Program-made: the position numbers and the translations under genes | Part shown: positions 1-64,000 of the stretch, one piece after another | Layout: each line of letters starts with the position of its first letter | How positions within the stretch are numbered: position 1 is the first letter of the stretch | Notes under the pieces: model-generated | What the model was told of the DNA's origin: nothing | Database searches by the model: none | The model's input: the letters and a program-made list of their open reading frames with translations, nothing else | NCBI GenBank assembly: GCA_020740775.1 | Contig: JAHEWK010000005.1 | Span: 3,224,001 to 3,288,000, forward strand | Source of the DNA: Ilyonectria destructans | Taxonomy: Eukaryota; Ascomycota; Sordariomycetes; Hypocreales; Nectriaceae | Length of the DNA: 64,000 bases | Reading direction: 5' to 3'

Positions 1-703
1 CCAGCTCTTGAGAATTGGGAGGATAACACGGGGACTGCGCAAAGGCTACTCATAAGCGATGTCCGAAATGAGGTGAGGGAACTTATATATCTAAGTTGGA
101 GATCCGACGCTAACATCTGAATAGGCGATTCTTTGGAATACAGGTATCTGGTCCACAGATACTGATGCCATTGTCAGTGCTTTCGAATCGGCCGGCGAAA
201 GCGGGACTGAATTGAAACGGCTATACAACATTGATCCCGACAGACCTTCTGCATCTAAAACAGGGGCTCTTGATTTCATCAACGACTGCATGTTTGTTCT
301 TCCAATAGAAAAGGTGGTCCAGAAGTGGCGGGCCGCAAAGAAACCCGTCTTTCGATGTGTTTTGGACGAGGTCAACCCATGGCAACCTTCAAGTGGATCA
401 CACCACGCTGTTGACTTGCTCCTTCTTTTTGGCGGCTTCGATCTATCCTTCTCAGTCGCAGCACATCAAACGGGGATCCAAATGCGCAAGAAGTGGATTG
501 ATTTCATTCACTCCGAAGAGCCCTGGTCTCCAGACGTGTGCGCCGCGTTCGGGCCCTACGGTGACTACCGTGAACTCGACAACGACGGCTTGAGATTACG
601 CAGAAGAATGACCCAAGTAGAATACCTGGCAAAGATGGACCTAGGCGTGGCTGACCGGGTATTTTTAGCTTTAGCTGCTGGGAAGATTAGCCTATTGAAT
701 TAA
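1..703 (+). CDS. Type-B carboxylesterase, 3' part only (gene cut by window start)
   Basis: C-terminal part of an alpha/beta-hydrolase of the carboxylesterase/cholinesterase family; the N-terminus and the nucleophile serine lie left of base 1. Exons are 1..72 and 125..703, joined in phase 0 across a 52-base GT-AG intron. Visible are the region of the catalytic His (S-H-H-A-V-D-L, then a Phe-rich stretch) and the usual C-terminal block around F-G-P-Y-G-D-Y-R-E-L-D. The reaction would be ester hydrolysis; the substrate is unknown. It is a different gene from the complete carboxylesterase at 40569, although it belongs to the same superfamily. Family assignment is good; boundaries left of the window are unknown. 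Confidence 0.8.
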
Positions 704-942
704 GCCCAAGGATAGTCTTATGTTGCGATGGTGGCAATGAACACATTCGAGCTTCATGGCAGCTGAAATTTGACTACAATGATGCAGTATTCTCGCAATA
801 CCGCTACGGCAAAAGGGGATGACCACTCCTTCTGTCGGTAGCGTTATTGTAGTCCATATCCCCGTCTAACAATGATAGTCTGACAAGGATGATAAATAGT
901 CGCCCATGAGTCTAAGAAACCCTTCACGTCTGCTCTATTTCT

Positions 943-2225
943 TTAAATTGCCTTGCTACCAGAAACGTCAAAAAACTTTCTCACATCTCTCAATCTAGCT
1001 TTTGCTTCTTCATTTGGGTCACTGCTTCCACCACCGGCTTTCCCGCTGGAGATTGTAAGCCAAGATTGCTCTGGCTTTCTGGAACTTAGCACTCTGGCTT
1101 CATGTTCCAAGCGAACTAAACAATCAGCGCACAGTCTTTGACCAAACTTAGAATGAAATAACTCTTACGTCGACGCCAGTGTGCTGATGGGTCTTCCGGC
1201 TCTGCATCTGGCAAAGGTGGACAAATCTCGATCTCGTCTGCTTGTAAGCGCCGTAGATTCCACCCAATAGGAGCATCAAACTCCTTAGAATTCTCCCAGG
1301 TCGTTTTCATCCATCCTTTGAAGACGGATGGCTTTGATCGATGTGGCTGCGGTACCCAGGACAAGAATTCGTTGTCACATGTTCCCCATAAACATGTAAT
1401 AGGATTGGGTGGCCGCTCTGTGATAAAACTTGGGGAGATTGAATTTGGTCGGTTCGTGGCAACCGTGCGGTTTAAATCGATCAACAAAATGCGAGGCAAA
1501 TCGTTCTCGATATTCGATCCAACCAACACGATATTTCTAGGAGCAAAGTCGCGATGGTTTACTCCATGAAATGAAAGTTTGCAGTATACATCCATAGCGC
1601 CTGCAAGTATGTTTAGGCGTTGCTGAGGGGGGATGCGAGTAGCTTGGCCCTCTTCGACAAGAGAATACATAGTAACACCTTGGATCCATTCCATGAGCAC
1701 CATTCGAACTGGTCGTACTATATCAGACCCAAACAACGGAACGTCGAAAGTCCAAGAGCCGTAATACTTGGGGACAAGCACGCCATCGACTTCCGCCTTT
1801 TGCAGGTCCTCATATGCGGCTGCTTCACAACGATAGTCCATGTCAGCACGCCAGGTGACGTCGACGGGAGTGCTAGAGTATGTGAAGGAATAGTAGAGAG
1901 CATCGTATATCTTTGCTACGTAAACTTGGCTCTCATCGTCATCAAGGCAACAACGAACAATCTGAGACCCGCGCCCATCCTTACAGACTAATTCATCGAG
2001 GATACGAAGCTTGTGCAAGGTCGGATCGGGGTGAGGAGAAGATGAATCTGCAGGGGGATATAGAACACACCATTCGCTCTGTGTGACTTCCCGGATCGGT
2101 GGTGGTGGGCTATGACGTCGAATTGAGAGATCGAGGCCACGGCGGTAAGGCAATTGTGGCCGTCGCGGATCTGGAGGCGGCTTCCATAGTCCATATGGGT
2201 CACCGTCGAGACGTCCAGGAGCCAT
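943..2225 (-). CDS. Fungal protein-kinase-like protein
   Basis: Exons on the minus strand are 2225..1169 and 1115..943; the 53-base intron is supported because the frame stays open to a stop at 943. The product is about 409 aa. A kinase-like fold is suggested by a catalytic-loop motif H-R-D-F-A-P-R-N (about residue 225) followed by L-I-D-L-N where kinases have DFG. The DFG glycine is missing, so activity is doubtful. Such single-domain kinase-like proteins (APH/choline-kinase-like) are expanded in filamentous fungi and mostly uncharacterised. The start M-A-P-G-R is the first ATG of the frame. The C-terminal 57 residues are polar and probably disordered. Confidence 0.75.
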
Positions 2226-2930
2226 ATTAAGAGATTAGATTAACGGTGTTGTGATGGTGGATGGGAATGAATGAAGTCAGATGGAACGGTGGAGTTGCAG
2301 GGCGAGCAGTTAGTCTTTGGTAAAATGGATCACGTGACACATTGAATGCTGAAGAAACGGGATGACAATGATGGAAGGATTAGCTAACTTAGCTGTTATA
2401 GGAGAAGGGATATTTTTGTAAATGAGAAGCTCTTCAGGTAGATCATGAATGGGACAAAAGGGGAAAAACGGAGAATGTCTCTTTGGTAAATGTCTTGTTT
2501 GAGGGAGAAATAAATTCTACGTGAATAATGCAGTCTCAAAGGTATTCCATAACTCGCTGCAATAACGACTATAAACGTGTGACGTTAGTATACTTAAATA
2601 GATTTAAGTCTTTAAAATATCCCGATGGGCGATGAATTAACTAGCAAGCTATAAAAGTACCGTCTGTTCCGCACCCGGAACTCTATGCAACCCCACACGT
2701 TGAAGGATGGAGGCCGGCCAACCATACCCTCGTGTGGCATCCTTCTCCAGGATCCCAGGTTCCCCACATTCTACCGAGACCTAAAGATCGCTGCTGAACT
2801 CACTTTTTCTTGGTTCGTCCAGTCTCAGAACACTATAACTGCGCTGCCGCCTCCGTATGCTGACACTTCCCTACGAACACGAGTCTATCACTGCTACAAG
2901 CCCCGCTGTCACTCTAAACCGGCCGACAAC
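2226..2930 (+). promoter_or_regulatory. Divergent promoter region with TATA box and two CCCCACA sites before P450-1
   Basis: Between the kinase-like gene and P450-1. A TATA box (TATAAAAG, 2650-2657) is followed by CCCCACA at 2691-2697 and 2762-2768, the 7-mer that recurs in the promoters of the 17-42 kb cluster. The P450 frame stays open up to an ATG at 2685, only about 30 bases after the TATA box. I prefer the ATG at 2931, because the residues between are unlike a P450 N-terminus. The rest of the stretch shows nothing recognisable. Confidence 0.5.
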
Positions 2931-4818
2931 ATGATGACTGGAATCTCTAATTGGATTTTGTGTCTTGCGTTCGTGACCGGATGCGTGCTTCTAGTCGTCG
3001 CGCGCTCTCTGGTCCGGGCCACATTTTCGCCGTTGAGACAGATTCCGGGACCATTCCCTGCTCGTTTCTCACGACTGTGGTATCTGAAATATGTATCACA
3101 AGGCAACTTCCACAAAGTCAACATTAAGTTACATCAACAATATGGTATGGCGCTCAGTTGTGCGAGGCTCGGTTTCCCGAACACAATTTATGAACTGACA
3201 TGATAATCACCAGGGCCGCTTGTTCGAATTGCACCAAATCAGTTCAGTATCAATGACCCAGACGCCATCAAAATCATTTACGGCCTCGGAAAAGGATTTG
3301 TCAAGGTGAGAGTTGATCGCGACATTTTGACATTACCGACAACTGTAGTTATGATGCTCATTTGCGCACCTTCAGTCATCATGGTACAATGCATCCAGCG
3401 TCCCGTCTGCACCATTCCCAGACCTCTTTACCGACTTGAACCCAACGCGACACTCTGCAAACCGAAGACTAGTAGCAAACTTGTATTCTGCCACGTCTTT
3501 GCGAAATATGGAGAGCAGTGTCGATGAATGCATCGAGATCTTTGTTCGTCGTATGGCAGAGCTAGCCAATGCTGATAAACCGTTCGATCTACAGTTCTGG
3601 ATGCAATGTTACGCGTTCGACGTTATCGGTCAAATTACCGTCAGTCAACTAAATAACTCACATTTTAACCCGTATTGCGAGTTCCGCTAAATAGTTCCAC
3701 AGGTAGCGAAGAGATTTGGACTCCTCGACGAAGGTAAAGACGATGGGAATATTTTCACTAGTCTTCATGACTACTTGAAGTACTGCGCAGTAGTTGGCGT
3801 TTTTCATGAGCTCCATGACACTATTTGGTGGCTCATGACCAAGTTACCAGCATCTGGCCTCGTTCGCGTCGGAATGTTTACTGCTGACCAGATTGAGAAG
3901 GGGCGAAAAGAGCGTCAAGGTGGCGATGGGCCTGAAAAGCGCCAGGATTTCCTATCTAGGACTCTCGAGTTACATGAACAGAATCCTGAAAAGTTCCCAT
4001 TTGATGCTGTTCACACGACCTGCATTACGAACATCGGGGCTGGGTCTGACACTACCTCGATTTCGCTCTGCGCTATCCTTCATAACCTTGCGTGTCACCC
4101 CAAGGTCCTTGTCAAGGTGCTGAGATTCCCCAGCGTTTTGTCGGTTAATCTTTAACTAATTCGAATGTTGTAGCTACGACAAGAGATTGATGAGAAGCTC
4201 TCTCAGATCGAAAGTTTGGAGAAGATACCTTTTAAGGACACGCAGACGATGCCTTACCTCCAGGCCTGCATTAAGGAAGGGTTAAGACTGCACCCAGCAA
4301 CTGGACTTCCCTTAGCTCGGGTCGTGCCAGAGGGTGGTGCTACCATTTGTGGTGTCTACTTCCCTGCCGGTGTGAGTATTGTGTTCTTTGTGCGATGGAC
4401 ATTCAAACTTAATTGCTGACTTCCCTTAATAGAATGTTGTTGGTATCAACACATGGGTCGCGCATATGAATACCGATGTATTCGGCGCTGATGCGGAAGT
4501 GTATAGGCCTGAAAGGTGGCTCGATGGGAGCAGAGAACAGCTCTCTAGAATGGAATCGTATTGGATCCCGGTACACCCACCCCACATGTTACTGGAGGCC
4601 TTGAATCTCACTAACATCTGATTTTAAACGCGAAGTTTGGGGTAGGATCTCGAACATGCGTCGGTAAAAACATCAGTTTATTAGAAATCAACAAGCTGAT
4701 CCCGATTCTGGTTAAGAAGTTTGACTTTTCTGCGTATCGACCTACCGAGATCAAGCATGAGAACTTCTGGCTTGTCAAGCAGAGGGACATGATGTGTAAG
4801 GTGTCAGTCAGAGATTAA
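2931..4818 (+). CDS. Cytochrome P450 (P450-1), pisatin-demethylase-like type
   Basis: Seven exons: 2931..3144, 3214..3305, 3376..3639, 3703..4116, 4174..4371, 4433..4570, 4636..4818; 500 aa, in frame throughout. Landmarks in order: an N-terminal membrane anchor (about residues 8-27), the Pro-rich hinge I-P-G-P-F-P, I-helix I-G-A-G-S-D-T-T-S, ExxR as K-E-G-L-R, and the haem loop F-G-V-G-S-R-T-C-V-G with its Cys ligand. It is a microsomal haem-thiolate monooxygenase needing an NADPH-P450 reductase; the substrate is unknown. It resembles P450-3 at 33330: same hinge, similar G-x-G-K-G then S/T-S-W-Y segment, and an intron at the same place after that G-K-G segment. Two CCCCACA sites lie upstream. 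Confidence 0.9.
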
Positions 4819-4961
4819 GGAAAAATCAAATACACCTCCATCTTGAACTCTTTTTGGATAGCAATAAAAGTGATAACTCCTAACTGTCCATTTAACGACC
4901 ATTGTGCTGCTCAACGAAGTGAATTGAAGTAAGATGACCTTGATATATGATGACCGCCCCG

Positions 4962-5007
<46 letters not shown>

Positions 5008-5014
5008 AAAAAAA
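4962..5014. repeat. Homopolymer junction C36-A17
   Basis: A run of 36 C (4962-4997) runs directly into 17 A (4998-5014), just after the P450-1 stop codon. The G-rich strand could form quadruplexes. Exact lengths may be sequencing or assembly estimates. Confidence 0.9.
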
Positions 5015-6470
5015 CCTTCGCCTGTCAACCTTCGACCAAACCCTCCGCTCCTGGATAACTCATGCCTGACGCCGAGCCTCCTCTAGCAGCCCCAGCAGCT
5101 CTAACAGCTACGCCCTGTTCCGGCCTAGCTTTTCAAGCTCTTTCTCGTCTGTTTTTGTAGTTATATTATTTATAACTGCATCTTAAAAGCGTTAAGCCTA
5201 TTCTGTTATTATCTGTAGAAGATCTTCAGATTTTTATTTTTAGTTATAATAGAAATAGCTTAGTAATCTAGCTGTATTAAGTTAATTTAATTTATATTAT
5301 AAAATTAAATTAATAAGAATTCTTATTATTAATATAATAATCTTTAATATAAAAAAAAGAAATGAAACTTTTAAATTAATTATTTATATATTTATATATA
5401 TATAAAGAAAATTTAAATTAAAAAATATAATAGTTATTATAGTAATATTAAATATTAAATATTTAAATTATAAATAATAAATCGGGGATTTCCAGCTTTT
5501 TAGACATTTACGTTATTTAATTAGATTCTTACTGCAATTAAGGCTAAGATTAGCGGCTTCCTTCAACAGGAAATACCGTACTGGGTAGGACCAGTAGCTT
5601 AACCTACTAGGGCTATAAATTGGGAGACCTCGTGCAAGGTCTATTAGCAAGCATCATCCCTTTAGCATCTTATTCAATTGACAGTCTTTTGGCTTATTCT
5701 TTTGAGACCTCTCAGAGATCTATTTGATCAAATGGTATCAACTGAGAAGATTGTTATTTTTGCTCAATCAGGCTATTCATCTAGATTTTGATCTCAACTC
5801 TATCCGCTCTTTCCGTTACAACACTATCGCAGTCATTACAGCTCTGCCTCTAGGTGGGCTGTATGTTCTTAGTGTTCTCTGTTCCCGTCTGTACTTATTA
5901 GCTTATATTTAAAGATTTAAATAATAAATAGAGAGCTTTTTTATTTTTATTTTTAATAATAGCTTTAAAAGTTTTTTAAGTTTATAGACTATTTATTTCT
6001 CTAGTAATCGCTTTTTTAAATTGGAAATTAAATTAATAAATTTCTAGGTTTTTAAAGATTTTAAATTCTAAAGAAAAAACTATATATAAATCTTTTTCTC
6101 TTTTTTAGTAAAAAATACTATAAAAAGGCTAGCTGGCAGATTTTATCTTTTTTAATATTAAGAGCTTTAGAAAGGTTAAAAACTATATATCTATTTCTAC
6201 TTTTAATAGAGTTATCTAACTGGCCTTTATAAGCTAGAATTAGGAGGTGTGCTAAGCCCAGCTAATAGATTAAATAATCTGTCAGTTCTCGCACTAATCG
6301 CGGAACTGCACCTCGAGATCAGCCTCAGCCACAGCAGTGCCATCAATAAGCGCAAGGTGCGAGTGGGATATCCTCTTGAGTATTGCGTGCCCTAACCTTT
6401 CGTCTTCTTTCATTTTTTGTTGCCTTGAGCATCCCGGCCTCTTCCTTGGCCAGATTTCAGCGCCTCCAAG
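5015..6470. repeat. AT-rich block, possible decayed LTR element
   Basis: From about 5150 to 6250 the sequence becomes extremely AT-rich and holds no plausible gene. Inside is a less degraded stretch (about 5560-5900) with a TATA-like CTATAAATT and, at 5733-5746, TGGTATCAACTGAG. That string resembles the initiator-Met-tRNA primer-binding site just inside many LTRs. No second LTR copy was found by eye. The block looks like a repeat-derived island altered by RIP; element identity is uncertain. Confidence 0.4.
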
Positions 6471-6824
6471 ATGCGTGCCTTCAACATCCTCGCTACAGTC
6501 TGTTAGACTATTTTCAGCATGAGTCTAGCCCAAGGCCTATCCTTCGACGACTGATCCTGGGTGAAGAACTTTACTACCGTTGGAGATAGTTTTGCCGCAA
6601 GAATTGAAGCAGGGGAACTCTACAGCGATGACTCTGCAGGCTGCTCTAGGTATAATAGTGCCTACCTGGCCGTCATGCGAAGAATCATGGGTAGCCTGCA
6701 AAACTTCTACTTCCCAACCTGTTGTGGCGATACATCAGACAAGATTCTCAACCAGATTAATGCCATTATTTCGAGCATAGATTTAGTCGTAATAAGTGTG
6801 GGAGGAATAATCTCTGTTTGGTAA
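6471..6824 (+). pseudogene. SGNH/GDSL lipase relic with two in-frame stops
   Basis: One frame from the ATG at 6471 reads like a secreted GDSL-type lipase/esterase: a hydrophobic leader, then K-N-F-T-T-V-G-D-S-F-A-A (block I, Ser of GDS), C-S-R-Y, C-C-G-D-T-S and V-I-S-V-G-G (block III, where G-N-D is expected and lost). Stops interrupt at codon 12 (TAG) and codon 28 (TGA). Both can arise by one C-to-T or G-to-A change. The glycines normally after GDSFAA are R and E, also explained by G-to-A. The frame ends at 6824. A weak continuation may exist near 7083-7223. Non-functional. Confidence 0.65.
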
Positions 6825-7916
6825 GTCATACCTGGTGACATTGATACGAGAAGGGTAGGGAGCTTGGGTCAAAGTGAAGGTATGTAGGATTTATGATCTC
6901 TGCAACTAGCTAGCTACGGTTGGAGCCGCAAGGGCTCCAATCCACAAGGCCCTATGGCCTGAGGCATCAAGCCCGGTCCCTGGCTGTGAGGCCAAGGAAC
7001 CGGCTTTCCGCATCAGACATGAGCTAATTTCTAGGCTCTTGAATGAGCTGGGCGGCCACTAACAAGCTCTCGGTCGAATACTATCTACCAATGCACCATA
7101 ACCCGGCTTGCATTGGAGAGTAATTGTCAAGCTACCATCTCCAACGCCATAAATGGTATTACTGGGAACCTGACAAACAACACACACAAACCTTGCCACA
7201 GGCCAACGACGGAAATGTGATTAGGGACGGCATCGCTGCTCTTGTATTGTATGCGCAGTACTTGTCGAGGAAACAACGACTTGTGAACGCAAGAGAACTG
7301 GGACTGGTCCTTGGGTGGTCTTCCGCTCGCCCTCGCGCACCGTCAGAGATTCAACACAATCGTAAGGCAGACGAATTATGGCCTTTGAGCTGCAGGTTCC
7401 CGTTATCCTCTCTAGCTCGAAGCTGTTTGATTGGCGATCTGCCTTCGCAAAGCAGCGGTTGCTAGAGTCAGAGGACTCAGCCTACTCAGGTGGGGTGCAC
7501 TGCAGGATGGGCCGCAGCGAGTGGACCGTAATGAAGCAGGTCGTGGTCAGAAATAGGGAGTTAAGTAATTAAGCAAGGTGTAATCAAGTGGGGTGTAGTT
7601 TCGAGTTATTATTCCTTAATCTAAGTCGGGCGTAAGCAAGTGGAGTGTTGCTAAGACATGAGAGTAAGCGAGAGAGTGTAGTTAACGAAGACGGCGTGCG
7701 GCGCTTAATTAGAGTACGATGAGGAGACGTTCCGCCTCAGCTGGCGGCGTGGTGAGACTGAAGAACTTGACAGTGAGAGCAAGCACGTATCAAGATCGGA
7801 CATTCTACCATTGCTCGCCTTATCTGAGATAACTGATCGTATCGACGCTTCCCCTATAAGACCCGGATCGTCTAAGATACCTCCTTCCATGGGAGACCTG
7901 ATTGAACATAGCTCCG
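6825..7916. other. Intergenic stretch with three consecutive hairpins (6918-7004)
   Basis: Three inverted repeats follow one another. TTGGAGCC/GGCTCCAA (6920-6927/6933-6940, 5-base loop) and AGGCC/GGCCT (6947-6951/6956-6960, 4-base loop) are perfect. The third, about 14 bp, is imperfect (6971-6984/6990-7004). They lie between the lipase relic and the FAD oxidase gene. Overlapping short ORFs at 7124-7572 show no recognisable domain. No other feature was seen. Confidence 0.45.
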
Positions 7917-9534
7917 TCAGAGCTTTCCAGCGCTCAGTTCGATGGGCAGCTTGAAACCCCCAGGGCATAGTGTCTGGAACACTCCAGCGAGATCATACTT
8001 CTTGCTGGTCTTCCACAAATGTTTGACCGCCTCTGGTCCATAGCTAGCGATGGGACTTTGCCAGTATGCCGCGTAGTTCAGATACTTGAATGGATGGTGC
8101 ATCCCCGTCTCCTTGGCTGCTGCGTCCATGTTCACGATGAGTTTCTTCGCAGCGGCAATGACCGCTGCATCATCTTCGGCCTTATCCCATGAAGCGTCGA
8201 GCATGAATATCACCAGGGGTCCATCTGCGGGTTTCAGACCGAGCACGTTGGCGTTTTGCTCCGCGGAGTGGGATGAGAAGGCTGCAGGGAGAAGCTGTAT
8301 GGAGAAGGGCCAGTGGATTCCATGGATTGTAGCCACTGCTTTGATGCTGGCTTCCCAGATGCGGTGAGCGGTCTGTATCATGGAGAGGTCACACCGGAAC
8401 GTTGTTGTGGCTCCATGTAATCTGAGTTATTGTCAACGAGTCCTGCAAGAACAGAAAGAATATCTCCTTGGGGTTAGACTTACCGCACTCCCTTTTTGAA
8501 CATCTTCATATTCTCTTTCGCCAAATCACCCACCGTCGATATTCGTAGCGAGCTTTGGAACCGAGGTTGTACATCCGTGAGTGGCTTCAAGGCCGAAGGA
8601 TCCGAGTCCTCCTTGCCATATCCCACGGCAGTGATCACAGCTGACCCCTTCGTCGCCTGATTCCACGAAACAACCAACAGCACAACTGCATGCGGATCGT
8701 AGTTCTGTCCTAGCTTTGCGAAAGCCTCAAACTGAGAGTTAACGGTTGAAAGAGGGGACAGCACAATCCCACCGAAGAGCTTGCCCTGGAAGAATGTGCG
8801 AATGTCGAATCGAGTGACGATGCCGAAGTTGCTGGAACCGCCCCTAAGTGCAAGCCAGAGGTCGATGTTCTCTTGCTTATTGGCGTTGGTGATTTCTCCG
8901 CTCGCAAGAACAATTTCGAAGTTCTGTACATTGTCGCAGACGAAGCCGTGTCGTCCGCTGAAGTATGAGATACCACCTATCGTACGTTAGCTAGATGCTT
9001 CCGCAGGGTGAGCTTCATTCCTCACCACCGATGGTTAGCCCCCCGACTCCCACATTGGCAACGCGACCTCCAGGGACTGCCACTCCCAACGGGTCGAGAT
9101 ACTCGTACACTTCGCCCCAGGTCGCTCCGCCACCCACTGACACGATTGTTTCGTCTGCCTTCATAGCAATTTGATTCATCCGCCTCAAGCTAATCGTGAC
9201 CCCATTCTTGATGTTTGCCGCTCCTGAATCTGGCATGCATCCACCACCAGTAACTGCGAACTTGGCATTATGTTTCACCAGCGTCTTGATGATGGCGGCT
9301 ACTTCCGCTGCGGATGTCGGAAAGACAACACAGCTGGGTTCGAGCTCTCTCTCCTGCAACGAGTTATAGCTGTCAATAGCTTTCCGGTACTCGGGTCGAT
9401 GTTGAGTAAAGACTCTCTCCGGTAGAAGACCGGACAGGTCACTACACTTGTTTGTGCTATTGTGTTAGCTCTCATATGTGCTTGCACTCTAGGGTGGCAC
9501 TTACAAGTGCAACTGAGCTTGCCGCCATCATCAT
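7917..9534 (-). CDS. FAD-linked oxidoreductase, berberine-bridge-enzyme (BBE) type
   Basis: Exons on the minus strand: 9534..9505, 9446..9026, 8976..8484, 8421..7917; 482 aa. The FAD-binding PP-loop reads F-A-V-T-G-G-G-C-M-P and the second FAD block G-G-L-T-I-G-G-G-I-S-Y. The C-terminus has the BBE signature N-Y-A-A-Y-W-Q and ends in C-P-G-G-F-K-L. Flavoenzymes of this family oxidise alcohols, sugars or benzylic C-H/C-N bonds with O2. The canonical flavin-linking His of the P-x-x-x-G-H motif is Cys in G-G-G-C, and the second link (CxxGG) is absent, so flavin attachment is probably weaker or non-covalent. No clear signal peptide follows the three tandem ATGs at 9526-9534; an in-frame stop precedes them, fixing the start. 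No cluster motif lies in its promoter. Confidence 0.85.
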
Positions 9535-10198
9535 CTTCTGGTCAAAGCATCATACATTCGCTCTGAAAATTTGAACATTCCGGTTCCATTACCTTCAAAA
9601 CACGTAACTCCGCTGCTGACTCAGAACTCGGAGGACAGGGATGCTAAGAATTTAGGCCGAGGTCGAGAACTGGCCCTCCACAGAATGGCACATTACGATG
9701 AGTAGTCCCAGTGTGGCTAGAACTCGCGAGCGTGAAGCACGGAAGCATGTGTTGACCAATAACCAGCAGAATGTCAGTAAGCGGAGCCGCTCGTAAGCCT
9801 ACGTATGTGGCTTGCCAGTAGTGCTTACGTGGTATGAAACCTGGGACGATCTTGGTCCGAAGGAACAAGCGGATAAGAAGTAGAGGAAGTGGGGTTTTTA
9901 TCCGACCTAATAGGCATATTAGTAACGGTTTCCCCCTCTATGATAAACGTGGGATATCTAAATATTCAGTATTGGTTAACATAGAGTAAGATTAATAAAT
10001 AAATAAATAAATAAATAGCGTAACTTCAGATACATGTCTTGCAATAAGACACAATTCTACTGACTGAAGACACATGCAAATGTTGATTGTAAACGATCCC
10101 TTGGTGCATTTTGATTTATAATCCTTTGACACTCGATCCGGTGAGAGAATCCGCGAAATTTAATATACCCGGTTGGTCAATTCGAATGTCATTGAATA
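9535..10198. other. Intergenic, with a TAAA microsatellite at 9993-10017
   Basis: Between the FAD oxidase start and the F-box gene stop. It holds about six tandem TAAA units at 9993-10017. An ORF at 9644-9868 (minus) has no recognisable features. Nothing else was seen. Confidence 0.6.
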
Positions 10199-11666
10199 TC
10201 ATTCTAGCGAAGAAGTTATTAGATGGTTACAAATGGCCCAGAGCCTGCACCGGTTCCGCAACCCCCAGGGCGCAGATATCAAAGCCGGCTCTTTCGCTTC
10301 GATAATCTCATCTATCGCCCCCAGCTTCCGGGCGAGGCCCTCCCAACAACCTAGCACACCAAGTTGAGCTATTTGCGCTGTATTTGCATCCATGTCCCCG
10401 CCGCCGAGCCTGTACAAATAAGGAGCTGTGCACCCATTTAGGAGTTGCGTCCGCCAGAATTGCCCGTCAAGGACAATGCGGCGAGACAGGGTCTTGGAGC
10501 ATCGTTGCAGGCGCACGACGGAGGAGGCTGAAAGGAATCTGGTGACGTAATTTAGTATTTCAAGCGGCAGGGTTTCAACCCCAGTCCTCGGGCCCGCTGT
10601 GGCAGTGCCGGCGTCGGCTGTATCCGCGGAATCTGGGCTGTTGTCTGGGGTGGAAGCTTGTTCGGAGGAGATCTCGCCAAGTAACGCCGAGATAAAGTCA
10701 GGCAGTCCAGGGACATTTACCGGGTCGTTGCAGAACCACTAAAGTAGCGTCGGCTTGGTCAGCGTCGCTAGATCCACGATGACACAGAACAAACCTCATT
10801 AGCCGCGCAGACCTCCCAGCCTTGGTAAGTCCAGAACCTCCTCGCCCCATAGTAGTCGTGATCAAACTCAAGGCCGTACGATGCGTAGCTACTTGTGCCG
10901 TTGATGCCTCCCTGATCTGCAATCCTGTACATTTCTGCTAGATTGCGCTTCCGCTGGGAACACAAGAACTTGTAGACGCCCATCAGGCTCAGAGACGGCG
11001 ACGGAGGCTGCCGACCGAACTCGACGCGCCAGGTGATGGCGTGTCGAAGGATGCTCAAGCACCGATCGTGGAGAGGGAACAAGCCATCGCCAGTGTCCTT
11101 GTCCAGGCTCAGCACGCGGAATGAGTCTGCGCCCCGATCGTTGGTGCGAAAGTCGCGGCCTTCAGTGAAGCTCCAGTACGCGGGCCCCGAGATAAACAAG
11201 CCTTTAACGTTAGACTCGTTGTTTATCCTGTGGATCCTCATGTCAGCGTTGTAAAAGCGCTTTCTGAGAAGGGGGCATTACTCATGACGAGGGTAGAGCC
11301 GCTGTACATGGGCAGCAGTGCCGAAAAGCCGAATGTCGCACAACCACTGCCGGCTCGCCACATTAGCATTCGCACTCAAAAGGGAGCAGTCACAGTCCCG
11401 AGCGGCATGCGAGCGGACGTGTTGTGGGCCAAAGTAGGATCCGGTCCGCCCGGCAGCGGCCGATCCTCGCGGCGGGGAGGCTCCAGTTTTTCTAGACGAA
11501 GAGGATACGAGAGGGAACAAACGCGTCTATGACTGACCTGTTTCGACGGATCCTCTGAAGGGTCTTGTGTCACCCAGGTCTCGTCTTCGCTGTCGGCGTA
11601 CTCATCGCCAGGTGGGATCTCAAAGGGACACCCGCAGGCGACGCAATAAATAAATGGAGGAGACAT
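10199..11666 (-). CDS. F-box domain protein
   Basis: Exons on the minus strand: 11666..11538, 11346..11282, 11227..10795, 10738..10199; 388 aa, phases consistent. The N-terminus has a C-x-x-C-G-C-P knuckle, then a Trp/Tyr-rich region. The C-terminal third holds an F-box (about residue 268 onward, starting L-P-L-E-I-L-N-Y-V), followed by the fungal D-G-Q-F-W-R-T-Q segment. F-box proteins recruit substrates to SCF ubiquitin ligases through Skp1. It ends only about 85 residues after the F-box, shorter than related fungal proteins usually are, so the 3' end may be truncated or have an intron I missed. Confidence 0.7.
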
Positions 11667-12689
11667 GGCGGAACCCTGAGCGACGGTTAATTCGTGGCCG
11701 TGGTCGACAGCGTGGCCGCCCAAGAAAAACAAAAACAGAGGAGCGGCCGCCGAGATGTGAGATGGAGATTGAAGGGATGAGGAATCATTGGGGGCGCAAG
11801 AACAAAATAGGCGACCTACCAATAACCAGTTGAGGTCCCCAAGGTGCTGAGTTATCTGTCCAGTAGGGCTGACCGTCTATTGCCGGGAGTCAAGGTATCC
11901 GCAGTGGCGGGCATGGTGCGGCCGAAGCTACGTGGGGTCCGTAACTGTCATTCGCAGGCTATTTCCAGATCTAGAAGTATCTTTGGACACCCCATTTTAA
12001 GTTGGATACTGAGTTATCCGCTCAGTAGGGCTGACTGTCTATGCCGGAAGTAGGTATCTGCTGTAGCAGGTATAGTGCGGCTGAAGCCACATAGGGTCCG
12101 TAACTGTTATTCGCAGGGCTATCCCGGTGCTATTTCCAGATCTAGCAGTATGTTTAGACGCCCCGTTTCAAGTTGGGCGCTTAGATCCACCCGCTGTCAG
12201 CATCAAAATAGAAGGGGTCCAAGGTAGTGAGGTAAGGGCGGAGATTGGTGGATCCTTCACTAATGCTGACCAACATGCAGATCGTTGCACAGCATGCGAT
12301 TTTTATTTCAGCCGCTGCCAAAACGAGCAATTCTAAAATAGAGGCTCGCGTCTGGCTCGACAATGGATGCAGGGGTTCCTGGCGCAGGATCCGACCTTGG
12401 GGACTTTGGATGACCTCGGCATGGGGCGAGCACCCAGGTCCCTGCTACGTAGTTGCAGTATGGCATCAAAGAGTTGATCCTACTCTCATGAACGGGCCAA
12501 ATGAAGGCTTTGCCTGTTGAAGGCTGTGTTTCACCCTCGCCCGCTTTCTCCGCGGTAGACCAGACGTGCGATCCATTCAATGATATAAACCCCAGGCTTA
12601 GCCTCACAACCAGCACAATCGCCATTGCCAGATCCCCTCTTTCGCTCTAGTCTCTCGCTCTTAGACTTCTCTTTTCTTTGTCCGCTAGC
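11667..12689. repeat. Intergenic with a diverged tandem duplication (11846-12008 and 12009-12179)
   Basis: Two head-to-tail copies of about 165 bases share blocks such as CTGAGTTATC, AGTAGGGCTGAC, GGTCCGTAACTGT and TATTTCCAGATCTAG. Most differences are C/T or G/A transitions; the second copy also has a short insertion near 12118-12131. After the repeat, a TATA-like GATATAAAC (12582-12590) precedes the large secreted-protein gene by about 100 bases. Confidence 0.75.
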
Positions 12690-15600
12690 ATGTTGCCCTC
12701 TAAAGGGTTAGTGACGGCAGTTCTGCTGCTGTCCGGGGTCCAAGCCCGCCTCCCACGCCCGTGGCTTGCGGCTCGAGACGTTGACACCACAACTCCCGAG
12801 CCAGTCACTACGACCACTCGCTTCCCGCTTCCATTCGAGACCACCACACCCGCCGCGTCTACAGATATCTCTAGCTCTGTGACTAGTACTGAAAGCACCG
12901 ACACCACCGATGCTCTCACTCCTGTGGTTGATACGACAACTACGACTGAAGCCTCTATCACTATCGATGCTTCCACAACTGCTATCACTACTGATGCTTC
13001 TACAACCGATGTCTCTGCTACGACTGACGCTTCCACAACTGAAGCCCCTGCCACGGAAACCACCGCCACGGCTGCCCCTACCACGGCCGAAACTTCCCTT
13101 CTCACTGGAACAGGCGCCCTGATCGGCGTTCCTACTGCTGCCACCAACGCTGCCAGCTCTTTCACCGATCTTGCAGCTGCTGCCTCCTCTATCGCCGCCA
13201 ATCCTACACCGTCCGCCGAAGAGGTCAATGAATTCCAACAGCGTGCCGAGGAAGAGTCTGAGGAGCTCCAGCGCATTCAGGACCAGTTACAGCAGGTTGA
13301 CCGTGATAGTCTCAGCGAGGACGACTCCCACAGGGTCGAGGAGGCCCTCGCCGGACTTGCGGCTTTGCTTGGCTGGTTCTCGACACAACTCGCCGCCCTT
13401 GCACCGGCGGTGACCACGACGGCCCTGGCTCCCGCAGTCTTTGCAGACTTGGCTACGGCATTTGGTACCGCTGCTGCCGGTGGCCTTTTGGCTGGTGCTC
13501 TGGACGGACTCGAGGACTTGGGCAACGAGGATGATGATGGCGACGATGACGATGAACCTACCAACACCGAGCAGTCTTCAGCCGCATCGTCTACAGCCTC
13601 CGAGACGACTTCTACGACTTCATCCGCGGTTTTCTGCAGCGCAATTCCTTACGAGCTTAACCTCCAGATTTCTGATGACGACGACAACTCGTCAGACGAT
13701 ATGAGACGGCGGTTCGTTGACTCGTTCCGTGACTCGGCTGTTCAGCTACACGAGCGTGGCCACATTGAAAAGAGGGCTCGGACTCCCTTCTTTGGGTTCT
13801 GCAAGAACTTCGCTCCCCCGAACTTTCCAGCCAACCCATCTGCTCAGCAGATTATCAAGGCAGAGGATAAACCCAACAAGCAGAACCAAGACTGGAGAGA
13901 TAAGATCCTCAGGTGGTACGACCGCAAGGATTGCGAAGGCGGCGATATGACGCCTGGCTGGACTATTGTCGACAGCACCATCGCAAAGGCCAAGGGTGCA
14001 GCCGCCGGCGGCATGTCCGAATACTGGACAGTCGATCATGTCTGGGAGCTCAAGTTCTTCACCGACTTCTTTGAGATTGATCTGGTACCTAGTAAACGGA
14101 GCACAGGTGCCAAACTCACCTGCGACGAGTTTGATACCATCTTTATGACCCCGTATGCTTGCGGCAAAGCCCCAAAAACGGTCATGCAACAGCTGGTCGA
14201 AAAAGCCCCGAGCAGCGCCCCAAAAAGTACACAGCTCGAGTTCGTCGCCATGCAGAAACAAATCAATCAGATGAAGGGCGCCATGTTTAAGATTGGAGAG
14301 CTGAAGGAAGATGGCTTTACTAGCGAATTCTCGGGCTCAACTCTCGCGACAATCCAGGCCCTCGAGGCTATCGGAAACGCCGTCGGCATTTTCAACTCCG
14401 ACCCTGTCAAGGCCCTTTTCGAGACGACAAATCAGCGCATGTACAATTCCTTCCAAGGCATCGACCAGTTTGTGACGGACAAGGCTATTGACATTTCAGG
14501 GGGCGGGTTCAGCTTCGCCGACATGTACCAGACCTTCATGGACAGCCGACTCAACAGTGACGCCGCGGCAGCGTGGGAATTCGTGCAGACCTGGACGGCC
14601 AAGGTTGCCACGGACATCGCAGCATTGGATGAGGAGGACGAAAACAAGAAAACACTGACTGAACTCTTCGACGCCTTCAAGGATAGCGAGTACGCCAACA
14701 CGGGTCATTATTCTTTCTCGGCTAACAGAGATCTCGCTGGCGCTGGAGGTGCTGTGATTGGCTTCAAGCGAGACCTCTGGGGGAGAGATGACGGTAACGG
14801 TGACTCGTGCCCTATCTCGACTACAGAGGCTAGCACGGCCGCCGTCACTACCACCGAGTCTAACGACCAGTCGACGACTACTGACGAGTCTACTACCGAG
14901 CAGACCACCGCGGAGGAGACCACGACGGAGTCTACCGCTGTCACTACTCCAGAGTCCAATGCCACAACTGAGACGACCAACGAGTCCGTGGCTACCACTA
15001 CCGAAGAGACCACCTCCACCGAGTCCACCGCCACCACTGACGCGACCACTTTGGTCATTTCCTCCACTGCCACGACCTTCTCCACGGCTACCATCTCAAG
15101 GAGCACCTCCGAGGAATCATCGACCATCACCATTTCTACTGAAAGCGGGTCTACGAGCACTCGAACCACGCCCAACATTAGGACCGTCACTTCCGACGGC
15201 ATGGTCTGCACATTGGTCGAGGGATCGCTTAACCCTGTGTGCACCCCCATTAATGTGCCCACAGCTAATCCTGACGGTACCAACATCGTAAGTCAGATCT
15301 CTGGGAAATGGAGCTATCACAAGAGCCTAACATCACAATCCAGCATGTTAACCACGGCTGTATCCTCATCAACAATTCTCCCCGGTGTGCCTCTGATGCC
15401 GGCTCCATCTCTAGCGTCTACGAGAGCTCGTACAGTATGCCATTGAAGCCTTCTCTGCTTAACACATCAGCTAACAAGCGCGACAGACGTCGCCTCCAAC
15501 CCTGATGAGCCTTACAGCACCGCTCTGATCCTGTCCGGTTTCGACTCGAGCGTCGACAACCACCTCCACGCCTTGGCGACCTGCCAACTCCAGGCTCGCT

Positions 15601-16285
15601 GGCCCGCAAACTACGGCGACGTCTACTTCGGGGAGGACGGCTGTCTCTACGACTCTCAGAGCAACAAAATCTTCGATCAATGTACGTACCTAACGCTCAT
15701 TGGAAATGTGTATAGGCCCGCTAACCATTACGCTCAATAGGCTGCAGCACCCCCGACGTCAACAACAACGGTCCTGCCACGAACCCCTACGCTCCCCCGG
15801 CACCTCCAGACACTGAGCAGGATCACGGTAACCACGACGGCTCCGCCATCTGCGCCTCCATCTCCAAGGACAGCTGCCTGTACGCCGCGGCACGCTACGT
15901 AGATGACGTCGTGTACCACCAGTACAGCTCGGCCGTCTGGCCCGACGACACAGGCAAGGACATTGCCAGCTTATTCATCCCTACCGATGTCATCGACTTC
16001 TTCGGAATCAACTACGGCTGCACCGTCATCTGGACCTGTGACAATGATGACGCCTTCTCCCAGGGCATGACGGGCAAGCAGATCAAGGACTCGATGCTCA
16101 ATATCTACGACCTCAACGGCGCAAAGGGTTGCGGCAGCACGTACCTCGACAACGGATGTCACATCACCGTCAACGGCTGCAATGACTGTCGTGACGCAGG
16201 TCATGTGCAGACCCTGTGGAGCCCGGTTGACGTGTACGAAAAGACGTATGACGATGCTAATGATGGCTTCCCTCCCATGCGATGA
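12690..16285 (+). CDS. Large secreted Thr/Ser-rich protein of unknown function
   Basis: Exons 12690..15287, 15344..15434, 15487..15681, 15741..16285; 1142 aa. Order of parts: a signal peptide (about 1-20); a Thr-rich mucin-like stretch (25-125); a predicted coiled coil rich in E/Q (175-205); an Ala-rich hydrophobic segment; an acidic run of D/E near 280; a possible Kex2 site K-R at about 358; a globular domain (360-690) containing V-D-H-V-W-E-L; a second Thr-rich linker (about 710-825); and a Cys-rich C-terminal domain (870-1142) with many spaced cysteines. The Thr-rich regions suggest heavy O-glycosylation and a wall-associated or extracellular place. I recognise no catalytic domain. The start is the ATG followed by the hydrophobic leader. 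Confidence 0.8.
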
Positions 16286-17313
16286 TGAGGCCAGATACCG
16301 ATAGAGCCGTTTATAGTATATAACATTTTTCTTCAACTTTGTACCATTAAAAATAATGGCGGGTATCTGAGGCCCTTATTTCAAGAATACATCCTTTCGC
16401 TTAGACCAAACTCGAGCACATCAAGACCCAGTCCATCACCAGAGCTGAGTGGCCGAGCAACGTGACGGCTGAACATCTGAAGAAAGAAGACACAACCCAA
16501 CCACTGTAAAGACGCCGAAGTAAAACACCACGTGAAATGAACATACTAGCTAGAGCATGCGATCCGTCGCCGTCGAAGGAGACTTGTCCTGCACTCCTCC
16601 AAGGAGGAAACAGTGAGTCTCTAGCATGGCTTCGGACCGCGAAACCCTTTGTCACTCAACAGCCCCCACATGCCGGTAATATTCTCCATCGTAACCTAGG
16701 TCGGAGTAGCCATATTGATTGGAAATGACACTGAGCCCAACGCGATAAGATACATGGTCAGTCAACTACAGAGAATGGAATTCAGTGTGCAAGAATCGAT
16801 CATTGGGCGGTGGCCGTATCCCAGTTCGCACATACACTCATTTACAATCTGCGCTTGGAAGGTTCCGGTCATGAATGGAGTATCACTATGCCGTTTACTT
16901 ATGTGGGAACGGAGGCGCAAATCCGAAAATGGAAATACTCCGTGAGCTCAGGCATTGACAGGGCAAAAATCGCCCTCACTTCATCCCAAACCTTCGGCCT
17001 AACGCAGCCAATTAAGATCAGCCTTCCACACCTTAAGTTACTCCGACTCTCCGCACCGGTTCCTACATATGGAAACGTGGATACACCTGTTCAACTTACC
17101 ACGAAGAAAAGTCGGCCGGAATATTACCGCAAAGGGAATTGGTCCTACTCTCCACATGTACGCCGCCCGGGTCATGGGCGCTACAATGCACCCGCAGTTG
17201 GTAGAGTCGATGCCGGCATAAATACACGCACGTCATGGAGAAGTTCGGCATAATCTGCCTGTGAGCCCCATGGATCATCTTGGAAGGCCACATTGTGATA
17301 ATACGAACACAGC
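16286..17313. promoter_or_regulatory. Upstream region of the amidohydrolase, with CCCCACA at 16664-16670
   Basis: About 1 kb without a convincing gene; the ORF at 16810-17253 has no recognisable domain. CCCCACA occurs at 16664-16670, about 650 bases before the amidohydrolase start. That is farther than in the other cluster promoters, so its role here is doubtful. Confidence 0.4.
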
Positions 17314-19024
17314 ATGTCATCATCTAAACTTCTCTTGAAAGGGGGAACATTGTTGGTACATGACCAAAACAAGCGGGTAGTTTGCCGACATGCAGATTTG
17401 CTTATCCATGATGATCGTATTCACGAGATTGGCGATCATATCCAACCTGCTGAAGGCGTCATCGTAATAGATTGCACAGACACAATCGTCTCTCCAGGTT
17501 TCATCGACACTCACAGACATCAGTGGCAATCACAACAGAAAGGTCTTCACGCAGACCACATTCTGTTGGATTACTACCACTCAGGTATGACTTAAACACA
17601 AGTCGCTAACTCATATCTTCGTTAGCTCACACGCCTTGCTTAGGAAACTTGGCGAGCTCGCACTATGCACCAGAAGATGCGTTTTGGGGGGTGCTGAGTA
17701 GTTCTCTTGAGGCTATTGACGCCGGGACAACCACAGTGGTCGACCACGCGCACGTCAACTACTCTGCTGAACATTGTAGGGTGCCCAACCCTTTTTCTTA
17801 TATGTAACCCCATTATCTGACTTCTCCCTTAGCCAAAGAGTCCATCCGCGGCACTGTTGCTTCTGGCATTCGTTGCATCTTTTGCTATTGTGCACACCCT
17901 CGAGTCGAGACTTGGCACCCCGAGTTAAGGATGGACAATAACCCCCTCGCTGAGGGGGTGATGGACACTTTCCGAGAATTAGCGGCGATGCAGCCTTTCG
18001 GTCCAAGGGGTAGAGTGCGGCTTGGATTCGCGATGGATGCAATGTTCGTGCGACCGCAAGTCTTAAAAGACACCTTCGCCGAGGTTCGCAAGCTTGGTGC
18101 TCACTTGATCACCTCTCACGTCACCCGTGGGAGTATGATGGATGGTAAGTCCATCCAGCCACCCAGTTCCCCATTATGCAACCCGCATTCATGCCGGTGC
18201 ATTTTCTAATAAAAGGTTTAATATTTTAACTAGCTTCGCTGTCTCCGGTAACTATCATGCACGAAAATAAGCTTCTGGGGCCTGATATCTTACTATCCCA
18301 TGCGAACCATATATCGGCCGACGAGTTGCGCCATATTGAAACCTCAGGGGCACATTTATCAAGTACGCCGCTGTCTGAAATGCAGATGGGCCATGGACAC
18401 CCTGTATGTCTACAACCGGAGTTCCTGAAACTGTCCTCCTTGGGGACAGACTCCTGTAGCATCTGCTCTTCATCCATTCCGCGGCAAATGGAGATTGCAC
18501 TACAAGTCACACGCGCACGAAGATCGGAGGAGCAGTTGCGGAATCGTAAGTGGGACGGTACCATCGGACCCAGTGTGGAGGAGGTTTATAACCTCGGAAC
18601 AATACTTGGAGCCCAAGCCGTCGGCCTAGAGGATGAAATTGGTAGTCTGGCAGTGGGTAAGAAGGCGGATATTGTTGTGTTCAACAGCAAGACCCCGGCC
18701 ATGTTAGCTGCAGCTGATTGCAACCCCGTTGCAGCTATTGTGCTCCATAGCTCGGTGCAAGATGTCCAGACTGTCATTGTCGATGGTGTAATCCGTAAGG
18801 AAAACACATTACTCAACAAAATTGTCATTCCTCAAGATATCGCACAAAAAGAAGAGATGGTCGCCAACACATCAGAGCCACTTCAGTGGGATGAGGTGGC
18901 GAGAGAAGTGGAGAAAAGTCGCAAAAGGCTCAAGGAAATCCGGGGCGTTGTTAACGAGGATGCCGCTAGAAATGGACTTATCCGTTCTTTCGTAGCAGCG
19001 ATGAAACTTGCGTCTGACCATTGA
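17314..19024 (+). CDS. Metal-dependent amidohydrolase (cytosine deaminase / TRZ-ATZ type)
   Basis: Exons 17314..17584, 17644..17775, 17833..18144, 18234..19024; 501 aa. Metal ligands are visible: H67-x-H69 in F-I-D-T-H-R-H, a His in L-L-S-H-A-N-H, and the catalytic Asp in L-G-T-D-S. Family members hydrolyse C-N or C-Cl bonds of (hetero)cyclic or aromatic compounds (deaminases, dechlorinases) and are cytosolic. It is the leftmost gene of the proposed catabolic cluster and points rightward, converging on HIBADH-1. The C-terminal helix (about residues 440-500) is charged. Substrate unknown; assignment to the superfamily is firm. Confidence 0.88.
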
Positions 19025-19602
19025 ACAGGATATTTCTTGTGAGACCCTGTACTGTGTGACCAGCTAGGTACTAGCTGTAGCCGGCAAATAGGGAGCAATA
19101 GCAGCACTAAACCACCTTGAAACTATGAAAAGCCGACAATGACGTGTACACCCAACTCGCCAAGTTTTAGAACCAAGCAACCCTGGATGATCAGACCATG
19201 TTACAGTGCAGGAAATGACGAACAGAGGGCGAAGTCCACGATATCGAGTTTTCCGAAACCCCGAGTCTGATTTCTCATCAGCCCCACGCGCAGGCTTTGG
19301 GTTGGCCAGTCAGAACATTTCCATATTGGGGATAACTGTCTACTTACTTAGGGTTCTGCTTAGTGTGACAAAAAAAAAACCATGACGCAACAAAACCGCA
19401 GCGGCAGGTGAAATCATCGTTGATGGCAGTACTCGGTGTCAATATGGACATGGTGTTTTTGAACGGCCGCCTAATACGACCGACACCAGCAAGTGCGGTA
19501 AGGAAACATTGGGCGTCGTGGCTTTGGAGGGGATTCCACAGCCCATATGGGTCACCGTACGTGAAAGGCACACTGCGGCAGAATAGTTACTATTTTAGCT
19601 AT
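19025..19602. other. Convergent intergenic region
   Basis: Lies between the 3' ends of the amidohydrolase and HIBADH-1. It holds no supported gene. A short minus-strand ORF (19344-19571) starts with G-D-P-Y-G-L-W-N-P, resembling residues 8-16 of the kinase-like protein at 2225; the DNA near 19535-19558 and 2183-2206 is almost the same. Confidence 0.5.
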
Positions 19603-20759
19603 TTATGGACTTTCCTCATTGGTAATGTGCAAATATACGGACGAGCCATCCCGATTCTGGAAGGGACGAATAGAAATAGTTAGCAAGCAGATAAACATTT
19701 GCGCAACAGGGACAGATGGCTTCGGACTTACAATGCATCGTGGATCGACAGATGCCTTCTCGAAAACCCCAAGCGCAGCCTCAGCCATTGTTGGATGGAT
19801 ATTGACCGATCTTGCGGCTTCAATTCCCAACGAAATATCTTTGATGAACATTTGGGTCTTGAATCCAAGCCTCCAGTCATTACTGCTCGGCGCATGGGGC
19901 ACCACTCCTGGGACAGGACACACGTTATCCCCCATAAAGGTTTGGCCGGTTGAGTTGTGGATTATTCGGTGAAGCAGCTTTGGATCTATTCCAGACTTGG
20001 TCCCGATGGCCATGGCTTCCGCCACTAGCAACAGCACCGAACAGGAGATGTAGTTGTTGCTGATCTTTGCGGCGAGGCCAGCTCCCACATTACCACACCA
20101 GAAGAACTTTTCTGGATCACCCATCATGGCAAGAATTAGACTGAGATTATTCACATCTCCAGTACTGGGCTCGGGATGCCCAATCATGAACGACAGGGTC
20201 CCTTTTTCGGCTGCTGGAACCCCGCCCTGAACATGTCAGATGTACAAGTTGAGAGTGATTGGGAAAGGAACTAACTCACAGAAACAGGGGCATCAACATA
20301 GACACCCCGGCCAGCATCTTGAATTGCTTTTGCAACTTTGCGTGCGGTTGGCGTGTCTATCGTGCTGCACTCGATGAGGAGTCGATGGCTCGCATTGGAG
20401 GCGGCAACAATTCCATCATTGGCGTCAAGATACACCTTCTCGACCTCTCTAGGTCCAGGCACCATGGAAATGACCGTTCCAGCGTCTTCAGCAGCTTCGC
20501 GAGGCGAGTCCACAATCTTAACAGGCCCGAAGCCGGAAAATTCATCCACAAACTTCACACAGGCTGGTTTGAAGATGTCAAAAACGTAAAGGGTATCGCT
20601 CTTGGGCATTTTCCTTCGGATATTAGCTGCCATCGGGTAGCCGATGGCACCGAGGCCTCGTTCATGTTAGCAGGAATCGATTTTAGGGAGTGAACTCGTT
20701 GGGCTTGGAATGTCGGTTGCGAGGAAGCACATACCTAAGAATGCGATATTGGAACTCAT
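19603..20759 (-). CDS. 3-hydroxyisobutyrate-dehydrogenase-like enzyme (HIBADH-1)
   Basis: Exons on the minus strand: 20759..20735, 20656..20280, 20226..19732, 19656..19603; 316 aa. The short first exon supplies the Rossmann start I-A-F-L-G-L-G-A-I-G. Later come the substrate motif D-A-P-V-S-G-G and the catalytic Lys in A-A-K-I-S-N-N. The last small exon is supported by similarity to the C-terminus of the paralogue at 28835. The family oxidises beta-hydroxy acids with NAD(P)+. Both copies share the insertion C-P-V-P-G-V-V-P. Two CCCCACA sites stand 117 and 151 bases upstream. Specific substrate unknown. Confidence 0.87.
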
Positions 20760-21310
20760 CGTGTTTTCTTAGCTCTGTATCTTCGTCGTAGATCCGAATT
20801 TCGTCGTGAATAGTGGTACGGTTGAGTGAGAGGGCGGCATGTGGACGGAACTGGTCAGAAGTTTATCAAATCCTTCCCCACACTGCTCGATCAAACACTC
20901 CTCACATTTCCCCACATCACCCCATGAAAAGGCCCCCGCCATACTCAAGGAAGAACACACCGGCGAGTGGAAAACACCGGTTAGACCAAGATTATTACAT
21001 GGACATTTGATGAATCGCGGAGACGGTTTCTTGACGGGCCTCTCCCGCTTGGCTGTGCTGAGTGCCGACTTGGAGAGAATAATTACACCTGATCATAAAT
21101 ATATTTGTTGTCAACATAGCCTCTCAAAGTAGATTGAACAATACGAGCCAATGTACACTTGGAATGTCTAAAAATGGCCGGAACCCCATGATGCATATGA
21201 ATTACACTATGAACAGGACTATATGACAGCTGCGCCAGGCATACCACAATTCCGACTTCGATACCACATTCATGTCCTCCAAGCGTTTCATTGGAACGTA
21301 TTGGGTATAA
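20760..21310 (-). promoter_or_regulatory. HIBADH-1 promoter with two CCCCACA sites
   Basis: CCCCACA at 20876-20882 and 20910-20916, 28 bases apart between the last base of one and the first of the next plus one, both on the plus strand. The nearest start codon is HIBADH-1 (20759, minus); the other neighbour, the reductase gene, ends here. The remaining sequence to 21310 shows nothing recognisable. Confidence 0.5.
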
Positions 21311-23581
21311 TCAGGACCAGACATCCTCCTTCAAGATATTGTCAGCCTCATGATCACATTTAAATCCGTAGCACGATCAAACTAGATCAATGCGCGGCAG
21401 GATAACATGCTAATACATGTTGACACAGCATCAACGCAGCATTCCAAGACGCGAACATACCTGGTATTGACTTGAAGATCTCATGTTCTTCACAATCTCC
21501 TCTGCAGCTTCTCTCGATAGACGGCGGTGCTCCTGAATGAGTTGTGCGAGAACATTGTGGACTTGTTTGGCCATATTTGCAGCATCGCCACAAACATAAA
21601 AGTAGGCTCCCTGCTGAAGGAGACCGTTGACTTCGACTCCTCGCTCCTTGATGCGGTCCTGGACATAGACTTTCTGCAGGCTTTCTCTCGAGAAAGCTGT
21701 GACAAGCTCAAATTTGTCGCCGAGACTTTTTGCGTATGACTACGGGAGTGATGCGTGTCAGTTTCCAGTGCTTAGAGTAAAGTCAGGGCAGAAATATGTT
21801 ACCTCAAAGTCCGACTGGTAGATAAAATCTTCGGTTGATTTCCTGCATCCAAAAAATAAAATCGCCTTGCCAACTTGCACACCGTCTTCGGCTTGCTTTG
21901 CCCTTTCCTGCAAGAAAGCACGGAATGGTGCAACACCAGTTCCAGGGCCTACCATTATGATTGGGCTTGACGGATCCGAGGGCAGTTTAAAATTAGACTG
22001 ACGTATGTGGACAGGCACACGAATTCCCTCATATTTGTTCCTCGGTCCTGTTATGTCGTATGTTGGGCCCAAAGCTTCCGCACTGGGAGTTGGACTCTGT
22101 CTTTGATTGAGGGAGAGTAAATAGTTTGTGGCAACCCCATAAAATGGTTTCTCTTGGCAATCAATTGCTTTTTTTTCGACAACGGTGGTAATGGAAGCCA
22201 ACGTGGGCTGGACCAGAGATGATGATGAGATGGAGTAGTACCGAGGCTGCAATTTCGTCAGACCCTCAATCCATGCAGAGAACGGTATGTTGGTCCATTT
22301 ATTGCCATTGCTAACCATGTCTAGCAATTGCGAGATGGTATAAAAGTGACCGTCCGTCTGCTTGTGAAAGTATTCTTTATCACTGCCCAGCTTTTTCATC
22401 TCAGCTTTGGTCCTCTCGTCGGGGGAGAAGACAGCAAGGTTCGAAACGAATTGACGGGAGACAGGGCCGCAAATCTCAAGGTGGTAGCGGACGATAGTGT
22501 CGTATGTCGTTGGAGTAGGGAAGAACACTCTGGTGGTTGGGTCTAAGGAATCAACACCAATGACAGTATTCTTCTTTTCCGTGAGACCGAGAATATCGAG
22601 ACATCGATCAACCTCTCCGCTGGGGTTCATAGGCCAGATTGCAATGTGATCGCCAGTCTGGTACGTGAGGCCAAATTTGCTAAGATCAACTTCGATATGC
22701 AGGCAGTTCCGGTCTTCGACACAAAATAGCTCTCGAGATCCCGCTATTGGAGCAATGAATGGGTTGTGCACATCAAAGAGGCCTTGAGCAGTATTTTCCA
22801 GTTGTGATTTGGTCAGTTCTCCAAGATAAACCTCGGAGGAGTGAGGCGTGAGCTCTGTCCTCTCCCTGATTTTGAACGATGACTCGAAAACAACCTTGCG
22901 CTCGGTGAGGCCCATTTTCGTGGTTAGAGCTGCCCACATAGGTTCCTTCCAGGCGAGGAAATCCTCCTCGGTCGTCCCAGCACCATCATCGCCCTCGCCT
23001 GCTTCGCCAATTCTAGACGCACCCAACCTTTCCAGGGCTTTGTCTACATTGCGAACCACCGCATTATAGTGCTCATAGGTGTTGTTTCCGAGGCCAAATG
23101 CAACGTACGCAAGGTTTTGTAACGGCGGGGTGTTGCTTTCAGAGAAAGAAACATCATCCCCAGTAATAAACTCGTAGAATTGTACGGCATTATCGGTTGG
23201 TTCGCCTTCTCCATAAGTGGCGAGAACGAACATGACGATTTTGTTCTCAGGAATAGTATCCAGAGTGTCGAAGTCGTACTCGTCGAGATCGGCAATCATC
23301 GTTTCGAGCCCGAACCTGCTCTTGCCCTCCTTAGCCAACTTCGAGGCGTAGTCCTCGGCAGTGCCAGTCTGTGATCCATAGAATATGATGCAACTCTTGC
23401 CAGACTGGTCCAGTGCGTCTTTGATGTTCCTTGTCTTGCCTTCTTCGCCACCGCCGACACTTGCGTGGCCATTTGCGAGGAATTTTGTGTTCGCAGGCGA
23501 GGCTTTCCGTTTTTTAAAGTATGTAGTGGTCGCCAAGAGGATTATTGAAAGCAAAATTATTTCCAAATAATCCAGAGCCAT
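21311..23581 (-). CDS. NADPH-cytochrome P450 reductase
   Basis: Exons on the minus strand: 23581..21803, 21739..21461, 21328..21311; 691 aa. An N-terminal anchor (L-D-Y-L-E-I then a hydrophobic run, residues 3-20) precedes an FMN domain (Y-G-S-Q-T-G-T-A and A-T-Y-G-E-G-E-P-T-D). Next come the FAD motif R-Y-Y-S-I-S-S-S, the NADPH motif G-P-G-T-G-V-A-P-F-R-A-F, C-G-D-A and the terminal E-D-V-W-S with the stacking Trp. The tiny last exon encodes just that end. It passes electrons from NADPH to microsomal P450s. The start at 23581 fits family N-termini; the frame is open 21 codons further up to an ATG at 23644. It shares a divergent promoter with the SDR gene. A reductase copy inside a cluster is unusual. 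Confidence 0.93.
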
Positions 23582-23962
23582 TGTGCCGCCAAGAATGGTG
23601 ATTTTGCGGTCGGCGGCTGCACACAGGATGGAATTGAATGACAAATACCCAAAACCTGCGAATAGCGAGCTATCTTTACATAGAAAGAAGTCAGTAGAGT
23701 ATCACGAGCAAAAGGAGGGACAATCCAAGCTTGGGTTTGTGTGGGGGTGTCAATAACATCGAAACATGACGATGGCATACTGAGGCCTTTGTGGAGGACA
23801 TTGTGGAGTAGATTGTGTTCAAGACTGCAACGCAGGGTGGGGATGCGGTGCAAAGCTACCTCCACAGATACAGATCGAAAGATCTACTTCAGGCACTGTT
23901 GAATCAAGGAGCTTCATCCGGTATGCACATCAATTTTGTCAGTGCAATCGCCAAGCAACATC
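23582..23962. promoter_or_regulatory. Divergent promoter of reductase and SDR with TGTGGGG at 23740-23746
   Basis: One TGTGGGG sits 159 bases from the reductase start and 217 bases from the SDR start, so one site may serve both genes. Two near matches (TGTGGAG) follow within 75 bases. Confidence 0.5.
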
Positions 23963-24993
23963 ATGTCAAACTATATTATCAACGAAGCCGAATTCCGAGC
24001 CCTCAGCGGCAAGGTTATTATGGTTACTGGAGGGGCAACAGGGATCGGTCGAGCAATTGTCGATCTTGCGCATCGTACTCGTTCCCCATTCTACTTCCAC
24101 GATGCAGCTAATGTCTTCCAGGTCATGGTGCGAAAGTTGCGGTCTGTGATGTCAACGAGGTCAAAGGAAAGGAGATGGAACAAGAACTCGGAGAGTAAGT
24201 TGAATTGTTTATTCCCAGCCCAAGTTGCATGCACTCATCTGACTATGGCGACCTTCAGGAATTTGCTTTTCCAAAAGTGCGACGTAAGCAACTGGAGTAG
24301 CGTGCTGAGCTTCTTCAAAAACACGTACAACGTCCTTGGCCCAATTGATGCAGTGGTTTCCAATGCAGCCATCAACGTGGTTGAATCTCTTGACGACGAT
24401 ATCGATACAGCTACAGGCGAACTACAGGCGCCAGACCTGTCGGTGTTAAACGTCAATGCAGTTGGCACCTGGTATGTCACCAAATGCGCAATTCACTTCT
24501 TCAAAAAGCATCCGGAGACAAGATCCCAGCTGGTTCTCTTTGGTTCCGTAGCGAGTCTTTTTGACACACCGCCGTTATACACGTATTGTGCCAGCAAGGC
24601 CGCCGTGTTGGGATTGATGCGCGCGCTCCGGACTCAGTTGCCCAAAGACAACATTACAGTCAACATGATTGCACCGTGGATGACGAGTGAGATACCCCAA
24701 CTTCATGTTTCCTCATTATCCCAGAGCATAATATTGACAGCACTGCAGTCACACCCATGGTCACTGATCACATCCGCAAAGTATGGGGGGAGTTACCGGC
24801 AAACTCTCCTCTGGATGTGGCTAAAGCGAGCTTGTTGCCAGTCTTACGGCCCGAAGTGAATGGGAAGTCTTTTCTCATCAACGGCGGACATATAACCGAG
24901 GTCGAGGACAAATTAAACGAGACGCAGCCGGTATGGTTGGGGGACGAGCTTGACAAGCAAATGCGTGAGGGTCAGCGTAGGCTCATCCCATAG
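23963..24993 (+). CDS. Short-chain dehydrogenase/reductase (classical SDR)
   Basis: Exons 23963..24074, 24122..24194, 24259..24686, 24749..24993; 285 aa. Cofactor motif T-G-G-A-T-G-I-G, structural S-N-A-A (N-N-A-G variant), catalytic Ser in L-F-G-S-V-A-S, and Y-T-Y-C-A-S-K giving Y-x-x-x-K. The segment after exon 1, V-A-V-C-D-V, has the acidic residue at the end of beta-2 that favours NAD(H). It would oxidise or reduce an alcohol/ketone of the pathway. It is transcribed away from the reductase and toward the CMD-like gene. Substrate unknown. Confidence 0.88.
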
Positions 24994-25396
24994 TCGGGAA
25001 TTGAATTATATTTACCCCACATTAGTGGTGTCGTTTTCTCAAGTTTGTACGTCCCTTCACCTGAATTGCTTCGCGTAGTTATTAGCCGGCAAGGAAGACG
25101 GTGTGGGGGAAACAGGCGGGGTACACGAATGGGCGGGATGTGGACTCCAGATGTAGACTCCAGATGTGGGGATGACATAAGGACTTGAGAAGACAAGGAC
25201 GAGCGGGAGAGAAAAGGGACACCACAGGTATTCCCTTTGTGGACATTCTCGCTTCAACGATTCTCATCTTCTTTCTACGTATTCAATCTAGTAAAAATAA
25301 GCTCACGCTTAACACCAAATCCAAAGGTTTGATCTCGTCATCTACACTACACAAAAGCGCAAACACAAGCCTAACATCGAACAGCCACTCAATAAG
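24994..25396 (+). promoter_or_regulatory. Promoter of the CMD-like gene with three motif copies
   Basis: CCCCACA at 25015-25021 and TGTGGGG at 25102-25108 and 25165-25171, that is 226 to 382 bases before the start codon at 25397. Near 25139-25166 the phrase TG(T/G)(A/G)GACTCCAGATGT is repeated in tandem. Confidence 0.5.
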
Positions 25397-25828
25397 ATGC
25401 CTGCCTCAGAAAAAGAAGTTGCCGAGGCTCACAAAATCCTCTTTGACAAGGGTCTTCAGGTTCGCTATGAAGTCGCAGGGAAGGAATACGTCGATAAGTC
25501 TCTGGCAAATGGGGACTCATCATTCGCCCGTCCCATGCAAGAGCTTGTGACTGAAGCCTGCTGGGGATTCGTGTGGTCACGTCCTGGGCTGGAGCGTAAG
25601 CAGCGCAGTCTCCTAAATGTAGCCATGCTTTGCGCTATGCACCGGTCGCAGGAGCTGGCTGTGCACGTCAGAGGGGCCGTCAATAACGGCGCCAGTGAGG
25701 TTGAGATAAGGGAGACTTTGTTACAGGCTAGTATCTATGCCGGTATGCCTGTTGGCTTGGAGGGTTTCAGAGTCGCCTCCAAGGTTCTGGATGAGATGAA
25801 GAGTGAAGGCACATTAAAATCAGAGTAA
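25397..25828 (+). CDS. Carboxymuconolactone-decarboxylase-like protein (AhpD fold)
   Basis: Single exon, 143 aa, usual length for the family. It has the helix pair with W-G-F-V-W, then R-x-x-L-L-N-V-A-M-L and H-V-R-G-A-V-N-N-G, and E-I-R-E-T-L-L-Q-A-S-I-Y-A-G-M-P, typical of PcaC-type proteins. PcaC decarboxylates gamma-carboxymuconolactone in aromatic catabolism; AhpD relatives are Cys-based peroxidase partners. The C-x-x-C of AhpD is absent, so the decarboxylase or isomerase type is likelier. Its presence next to a ring-cleaving dioxygenase supports an aromatic-degradation role. Confidence 0.88.
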   Translation: MPASEKEVAEAHKILFDKGLQVRYEVAGKEYVDKSLANGDSSFARPMQELVTEACWGFVWSRPGLERKQRSLLNVAMLCAMHRSQELAVHVRGAVNNGASEVEIRETLLQASIYAGMPVGLEGFRVASKVLDEMKSEGTLKSE

Positions 25829-25910
25829 ATCGAGGTCAATACAATATTATAAGCTAGAGCGCTAGAGATTGTTCACTTATGATAACCTCAATGATATATG
25901 GTGAATTAGA

Positions 25911-26483
25911 CACGACGCGCCAACGCACCAAAAAAAAAAAAGAACCTAACCAAAGTGTAAAAGAAGTTAATTAAATATAGAGCTATAGCCACTATAGGCC
26001 ACTATAACCTACGTTTCTTGCAGCCTACAGTAGTCAGAGCCCTAAATTTTATAGCGGGCTATAGCGGCATACCCTCCCTCTACAACTCACTATAACCCAC
26101 TATCGTATAGCGGGCTCTAGCAGCTGCAGCCCTTACTTTCGTACTGAGTTGTAGCAGCTACCGCCCAACAGGTTACACAACGGACTACAGCAGCCACACT
26201 CCTACCTTTTACACCGAGCTACAGTGGCTGCAGCCTTCTTTAATATAGCAGGCTATAGCAACTGCAGCCTTGCACCTAGTAGGAGGCTACTTGCTGCAAA
26301 TATAGCTTGCTATGAAGCTTGAGGGGAGTTGTGGCTACTGCCGCCTGCTAGAAAAAGTACGGGATATAGTAGGCTATAGTGGCTATAGTGCTCTATTTTA
26401 TAGCAGTCCATAGGGGCCGTAGCCCTATATCAAAGGTTGAGAAAAAATTAGGATTTTTTTGGTTTGCGCGTTAGCACATCGTG
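25911..26483. mobile_element. Non-autonomous TIR element (MITE-like) filled with a degenerate tandem array
   Basis: The ends are inverted copies: CACGACGCGCCAACGC...ACCAAAAAA at 25911 and its counterpart CACGATGTGCTAACGC...ACCAAAAAA read on the minus strand from 26483. They differ by three C/T transitions and a short insertion. Between them (about 25975-26430) lie many degenerate units of about 35-45 bases built on TATAGCGGGCTATAGC then AGCTGCAGCC. No ORF. A target duplication is not evident. The flanks 25829-25910 and 26484-26667 show nothing. Confidence 0.6.
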
Positions 26484-26667
26484 CCCAGTATGCGACCGTA
26501 CAATGACGCGAAATTGCCACTGAACCGTAAGCGCATCATTCGTACAACTGTTCATAACTACAGTCTCATTTCATATATCATAACGATCCGGGTAGAACCA
26601 TTCGGTTGCTTAATTCAGAATTGGCCAAAACAATGCTCTTGTTCCAGTGCATGCTAGCTACTGTATC

Positions 26668-28512
26668 TCAGGATCTAAAGTTCAGGTCCTCCGAAAGTGT
26701 GTCATTGAACGCGGCACGCATGAGCGTCTCATGCGCCGGAGAGCGACAGGTAATATCGCACTCAAAAGGCTCAGGCACGCTGAGGAACCCTGGAAACATT
26801 TTTGTCGTTGGCTCAATAAAGGATCCGTCGACAGCTCTTTTCTTGCTGATATTGAAGCCCCACAGCATCCTAGCGATGACAATGAACAACGACTTCTCAG
26901 CCAAGTGAACTCCCGGGCAGACGCGCCTTGATTTAAAAGTCAGCAATGGGAAGCCGATACAAGTGGTTATATGCAATAGCTTACCGTCCTGCACCATAGG
27001 TAAAATGATCTCTCTCGTTGGGATCATTGATATTAATGTATTCTGCAGCCGACAACGGCTTGTTGAGATATCGAGATGGCTTGAACAGGTCGGGTTCAGG
27101 ATACCGATCCGGGTCGCGATGAATAGCCCTTGATATAAACTGTTAAATCCGTGAACGCTGTCAAGAGAATGGTAACCACAGTCACTTACCACCAATTGAG
27201 TACTACCACGGATCCCTTTGGGATAAAGTGCTCGCCATACCAATCATCCTCTGACGAAGCGTGGTACATCCCAAACTTATTGACCGGGCGCCACCGCAGT
27301 GTCTCCTTGATAGTAGCGCGCACAAATGGAAGATCTTTCTCATCTTCCCACTCAGGTAGCCGGCCACTTCCAATCACGTTGTCAATTTCTTCCTGCGCCT
27401 TCTTCATCTCGTCGGGAAACAGTGTCATGGCGAGGATCCAGTTGTTAATAGTCGTCGCAGTTGTCTCTGAACCAGCCTCGATCAGGCCACCGCACGTGTA
27501 GGCCGCGAGCAAGTCGTCAATGCCGTTTTTCTTCGGGTCGCTCAGGTAAAAGTCTTTGCAGAAGCAATCTCTTGCGGTTCCGTCGTCGGTTGTTTTCTTC
27601 AAAGTATCCCAAAGTTCTAAGTAAACTTTGCTATCTTGGGCGAAGACCTTTTCACCCCAAGATCTCCAGTTTCCAAGCAGCCATTGAGGCAAGGCAGCCA
27701 ATGCAGGAAAGCTTTCGACGACAAACGCACCCGGGGCCATCATGACTGAGAGATGCTCAAGGACGCCATATATCTTGGTGATGAGTGGATCTTCGAAAGA
27801 TGGGATCCGATAGCCATAGGCTACGAGCATGATGACGGAGGCGGAATACCGGCGTGTGATAGTATAGAACTGATCCGGCTGTTCCAGAAGATCCTGTAGC
27901 AGCACTTTAGACTCGAAGTTCTGGACTGGCTGATACTTCTTCGAGGCATTTTGATTGAGAAGCCCGTGACTGTGCTTGCGGAGGTTTCTCCAATCAGGTC
28001 CATACGGCATGAATAGCTGACGTGACTGTCCGCTTGCGACCTGCTGGGCTAGAGGCATGTGGGGGCGTGACGAGTATATCGCAGATTTCTTGTCCATCAA
28101 GTCTTTCACGGCCTTGGGAGACGAAAGCCAGATGTAGTCAGTGACGCCGATCTTGGTGTAAAATACGTCCCCGTACTTGTGGCACCAGTCCCTGACTTTG
28201 TCGCGCACCAATTCGGAGTCCGCAAGATCGTAGAAGTTCCCGACTAAGGGCCAGCCTCGAGGGCCTGGTGGCAACTTCTTTCTTCGAGGGTCCTATCAAG
28301 GTATGAGAAATTAATTCGGGCTATCTTCTTGGTTTGCTTGGGAGTCTCACCGTAAATTGATTTGGAATGAGGAGCAGATAGAGGCTGACTAGCACCAGGA
28401 TTGGGGCACAAATAACACCCAAAGCCCAACGGTCGATGTACCGAAATAGATGGATGTCGAGGTGGCCCAGGCGGGCCATTTCTGCTGGCATAGAAACAGG
28501 GAATTTAGCCAT
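26668..28512 (-). CDS. Cytochrome P450 (P450-2), OrdA-like microsomal type
   Basis: Exons on the minus strand: 28512..28351, 28292..27190, 27128..26985, 26926..26668; 555 aa. A membrane anchor (about residues 30-50) is followed by L-P-P-G-P-R-G-W-P, I-helix I-E-A-G-S-E-T-T-A, ExxR as K-E-T-L-R, and the haem loop F-T-Y-G-A-G-R-R-V-C-P-G split by an intron. The overall style (L-P-P-G-P-R-G-W-P-L-V-G-N) is that of fungal OrdA-like P450s. It is a monooxygenase requiring the reductase encoded 3 kb away. It belongs to a different P450 family from P450-1 and P450-3. Substrate unknown; a motif pair lies 117-145 bases upstream. Confidence 0.9.
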
Positions 28513-28834
28513 TGCTGGTGAGTCGAGTATGAATTCTTTGCTCAACCACAGTTTGAACCGGATGGGTTTGACTCCATCCTCCATATATGGCCACTACCAG
28601 ATATGCAGACTTGGCCCCCAGAACAAAACCCCACATGCAGGCGTACCCCCCGTGTGGGCAAGCTTCTCCAAACCACCACCATGGGGGAGCATTTAGCAAG
28701 CGCTTTAGAAAGCATACTAGTACATTTTCATCCTCGTGGACAATTAGAGTGGCACCTACTCGAATTGAAACGATGAATGGTCAATCTCCACGAAGAAGTA
28801 GAAGTGTATTGGGCTAGGCAATCTAAGGTCTAAC
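28513..28834 (-). promoter_or_regulatory. P450-2 promoter with CCCCACA (28629-28635) facing GTGTGGG (28651-28657)
   Basis: The two half-sites are inverted with respect to each other, 15 bases apart; the second is a partial copy (TGTGGGC). They stand 117-145 bases upstream of the P450-2 start. Confidence 0.5.
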
Positions 28835-29865
28835 TTATTCTGGGAACGAACTATCCCAGTTCTCGTTTCCTCCCAAAAAGCGAAAGACCACTCTCGAGTC
28901 CAGGTCTCTACAGTTGGAGTCATTGGAAGCCTCAGTGTACACACTCAATCCCAACTCTCCGAGAAACATCTTTGCACCTGCCATCTTGCCCGCCTCCACC
29001 GCCAGCCCAAGGTCCTTTGTCATCAACTGGACCTTGAACCCGCCCTTATATCCATTGCTTGACGGCGCTGTTGGTACGACTCCAGGAACGGGACACCATT
29101 TGTCGCATATTGTCGACTGCGCAGTAGATGCCGCAAAGATCTTGGCCAGGACTCTGGGGTCCATGCCAGATCTCATTCCAATGTTCATAGCTTCCGCAGT
29201 TGCGAGAGCAATTAAAGAAGAGCAGTAGTTGTTAGACAGCTTTGCGACGAGACCCATTGTTGGGGCACCACAAGGAAAGATTGACGTGCCCATTGCACTC
29301 AAGTGATGCTCGAGGAGTGTCCAGTTGGGATCTTCCAAGGAGCTACCGACCATAAAGGTGAGCGTACCCTTCTCAGCTCCAAGACTCCCTCCAGACACTG
29401 GCGCATCGTAAAACAAAGCGGTGCTCTCCTTCCGGCGAATCTCCGATGCTACCAGGGTCGAGGTCGCAGTATCGATTGTGGAGCAGTCGATCAATATCTT
29501 GTTTTTGAGATCTCCAACGAGTACACCGTTCTTCTTGTCGAGAAATACAGCACGGACATGGGAGCCTTCTGGAACAATGGTGATGAGAATATCCTGTTGA
29601 AACGAATCGCATGTCAGTGCATCGTGAATGAAGAGTGAAGTGCTGTTGATGCACCTACAACATGATTGATGACTTCTAATGTAGATTCGCAAGCTACCAC
29701 TCTTCCGTCTGGCAGAGCTGCTCCGAGTTTCTGTAAGGCATCTTGAGAGATGTCGTATGCATACAGCTTGCTGCCTTGTGGTAGCTTTCGTCCAAGATTT
29801 ATGGCCATTGGTAGCCCCATCGTCCCGAGGCCGACGAAGCCAACATCCGTGCGACGTGAATCCAT
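28835..29865 (-). CDS. 3-hydroxyisobutyrate-dehydrogenase-like enzyme (HIBADH-2)
   Basis: Exons on the minus strand: 29865..29659 and 29593..28835; 321 aa. Rossmann motif V-G-F-V-G-L-G-T-M-G-L-P-M, substrate motif D-A-P-V-S-G-G, catalytic Lys in V-A-K-L-S-N-N, and K-D-L-G-L-A near the C-terminus. It is closer to standard HIBADH proteins than HIBADH-1. It would use NAD+ on a beta-hydroxy acid. The presence of two diverged copies in one cluster suggests two successive or stereochemically different oxidations, which is inference. Confidence 0.9.
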
Positions 29866-30103
29866 GATGCAATCGCTCACAGGCAAGTTGCAGTAAATAT
29901 TTGACAGGAGAAGTATTTCTATAGGGTAGTTGGATCGTTTCGCCATATCCAAGTGCCCACGAGTAACCATTTTCCTACTTCTAGTTATGCTCGTCATGTG
30001 GGGGTACACCTCTCCACATGGGTATGTGGAGGAGACAAGACAAGACACCAGCTCAAGCCATGCATCATCATTGAAAGAATAGCAAATAGTATTGATTGTG
30101 GGT
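29866..30103 (-). promoter_or_regulatory. HIBADH-2 promoter with TGTGGGG at 29997-30003
   Basis: The site stands 132 bases upstream of the start, followed by a partial inverted copy CCACA at 30013-30017. Confidence 0.5.
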
Positions 30104-31015
30104 TTAGAGGGTAGACGGAAATAAACGTTCCTTATTCTGTTCGTACCAAATAGCATCATGAGCACTTATCAATTCCACATTTCCCAATTCAGCCAGCTCT
30201 CGCAAATAGCCGATAAACGTCCCTGCAGCATCGGGGCTGACGTGAATACAGCAGCTCATTCCGCAAGCATCTTTCCAAGTCGCAATATCTCGCTCGCCAG
30301 TGAGTAGGCGTTGGTCATGATACGAGTCTCCGCACAGGCAGACCCATCTGTCAGGTCCAACCCTACAAAGCAGGTTGATATGGCCCGGAAGGTGGCCAGG
30401 GGAATTGAGCACAAAAGCTGACCCGTCACCAAAAACATCGATAAAGGAGAATTTCCCCAACGGCTTCCAACTATACTCGCCCTCCTCTCCGATGTTTGGA
30501 AGCTCCAAGACGCGATCTCGAGGTAGGAGATCTGGAGTGAAGTTCTGGTGACTCGCCGTGGCGCCAAGGCCATGGTCGAGTAAATGCTGTGTTCCAGGTC
30601 CAACAATAAACGTGGCCTTGGAAAAATGCTCCGGATCTCCGTGATGATCGTAGTGAACATGGCTTAATATGACCATATCGATGTTCGAGGGGCTAGTACC
30701 TCCTTCGCGAAGGGCGTGCGCGACACCTGGGCCGATGAGAAATGGCTTTCTGTTTGACAAGTGCTGTTGTTGGGCGTCCGTGTAATTGCTGATGGAAGAC
30801 CGCAGCCCGAGATCAAACATGATTCGCGTACGATTTCCTTTGTAATTTGGGTGAGTGATGAAAAACGCCAGCGACGGGACTGTTTGGCAAGCGTCTGGAT
30901 TGGCAGGGTCGACGAAATATCGCTCGGGCAATGTAATACTGCCACCGAGAATGGGAGATACAGTGACGAACTTTTGCCCGCTCGCGCTAGCTGGTAGAAT
31001 AGCCGGTTCAGCCAT
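30104..31015 (-). CDS. Metallo-beta-lactamase-fold hydrolase (lactonase-like)
   Basis: Intronless, 303 aa. The zinc motif H-V-H-Y-D-H-H-G-D (about residue 117) gives HxHxDH; a further His lies in S-P-G-H-L-P-G-H and the bridging Asp in C-G-D-S-Y-H. This spacing matches MBL-fold lactonases of the quorum-quenching type and fungal lactam/lactone-opening enzymes. It would hydrolyse a lactone or lactam ring in the cytosol; no signal peptide. It shares a divergent promoter with the HGD-like gene, suggesting that the two steps are expressed together. Confidence 0.88.
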   Translation of the reverse strand: MAEPAILPASASGQKFVTVSPILGGSITLPERYFVDPANPDACQTVPSLAFFITHPNYKGNRTRIMFDLGLRSSISNYTDAQQQHLSNRKPFLIGPGVAHALREGGTSPSNIDMVILSHVHYDHHGDPEHFSKATFIVGPGTQHLLDHGLGATASHQNFTPDLLPRDRVLELPNIGEEGEYSWKPLGKFSFIDVFGDGSAFVLNSPGHLPGHINLLCRVGPDRWVCLCGDSYHDQRLLTGERDIATWKDACGMSCCIHVSPDAAGTFIGYLRELAELGNVELISAHDAIWYEQNKERLFPSTL

Positions 31016-31313
31016 TGCAGTAGTCTATGGTGGGAGGTGTCGACAATCTGCAGTCCAAAAAGTCAAATATCGTACTATTTCTATCACCTTCAAGATGACG
31101 CATAAGACGGTACACGGCGAGAAAAAAGGAAAGAGACGTAAGATGGCGACCTTTTCTCTCAACCCCATTACCCCATCGACCTTGGCATTTCTCTCTGCTG
31201 CGCCTGTGGGGGCTACCCCACAACGAAGAAGCTCTTAAGACGGCTTCTACTGCACTCGACGCTAGCTTTCACCAACTCAACAAGCCACAGTGAGCTAGCA
31301 AACAGAAAACACC
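31016..31313. promoter_or_regulatory. Divergent MBL/HGD promoter with perfect palindrome TGTGGGG-N4-CCCCACA
   Basis: At 31205-31222 the cluster 7-mer occurs as a perfect inverted pair with a 4-base spacer (GCTA). It is 92 bases from the HGD-like start and 190 from the MBL start. A symmetric site suits a dimeric Zn2Cys6 regulator. Confidence 0.65.
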
Positions 31314-32818
31314 ATGGCATCGACAAGTCTCACTCCCAAGGATTTCCAAGACGCCTTCCACTGGGCGGCAACCCAGAAGGATGGCGCCATTCCTGCCTTT
31401 GACACGCGCCCGAATGATCCTTACAAGTACCAGCCGGGCTTCAACAATCATTTCGAGTCTGAAGCTATCCCTGGCACTATCCCAAAGGGCCAAAATAGCC
31501 CGAGGTTCATTCGATTCGGCCTCTACGCCGAGCAGATGACAGCCTCAGCATTTGTCGCTCCTCGAAACGTCAATAAGAAGGCCTGGTTGTATCGATCTCG
31601 ACCGGCAGTTGCTCACCAAGGATTTGTAAGTACATCATAGTACCATGGCCTGAGAAATCGTTTGTAGCTGACCGATACTCTTAGACCGAACTTCCCGACA
31701 ACTTGGACACGGAGGCCACCTTCCTCCCAATCAATCCTCGAGTTCATATTTCCCCTACCCAGCTCGCTTGGAAGCCATACCCAATCCCCGAAGGTCACGA
31801 CGTGGACTTCGTTGATGGATTGAAGACTGTGGCCGGATCCGGCGATCCTACGCTTCGCGAGGGGCTAGCAACCCATGTGTTCTTGTGCAACAAAAGCATG
31901 ACCAAGAAAGCCTTTGTCAACTCGGACGGCGACTTCCTCATCGTACCTCAACAAGGTGCTTTGGACATTCAGACTGAGTTCGGCTTCATATACGTTCAGC
32001 CGGGGGAGATTTGCGTTATCCAGCGCGGTCAACGCTTCAAAGTCAACATCGAAGGCCCTACTCGCGGCTATATCCTCGAAATATGGGGATCCAACTGGGA
32101 GCTTCCTGAGCTAGGTCCGTTGGGCGCAAACGGACTGGCCAACGCTCGTGACTTCCTCCATCCTGTTGCTGCGTATGAGGTCACCAAAGACGATCCATGG
32201 AGTATTGTCTACAAGCTCGGGGGCAAGTTTTTCAAGAGCACGCAAAATCATTGCCCATTCGACGTTATTGCTTGGCACGGAAACTACGTCCCCTATAAAT
32301 ACGATCTCACCAAGTTTGTTAATGTCGGTTCCATCTCGGTTGATCACATCGACCCCTCAATCTTTTGCGTTCTCACAGCCAAATCTCGCGACCCGGCTGC
32401 GCCGCTGGCCGACTTTCTTATATTCTCTCCGCGATGGGACGTTGCATCCCACACCTACCGACCCCCGTATTATCACAGGAATTGTGCCTCTGAGCTCATG
32501 GGACTCATTTACGGAGATTATGGGGGCCGATCGGACGAGTTTCAGCCTGGAAGTGTTTCATTCGAATGTGGATTCGTCCCTCACGGTGTAGCCTACGAAG
32601 AGTTCTCTGCTGCTTCTAAGGAGGACCCTCCCCTCAGGCAGATATCGCTTGGGTCTGTTGCCTTCATGTTTGAGAGCAGTCGCGCTTTCACTATCACCGA
32701 TTGGGCTTGGAATAGTGCACAGAAGCATGAGCACGATCCTAAGATGTGGGACAATTTGGTTGACAACTTTTCCAATTTTAAAGACGAGGTGGATCAAATT
32801 CTAAAGACGATCAATTAA
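31314..32818 (+). CDS. Homogentisate 1,2-dioxygenase-like enzyme, divergent paralogue
   Basis: Exons 31314..31625 and 31685..32818; 481 aa. The Fe(II) ligands of homogentisate dioxygenase are kept with exact spacing: H368 (Y-Y-H-R-N), E374 (S-E-L-M-G) and H404 (V-P-H-G). The active-site His of I-A-W-H-G-N-Y is also present. Differences include P-H-G-V-A instead of the usual P-H-G-P-D and A-S-H-T-Y before the ligand block. Homogentisate dioxygenase opens the ring to maleylacetoacetate in tyrosine and phenylacetate breakdown. No fumarylacetoacetase or maleylacetoacetate isomerase gene is nearby, so a different dihydroxy-aromatic substrate is plausible. Cytosolic. Confidence 0.92.
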
Positions 32819-33329
32819 TTAGGAGTAGAACCAACCCTTGACACCACGAGCGTAGAATATTTTAAGGTTTCAAATATCCTGTTTGGAGGAAATATGTCAC
32901 ACTTTACGCTAGTCCTTGGTACAGCTTGAGGTAACCGCAGAATGCCAGACAGAGAATTTCTCAATTCAGTACCTTGTTTCAGCAATAGCCGTCTAAAAAG
33001 TGAGTAGTTAATTGACCACGACTGTTCCCCCTAGCAATTTTACGTATTTGTGTTGAAGCGTAAGGTTCCATGTCGCGGAAGTAGAACAATCAAGCTGCGA
33101 ATGGGTCATCTTTGTATAGGGTAAGTGATGTCGACTGGCGTAGGACCTCCCTCAACCCACTAGATAGGAACTTCACTGCACAATTGTAGTAATACAGGAT
33201 TTCTTCAATACTCAAGATAACCCAACTTATCGTTTTACTTATTGCATACACGCTGGTTATTGACTAATACCGTAAAGCTATTAATGACGAATGCAATATG
33301 GTGACTCTGCCTAGGATAGCGATGTGGAA
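32819..33329. other. Convergent intergenic region
   Basis: Between the HGD-like and P450-3 3' ends; no gene or motif seen. Confidence 0.6.
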
Positions 33330-35141
33330 TTACGACAGCTTTCGTAGTCTCAAGTCAAGATACATGTCCGCCTGATAAGAAAACCACTGCGACTTAACGA
33401 CAAACGGTCTTTGTTTATTCACAAATTGCGCATCGTATCGCCGAACAAAGCCAGCGATGAATTTGTGGATCTCAACGAGAGCGAGATTGCGTCCGACGCA
33501 AGTTCGAGCACCATAACCGAACTGTGTTTCATAAAGAATTAGCTTCAAAATGACCCCAGACAGACCCAAGACAGGCAATTACCGTAACATTGAACTTGTC
33601 CATTTCTCGGATCTGGGCTGGGTCGCTCCCCTTGCTAGCCATCCACCGTGTAGGCCTCCACTCGTCTGCGTCAGCCCCGAAGACGGACCTGTCTCTGTTC
33701 TGTGCGATTGGGCTCATGCTTATTGTCGCACCCGATGGGATGTAGTGACCAGCAATTCGGACTCCGTTCGCCGGTGCTTGGCGGGGCAATTGCCACAAGA
33801 TACTTGGGTGCAATCTCAAAGCTTCTTTGACGCAAGCGTTTAAGAAGGTGAGCTTCTCTGCAACCAAGTATGGAATACCACTATACCCAGGCGCGAAACC
33901 GCCTTCAGCATATGCCTTGTCGACTTCCTCACGAACCTGAAGATAGTCCCCAGGGTGGAGGACCAATTGGGCCAGGACAGCACGAATACCGATTGATGTT
34001 GTATCAGCACCGGCGCCAATAATGTTTCCGGTTTCAGCCAGGATAGATGGAATGGTAGCTTTGCTACCATCCGGCTCTTTCATGGCGATGTAGTGGTCAA
34101 GCATATCTGCCTTCCGTTCAGTGCCTTCTGGCTCACTCAGCCGCTTCATGAGTTGGCCAACCATCCACTTGCCGAATGTGTCGAAAGAGCTTCCACTCTG
34201 CATTAATCGTTCCACAACCGACAGGATTGTTTGGGTCACAGGATTGTTGATCCATATCATCTGCCCAGGGACGTAGCCCATACTGGCCATCTGGTAGAAA
34301 CCAGCGTGGATAGAACGAATGATGCTCATGACGTCTTGTTCTTGCTCAATGAAACCAATGGGCGAGCCCAAGGCCAGCTTCCCAACAACATCAAAAGCAA
34401 AATAATTGGTCCAGTTGCTCATGTTGACAGGCTTACCCTCTTGAGCATATTTGTCGAGCTTTTTCCAGACAGCATCCGCGATTTGCTGGACCTCTGGCTC
34501 TAACGAAAGGATGGTTGACATGGTATATGCGCTGGCCACTCGTTTCCTAAGAAAGGAATGCTCTGCTGGATTCGTAGAGTGGAAGAACTAGATGGAAGCT
34601 CGATATCAGCACCTTATCGTTCTGAATGGGTAGCTGGGCCAATCTTACTGAGTTGTTAAGGCCGGGAATCATCCAAACGTCATACCATGATGTCTAAACA
34701 AAAACGTGTTGGGTTAGCAAAGCTATCTTCCGGCAATTCGAAGTGCTCGGGCCTTGGTGGGTGGCATAGTCGTCTCTGTACCTTTCGCGTCCCTTTGCCA
34801 TGTCCAAAAACCTCGGTAAGACCGATCTTGTCCACGATGCTGATCTCGTTTGGAGAAACCCGGACCACCGGTCCATACTGTCGGTGTAGGTCTAAGATGT
34901 CTTGATGCCAGTTTCCTTTTGCGTACTTGGTTGTTCTCCACAATTCGGTGAACTTGGCAGGGAACGGACCGGGAATGCGGCGAAGTGGATGGAACAGGAT
35001 GCGATAAAAATAAACAAGTAGCAGGATAGTGCCTGGAACTAGAAATAAAAGCCATGGCTTGCATAGCAGCTCAGTACGCAAGGTTTTGATATCTTTTAGA
35101 AGAGCCTGCATTGTGAATTCGGAATAAGAAGATAGTGCCAT
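33330..35141 (-). CDS. Cytochrome P450 (P450-3), pisatin-demethylase-like type
   Basis: Exons on the minus strand: 35141..34782, 34693..34649, 34587..33583, 33521..33330; 533 aa. A membrane anchor (about 30-52) precedes R-I-P-G-P-F-P. Then follow I-helix I-G-A-G-A-D-T-T-S, ExxR as K-E-A-L-R, and haem loop F-G-Y-G-A-R-T-C-V-G. A 45-base second exon encodes T-S-W-Y onward and is supported by the matching segment in P450-1. The intron before this segment sits at the same place in both genes, so P450-1 and P450-3 are related. Monooxygenase of unknown substrate; TGTGGGG lies 142 bases upstream. Confidence 0.9.
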
Positions 35142-35634
35142 ATCAATAGTAGTGGTAGACTTGATCAATTCTAATAGCGCCAACTAGCTTTCATTCATAT
35201 TATGCCTATTTACTGCTTCCCTTTTGAGATATTCTGGAGTTTCTAAGCTACATTGTCGCCTGCAAGATCTGACCCTTCGTTATGTGGGGTTGGGAACAAA
35301 GGTAGGTGGAGTGGGGTATTTTGTAAGACCGACTCTCATGATCTTGTGAGGAGCTGGCCGCTGAGATCCACAACTAGGACTAGTTGAGACCCAAATATCA
35401 AGTCATCTGACCTATTCTAATCAGAATAGCCAATGGCAGTACGCGTATGCTGCCTAAAATAACGCTAAAAACGCCTTTAGGAATGTGGGGTATTGAGGTG
35501 TGAGTCCGCACATCTTGAGCACGAATGTGGTACTTGGTCTCGCTCCTAACGTGGTGGGGTTGGTTCAGTCTAACTGTTTCTTGATATTGGACTTCGCCTA
35601 ATGCTGGAACATCGCTGTGACCTTTCGAGCTTGG
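35142..35634 (-). promoter_or_regulatory. P450-3 promoter with TGTGGGG at 35283-35289 and 35484-35490
   Basis: Two full motifs, plus weaker copies GTGGGG near 35311 and 35554. The other neighbour (HET gene) ends at 35635, so these sites most probably serve P450-3. Confidence 0.5.
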
Positions 35635-37595
35635 TCAGACCAGGTGCAATGATTCCCAGTTTGAGCCATCTCCAACCGCCTCTCCATTCATTAGACCTGT
35701 GACGTATGCGTCTCCAACAAAGGAATAAACGGCATGGTCATCCTCAGTCCCAGCACTCATTTGCTCGCTCAGCACATATGGCACCTTGCCGCCAGCGAGC
35801 ACCACCAATAGATCGCCGGGTTGAGACTCTGCAGGAACACAGCCAATGAGACCTTTCGTGGTGCGCATAAACCTTCGGGCTGCCAAGGTAGACAGCAGCG
35901 TACTGCCGAAAACTTCTACATCAGCAGTTGGCAGATCTAGTTCGCGACTTGCGTGTGATTCGACCAGACGACTCCATCGCAGGTACCGCTCGTAGTCAAC
36001 GGTCGGATCAGCATGCTCGTAAACACTGACACCGTGGTGGATATGAATGGATAGGTTTCCGGTAAGAGCCTGCCAGAACGCAATCTCTTCAGCACTAGCC
36101 TCGTCGAAGGACTTCGGGGGTAGGTGAGGCAGCCCCGACAATGACCGCGCCTCATCGACAATGGTCTTCGTACGCGCTGCGTCTTCAACCTTCGAAAAAG
36201 AGGCGATCATGCCCACCGCTTCGATTCGGTCAACAATAATTCCCTTTGAAATCGCCTGAGAGGAAGACACCATGTGGAAATCGGCCTCGGCTCCTGCCGC
36301 TGTGTTGTAGTACATCAGCGTCAATGGGCGCCCCTTGCATCGGAAGAGGGTGATGGGAGTCAACAAGATATTCCAGTCGGGAATATACGAAGGGAGTCCC
36401 GAAACTGAGTTTTCGCCGCGCAGTACATGAGTTAGGACGTCCAGTGACTTGGTTTGGTGTATCTGCTCCAGAGCAAGTTGGACAAACAGTTCCTGCGCCT
36501 GGATCGTATAGTCGGGTTGGATTTGGCTTCCCGCACCTCTGAAACCCATGGCAAGAATTCCGTAAACCCTGTCACGGGGATCTGAACATCCCCGCTGTCG
36601 GTACATGGACAGAGTCTCCAGGACGTCGTTGCGATTCTTATACCTCCTCAAGCTGTCGAGATCATCCATGCGGCATAGTGCGAAGAACAGGTTGGTGTCA
36701 TACGTTCGGCTCTCGTCAAGGATGTACGCATGCATTCCACAGCACGCCATTGCTGCGTGTTTTCTGAGGTGACAAAACGCATCTTGGACGCGCTGGCCAT
36801 CAATGAGGGTGTCCCCGTATTGGAGTATGACATTCTTTGACAACACGTACTCCTGGACTGTCCATACTCGGTAGAACCACGGGGAGTCGAAGAATCTGAT
36901 GAGGTTGTCTCTGAGAATTGGTGACGACGCATCATGGCCTTGTACCTACTTTCTGTTAATATGACTCCACGAGTATGAAGCTAGCCTCGTTGGCGTAAAG
37001 AACGGCCAACAGCATGTTTTTCTAGCGATTAGACCGATAATTTGATCAAGCTATGCTCTTTGAAACAGCTGGAGGGACTTTCAGTGCGCTGGTTCCTACT
37101 AACCTTCAAGTGTGGCTCAAGTGATGGTACAAAGTGGTATTCACCTTGCTCAGCGCAGAGCTCTAGGTAGTCAAATGCAAGATCGTGACCGTCCCATTCT
37201 TGTCCAAGAAAGACCACGACTCCTTCAGCGTCTTGGTATATGCTACCCATCAAGCTAACTTGGCGCGAGCGTTCATCGATATCGTCCTGATTGATGCACA
37301 CGGCATCAACCCATAGAATGCGATCTGCATCTCGTCGTCGTAATCTGCACAAAGCTTGGAAGAGGTTGCTGGAAATAGCAACATCAACGCCTTCTAAGTT
37401 CACAGTATTCAGGTGAGTGGAGTCCCCCCAAACATATGACAGGGCTTCGTAGCATGGGCTGTCGGCTAGGGAGACGGTCGTGAAGCTGCATCGGATTGGA
37501 GCGTCGCTGTCTGTAGCGGGTTTCAAGTGTAAAAGACGAATCTGGCTATCTTGAAGAAGTGAATATGACGGGTAGATACCCCTGTGTGCGTCCAT
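35635..37595 (-). CDS. HET (heterokaryon incompatibility) domain protein, HET-1
   Basis: Exons on the minus strand: 37595..37104 and 36945..35635; about 600 aa. HET-domain blocks: E-A-L-S-Y-V-W-G-D, I-L-W-V-D-A-V-C-I-N-Q, then S-P-W-F-Y-R-V-W-T-V-Q-E at the start of exon 2, which fixes the 158-base intron's acceptor. HET domains trigger cell death in non-self recognition or act as immune-like sensors in fungi. The gene lies inside the catabolic cluster between P450-3 and the transporter, and TGTGGGG (37614-37620) stands 19 bases before its start. The intron is longer than others here, so a small exon may be missing. Confidence 0.8.
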
Positions 37596-38061
37596 TAAAT
37601 CTTGCCACCACGCTGTGGGGAGCTTGGATCTAGATTTGACAAGGTGCTGAAGTCGCAGCTATGCCGTGAGCTTGCGTGCATTTCTGCTCAAACCCCGCGA
37701 TATTCCGGGGAAACGATTTTGCGGAGTACATCACGCCCCCCAACAGATCCGGCGAAGGTAGATAAATGCGCCTGGCGTACACCGAATCATAGCCAACGAC
37801 TTCTCTTTATTTACAGCACGGGTCGGGTACCCCAAACTCACGAGGCTAGGGGTTAGTGCTTCCAACTTGAGCTTGGGTATTCGGTCAAACTACAATGTAC
37901 GTGTTTCAATATTCACATTGTATAAGCTTAAATGCGGGAAACTAGTTATTAATGTAATGACACTTCTCCTAAAAATATCCATTGACTCTCTCCTTATTCT
38001 CTTCCATGTACTTCTTCCACCTCTAGAACGCGCCCCCAAGTGCGCCTCATTCTAAGGTGGC
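37596..38061. other. Intergenic, with TGTGGGG at 37614-37620
   Basis: Holds one motif copy next to the HET-1 start; otherwise nothing recognisable. Confidence 0.5.
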
Positions 38062-39702
38062 CTACATGCCTTGATGAGTGTTGATGCCGATCTTTTCAAG
38101 AACGTTGTGAGTATGCCAGAAGCTCCTATACCGCTTGCCAAAGACGTAAACAATTAATGTTGTCGCCACAAGTCCGAGACTGATGCCACCGAATGTGAAA
38201 AAGGGAGCAATGGGTCCTGCAGACGCCGTCCAGTTGTTGACAAAGTAGCTGTAGCCGTAAAACAAGAAGTTTTTGAACATGACGTTGGCGATAAAAATCT
38301 CATTGCTCATTCCACCGAAAGCGTCAATGGCATAAGTTGAACAGGGTGCAATGATGAAGGAAGTGCCGAAAAGAGTTAATCCCCACATAAAGTCGATAGC
38401 ATAGATGTTGCCCTGGTTTTGTGAAAGAGCACCAAAGCCAAACAGACTAGCTCCACATATCAGACCAAATACGCATGTAACAAGGCGAAACTCGGGCTCG
38501 TATACATTTTTATTTTTCTTGGTGAGCCAGATTGTGAGGGGATCCATGACGAGACCAACGGCGATGCTGCCAATCGCACCACCAATGAACGGGCCAACCG
38601 ACATGTATCCAACAGCCGCCGCTGAAAGGAGATAGGGCGGTGGTGAAAAGAGCTGAGCGATAACATAGGCCGCCGCAACAAAGAATGAGGTAATTGTTCC
38701 AGTAATAACAATAGTCCAGAGTGCGGCCAGATTTGCACAACAGACGAAAGGTGCGATAACCAGTGTGATGAAATTGTCGTCGCTGTATGAACCGTTGAAA
38801 AGAGCCATTTCTTGAAGAAATGACTTCTTTAGAGGTACGTCAGCTGACTCAATCTCCACATCTTCCACTCTGTAAGAATCTCCTTCTTCCTTGGCTGGTG
38901 TATCATCTTTCTCTTTGGCTGCGGTCTGCTCCTGGATAAAACGATCGTGGCGGATGTACGACGTCTCAGGTACAAATAACAGTAAAAGGATGATCTGGAA
39001 CCCAAGGCAGGCATTCAAGATGTGGAAGAGATAATGCCAGCCCAAGCTAAATGTGATTTTTCCAGCCACAACGGAGCTCAGGTTGGAAACACACGTCAAC
39101 GTAAAGGCCATGACTGAGGTCCAAAGACCGCGCTCATGTACAAAGAAGACATCTCCAACAACCGTATAGATAAGTGATTCGTAAGCGGCCAGAGAGAGGC
39201 CCTGGACTACTCGAGCGGCCAAAAGAGTATTGTATGTGTTGCTGACGGAGCCGATGATGGTGCCAACAAGGCAGGCGACGGAGGAAAAGATGAAGACAGG
39301 CCGCTTGCCATATTTCCGGGAAAAGGCAGACAGAATTGGACCTGACGCTCCAGCGACAAGGAGCTGATAGCCTGAGAGGACGGTGATGTCTCCGATGGGG
39401 CGGTTGAACTGTAGAGAAAGAACAAACAAGCTGGCATTGAGCAACGGTCCCGTGCAGCACGCGCAGAGGCAGCAGCCGTATACCAAGATGCAAATTGCAA
39501 GGACTTTCTTGTAGTAGGGCCAGTTCAATGGATCGTTGGGGTCGTCGGATGGGCGAGGAGTGAGGATGATGTCTTTGTGTTTGCCAGTACCGTGCTTAGT
39601 GGGCACAGAATCACGAATCGGGTGCGATTCTTCGTCCGCAAGGATGACTGTTCCAGGGACATGTTGGAGGGGCGATCGATGTTCGAGGACTCCCAAACCC
39701 AT
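38062..39702 (-). CDS. MFS transporter, DHA1-like
   Basis: Intronless, 546 aa. The N-terminus has D-D-P-N-D-P-L-N-W-P, typical of fungal drug:H+ antiporter-1 proteins. About 12 hydrophobic segments follow in two halves, with a charged central loop rich in K/E/D around residues 250-295 and the loop-2-3 motif S-R-K-Y-G-K-R-P. Plasma-membrane import or export of substrate, product or toxic intermediates; direction unknown. Motif TGTGGGG lies 186 bases upstream. Confidence 0.92.
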   Translation of the reverse strand: MGLGVLEHRSPLQHVPGTVILADEESHPIRDSVPTKHGTGKHKDIILTPRPSDDPNDPLNWPYYKKVLAICILVYGCCLCACCTGPLLNASLFVLSLQFNRPIGDITVLSGYQLLVAGASGPILSAFSRKYGKRPVFIFSSVACLVGTIIGSVSNTYNTLLAARVVQGLSLAAYESLIYTVVGDVFFVHERGLWTSVMAFTLTCVSNLSSVVAGKITFSLGWHYLFHILNACLGFQIILLLLFVPETSYIRHDRFIQEQTAAKEKDDTPAKEEGDSYRVEDVEIESADVPLKKSFLQEMALFNGSYSDDNFITLVIAPFVCCANLAALWTIVITGTITSFFVAAAYVIAQLFSPPPYLLSAAAVGYMSVGPFIGGAIGSIAVGLVMDPLTIWLTKKNKNVYEPEFRLVTCVFGLICGASLFGFGALSQNQGNIYAIDFMWGLTLFGTSFIIAPCSTYAIDAFGGMSNEIFIANVMFKNFLFYGYSYFVNNWTASAGPIAPFFTFGGISLGLVATTLIVYVFGKRYRSFWHTHNVLEKIGINTHQGM

Positions 39703-40568
39703 CGTGAATGAGTATTAATTGAGGTAAGCGAGGACAATACAAGATTGGCCGAGTCGATGTTGAGAGGAGGGCTGGACTGATTCCTTTTTACGCAGCTTGG
39801 ATAGCATTTATACATGTCGGCTTGACAAGCGCACTTCATGACTTGACTAGCCTAGTTCCCTGACTCGGACTGTGATTCCGTAGCTGTTGTGGGGTAGATG
39901 TAGTTAATGCATTGGATCTGGCTTCAATTTTAGAACTAGATCGCATAAAGCAATCGTAGTACTCGAAAGCGAACGCGGCCAGGGAATTGCCGCGAGAGCT
40001 GTTCGTACCAGTGACCAAGTGCCGACAACATGACAAGATGCGCCACAATCGACATCAATGGAATCTGGGGTAGCATTGTCTTGCGCAGTACTTCGTGGGG
40101 TAGTGGAGTATTCTTCCCCACACGCCAAAGTCGCGATGACTTCCCAATCCTCCGGTCCTACCGGCATGCAGATGTAACTACAAGGGATCTATCTAGCGTC
40201 TTTAATCCACCCCCTCAATCACAAAGGCTGAGAATGAAAACAGCATGTGATACAAGCGGGTCTAGTAATAATCACACAAAAACTAGGCAGATGTACACAG
40301 GCTTTTCTCTGCGAGGGGAAAGAAGCTGCCTCCTGTCTGTGGGGTCGTACGGCATTTGGGCTCAGGTGGGGTTACACCACATTCACCATATTCGCAACTG
40401 GACCCCTACAGCCCTCCACAACTAGCCGATAGAGCGTTTAATTACTGCCTAGTCCCGATTCCAGACTTGGAATTAATTCTTGAAAGGATAAAATTGCCTG
40501 GATTCAATTCGTCGCTCTGAGCCGCCAGCCTACATCCCGATACCATCAATCTTATCAGACAAGCAACA
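39703..40568. promoter_or_regulatory. Divergent promoter of MFS and carboxylesterase with three TGTGGGG motifs
   Basis: TGTGGGG at 39888-39894 (186 from the MFS start) and 40338-40344 (225 from the esterase start). In the middle CGTGGGG (40094-40100) faces CCCCACA (40116-40122), an imperfect inverted pair with 15 bases between. GGTGGGG follows near 40365. Confidence 0.6.
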
Positions 40569-42357
<1,789 letters not shown>

Positions 42358-42759
42358 AAGCTGTCAGCAATGCGATGTAAAATACGAGGATTTCGTCCAT
42401 CATTCCCGTTGGGTATACCTTTAGAAGCCAAATAATGTGCAGAATAGATGAAAGATATGTGCCCCGGTATCAAACAATTCAGACGTACACGGTTATGCGT
42501 ATCCATCAGCATCACTGCATTGACGAATTCCCGAGGCACTTTGGTAATATGTCGCTTTGCTGATAACATAAATTTGGCAAGAGTAGCTTCTCTGCGCTTC
42601 TTATCTTGGTCAGGTACACGAGTAAGTGCATGCTCCGTGGTTGTATGGAAGCATTGCAGCATCATAGAACACCAACTTCCATTCTTAAGCTAATTGATCT
42701 CCTCCCTAGTTGATTCCTTAGAGGAAGAAAAGAATACGCAGAAGATTGACATTGTAGCA
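42358..42759. other. Convergent intergenic region
   Basis: Between the carboxylesterase and regulator 3' ends; overlapping short ORFs only, no motif copy. Confidence 0.6.
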
Positions 42760-45202
42760 TTAATACGGAGCTGCAGACGGGTCCCCAGATTCCCAAAGCC
42801 AGTCGTTGTCAATTATCCCGGGTCCAGCATCACCCAGTGTTGGGTAATACTCTATCAGCTCAGCTATTGCTAGCATCTGGTTTGGCGATAAAGTATGGGC
42901 GGCAAAATCGGCGGGGTCTGGCCGAGCTGCGCTCAGGTCATGAGATTCGAAACTGGACCCAGTCTGTAAGGTTACAAGCCTCAGCATTTCCTGTAAGCGC
43001 TCCAGCTCTTCAAGACGAAAGCGAGCAGGGACATTGCCATGGGAGATTAAACATTTGATGATACTCGAAGCTGTTTGAAGATACGATGCGTCATCTAGAA
43101 TTTCTCGGGGTGACTGGATAGCCGATATGAGTGCGAGGACAAAACCAGCGGAGAAGGCAGTTTCCAAGTCGAAAGGAAGGAATGTCTCTAAAGAGAGTTA
43201 GGGTTTTTACATTAGTCTGGATTGCACATGGTATTTCATACAGGAGATTGTATACCTAAGAGGTCTTGGGATTGGAGGGCAGATAAAATTCCCAAGGATT
43301 TGCTGGCGGACTCGCAGGATGTCTTTAAGAAAGCCTTGATAGGTCCAGCCATCTCACGGCTGTCTTTGCCGTCGTCGTTTCGTTGCTCTAGTTTGTCTCG
43401 TAAGAGACACATGAGCAGTGGCCGTGTAGCGAGGACGATACACTTTCTCGGCATCAGTCACTCCATAAGGCACTCCAAGGGAGTAGTTGCACGATACCTG
43501 ATGATAACATAGATTCACGGTCGCTGAAACTCGTGATATGGGATCTGGACTGTCCAACGTTATTTCTGATGCATTGAGTTCGGCCGCCAAAGCAGCCAGT
43601 TGTCGCAGAATTACTTGGACATTCTTAAGGAAGGATGAGTGCAGCCGACCATCGATGCTGTATATCGCTGGGAGTAATATTAGCAGAATCCACATGTTTC
43701 AGAAACCCACGTACTGTTAAGGACCTCTGCAACCAGGCGAGCCAGCTTTACGTGCATTTCTAATGCGCTCGAGGTTTGCATTGATTTCTGAGTGCTTGGC
43801 AAAGACACTGTGACATCATTGTCATTTATGGAGCTTGGAGCGCCCATAGTTGACGAGAATTTCCGGTCAAGGATGTACAGTGTCCACCAAGCACTTTGAT
43901 ACCTGGTTGCATCACTAGGGTCGTCAGATTCGCTGACCAGATCACGGTGAAACCCCTGTGTCAAAGCTATGCGCAAGGCAAGGCCAAGCTACAACAAATA
44001 AGTATAAGGCATGTTTTGGGACTAGAACGATCACTCACATAGACATATGCACTGTTCCTGTGATCAACTGACTGTAGATACAATGACAGGCCGCAACAAA
44101 TCTCGACTGAGATTATGGGGTCTTCGTATAGCCCATTCACGTCTGGAAGAAGTTCCATGGCCCGGGAAAGGTACTCGCTGCCGTAAGGGTTCGCTCTTGA
44201 GGAGCCACGCATCAGGAGAGCTTTGCCAAACGCCATAATGATAAAGTACTGCACATACCACAACCGGTTCTTCGGATTCAAGGGTTGTGGGCCTTCGCTG
44301 TACAAGTTTGAAAAGGCTTGCATAAAGCTTGGCTCGTCAAAGAGGTGATAGGTCTGGCAGACGTGAAACTTGACTGTATTGAGGAGATAGATGGCGTAGT
44401 CGCGAGAAGGTAGGTCTTGCATGGTGATGGCCATGCCTGCGTGCATTCTAGAGGGGAACTCCAACGTGAATGCAGCCCCATCGGTATTAAGAGGAACTTC
44501 GGGAGACTGGTGCTGTCCCAGGTGTTTTCCAATCATGCCCATGACATGTCGGCTGTAGGCCCACGTTGAGGACGGCCCGAGAAACCCTGGGATTTGTTAG
44601 TGGACGGAAACGTTAGAGGAGAAAAGGAACTCACGCCTCCGTCCCTGGAAGTCGGTGAGAAACCGGGATGGGGTGCTTGCAAGGGGATTTTCTATATTTG
44701 GGAGTATTTCCTGGCCAGAAGGACCGGCACCACCATCTTGGGGAGGCTCGATCAGATGGTGTGTGACTGCACCATGCCCGTCCCCACGCTCATGTTGACG
44801 CTTTGCCGGAGATTTCAAGCTGCTCAAATCATTGGCTTCCGCTTTTCGTTTCAGCTCATTAAGGTATCTGGGATAGTATTAGAACGATATTTCAGGAACG
44901 AGCTCATAGGATAAACGTTACCTCTCAGATACAAGAACCTTCTTTTCATCCGGTTCAAAGATACACTCTGCGGAGCGTCTTGAGCAGTTTGTGCATGGAC
45001 ATGTCCCTGAGCAGCGAACCTTGCGCTCGCGGCACTTGATACACCTGCAGGTGAGAGCTGGTGAGCATACCGACGTTGCTGAAGCTGCAGGCTACGCTGG
45101 AGAGATTACTCACGCTGTGTTGGTGCGTTTTGTATTCAGAGCACCCTGGCTTGACCCGGGGCGGTTCTGAGTGGAGCTCGTGTTACCGGCGTCCTCGGCC
45201 AT
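42760..45202 (-). CDS. Zn2Cys6 transcription factor with fungal-specific TF domain
   Basis: Eight exons on the minus strand: 45202..45114, 45044..44922, 44867..44635, 44586..44039, 43988..43715, 43667..43498, 43442..43256, 43187..42760; 683 aa with all phases consistent. The binuclear zinc cluster runs C-I-K-C-R-E-R-K-V-R-C then C-P-C-T-N-C and a final Cys (about residues 31-57), followed by a short linker and a coiled-coil-like R-Y-L-N-E-L-K-R. The middle-homology domain has F-H-V-C-Q-T-Y-H-L-F-D and A-L-T-Q-G-F-H-R-D-L. It sits at the right edge of the cluster and is the natural candidate to bind TGTGGGG sites. No copy of that motif was seen in its own promoter. Confidence 0.9.
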
Positions 45203-45596
45203 TGGATAGAGGGTTAATGGTCAAGGCATGGATGCCAAGTACATGAGATAGTTCGGCGGTAGTTGTGATGGGAGCTGTCAGAAAAAGTTGTGCTTCCAGC
45301 GCAAATGGCCAATGGGGGCGTATGGAAGAGTGGAATATCGGTTGGCGAGGAAACATTCTCCATATTATGCGGGGTAATGACGTTCTGATAGGTCTTGCGC
45401 TATCCTGGACATTCAGATATCCATCGAGTCCTAGCCCGATTAGGGTTATTTACTGCATCAACACGTCCGGTGTATCCTGCTATCAACCCGAGTCGTGCTG
45501 GCACTACATGTATTAAACATCCAGCAACTGCGGGGATACGTAGCATTTAGTTGCAGCTGAATAGAGAAGCTTAATCATACCAAGACTAATACCTAG
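45203..45596. other. Regulator promoter / intergenic
   Basis: Between the regulator start and the HET-2 stop; no gene and no cluster motif seen. Confidence 0.5.
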
Positions 45597-47732
45597 CTAC
45601 AGCAAAGTGACTAACTCACGCGTCTGTCCACTCACCAGTTTTTCCAATGCCTTCGCCCTGCATTCAGTACAATCCGTGTAGTCCTTGAGCTCATGCTGTA
45701 TCCATGTTTTGGCTGGTTTCGTTGATGAATGATGAACATCCTGTTTCCAACAGACGAAGTAGTTGTCTGGCCTAAGCTCCAGACTCCCAACTCTTGTCGC
45801 TCCGTCTTGGCTTTCGAGTACGACGAGTGCAAAAGCCCAAACATAGTTCGCGTGCCACTCATAATCCTGGGCCTTCAGTTGCTGAAGATCCACCTGGCGG
45901 AGTAGGATACCTTTCAACGGGATAGTACCCGACTTGAGAAGGGCTGATTCAACTCCCACGTCCACCAGATTGACCTCAATCAGAACATCGCATTCGTCAT
46001 CGGAGAAGATGGCACACCACCCCATGGGTATAGCATCAGCGGCGTGCCCACACATGGCCCCATTGGATAGTCTAGGATCTTTGCAGACTTTGAGTGCAAT
46101 TGTGGGAGCGTCAATATAAAGTTCTTGCGGCAAGGAACCGAAGTCCTCGTAAACGTCCCAATTCTTATTGTTGCACATACCCTCCCAATCAACCAAGCCC
46201 TGGTTTGTCTGCACGGATAGCTTCATGTCGGTGACACTATTCATCGAGAGCCCCAGGTAAATCAGGGATTGTGCAGGGGTTTGGTAGACAATTTGCCAAC
46301 CAGTCCACGACCAGCTCGGGAAGCCTGGCCTGCGTGGACCGGCCGCCGGTGCTCTCCAGCAGAGATTCACCAAAAATGCTTCCGTTAGTGTCCAACTCCG
46401 AGAGAGATCACGGCCCGAGGCCTTGCGGTGGTTTATCAATGGCCCCAAAATAGGGGTTCCAAAATAGTGGTTCATGCGATACGGACCATTCTCGCACCGT
46501 TTTAAGAGGCCCAATGCCCCATTCAGGATATCAGATTGATACGTCAACCTTCGAGCAGTATAATGTCCCAGGAGATGGTGCAAAGCGCCCTCATTCTTCC
46601 ATACATTGTCGTACATTTGCAGCAATGGACAGTTGGCGTTGGCCCCCAGACCGCCATGGGGAAACATCTCGCAAGAGACCTTCCACCAGCGCTCCAAGTT
46701 GGCCCACTCCTTGTTTGATCGCTGGAAGAAGACCTGTTCGTCGGTGAATGCGATCCAGTGCCAGGAGAAGACACCTTCCTGATAGGTCCAGGCACGAGTC
46801 ATCCACGGGCTTTCTTTTACCAGTTCTCGTGGATCGTTCATGGAGGACCAGAGCGTGTAGTCACCAATCTTAATCCGAGGTTGTTTGGTTCGAGGACGAG
46901 AGCTGACGCCAGGTAGTCCATAATCCGCATCTGATCCAGCAGCCCCGATGATCGTGACAAGTGCGTGCCTGTAAATATCGGCCATCTGGTTGAGCTGTGT
47001 TTGGAACTCGGACTTGTTGCTCTGGTCCAGGCAGTACCTATCGACCCAGAGGTAGCGCAGGCCAAGCTCTCTAACCACTGTGATGGCATCCTCCACAGTG
47101 AGAGGAAGATGACTGGGAAGAGATTTGCCTTTTGTGGCATCGCCTTGTGACACCGTCGGCCCCCAGACATAACTGAGAGCGACATAATCGCAAGGGCCGC
47201 GCACCGGTACGATCTCCCGCTTGTGGCAGTCAATAACTGAGACTGGCAGCACATCCATATTTGCTCTGGGAATCTCTTGCACCACTTTACACCATGTCCG
47301 CAACGGCTCGTAGTTGACCTTCGCATGATCAATCAGGACTGGCGCTTCCGGTTCTTTGGAATAGTTCACAAAAACTCCAGGGGTAAGCATGCTCGCGTGC
47401 GTCCGAACCACCAGAACCGTTCGGTCTGACATAGCTGGCGCATCGATTGGCGTTCTGTTTGTCGAACCGTTTCTATTGCTGTAACACGCTCTGAAGATAG
47501 ATACGCTGTCGCAAGTATCCCGTTCATCCTCCGGTAGCATCTCGATCAGGAAATGGCAGAGAGGGCATGACGATCTCCTGCACTCTTGAGCTTTATCCAG
47601 AACAAAGGCCGGGTTTGTTTCAAGCCGTTGTCGGTCGGCCAGGTCTCGGAACAAGTGGTCGAAGTCGATCCCCCGGCATCTTGCGCATAGCTTGTCTAGC
47701 TGGTCCTCTGCCATGCTGAGAGAGAGTGCCAT
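45597..47732 (-). CDS. HET domain protein, HET-2
   Basis: Intronless, 711 aa. The N-terminus has L-C-A-R-C and later S-C-P-L-C-H, possible metal-binding knuckles common in this subgroup. The HET domain starts around residue 180: Y-V-A-L-S-Y-V-W-G, then R-Y-L-W-V-D-R-Y-C-L-D-Q and Q-M-A-D-I-Y-R-H-A, ending with T-R-A-W-T-Y-Q-E-G. The C-terminal half is unassigned and contains F-P-S-W-S-W-T-G-W, typical of this group. Role: presumed non-self recognition or cell-death signalling. It lies just outside the cluster and has no motif in its promoter. Confidence 0.88.
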   Translation of the reverse strand: MALSLSMAEDQLDKLCARCRGIDFDHLFRDLADRQRLETNPAFVLDKAQECRRSSCPLCHFLIEMLPEDERDTCDSVSIFRACYSNRNGSTNRTPIDAPAMSDRTVLVVRTHASMLTPGVFVNYSKEPEAPVLIDHAKVNYEPLRTWCKVVQEIPRANMDVLPVSVIDCHKREIVPVRGPCDYVALSYVWGPTVSQGDATKGKSLPSHLPLTVEDAITVVRELGLRYLWVDRYCLDQSNKSEFQTQLNQMADIYRHALVTIIGAAGSDADYGLPGVSSRPRTKQPRIKIGDYTLWSSMNDPRELVKESPWMTRAWTYQEGVFSWHWIAFTDEQVFFQRSNKEWANLERWWKVSCEMFPHGGLGANANCPLLQMYDNVWKNEGALHHLLGHYTARRLTYQSDILNGALGLLKRCENGPYRMNHYFGTPILGPLINHRKASGRDLSRSWTLTEAFLVNLCWRAPAAGPRRPGFPSWSWTGWQIVYQTPAQSLIYLGLSMNSVTDMKLSVQTNQGLVDWEGMCNNKNWDVYEDFGSLPQELYIDAPTIALKVCKDPRLSNGAMCGHAADAIPMGWCAIFSDDECDVLIEVNLVDVGVESALLKSGTIPLKGILLRQVDLQQLKAQDYEWHANYVWAFALVVLESQDGATRVGSLELRPDNYFVCWKQDVHHSSTKPAKTWIQHELKDYTDCTECRAKALEKLVSGQTRELVTLL

Positions 47733-48971
47733 GAAAGCTTATACTTGAATGTGACGGCGAAATTCAAGGGTTAACCAGCAGTCGTGCGAATCAAGCCGAG
47801 AAGGTCGGTGGCTAGAAAAGAATTGTAATCCGGCGGCGTGTTGATGAATTGGGTAAGCCGACGTGTCAGCCCTATCATTTTTGAGTGGATATGGCTTACT
47901 GCATATTTGATCCATAGCGCATTGGGGTAATGGTTTGTTACATATTGTGTGTTAATTTAGAGAGTATGCATTGGATGAGGAAACGCATTCACCTCAAGAA
48001 CACATATTCACGACACTCACGACGCTTCTACATGAAGATGACGTACAGCTTGGCGCAGCATGTTGTTGCTGGAATTGCCTTCGAAGACCCTCAAAGCTTT
48101 CATCGACTCTGCTTGGTTCCATTCCTCTTTGGCGAAGATAAACTAAACGGTGTCCTCGACGCAGAAAAGTATCTTCAAGTTGACCTGGAGAAGACTCTGC
48201 GATAGACGCCAGGGAAAATGCAGTGCGCTGAAATGAGGACTGGAACGGTTCCCCACTCCAGATCCCTTATTACCACACGCGTTACTACTTGTTAGACTCG
48301 AAGAGATATATTAGTGGTATTCAGCTATAGATTGAAATTAAATACTACTTGAGTAGTGACAATCCCGACAGCCATCCCGCTCCATATGCCAATTGTCCGG
48401 CACCGGGCTTGATCTTGTAATTAGGCCACAATATCCCTGACCGAATACCCTACACCCCAGAGTGCCAGACGGACGGATGTTGCCAAGTGATTTAGCGACC
48501 AGATAACCTTGCGCTTTGACTCTGTCGTGTGATCGACATCGTTATCTACCTAAGTTGTAATGTGCTCCGGTAGTTTCGGGGAATGGCAGCATGCACCCCG
48601 GTGAACCCGGACCGGTTTACTGCAAAGATCAGGCTCGTGATTAACCGGTGATCACTTAAGAGCGCGGAGTATCATGGTGGCGCGCAACGTACCCTGTTTG
48701 ATTGGTTGGAGCTTGGGCAGTCCCCGGAATTTGATGTAACGCTGATCCACAACTCATGAGCTAAGGTCCTGGGATGGATATCATGTTTCCTTACGGGGGC
48801 ACTTGAGCCGAACACCGCCGGAGTAAACTAATTAAGGACAATAGAAAGAGCACGAATGGGGTAGGGCGCGTGGGAGCATATGAAGCCCCCGCAGTCCGCT
48901 CTCAGGGCGACCAGGTCTTTTCACTCAGCATTCTCTAAACTCGTCAATTTCTGAAGGAGCAACTCGCGACT
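47733..48971. other. Intergenic, no supported gene
   Basis: A 91-codon ORF at 47930-48205 (plus) has no recognisable domain, although its second half is amino-acid-like and could be a relic. The rest up to the next start at 48972 shows nothing certain. Confidence 0.4.
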
Positions 48972-50898
48972 ATGGTGCTTCTACGTGCAACCCGTCTCGT
49001 GGGGCTCGTCGCCTTGGCCGGCGCTGTCAGTGGATCCTACGTCAAGTCCATGTCGTCTAACACGCGACAAATGTTCACAGAATCTATGAACTGGATGGAT
49101 GGGTACTACGACTCGGATGCTGGTTACCTCTATGACTTTAGTGCTGCTACCGCACTGAGACATGAGACCCGCAGCTCTGCCTGGTATGCTCTGGGTCTCT
49201 TGGCGCGAAACGAAGGCACCGATGTTGCCGAGGCCGAGAAAATCATAACGAACATTATTTCCGGTCAATATACGGCGCCGGCCGAAGAGTGGTAAGTTCA
49301 AGTTGAATATTTAAGCTAGCAGAGAAGTAAAGATCAATAAATGCTAATGTGTCAACAGGTATGGAGATTACCAGCAGGAGCCTGAAGAGCCCTACGTCGG
49401 CTCAGCTGTATATCCTGCAAAGATATATGGCTCCTGGGATCCTAACTGGCGAGGCTTTGTTGGCACAACATTGATCCTCGCAATGGAGGAATTCTCTGAT
49501 CTTCTAGATAAGAAGACTCAGAAACTCATTTTGGAATCTCTTTACAAGGCCACTGTGGGTGATTCCTACCGCTTTGGTCATCTGGACCCCAGCCAGGACA
49601 ACCTATATCCCGCATATAGCAATCCAGTAAGTCATTGTCCGCAGAGGGTGAGCTGGGAACTCGGAAGTCTAACAAATATTAGTCTATTATGCGAGCTTTT
49701 GTATCTGGCTGGACAGGCCGACGCCTCAAGGAGTCAAACATGACTAAGGCAGGTGAGACCTATGCCCAAGAGATCATTGATCTCTTCAATGAACAAAATA
49801 CTCTTTCTGAGTTCAACTCTGGTACTTACACTGGCGTTTCGCTCTTTGGTCTTATTCTATGGAGCAAGTATCTACCAAAGGACTCTGTAATGACCAAGAA
49901 TGGACCTAAAATGATTGAGTACACCTGGGAGGCAATCTCCGCGCTTTGGCATCCAGGCTTGAAGAATATGGCTGGTCCCTGGGATCGCTCCTATGGTTAT
50001 GACATGAACCGCTATCTCAGCCTGATGGCTTTGTGGTTCTGGCCATTGATTGGAAAGGAAAACGCTGGACTTATCTCAAAGGTTAGTACCCCGAATAATC
50101 CCGCAGTTCTTCAGTCAAATTTGATCCATGCTGACCATGAATACAGCCCGAAACCATGTCTCACATGGCTGACTATGCCTGGGCTCCTCTGTTCGCAGTT
50201 CTTGCGAAGAAGCATGAGAGTCTGATTCCTAAGAAGATTCGAAAGAGCATTTCGAAATTTAGCGGCGAGCATACATTCTCAACGTCGACTAGGTCTCCCC
50301 CCTTTGACAATGCCCCTCGTAACTTCACCACGTGGCTCTCGGACAAAATCACGATCGGAGCCGAGGCATTCGACGAAATTGTCGTTGGCGGCCCTGCTCG
50401 GTCGCAGCAGTCATTCAATCCCGCTGTCATCCAATGGGACACTGGTAGCGATATTTCATTCATTTCGGTATGTCTTTCCTAAGTAATAAGAGTGCACCGA
50501 GCTTCCATCCACGGCTTTGGCAATTCCAACCATCCAAACCAAATAAATACTAACACCTCGATTTTCAGCTTTACCCAACCGAAATGGCTCTCGATGTTGA
50601 GGTCAACCCATGGAATCTGACATTATCCTATCCTTACGGAAACTCCAGTTCTATCTTCACCCTTGTCACTGGCACATTCGCCAACATACGCACTATCTCC
50701 GGCTGGGAAGATGTGCAAGGTCTTAAGGTCACAGTGTCAGGCAATGTCAACGAGGCTTATGAGCTGTCCTTCGGTGGAAGTTACGGAGGTACTAGCAGCA
50801 CAATCAGGGACTTTGAGTATTGGAACTTCACCTACACAATGCCTGAGGGCTTCCAGGGCGTTCCTACAATTGTGCTTGATCTTGAGCTGCTAAGCTGA
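48972..50898 (+). CDS. Secreted conserved fungal protein of unknown function
   Basis: Exons 48972..49291, 49359..49626, 49683..50081, 50147..50467, 50569..50898; 545 aa. A signal peptide spans about residues 1-21. The body is rich in aromatic residues and helices (W-Y-A-L-G-L-L-A-R-N, G-S-W-D-P-N-W-R-G-F-V-G, N-M-A-G-P-W-D-R-S-Y-G-Y-D-M-N-R-Y). This suggests an alpha/alpha-toroid followed by a beta-rich C-terminal part, as in some polysaccharide lyases and terpene hydratases; that is inference from pattern only. Several N-x-S/T sequons are present. No catalytic assignment is made. Confidence 0.8.
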
Positions 50899-52814
50899 GA
50901 GGAATTCTTGTGTTGAAATATCCAAGATCTGGAAACTTGTGGCTACTAAGAGCTAGAGAAGCCAGCGCAGGAGAGATGGTATGAGTAATATTCTTAGACA
51001 CCTTACTTGGGTAGACCCATATTATGCGGCCAATTGAATGAGATGATGATGCAATGCATTGAATCCCTTTGAAAGATTAAAGTGACTATTGTCCTGCACT
51101 CTTGAATAGCGAATTCACTCTTGGCTACGATGAGTACTTCAGGGGAGCATTTGCGCAAGGGTGTTGTGGTGCGAGTGGTGACTCGAATCATAGCAAAGAA
51201 AGACATTCTTGCAGTCAATTTTCGATGGTCTCTCAACCTGGCCTCATGGATCTGATATTAATTAGGAACGCGGAGTTAGGTTGTTCAAGTTTCAACTCCA
51301 TCTTGTGTCGATTGAACGGTACTGGCGCCCTGTGCTGACCGTGAAACCAAGGCTTTCCAATCGAGTTTGAACACCGCAGGTAAAAGCATCTGAGAGTGCA
51401 TGATGTAAATTAATTTCTATTTGCTCTTTTGCACATAGGCAAATGATGAGGCTTCCACTGCCTACATACTAGCCCATGCACAGAACGTCGAGGTCGGTGC
51501 CAGAGCATTCGGCCCAGCACACAGGTTTGCCTGTCTTCTGGATCGTCGCGGAATGTGGAATCGGTAGGGCAACTGACGCAATCTGAAGAAACTCTACATA
51601 ATAGTTCGTCGAGTCGCAAGTCAGAGACACGGCCACTTTTCCCGACAACACCGGAAAAGGCCGGAACGCTGAATGGATAGCAAATTGTGAGTTGATAGTT
51701 TAGGTACGGTGAGTCGCACACCCAGGGCAGATAAACATCCCAGCATAGATATACCCAAGTATTCGCATGTAAGATACCAATACTGGGCTTATCACCAGAT
51801 ACCGGTTCACATGCCGTTGACGACAGGGGGGACTTTTAACAGCACCGGCATGCAACCGGCGAACTCGGTCTTTGTCGGCAGATTCGCACTTTTCAACGCG
51901 GTAACCGATAACGGAAATCAGGCCGATTGTGCATTATCAGTGACAATAGACGCTAACAAACATCCTTAGAAATGTAAGTAAAAGGCTAGATGACGTAGCC
52001 GAATGGGTAAAATTCCTTACCGGAACATTTCCGTAGTTTCCTTTCTGAATCAGCCAGTTTCATTTCGCCATCAGGTCGCTTTGACAATGCGAGGAATGGA
52101 CATTTGATTGAGATGCGCGTCGTACGTCCCGTCTTCTGACGTTCGTTCCCAACATCGAACAGCAATTAGTTTTGTATGGCGGATCAGCAGTCAGCTGCGC
52201 TCGGGATGTCCGACAGGGCGATGGTCCAGCAAAACTCCCAGAAAGCTTTATGGCTTGTGCCAGCAGCCTACTCGGGCATTAATGTAAGAAACGCGCCCTG
52301 GTTCGATATTCCCGCCAATTACGGCCTTAATATTTCTACTATCTTTCCTCTCCTGGACATGTGCCCTGTCATGCCATGCGCATTTCGGTACAAGGATCGT
52401 TCGTTGTGGCTGAACAAGTGTGGTGTAGCGAGCAAGCCGCCGCCACTGACTTCGCGCCACAGCCAGGATGGAACGATAAACGAGAGACCATGGCGTTCTA
52501 GAAACGAGTACTTCCCACAACCCTGCTGTGTTAGGCATCATTGGTCTTTGGGGGTACAGGCCTATGTTAGACTCGCTGCTTCTGCCAAGATAGGGATATT
52601 AGTACGGCGGGCTGCTTTTAATGGGAAGTTCTGCCTTACCTTGGGTTATTGGTTCAATTCAATTCGTCACTCTTGCCGCTTCAACCACACATTGAAATTC
52701 GAATTATGTATTTAGGTATTTGATATTGTAGACCTTGGCCTCTTTATTATAGTCTATTAAGCTTGTGCTGTGGCTCCCTATTTCTGATCCCCTATTAAGT
52801 ATTCTTACAAGTAG
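50899..52814. other. Long intergenic stretch, possible small Cys-containing ORF
   Basis: No firm gene. The minus-strand ORF 51469-51651 ends with C-W-A-E-C-S-G-T-D-L-D-V-L-C and could be the last exon of a small secreted protein, but no upstream exon with a signal peptide was found. A plus-strand ORF at 51709-51969 and one at 52176-52715 lack recognisable features. Confidence 0.35.
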
Positions 52815-53977
52815 TTACACCACTCTAAACTCAACCGTCTTCTTAATCCCGTTCCCCTTTCCATCCAACTCGTCAAGATCAATAGAAGGCTCCTGCGATT
52901 TGAAAATGTTTTCTTGTGAGTCACTCCTGTGTGTTTTGTTGGCACCTCCATGAAACTCGACCACATGCTCGCCCCTCCCTCCCGCAAATTCATCCTTCTG
53001 TGTTGATGTGAATTGTCGCGGTTGGCTTCCCACCCCAGGCCGACTTTGAGAAGATGGATATTTCTGCTCCGTGAAAACGAGCTTGGAGGCAAGCAAATCG
53101 ATGCTGGTACAATGGTGGTTAGTTGTGGTGGCAAGGGTTACAGAGAATCACAATAGTAACTTACTATAACACAACCGGGAAAAGGCAGAAGAGTGCATAC
53201 GCAAAGCGATCCAGTTGACTTGCCAAGTTCTCTGCACTCTGCCCAGGAGTTTTTATGGAATGTGTAATAGCCCGGAAGATACCTTGCAGAGCTAGGATAG
53301 CAACTCTACCTTCCGTACTTCGGCTCAAATATCGAAAGAAGCCGACATTGAGGGCGATTTGCACGGATGAGGCCCTGGCAGAAGTGAATACAGTGATAAG
53401 AAAGTAAGCGCCAATGCATTCCAGAATAGCCAATAGCCCAAAGTAGGCAATGTGGAGGTAGTTGACAATGTGTTGCAACGCTTCGTCATGGTTCATGATA
53501 GATCGCACCCTGAACACAGAGATGACTACGCGCGTAACGAGAATTCCGGTTATACCCGTCCAGAAGCAAGTTGCAAATACCCGCCAGCGGACTCCTCGAA
53601 GCACACGTTTTAAGATGATGTAGCTATAAAATAGCAGACCAGTTTCTTGGGCCTAGTAATAGAAGCATGAAGCATTAGTAGAGAGCCAACGAGGACGGTT
53701 AGTTCGAATGTAATCATACCACCCAAAACATGTCTGCAAAAACTGACGAAACCGCCCTGTTTATATCAGGGTGGATTCCATAATTGGAATAGAAACAAAG
53801 GCCGTTGGCGACAGCCCCAGCTGCAGACGAGAGTATGGGGACTGCAGCGAGCGGCGTGAAGTTGGTGATGCTGCAGACAAGAAGCCCAAAAAATACATTG
53901 CCGATACAGATAGTACAAAGGATAGACCAGCTCAATTCGAAGAAGACGGCATTCGCGTCTGCCGCCGTTGTCGACAT
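52815..53977 (-). CDS. Multi-pass membrane protein of unknown function
   Basis: Exons on the minus strand: 53977..53720, 53652..53165, 53103..52815; 344 aa. About six to seven hydrophobic segments lie in residues 10-245. A charged cytosolic-type tail (about 250-344) rich in S, K and E follows. The third exon joins through a split TA-C codon and stays open to the stop. The layout resembles small fungal 7TM proteins, but no signature residue for a receptor or rhodopsin (for example a retinal Lys motif) was identified. Confidence 0.7.
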
Positions 53978-55719
53978 GGTGGATCAATGAACAGCTGCAG
54001 AGCAGGGGCACGAACAAAGCAGGGGCACGAACAAGGCAACAAAGGAAAAAGCAAGGAACAGGATTTTACTCCCATTATATTCCCATCACTCCATCACATC
54101 CAGGGGTACAGTACTCCATATTGGCCCCGTTATCGTGTGTGCTCGTGCTCGGTGGGAGGATCGCACTATTGAGACGCTTTTTCATCTAGACAATCTAGAC
54201 CCTTCGCTTAACGAGCTCTACGCGAAAGTCTAACAAGTGAAACTGGGATGTGGGGGTTCTATTCCGCAATCTGCACAAGTATGGACAACCTAGAACAGAG
54301 CTGAAAAGACGAATCCTTCCCCCGCAAGCGCAGCGCCCGCACTTGGAACAGCCTAGTTCCCCGGATCCCCCGGTGCCCCGGTTCGCTCAACACGTCCCCT
54401 CATTTGTTGATTCAAAGACAAGTGGGCAGGCTAATGGGATGCTTGGCTGCGGGTTAGCCAATCGGCTAGTCACTGCCAGGGGAGACAATCCACCAGCCCA
54501 GCTAGGTACCGGATGGGATACGGAGAAGCTTGTTTAGCACATTTTAAATGGAGAAGTGGCTTGCCGCTCGTCACAAGTGCTGGCACACAAGACGACCTGA
54601 ACGGGATTATGAGGAGGACGAGTCAGTCACGAACATGGGTTAAAGAACGCTAAGTGTTGATGGCAAATAATAACGCAACAAGCAAGCATCACGACACGTG
54701 CCAGATAACAGGGAAAGGCAGCCACTCAAATTGCAGTGGCGGTGCGCTACCGAACAGAGTTTTTCTACTTTTAATAACACGATCTCGGCATTGAGTAATG
54801 CGTGGCTTAGCTCACATTAGTACAAAGTCCGGACAGGTTTTAGGTAGAATAAGTTTACGACTATGACCACTCCACGAGAATTAATCTTGATAACACGGAG
54901 GGCACTGCTGGAGACGGTTGGTAGCCCCGAATAGGAGGGGTGCCTGAGTCGGGTCGATCCGCTCTTACATTCTGGTGTAACAGAGAGGTAATTGACTTTC
55001 CCCGCCAAAATCGGTCAATCATTGTTGGAAATAGCCCATGCTGGGTCCGGCAGGTATTCGTACTCGGCGAGATTATGTCATGGGCCGTGATATTGACCGC
55101 CACCAACTTGTAGAGATAATGCATTAGTCTCCTACTTTTCTTATTATTTCTTATTAGTTAATAACTTTTTACACTCTGCTTTGAGAACCACAGGCATAGA
55201 AGTAGCATTCAACCATTCGCCCAAGGCCTCTTTCTAGCAGTCAACCTAGAGTGCGGACTAAAGACTGCCTTTCTGTGGACAACTGAATTGCACTGGATAC
55301 CAAAGCCAATCAAGCCCATTACAGATATTACTTTTCTCAACATTACCGATCTGACTTCAAACATACTCGCGCCAACCAACCAACCCGACCGCGGCTTCAA
55401 ACGTGCTTGCTCGAACACATCATTCACACAGTCCTCTTCCAACCCAGCCATCTGGAACTGATCACAATTCGCCCAGTCGTGTTCGGAGTCGTCAGCTCAG
55501 TCCTTCCCGAAGCCTCGTTGGATGCCTCGAGCCTAGTCTTCCCGGCAGCCCTGTTTGAAGTCGCCAGCAAGGCTCTGATTGTCTTGAACTCAGGAATAGT
55601 GAATCCATTCCCATGGAGGTCAACCCCCCGGCGATCTAGTCAACGTCTAGGATTTCAGCTGCAATGCAACAAGTGTCATCGCAAATCATTGGTCAACAGT
55701 TTGGCGTGATCTGATCTGC
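53978..55719. other. Intergenic, no supported gene
   Basis: Short overlapping ORFs only. One isolated TGTGGGG at 54249-54255 has no neighbouring cluster gene and is taken as a chance match. Confidence 0.5.
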
Positions 55720-56175
55720 ATGGCAAAGATGAACGACCCAGCTGAGGTGAGCGTCTTTACACGGGCTTGGTCTTCATGTCATGTCACAGCGGAGCTCTTG
55801 GCTCAGTCCAACCGTTTTGTTGAGCTCGGATCTCGGTTGACTGGCGAGTCCCTCCAGCAAATAGTTGGAAAAGCTGACATTTGGCTACGCCCGCACCAGA
55901 AAGAAGGATTTGAGATCATGAGCCTTCCCTCCTATGATTTGGTCTATATCAGCGGTACGGGGTCTGGAAAGTCAATGATCTTTACTCTCCCAGCCTTTGT
56001 CCGATCCACTGGTTTGACTCTTGTCATATGCCCGATGATTGCGCTGCAAAAGCAACACACAGAGATGCTTAACCGCCATGGCATTAAGAGCCTCTCTTAG
56101 TCTTCGACTAACACAAGGGATCAAGTCTCTGCTGTTTCCGTCCTCATCGGGAAAGACAGTGGGCCTATGAAGTAG
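55720..56175 (+). pseudogene. DEAD/DEAH (RecQ-like) helicase fragment
   Basis: The frame encodes the front of a superfamily-2 helicase: L-R-P-H-Q-K-E-G-F-E, Walker A as S-G-T-G-S-G-K-S, then T-L-V-I-C-P-M-I-A-L-Q-K-Q-H. A stop (TAG, 56098-56100) falls where the reading otherwise continues to another TAG at 56173-56175; a Trp codon changed by G-to-A would explain the first. The rest of the helicase (DEAH box, motifs III-VI) is missing. Such fragments often derive from repeated subtelomeric or transposon-linked helicases. Not functional. Confidence 0.7.
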
Positions 56176-57539
56176 CACCTCCAAAAATAAGCTCTCATAC
56201 CCAAAAGCCTCGCCACGATGCCAAGCCGCTTCCAGCCCTACGGCATATAATGCTGAGGGCTTCAATACTACGATGGATGATGAGGCGACTTATTCTCCGA
56301 CTGATGACTTCATGTCTCTCAAATCGGGATTAATTCCCCGCCAATCGGGAGGATATGAGACGTGAGCCAGAATTCTTTGTCATTTTTAGCAATTAAACGT
56401 CTACATATTCCTTCATCCTGGTATTAAACTAACTGCGTATAGCCAATCTTATTCATCATCCTGACCAAGTTCTTCAATAAACCCAAGAAGCTAATTTGCA
56501 TGACGTGTCGCCCACAAGTTCCCCAGTACCGCGTGACCCGCCAGACAATTGGCTTCACGATCCTAACTATAATCGTCCCAGATACCTCGGTCTAGCCGTA
56601 AGTGGTGCCTTCTATTACTGACCATACAGAAGACTGACAACTGCAAAGGATCTTGCCAAAGAGCTTCCTCGCCTTCGACAACTTCCCTATCTTCCAGCCA
56701 GTAGTCCATTTCTGCGGCTCCGGTCGAAGTTAGCTACCCTATACCTAGATTTCTTTAGCTGTAGACGCCAGCCCAGCCCCTTATCTTGCCCCTTAGGGGA
56801 CTCTGTAGATCCATGTCTTTATGACGGTAATTAAACAACTAGAAGAACAAGAAAGACAAGAACAACAACATCTCTGATGCGTGCATCAGTGCCTTACAGG
56901 CCCTAATATCCCGTGAAACACATAACAAAGGCACAGGTAGACGTTTTGGTGGTTAAAAATGTAATGTTTGAGTACCTAGTTTGGAGTATGTCTTCTTTTC
57001 CAGCGGTGCTGATACACTAAGTCCTTTAACCTACGGTAAGTTCCAGCAGATTGTGAACCTTCAAGCGTAGAGATGGTAGGAATTGCCAAGACATTTTCTA
57101 ACATACGAGGGGCCGATGCAGTTATTGGGTGCATTCCAGAGGGCGCCAGAGAATGCATACAGACATCCACAATTGCCAATAGTGGGCCAAATAGCCCAAT
57201 AATGGAATTCGGTAGAGATACTAAGATGGCCTTCTTTAAATATCGAGGGAGCGTGGCGTTGGACCCCCTATTGTCGCCCTGCTTCCACCAAATCATATTC
57301 TAGCTTATTGCAACTGTTGTCTTGGACCATATTACCTCTCACAGGCATGTGGCCCACACTTACACATACCAATCCTGCCCTCTGACTCCTCCTGCTGCTA
57401 TGTCGCTGATACTATCACCCTAGACATTTGTCCTTCTTTTAATCTACCTTGAACGCACTTTCTCCCATCTGATCATCTCGGCCTACATCTCATCCATCTT
57501 CCTTACCGTTAATCAGACGATTGTGACCACGTTGCAACC
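56176..57539. other. Intergenic, no supported gene
   Basis: Between the helicase relic and the CAS1 gene; small ORFs without recognisable domains. The last 150 bases before 57540 are pyrimidine-rich, as in many fungal promoters. Confidence 0.5.
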
Positions 57540-60228
57540 ATGTTGCCCAGAGTATCGCCCAGGATTGTGCCCATCATTGTTGCAGTATTGTTCCTGGCAA
57601 TCGTGGGTTACAATACGGTAGTCCCTGGCGATGATCCCTACCGTTGCCGCGCCTTGCTCGAGAGAGGCCGCTGGATCGACCCTCCAGATGAAGAGGGGAG
57701 CCGGGCACCCTTCAAACACTGGCAACCAGATGGATGCATGCTTCACAACTATTCGCCGACCGATATCCAACAGTGCATGGAAGGCCGCGACATCGTGTTC
57801 ATCGGTGACTCGACGTCTCGCGCTGTGGCCCATGGATTAGGACGATTGGTGAGCACATTGAACACCCCCTGCCTCTCTATTTCACTCTATTTTACTTTAC
57901 TCTACATTTGGGTTAAAAAGAATAACGAGGTAAAATCCATGCTGACTTTCATATTAGCTGCAGAGAGAGGAGGCCATGGCTGACCAAGAGCTCGTCCCAA
58001 AACATTCCAACGCCAACTTCACCTACCACGGCGTCCGCATTCAAAACATCTTGAACGTTTGGTTGAATACAAGCGGCGACCCTCAATACGCTTCTTCAGT
58101 CGTGCACCTTTCAACATTCGGACGCGAAAAGAAAAATCCTCCGCCCATCAAGGACCAAAAGAGTCCGGCCCTCGTCTATATTGCTGTCGGTCCTTGGTTC
58201 ACTACTACTAAACGCACCCCATACCATACTCCGGAGGCACGAATGGCGGCCTTCCAGAATGCCGTCTTCAACGCGTCCGATATCGTAGGCGATTCGGGAT
58301 ACGACCTTTTCACCGACCCCATGGACCCCGTCGACGGTGTTGGCAACCAAATCTTCTTCACGCCTCCTTCAGGACCGGTATACACCGGTCAAATACCCAA
58401 AAATATCGAGGACAGCCATCGGCGCGGCGGGGAAACAAAGAATGTACAGAACTTTCTCCACAAGTCAAGCGACGAATTGAACTTCCCCCTCGTATGGGCT
58501 ATGCCTGAACTCGTGTATGGCCAAGACAAGGTCTGGCGCGACTCACTAATGAGCGGCATACACGTCATCGACCAGGTGGCTGAGGTACGGGCCAATATCA
58601 TGCTCAACCTCCGATGCAACGCCAAGCTGGATCGCCTCAAGCGCTATCCGTACCACCGCACTTGCTGCACTGACTATGGCAATAAACCACTTGTTCAGTT
58701 GGGCGTTGTTGCTTTTGGCCTCGCGTGGTTGATTGCCTGCGTCGTTGATGAGCTCTTAGATCTCATGACCAAGCGCAACGAGCCTCGATCGATTTTGCTA
58801 AGCATGGAAGCAGGTTGTTTCATCTTGGCTCCGCTCATGTGCTACTATGCTGATCGAACGCAACTGATGGCCAAGGGATCTAAGGTGTGGACTTTTCACG
58901 ACTTCGTCATTCTTTGCATCCCCTGCATAGCTATTGCCCTAGTGACTATCCGCAAGTCTCTTTCGCCAATACGCAAAGACGATATTCTCATGCAACAAGA
59001 CCAGCCGTTTCTGTCTCGGGATCAGATGGATGAATGGAAGGGCTGGATGCAATTCATTATTCTCATCTATCATTGGGTGAACTCCCGCTCAGGCTCTATT
59101 CATATCCTTATTCGAGTTTTGGTTGCCGCCTATCTCTTCCAAACCGGATACGAACATACCCAGTTCTTCTTGAAGAAAAAGGACTTCTCATTCAACCGCG
59201 TCGCATCAGTTTTATTACGCCTCAACCTCTTGACTTGTTCATTGGCCTTCTTTATGAACACAGACTATATGTTCTATTACTTTTCACCTCTTGTTACCTT
59301 TTGGTTTCTCGTCGTCTATGCTACTATGGCTATTGGTCATAAGAGATATAATGGCCATACTTGGTTGCTTCTGGCAAAGATTTTCATCTCTGCCCTTCTA
59401 GTCTCTGGTATTGCTTTCGCCACTCCTGTCACTGAGTGGGTATTCACTTTGCTCCGGACCGTTTTTTATATCCAATGGAGCCTTCTCGAGTGGCAGTCTC
59501 GACTTTCACAGGATCTTTTTATTGTCTATATTGGCATGCTCCTTGGATTAGCAAACTTCAAGTTCCAAAGCCAAGGAAGTGTGGGATTTAACCTTCGCAT
59601 CTTCTTAGCTATAGTGGGTTTTATGGCCACTACTGCATACTTCTATGCTAACTGGAAGGACGATCGGATATGGCATCCTTATACTTCATTTATTCCTATA
59701 TTGGGATTTATTGCGATGCGAAATATCACCACGCGGACTCGAAACTACCATTCGAAGGCCATGGCCTGGCTCGGGCGATGCTCCTTGGAAACCTATACGC
59801 TCCAATTTCATCTACTTCTAGCTGCCGATACACAAGGAGTCCTGCTTATCGGCGGTCTTAATACCGATGGAGATGTCATAGGCCGTTGGAAATCCCTTAT
59901 CGTCATTGTCCCAGTCTTCCTCTGGATCAGCTCCGTGGCGGCGACAGGAACTGGACATCTTATCCAGGCTATCCTCCACGCATCACCAGCGATAGAAAAG
60001 CTGGGCAGGCCCCCTGGTGTCAGGTTTATGGCACAAATACCCACGCAAAACCTCTCCTCCTTAATCAATTCTTCCCAATTTCGGGTTGCCATGCTACTTA
60101 TTACGCTCTGGCTACTTAACCTCTTGAGTCCTGGTATGACAGAGGCAGCGGTCTATAACAACTCGACTCTCCGCGACCTTCAATACGACAGCTACAGTGC
60201 GGTACCGCAATGGAACCCAGTGATATAA
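57540..60228 (+). CDS. CAS1-like O-acetyltransferase (polysaccharide/glycan acetylation)
   Basis: Exons 57540..57848 and 57964..60228; 857 aa. A signal anchor (residues 10-27) is followed by a lumenal SGNH-like part with the Ser of F-I-G-D-S-T-S-R. Then comes a membrane domain of about 10-12 hydrophobic segments from residue about 335 (10TM acyltransferase, Cas1/CASD1 type). Relatives acetylate capsular glucuronoxylomannan in Cryptococcus and sialic acid in animals, using acetyl-CoA in the Golgi. The 115-base intron falls between the GDS block and the rest; its acceptor was chosen because it restores the frame. Length and layout fit the family. Confidence 0.9.
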
Positions 60229-60293
60229 TGGAAGATTTTGGCAGGAAGGGGACTAGCTTGTGCTATAGGGCGCATAAAGAGGCAGTGCCTTTA

Positions 60294-60576
60294 GCAGACT
60301 GTTGAAAAATTATCAATCTTTCCAGTTTTAACAGTTTTACTTTCTTTCTACAGGCTTAGCCCAGATTTATTAGCTAGTATATTATTTCTACCTTTTTCTG
60401 CCCTATTATTATTAAAACAGACTAATTAAATTAAGAATAATCATAACTTTAATAATATTATTATAATTAATAGATTCTGAATTAGTTAGTAGGAGCTCTA
60501 TAGGCCTAGATATAGGTAAAATAGCCTATACTGAATAAATAAATAATTAATAGATTTATAGACCTCATCAGTCTGC
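60294..60576. mobile_element. Short AT-rich TIR element (MITE-like)
   Basis: GCAGACTG at 60294-60301 is repeated inverted as CAGTCTGC at 60569-60576; counting the next bases, 11 of 12 positions match (GCAGACTGtTGA against GCAGACTGaTGA). The 283-base interior is very AT-rich and without ORF. No clear target duplication. Confidence 0.45.
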
Positions 60577-60922
60577 ACTGTAAGACGAAGGGAGAGACAT
60601 CTTGTTCTGTTGGGATAGCGGTTGGTCGAGGTGTGTGAGGATACAAGGATGGCTGGAATGCAGGAGGGCCTGCAGAGCTTTTATATCCATCAGGATTTTG
60701 CCTTTTCCAAGATCTAGCTTTTCCAGCAGATCTAACTTTTCCAAGATACAGCTATTCCTGCAGCTTATTAAGGTATTAGGAAAGATAACCAGTTAGACTA
60801 GAGACCTTAGTCTATTTGAGTAACTGTTAATCTTTAAATAGACTGGATATATAGTCTGTATTGTTAATACTATTATTGGTGTTTTTCTTTTTACTGTTAA
60901 GCTTCTAGTCCCCCCTCTGGGT

Positions 60923-61561
60923 ATGTGTGTACTAGGGCACCATAACCTCTTGATATTCACCCTCACTAAGTACAGCTATATTATAGCCTTTAACTCAGAT
61001 TTACTTATACTTAATATAATAGACTATTACTTTCTTACGCCTATAGCAGATATAGCGGTACCTTATACATACTGGCTTAACGAGCAGGATACTGAAGTTG
61101 GAAAGCAGCTAGTTAGGTCCTATATGATGCTTATCGAGCCAAACTAGGCTCACTACAAGCAAATCGTTAATAAGGCGCTGGCTTCGGGTGATTTCGATAT
61201 GAAGATTGTAAACTGTATATTCGCAAAGTCGGCTATAACTCTACCTCACCGACGACTCGTATTGCTCTCAGGAGAGTTCCAGGCTTCGAACCACAGCAAG
61301 TATCTTACTATCAACGAGGGCGAGGAGTGGAACGCCATGGGGCAGATCTCGAGGTATTATCTTGTCCACTTCAGTGACTGGCCGCTGCCAAAGCCGTGGA
61401 AGCATCGGACGAAGCAGCAGTGGGAGAATGCGCTACCTGCCTGTCCCAATGACGACGTGGAGAAGTCAGACCGACCGTGATGCGCAGACCGTGTCATGTG
61501 GACTGGATTGTATGAGGATTACTATAGTGGCAAGGAGAAGTTGTGCAAGTTTCTGAGTTAA
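60923..61561 (+). pseudogene. Glycosyltransferase family 8 relic with two in-frame stops
   Basis: One continuous frame reads like the second half of a fungal GT8 (galactinol-synthase/glycogenin-like). It has N-S-D-L-L-I-L-N, where the metal-binding D-S-D is changed to N-S-D, then P-Y-T-Y-W-L, D-M-K-I-V-N, L-P-H-R-R, H-F-S-D-W-P-L-P-K-P-W and a C-terminal C-A-D-R-V-M-W-T-G-L-Y. Stops at 61145-61147 (TAG) and 61478-61480 (TGA) break it. The Asp-to-Asn change is G-to-A and both stops can arise by a single C-to-T or G-to-A transition. The 5' half dissolves into AT-rich sequence (60577-60922). Confidence 0.75.
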
Positions 61562-61958
61562 CAGTCCAAAACTCCATATATGTAGTACTATATACGCATT
61601 GACCATATGAATATTTTATACCCCATGGTCACCCATTGAGACATAAACTTGGCAAACAATCAATCCACAGTTTATCCATGCCACAGAGCGTTGAGGCCCT
61701 CGACTTTGTCAGTTGGTCTACGTGTTGAACATAGGCCGTAGTCATGAACCCCTCAACAACCGAGTTTGCCGCGTAATTTCCACAAATAACGCATCACACC
61801 CATTTCCCAGTTCAAACCTGCCTCTGAAGCACACATGGGATTTACAGAACCTGACATTCTTCAGCTTCCAATGACCGACTCGAAACGGGTGCCCATGCAC
61901 AACTGATGCGATCGACGTGCCCACTCAGCCAACTCACGGCAATGCCAATCTCAACCGG
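61562..61958. other. Intergenic, no supported gene
   Basis: Between the GT8 relic and the CCCH gene stop; nothing recognisable. Confidence 0.6.
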
Positions 61959-63467
61959 CTACCCTTTCCAGGGCTTCACTGTGTGTCGATCCAGCTTGTG
62001 CATTTCCCTCGAGAATTTGCAATTCGCCTTAGTGCAGGAACAGTTATGCCCGTAGAAACACAATACGTCGTGGCACTGCAGCCCAGTATGGCAAACATCC
62101 AGTCTGAGCTGTCTCTTGTATGCTAGCTTTTCTCCACTCGTCAACGGACCGTGGGAATAGATGCAGCCACCAGAACAGGAACCGCTCAGCTGATACATGC
62201 GGCAGTATCGCATGTTGACTCTTCTCGTTTTGTGTAGCCAGTCTTCCAAGTCTCTCTTGGCTGGCTCGGGGAGTTTCTTGTCGACCCGCTGGCCTTCATT
62301 GTTCACGTAGACCGCATTTGGGGTATCTTGAGTGTCGTTTTCGGTATTTCTGCCTGCTGCAGCGGCCCAAGTTACGCCTGAAGAGAGTCCGTTTGATGCC
62401 GTTCGTGCTGCAGGTTGCTCGGCAAGTGGCCTCGAGACATCGTCGACCTTTACCGGTCTATCACGAAACACCGAATTCATCGTCATCGACTTCAATCTCA
62501 ACTCTTTCACCTCCCTGCCCACCCGGAAGCTATGAAGAAGAGTCACCCGATCGAAAACCTCCTTGTCGTCAACATAGTCTTCTAGGAGCCGAACATACCC
62601 ATTATCATGGGAAGCTCCCATGATAATGTGGCGGCAAGTAGGGTTCTTCGCAAAGTGCTTGAACACACCTGGCCTTGAATGAGAATTAAGCCCGGCAAAT
62701 GGTTATTGACTGCACTCACCTTGAACCTTTTTGTCAACACGGTCTTTCCCACTGCCAACTAGCACAAAGTCGGCCGTTTCGTATGCCTGAGAGAAATCCT
62801 TGGCAAATTCGACAATGCTTCGAGACTCTGGGAGTATTCCTGCCCTGGAAAGAAGTTGAGATAGCCCATGCTCGTTGGCAAACCCCTTGGTGATGACGGG
62901 CAAGTGAGCTAATTCCGGGTGCTCGTTTTGCATGTGCTCTCTAACTTGGTCTCGAAGATCCACGGCAGCCCTTCGTCCGCCCTTGTCGCTCGCATAATAC
63001 TCATCCTTGAACTGCAAGATTGTCAATACTGTTGCGGAACAGGGGAGCTAATGTTGCACGTACGATGTACTGATCAGGGTCCGCGTCAATCAACAACAGG
63101 ATGAAGGAACTTTGGTCCTATGCATGGTAAGAAACTGAGAAGAGACGGTCCACGCGCGAAATGGCTTTGGTGGTTTGAGACATACGATTGAGGCTTGAAG
63201 CTGTTCATATTTGAGTCTCAATTCATCCGCCTCCTGTTGCAACACACGTCTCGATAGCCTTTCACTTTCCAAGTCCCTCGAAGCGTCGGTAAATCGAGTT
63301 ACGAGATCAGAAAGCGTTGTCGCAAAACCCTTAAACGTTTAGCCCAAAGCGCGATGTACGTGCCTTGTCTTTGGGTTGCTCACCTTTAACCACTGATTCT
63401 TCTCGTTCTCGGCAGCTTGAGCAGCCGCTAATCGCTTCGCGAAATCTTCAACAAGGTGAGCGCTCAT
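61959..63467 (-). CDS. CCCH zinc-finger protein with N-terminal coiled coil
   Basis: Exons on the minus strand: 63467..63384, 63329..63186, 63117..63064, 63011..62720, 62668..61959; 427 aa. An N-terminal coiled coil (residues 5-75) is followed by a globular domain starting L-L-L-I-D-A-D-P-D (77-240). Its acidic start and the later G-S-G-K-D-R-V-D-K-K and I-M-G-A-S-H-D-N-G-Y suggest a NYN/PIN-like nuclease fold. Cys/His clusters follow near the C-terminus, the first as C-R-M-Y-Q-L-S-G-S-C then C-I-Y-S-H (CCCH type). Such proteins usually bind RNA. The nuclease idea is inference from the acidic motif; zinc-finger assignment is good. Confidence 0.82.
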
Positions 63468-64000
63468 CTTGATGAGCTAGAACCACCTTTCGTGTCGCTT
63501 CTTTAAGAAGTATGATGAGAATTCAACGACGGCGTCAATGATAAACCCTTTCACATTTCTAGCCGCCGGCCCGCCATCGGCCGCGTTGGGCGGCAATGTA
63601 TGCCTGCTGAGGCCTCCCAAAGGATTCATGGGCTTTTGGGAAATGTATCTGATGATATTTAGCTACATTATTGGTGGCCTGGTTGGACTGGGAACCAACA
63701 TGCATATCTAGGTCGCATCAGGCGGTCACTTTGTCTCATGTATACCAACAGGACATGATTGCGAGCTGACCACCGAGGTACCCTGGTCAAATAAAGCATG
63801 ACAGCGCTTGGAGAGCTTCGCTTATTGGATTGTGTACAGAGTGACAGAGCCACCATGCTGTATTGACCTCGGCATCTTGTGGGTCCATCATCCATCCTCG
63901 TTGCACTCGTGTTGGTGGAATGCGGGGTGCATCCTCCAAATACCTACAGGTCCCAGGCCTGTGGATATTCCAGTTATATGGATGAGGCTGTCGGCTCCAT
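63468..64000. other. Right end of window, no supported gene
   Basis: Promoter side of the CCCH gene; a short minus-strand ORF (63668-63895) has no recognisable domain. Confidence 0.5.

Follow-up and report, generated by a model that had tools for sequence, protein, structure and literature searches.

The window, a stretch of 64,000 nucleotides from Ilyonectria destructans, carries a cluster of catabolic genes whose intergenic DNA repeatedly contains the words TGTGGGG (CCCCACA) and TGTGGAG. On its left side lies an amidohydrolase gene (Amidohydro_1 by Pfam; plus strand, approximate span 17314..19024), preceded on the minus strand by TGTGGGG at 16664..16670 and TGTGGAG at 17150..17156, 644 and 158 bases upstream of its start. 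It is followed by beta-hydroxyacid dehydrogenase 1 (NAD_binding_11 by Pfam; minus strand, approximately 19603..20759) with two minus-strand TGTGGGG copies (20876 and 20910; 20876..20916) 117 and 151 bases upstream. The NADPH-cytochrome P450 reductase gene (minus strand, approximately 21387..23581) and a short-chain dehydrogenase gene (plus strand, 23963..24993) share a divergent promoter with four TGTGGRG (23740, 23790, 23802 and 23860; 23740..23866). Three TGTGGGG (25015, 25102 and 25165; 25015..25171) are found upstream of a carboxymuconolactone decarboxylase (CMD) family gene (plus strand, 25397..25828). Cytochrome P450 gene 1 (minus strand, approximately 26600..28512) has one TGTGGGG 117 bases upstream (28629..28635, minus strand), and beta-hydroxyacid dehydrogenase 2 (minus strand, 28835..29865) has a TGTGGGG/TGTGGAG triplet 132-160 bases upstream (29997 plus, 30012 minus and 30025 plus; 29997..30031).

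In the right half of the cluster, a metallo-beta-lactamase (MBL) fold gene (minus strand, 30104..31015) and a homogentisate 1,2-dioxygenase (HGD) family gene (plus strand, 31314..32818) diverge from a promoter with the inverted pair TGTGGGG-GCTA-CCCCACA (31205..31222). Cytochrome P450 gene 2 (minus strand, approximately 33390..35141) is preceded by two plus-strand TGTGGGG (35283 and 35484; 35283..35490), 142 and 343 bases upstream. A HET-domain gene (minus strand, approximately 35635..37658) comes next, followed by an MFS transporter gene (minus strand, 38062..39702) and a carboxylesterase gene (COesterase; plus strand, approximately 40569..42357), with TGTGGRG at 39888, 40116, 40338 and 40414 (39888..40420) in the intergenic region between the latter two. 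Beyond them lies a Zn2Cys6 regulator gene (minus strand, 42760..45202). Three minus-strand TGTGGGG near the left end of the window (2691, 2762 and 4580; 2691..4586) belong to the right end of a neighbouring dense stretch on the same contig, C45.

The repeated 7-mer in the intergenic DNA of the cluster is confirmed as a real signal. A sequence-only reading had listed 17 intergenic copies; all 17 coordinates are exact matches, 16 of them intergenic and one (37614) at the 5' end of the HET reading frame, an assignment based on approximate gene spans. These 16 copies of CCCCACA in 6,979 intergenic bases compare with 0.8-1.1 expected (300 shuffles: mean 1.07, maximum 4). Three further copies within 16.3-40.6 kb, absent from that list, are coding (26858 and 28058 in P450 gene 1, 38381 in the MFS transporter gene), and the cluster total is therefore 20 TGTGGGG. 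The estimate of at least 23 copies in the whole window against about 8 expected was accurate, as 24 are found, a number reached by none of 100 dinucleotide shuffles (mean 7.85, sd 2.78, largest 18). Genome-wide, TGTGGGG occurs 6,890 times in 71.67 Mb, i.e. 2.3 copies are expected per 24.3 kb, and Poisson P for the cluster is 1e-12. Although the motif had been chosen after seeing the data, CCCCACA ranks first among 4,433 7-mers of the cluster intergenic DNA (P = 1.8e-15, uncorrected) against 211.5 kb of neighbouring DNA from which the dense C45 neighbour was omitted. It ranks first again (P = 1.6e-8) when this neighbour is kept in the background and the full 24.3 kb is counted. The 211.5 kb flank itself is not enriched (25 TGTGGGG, 20.3 expected).

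TGTGGAG, absent from the sequence-only reading, is also enriched in the cluster (12 copies, 3.4 expected, P = 2e-4), and TGTGGRG is the better form of the word (20 TGTGGGG and 12 TGTGGAG). Most copies had been placed 90-230 bases before a start codon; indeed, TGTGGRG is found at -92 to -226 in all 12 enzyme and transporter starts, a set in which two divergent gene pairs have common sites and from which the HET gene is left out. A cis element common to the cluster promoters is thus well supported.

We considered whether these copies are carbon catabolite repression sites. The C2H2 repressors CreA, CRE-1 and Mig1 have a consensus, given as SYGGRG (PMC8844935, PMC7985698), that includes GTGGRG, so both GTGGGG and GTGGAG fit it, and the cluster might simply be glucose-repressed. 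The Neurospora CRE-1 site is given as TSYGGGG. In a related stretch on contig C4 (see below), which shows no GTG bias, TCTGGGG (7) and TCCGGGG (5) match TGTGGGG (7) in frequency. However, the window cluster enriches GTG forms only. Counted in the cluster and in the remainder of the window, GTGGGG (26 and 12) and GTGGAG (21 and 17) are the two SYGGRG words that stand out; the other six, GCGGGG (7 and 15), CTGGGG (9 and 21), CCGGGG (6 and 12), CTGGAG (17 and 29), GCGGAG (7 and 21) and CCGGAG (7 and 14), do not. The class as a whole is not enriched, SYGGGG occurring 48 times in the cluster and up to 62 times in another 24.3-kb stretch of 264 kb. TGCGGGG is absent from the cluster and occurs 40 times in the 211.5 kb flank, and a stretch on contig C7 favours the GTG form as well (30 TGTGGGG, 9 TGCGGGG, 6 TCTGGGG). 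CreA finger 2, with a helix that we take to be RSDELTR, would be expected to accept C besides T. For a finger with RSDELNR, the listed subsite is GHG (PMC3139592). Generic CreA sites are thus unlikely as the main reading, being rejected by the word counts, and may act as an added layer.

Descent of the copies from duplicated promoters or a dispersed repeat, with no selected sites, is very improbable. Elsewhere in the genome certain inverted pairs are identical, one 26-base form occurring three times, but when 131 sites of six dense stretches are compared, conservation outside the word stays at or below 0.15 bit in every column, site orientation and spacing vary, and the sites have no flanks in common, for which reason promoter duplication was rejected.

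Scans for motif pairs over the whole genome, with grouping of the pairs, pointed to clusters on C7, C4 and C12. Six motif groups have at least three pair events outside the window; three of these six were read, and in all three the promoter word by itself led to a further cluster of the same class. The other three groups lie at C4:975-983, C6:286-312 and C6:2094-2107 kb. FAD monooxygenases, P450s and short-chain or zinc alcohol dehydrogenases are encoded in C7, C4 and C12, FAD_binding_4 oxidases in C7 and C4, and FAA hydrolases in C12, as detected in selected reading frames, to which the Pfam scan was confined. The C4 cluster encodes a paralogue of the window short-chain dehydrogenase (51% over 143 aa). 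A C5 stretch is likewise dense in the word and encodes related enzymes. Since C7, C4 and C12 were chosen by motif and the C5 stretch was positioned over a motif group already known, the densities of these stretches do not count as independent evidence. The neighbouring C45 stretch (C45:3200.8-3229 kb, mostly left of the window) was fetched as flank before the motif reading; it contains 15 TGTGGGG in 28.2 kb against 2.7 expected, within limits drawn after the copies were known, and encodes a catechol-type dioxygenase. TGTGGAG is not enriched there (3 copies, 4.0 expected). The proposal of one regulon therefore stands for the shared promoter element and fails for a single local regulon, and enrichment confined to the cluster and a few co-expressed genes holds only if these are taken more broadly as a single functional class.

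Inverted TGTGGRG pairs occur 50 times genome-wide against 14 in the reversed control, although several of the 50 are repeat copies; everted pairs occur 33 times against 23, and direct pairs are barely commoner than in the control (228 against 194). Of the best eight FAD monooxygenase paralogues (E < 1e-15), six have a motif pair within 25 kb. Intradiol dioxygenases were tried as a marker class and dropped, just 3 of 9 loci on C1-C10 being within 25 kb of a pair.

Five regulator genes with two adjacent N-terminal C2H2 fingers were detected in four sister clusters (C45, C7, C4 and C12). Both fingers are read directly in the C12 gene and the first C7 gene; finger 2 of the C45 and C4 regulators is read across an intron, with a provisional junction in C4, and finger 1 of the second C7 regulator is cut by the edge of the stretch examined. 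Two adjacent fingers are also present in the full-length proteins P0001 (C12), P0016 and P0018. The C12 regulator and the two C7 regulators have clearly related bodies (37-49% identity; 37-39% between the C7 bodies and C12), those of C45 and C4 weakly; the C4 body gave no match in two homology searches. Fungal_trans (PF04082) exceeds its cut-off of 23 bits only in the C12 regulator (41.2 bits). Two C45 pieces fall narrowly below it at 22.3 bits each, weaker scores came from a C7 piece (15.1) and a C4 piece (13.1), and three other regulator pieces gave no match. Deposited P0001 and P0019 carry PF04082. No two-finger gene was found within the window; the nearest family member (C45:3211.5-3214.3 kb) lies about 10-12 kb to its left.

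The sequence-only reading had named the Zn2Cys6 protein at the right side of the cluster as binding partner, i.e. as a cluster-specific activator binding TGTGGGG. Its gene is the sole regulator gene recognised in the window by regular-expression scan, and some Zn2Cys6 proteins bind unusual sites. On the other hand, TGTGGRG lacks a CGG half-site, the cluster promoters show enrichment for none of the 63 CGG/CCG dyad forms (best P 0.08), no TGTGGRG was found in the 800-base promoter of the gene itself, and the four sister clusters that share the word encode C2H2 regulators instead. The Zn2Cys6 pattern was not seen in the C7, C4 and C12 stretches by regular-expression scan, a weak one because intron-split C2H2 fingers there were also missed. 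The Zn2Cys6 protein is accordingly an improbable partner.

Recognition helices of the two-finger family follow (R/K)-x-E-H-x-x-R in finger 1 and R-x-D-(V/L)-x-x-R in finger 2, from which GGG and GTG, respectively, are predicted as subsites, i.e. GTGGGG. In finger tables RSDALTR is listed as GTG and RSDHLSR as GGG (PMC3607563); RSDALTR is given as GTG in a second table too (PMC3139592), and in 6 of 6 helices displayed for one GTG subsite, position -1 is R and position 3 is V (PMC2634973). The leading T of TGTGGRG falls outside the two-finger code.

Saccharomyces cerevisiae Adr1, a C2H2 activator of non-fermentable carbon use, also has two adjacent fingers, with recognition helices that are presumably RQEHLKR and RRDLLIR. 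Its site is given as TTGGRG (PMC3897899), which like TGTGGRG ends in GGRG and accepts G or A at that place, and by analogy this may explain the G/A freedom here; the 5' triplet is GTG here and TTG for Adr1. Adr1 pairs, described as TTGGRG N(6-38) CYCCAA (PMC2536678), are ordered in the same way as the inverted TGTGGRG pairs of I. destructans. The Adr1 structure 2adr aligns to residues 2-52 of the 52-residue C45 finger query and was matched at E 2.3e-9 and 2.7e-14, behind many animal zinc fingers. By sequence Adr1 is not the closest finger protein of solved structure: it ranks 22nd and, among 60 matches listed, 37th, and its resemblance is therefore one of site and helices and not of E-value. 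Unlike Adr1, some family members here have a Fungal_trans body and are located in catabolic clusters.

Regulator loci and motif pairs are associated in the genome. On C1-C10, a pair is present within 25 kb in 9 of the 13 regulator loci (2.2 expected, P = 1e-4), and in 7 of 11 without C7 (1.9 expected, P = 9e-4), 25 kb being the best of three radii and the sizes of some contigs being estimated. With C7 left out, the other radii gave 4 of 11 (15 kb, P = 0.02) and 7 of 11 (40 kb, P = 0.01). A stricter genome-wide test, using only fully listed pair types and 42 loci, many of them finger-only matches, was weaker: at 25 kb, 9 loci have a pair nearby against 3.6 expected (P = 0.008), and at 10 kb, 3 do (P = 0.19).

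We consider it likely that TGTGGRG serves as operator in an aromatic-catabolism regulon that extends over several related clusters and is bound by the two-finger C2H2 family; binding, activation, the inducer and the pairing of family members with clusters we infer. Activators encoded in the sister clusters, with two N-terminal fingers and, where detected, a Fungal_trans body, would contact the 3' triplet GGG or GAG by finger 1 and the 5' triplet GTG by finger 2. An aromatic substrate or breakdown product would presumably activate the protein, which would then turn on enzymes, reductase and transporter together. Regulators of the qa/qut type are cluster-specific regulators of fungal catabolic clusters; as here, they are encoded close to the pathway genes, whose promoters have one type of site. 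The difference is that one site type and one finger type here appear to serve related clusters on different contigs.

More tentatively, two-finger activators may have multiplied alongside aromatic-catabolism clusters in a single root fungus with GTGGRG kept as the one recognition word, so that the clusters would be cross-wired as a super-regulon in which activator and CreA compete for identical base pairs. As GTGGRG is nested in CreA SYGGRG, CreA could potentially occupy each of the activator sites. Such cross-wiring, if true, would bear on common control of duplicated clusters and on the joining of activator and CreA input. Text searches of the literature (TGTGGRG; TGTGGGG with fungal), with subscription papers mostly outside their scope, showed among the titles listed none that describes such a regulon, and judged by title none of the papers containing TGTGGRG concerns fungal regulation. 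To our knowledge, regulators of fungal aromatic degradation are little characterised; a word that leads from promoter sequence to further clusters, together with a candidate family for which a specific site is predicted, opens the question to direct testing.

The product of the window gene at 31314-32818 belongs to the homogentisate 1,2-dioxygenase family (HgmA_N 280 bits and HgmA_C 158 bits on the main exon). HGD genes with 86-91% identity occur in Colletotrichum, Clonostachys and Dactylonectria. As no FAA_hydrolase match was obtained within the window, the substrate of the window enzyme may differ from homogentisate, or the next step may differ. HgmA_C matches are found at 14 loci of the I. 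destructans genome, which shows the extent of aromatic-pathway expansion in a single genome.

TGTGGGG/CCCCACA occurs 24 times in the window, and 20 of these copies lie within the aromatic-degradation cluster (16.3-40.6 kb). The sequence-only reading had proposed that the word marks one regulon; all 17 cluster coordinates on which it relied are correct, although three coding copies had been overlooked. Sixteen of the 20 copies fall into 6,979 intergenic bases, delimited by approximate gene spans, and 300 dinucleotide shuffles of this DNA gave a mean of 1.07 copies and a maximum of 4. The genome total (6,890 in 71.67 Mb) predicts 2.3 copies in 24.3 kb (P = 1e-12 for the cluster). Post-hoc choice of the word had been a declared worry; CCCCACA still ranks first of 4,433 intergenic 7-mers (16 vs 0.82 expected, P = 1.8e-15; background of 211.5 kb neighbouring sequence with the dense neighbouring cluster left out) and is also first when the whole 24.3 kb is compared with all other 240 kb (P = 1.6e-8). 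The cis element is almost certainly genuine, far above chance. Among intergenic 8-mers, CTATAGCC also ranks near the top, and CTATAGC words appear abundant by eye between the CMD and P450 genes (25950-26450).

More exactly, the word is TGTGGRG. Of the one-letter variants of TGTGGGG, TGTGGAG is prominent (12 in the cluster, 5 in the rest of the window), followed by TGTTGGG (8 and 6) and TGAGGGG (6 and 3), while TGCGGGG counts 0 and 5. Across 131 sites taken from six dense stretches, no flanking column carries more than 0.15 bit, and the highest value belongs to the A that precedes the word (44%); copies of a longer repeat are thus ruled out. Start codons were located for 12 enzyme or transporter genes and the Zn2Cys6 gene (13 in total, the embedded HET gene being left out). 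Each of the 12 enzyme and transporter genes is preceded by one or more TGTGGRG at a distance of 92-226 bases, a count in which two divergent gene pairs have sites in common. Orientation differs among promoters, and the MBL/HGD promoter contains a perfect inverted repeat with 4-base spacer (31205-31222). The Zn2Cys6 protein (42760-45202) had been suggested as binding partner; its gene has no TGTGGRG in its own 800 bases upstream, and the suggestion is without cis support.

Pfam domains in the cluster comprise amidohydrolase, two beta-hydroxyacid dehydrogenases, P450 reductase, SDR, carboxymuconolactone decarboxylase, two P450s, metallo-beta-lactamase fold protein, homogentisate dioxygenase, MFS transporter, carboxylesterase and the embedded HET gene (35635-37658). 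Judged by these domains, the pathway can be read as hydroxylation and ring cleavage of some aromatic compound. No title on a regulon of this kind, marked by TGTGGRG, was found among the literature matches listed. A second HET-like reading frame was seen by eye just past the cluster (45597-47738). The HGD exon (31685-32818) is 86-91% identical to Colletotrichum, Clonostachys and Dactylonectria proteins, a scattered set for which lateral transfer is conceivable and a tree worthwhile. Genes of the homogentisate-dioxygenase type are unusually expanded in the genome, with 15 HgmA_C matches spread over 14 loci, and at least some of them may be broken; the matches at C4:2337.8, C67:2650.1 and C5:451.2 kb (C numbers denote contigs, C45 carrying the window) lie at most 10 kb from TGTGGRG pairs. 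Intradiol ring-cleavage dioxygenases give 22 genome matches, some being pieces of one gene.

Close TGTGGRG pairs were listed genome-wide; direct pairs with GGAG are represented by the first 100 of 228 places, reaching C11, so that later contigs are undercounted. The 212 listed pair places yield seven groups with at least three pair events, including the window's, and three of the six others were read: C7:1860-1908, C4:1926-1946 and C12:288-308 kb. TGTGGGG occurs there 30, 7 and 8 times (4.6, 1.9 and 1.9 expected in 48, 20 and 20 kb, respectively); since the stretches were picked by motif, their gene content is informative rather than word density. Selected reading frames encode FAD monooxygenases, P450s, dehydrogenases, FAD_binding_4 oxidases, FAA hydrolases, aromatic-ring hydroxylase, MFS transporter and esterases, and several resemble window genes. 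The C45 stretch directly left of the window, fetched as flank before motif reading but with limits set after seeing the copies, has 15 TGTGGGG in 28.2 kb (2.7 expected) and carries a catechol-type dioxygenase, FAD-binding proteins, P450 and alpha/beta hydrolase. On C5, a 5-kb stretch placed on a known motif group contains 10 TGTGGRG as well as an MFS gene that shares 63-78% identity with that of C7; a FAD monooxygenase match (30% identity) lies at 470.8 kb, and the HgmA_C match at 451.2 kb has six internal stops. The cis element marks several clusters for aromatic degradation.

The copies may, less probably, be read as binding sites of CreA, which have GTGGRG in common with the cluster word, and CreA may act as repressor on the same sites. 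TCTGGGG is as frequent as TGTGGGG in the C4 stretch; in the window cluster, however, other SYGGRG forms are not enriched.

Inverted pairs (TGTGGRG N0-30 CYCCACA) number 50 in the genome vs 14 for the reversed-word control, several being repeat copies. Other dense TGTGGGG pairs occur at C1:6627.8-6631.1 kb and C10:448-486 kb, and C10 also has a C2H2 hit at 464.6 kb.

Over 246 residues, the C12 regulator shares 37-39% identity with both C7 regulators, which are 49% identical to each other; C45 and C4 regulators match these more weakly. P0001, the deposited C12 regulator, has matches at 13 loci on C1-C10, contigs with complete pair listings. For nine of them a pair is at most 25 kb away, against 2.2 under random placement (P = 1e-4), and leaving out C7 the count is 7 of 11 (P = 9e-4); of the three radii tried, 25 kb gave the best result, and the lengths of some contigs were estimates. 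When all contigs and fully listed pair types only are considered, 9/42 loci lie within 25 kb (3.6 expected, P = 0.008), 6/42 within 15 kb (P = 0.02) and 3/42 within 10 kb (P = 0.19). Beyond four seed loci, body matches with E of 1e-20 or better are found at C5:463, C8:727, C4:2318, C7:1607 and C45:588 kb; the first four have a pair within 25 kb, and no listed pair lies within this distance of C45:588 or of C14:634 kb (3.7e-20, just beyond the cut). The same distance holds for six of the best eight FAD monooxygenase matches, those at C3:137 and C12:5834 kb having no listed pair within it.

Translation of upstream exons revealed two C2H2 fingers in all five regulator genes. Finger 1 helices are RSEHCIR (C45), RAEHLQR (C7 first), AEHLHR with first residue cut off (C7 second), KTEHLKR (C4) and RAEHLRR (C12). 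The corresponding finger 2 helices are RKDLVTR (spanning an intron), RADVLQR, RADVLRR, R-x-DVLFR (spanning an intron, provisional junction) and RSDVLRR. Published finger tables assign RSDALTR to GTG and RSDHLSR to GGG (PMC3607563; PMC3139592), and for one GTG subsite 6/6 listed helices have R at -1 and V at position 3, albeit N at 6 (PMC2634973). As finger 2 lies 5', the predicted regulator site is GTG-GGG. The R (G/A) of GTGGRG is taken by analogy from yeast Adr1, whose site, TTGGRG (PMC3897899), has the same G/A freedom as TGTGGRG. The solved Adr1 domain aligns over the whole C45 finger query; it is only 37th among the best 60 of 207 structure matches, so Adr1 does not stand out by sequence similarity alone. 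A two-finger C2H2 family with Adr1-like site is likely to be the partner, rather than the Zn2Cys6 protein, and there is an even chance that the gene at C45:3211.5-3214.3 kb is the regulator acting on the window cluster.

The deposited C45 regulator, P0019 (C45:3211.4-3212.1 kb), lacks finger residues present just upstream, so the DNA-binding domain has probably been left out of its gene model. P0017 of Neonectria punicea joins FAA-hydrolase domains to a segment that has 65% identity with the C12 regulator; it is probably a fused gene model, which suggests that a C12-type regulator adjoins a hydrolase gene in this species too. A further regulator frame at -66177 to -64464 in window numbering (about C45:3157.8-3159.5 kb) displays, by eye, a C2H2 finger (helix RREHLQR), then RDVLKRH, which resembles a second helix, and after it a Zn2Cys6-like stretch; it may be a hybrid of C2H2 and Zn2Cys6 type, for which the predicted site would be the same. 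TGTGGGG is found near it at -64288, -63631 and -61203.
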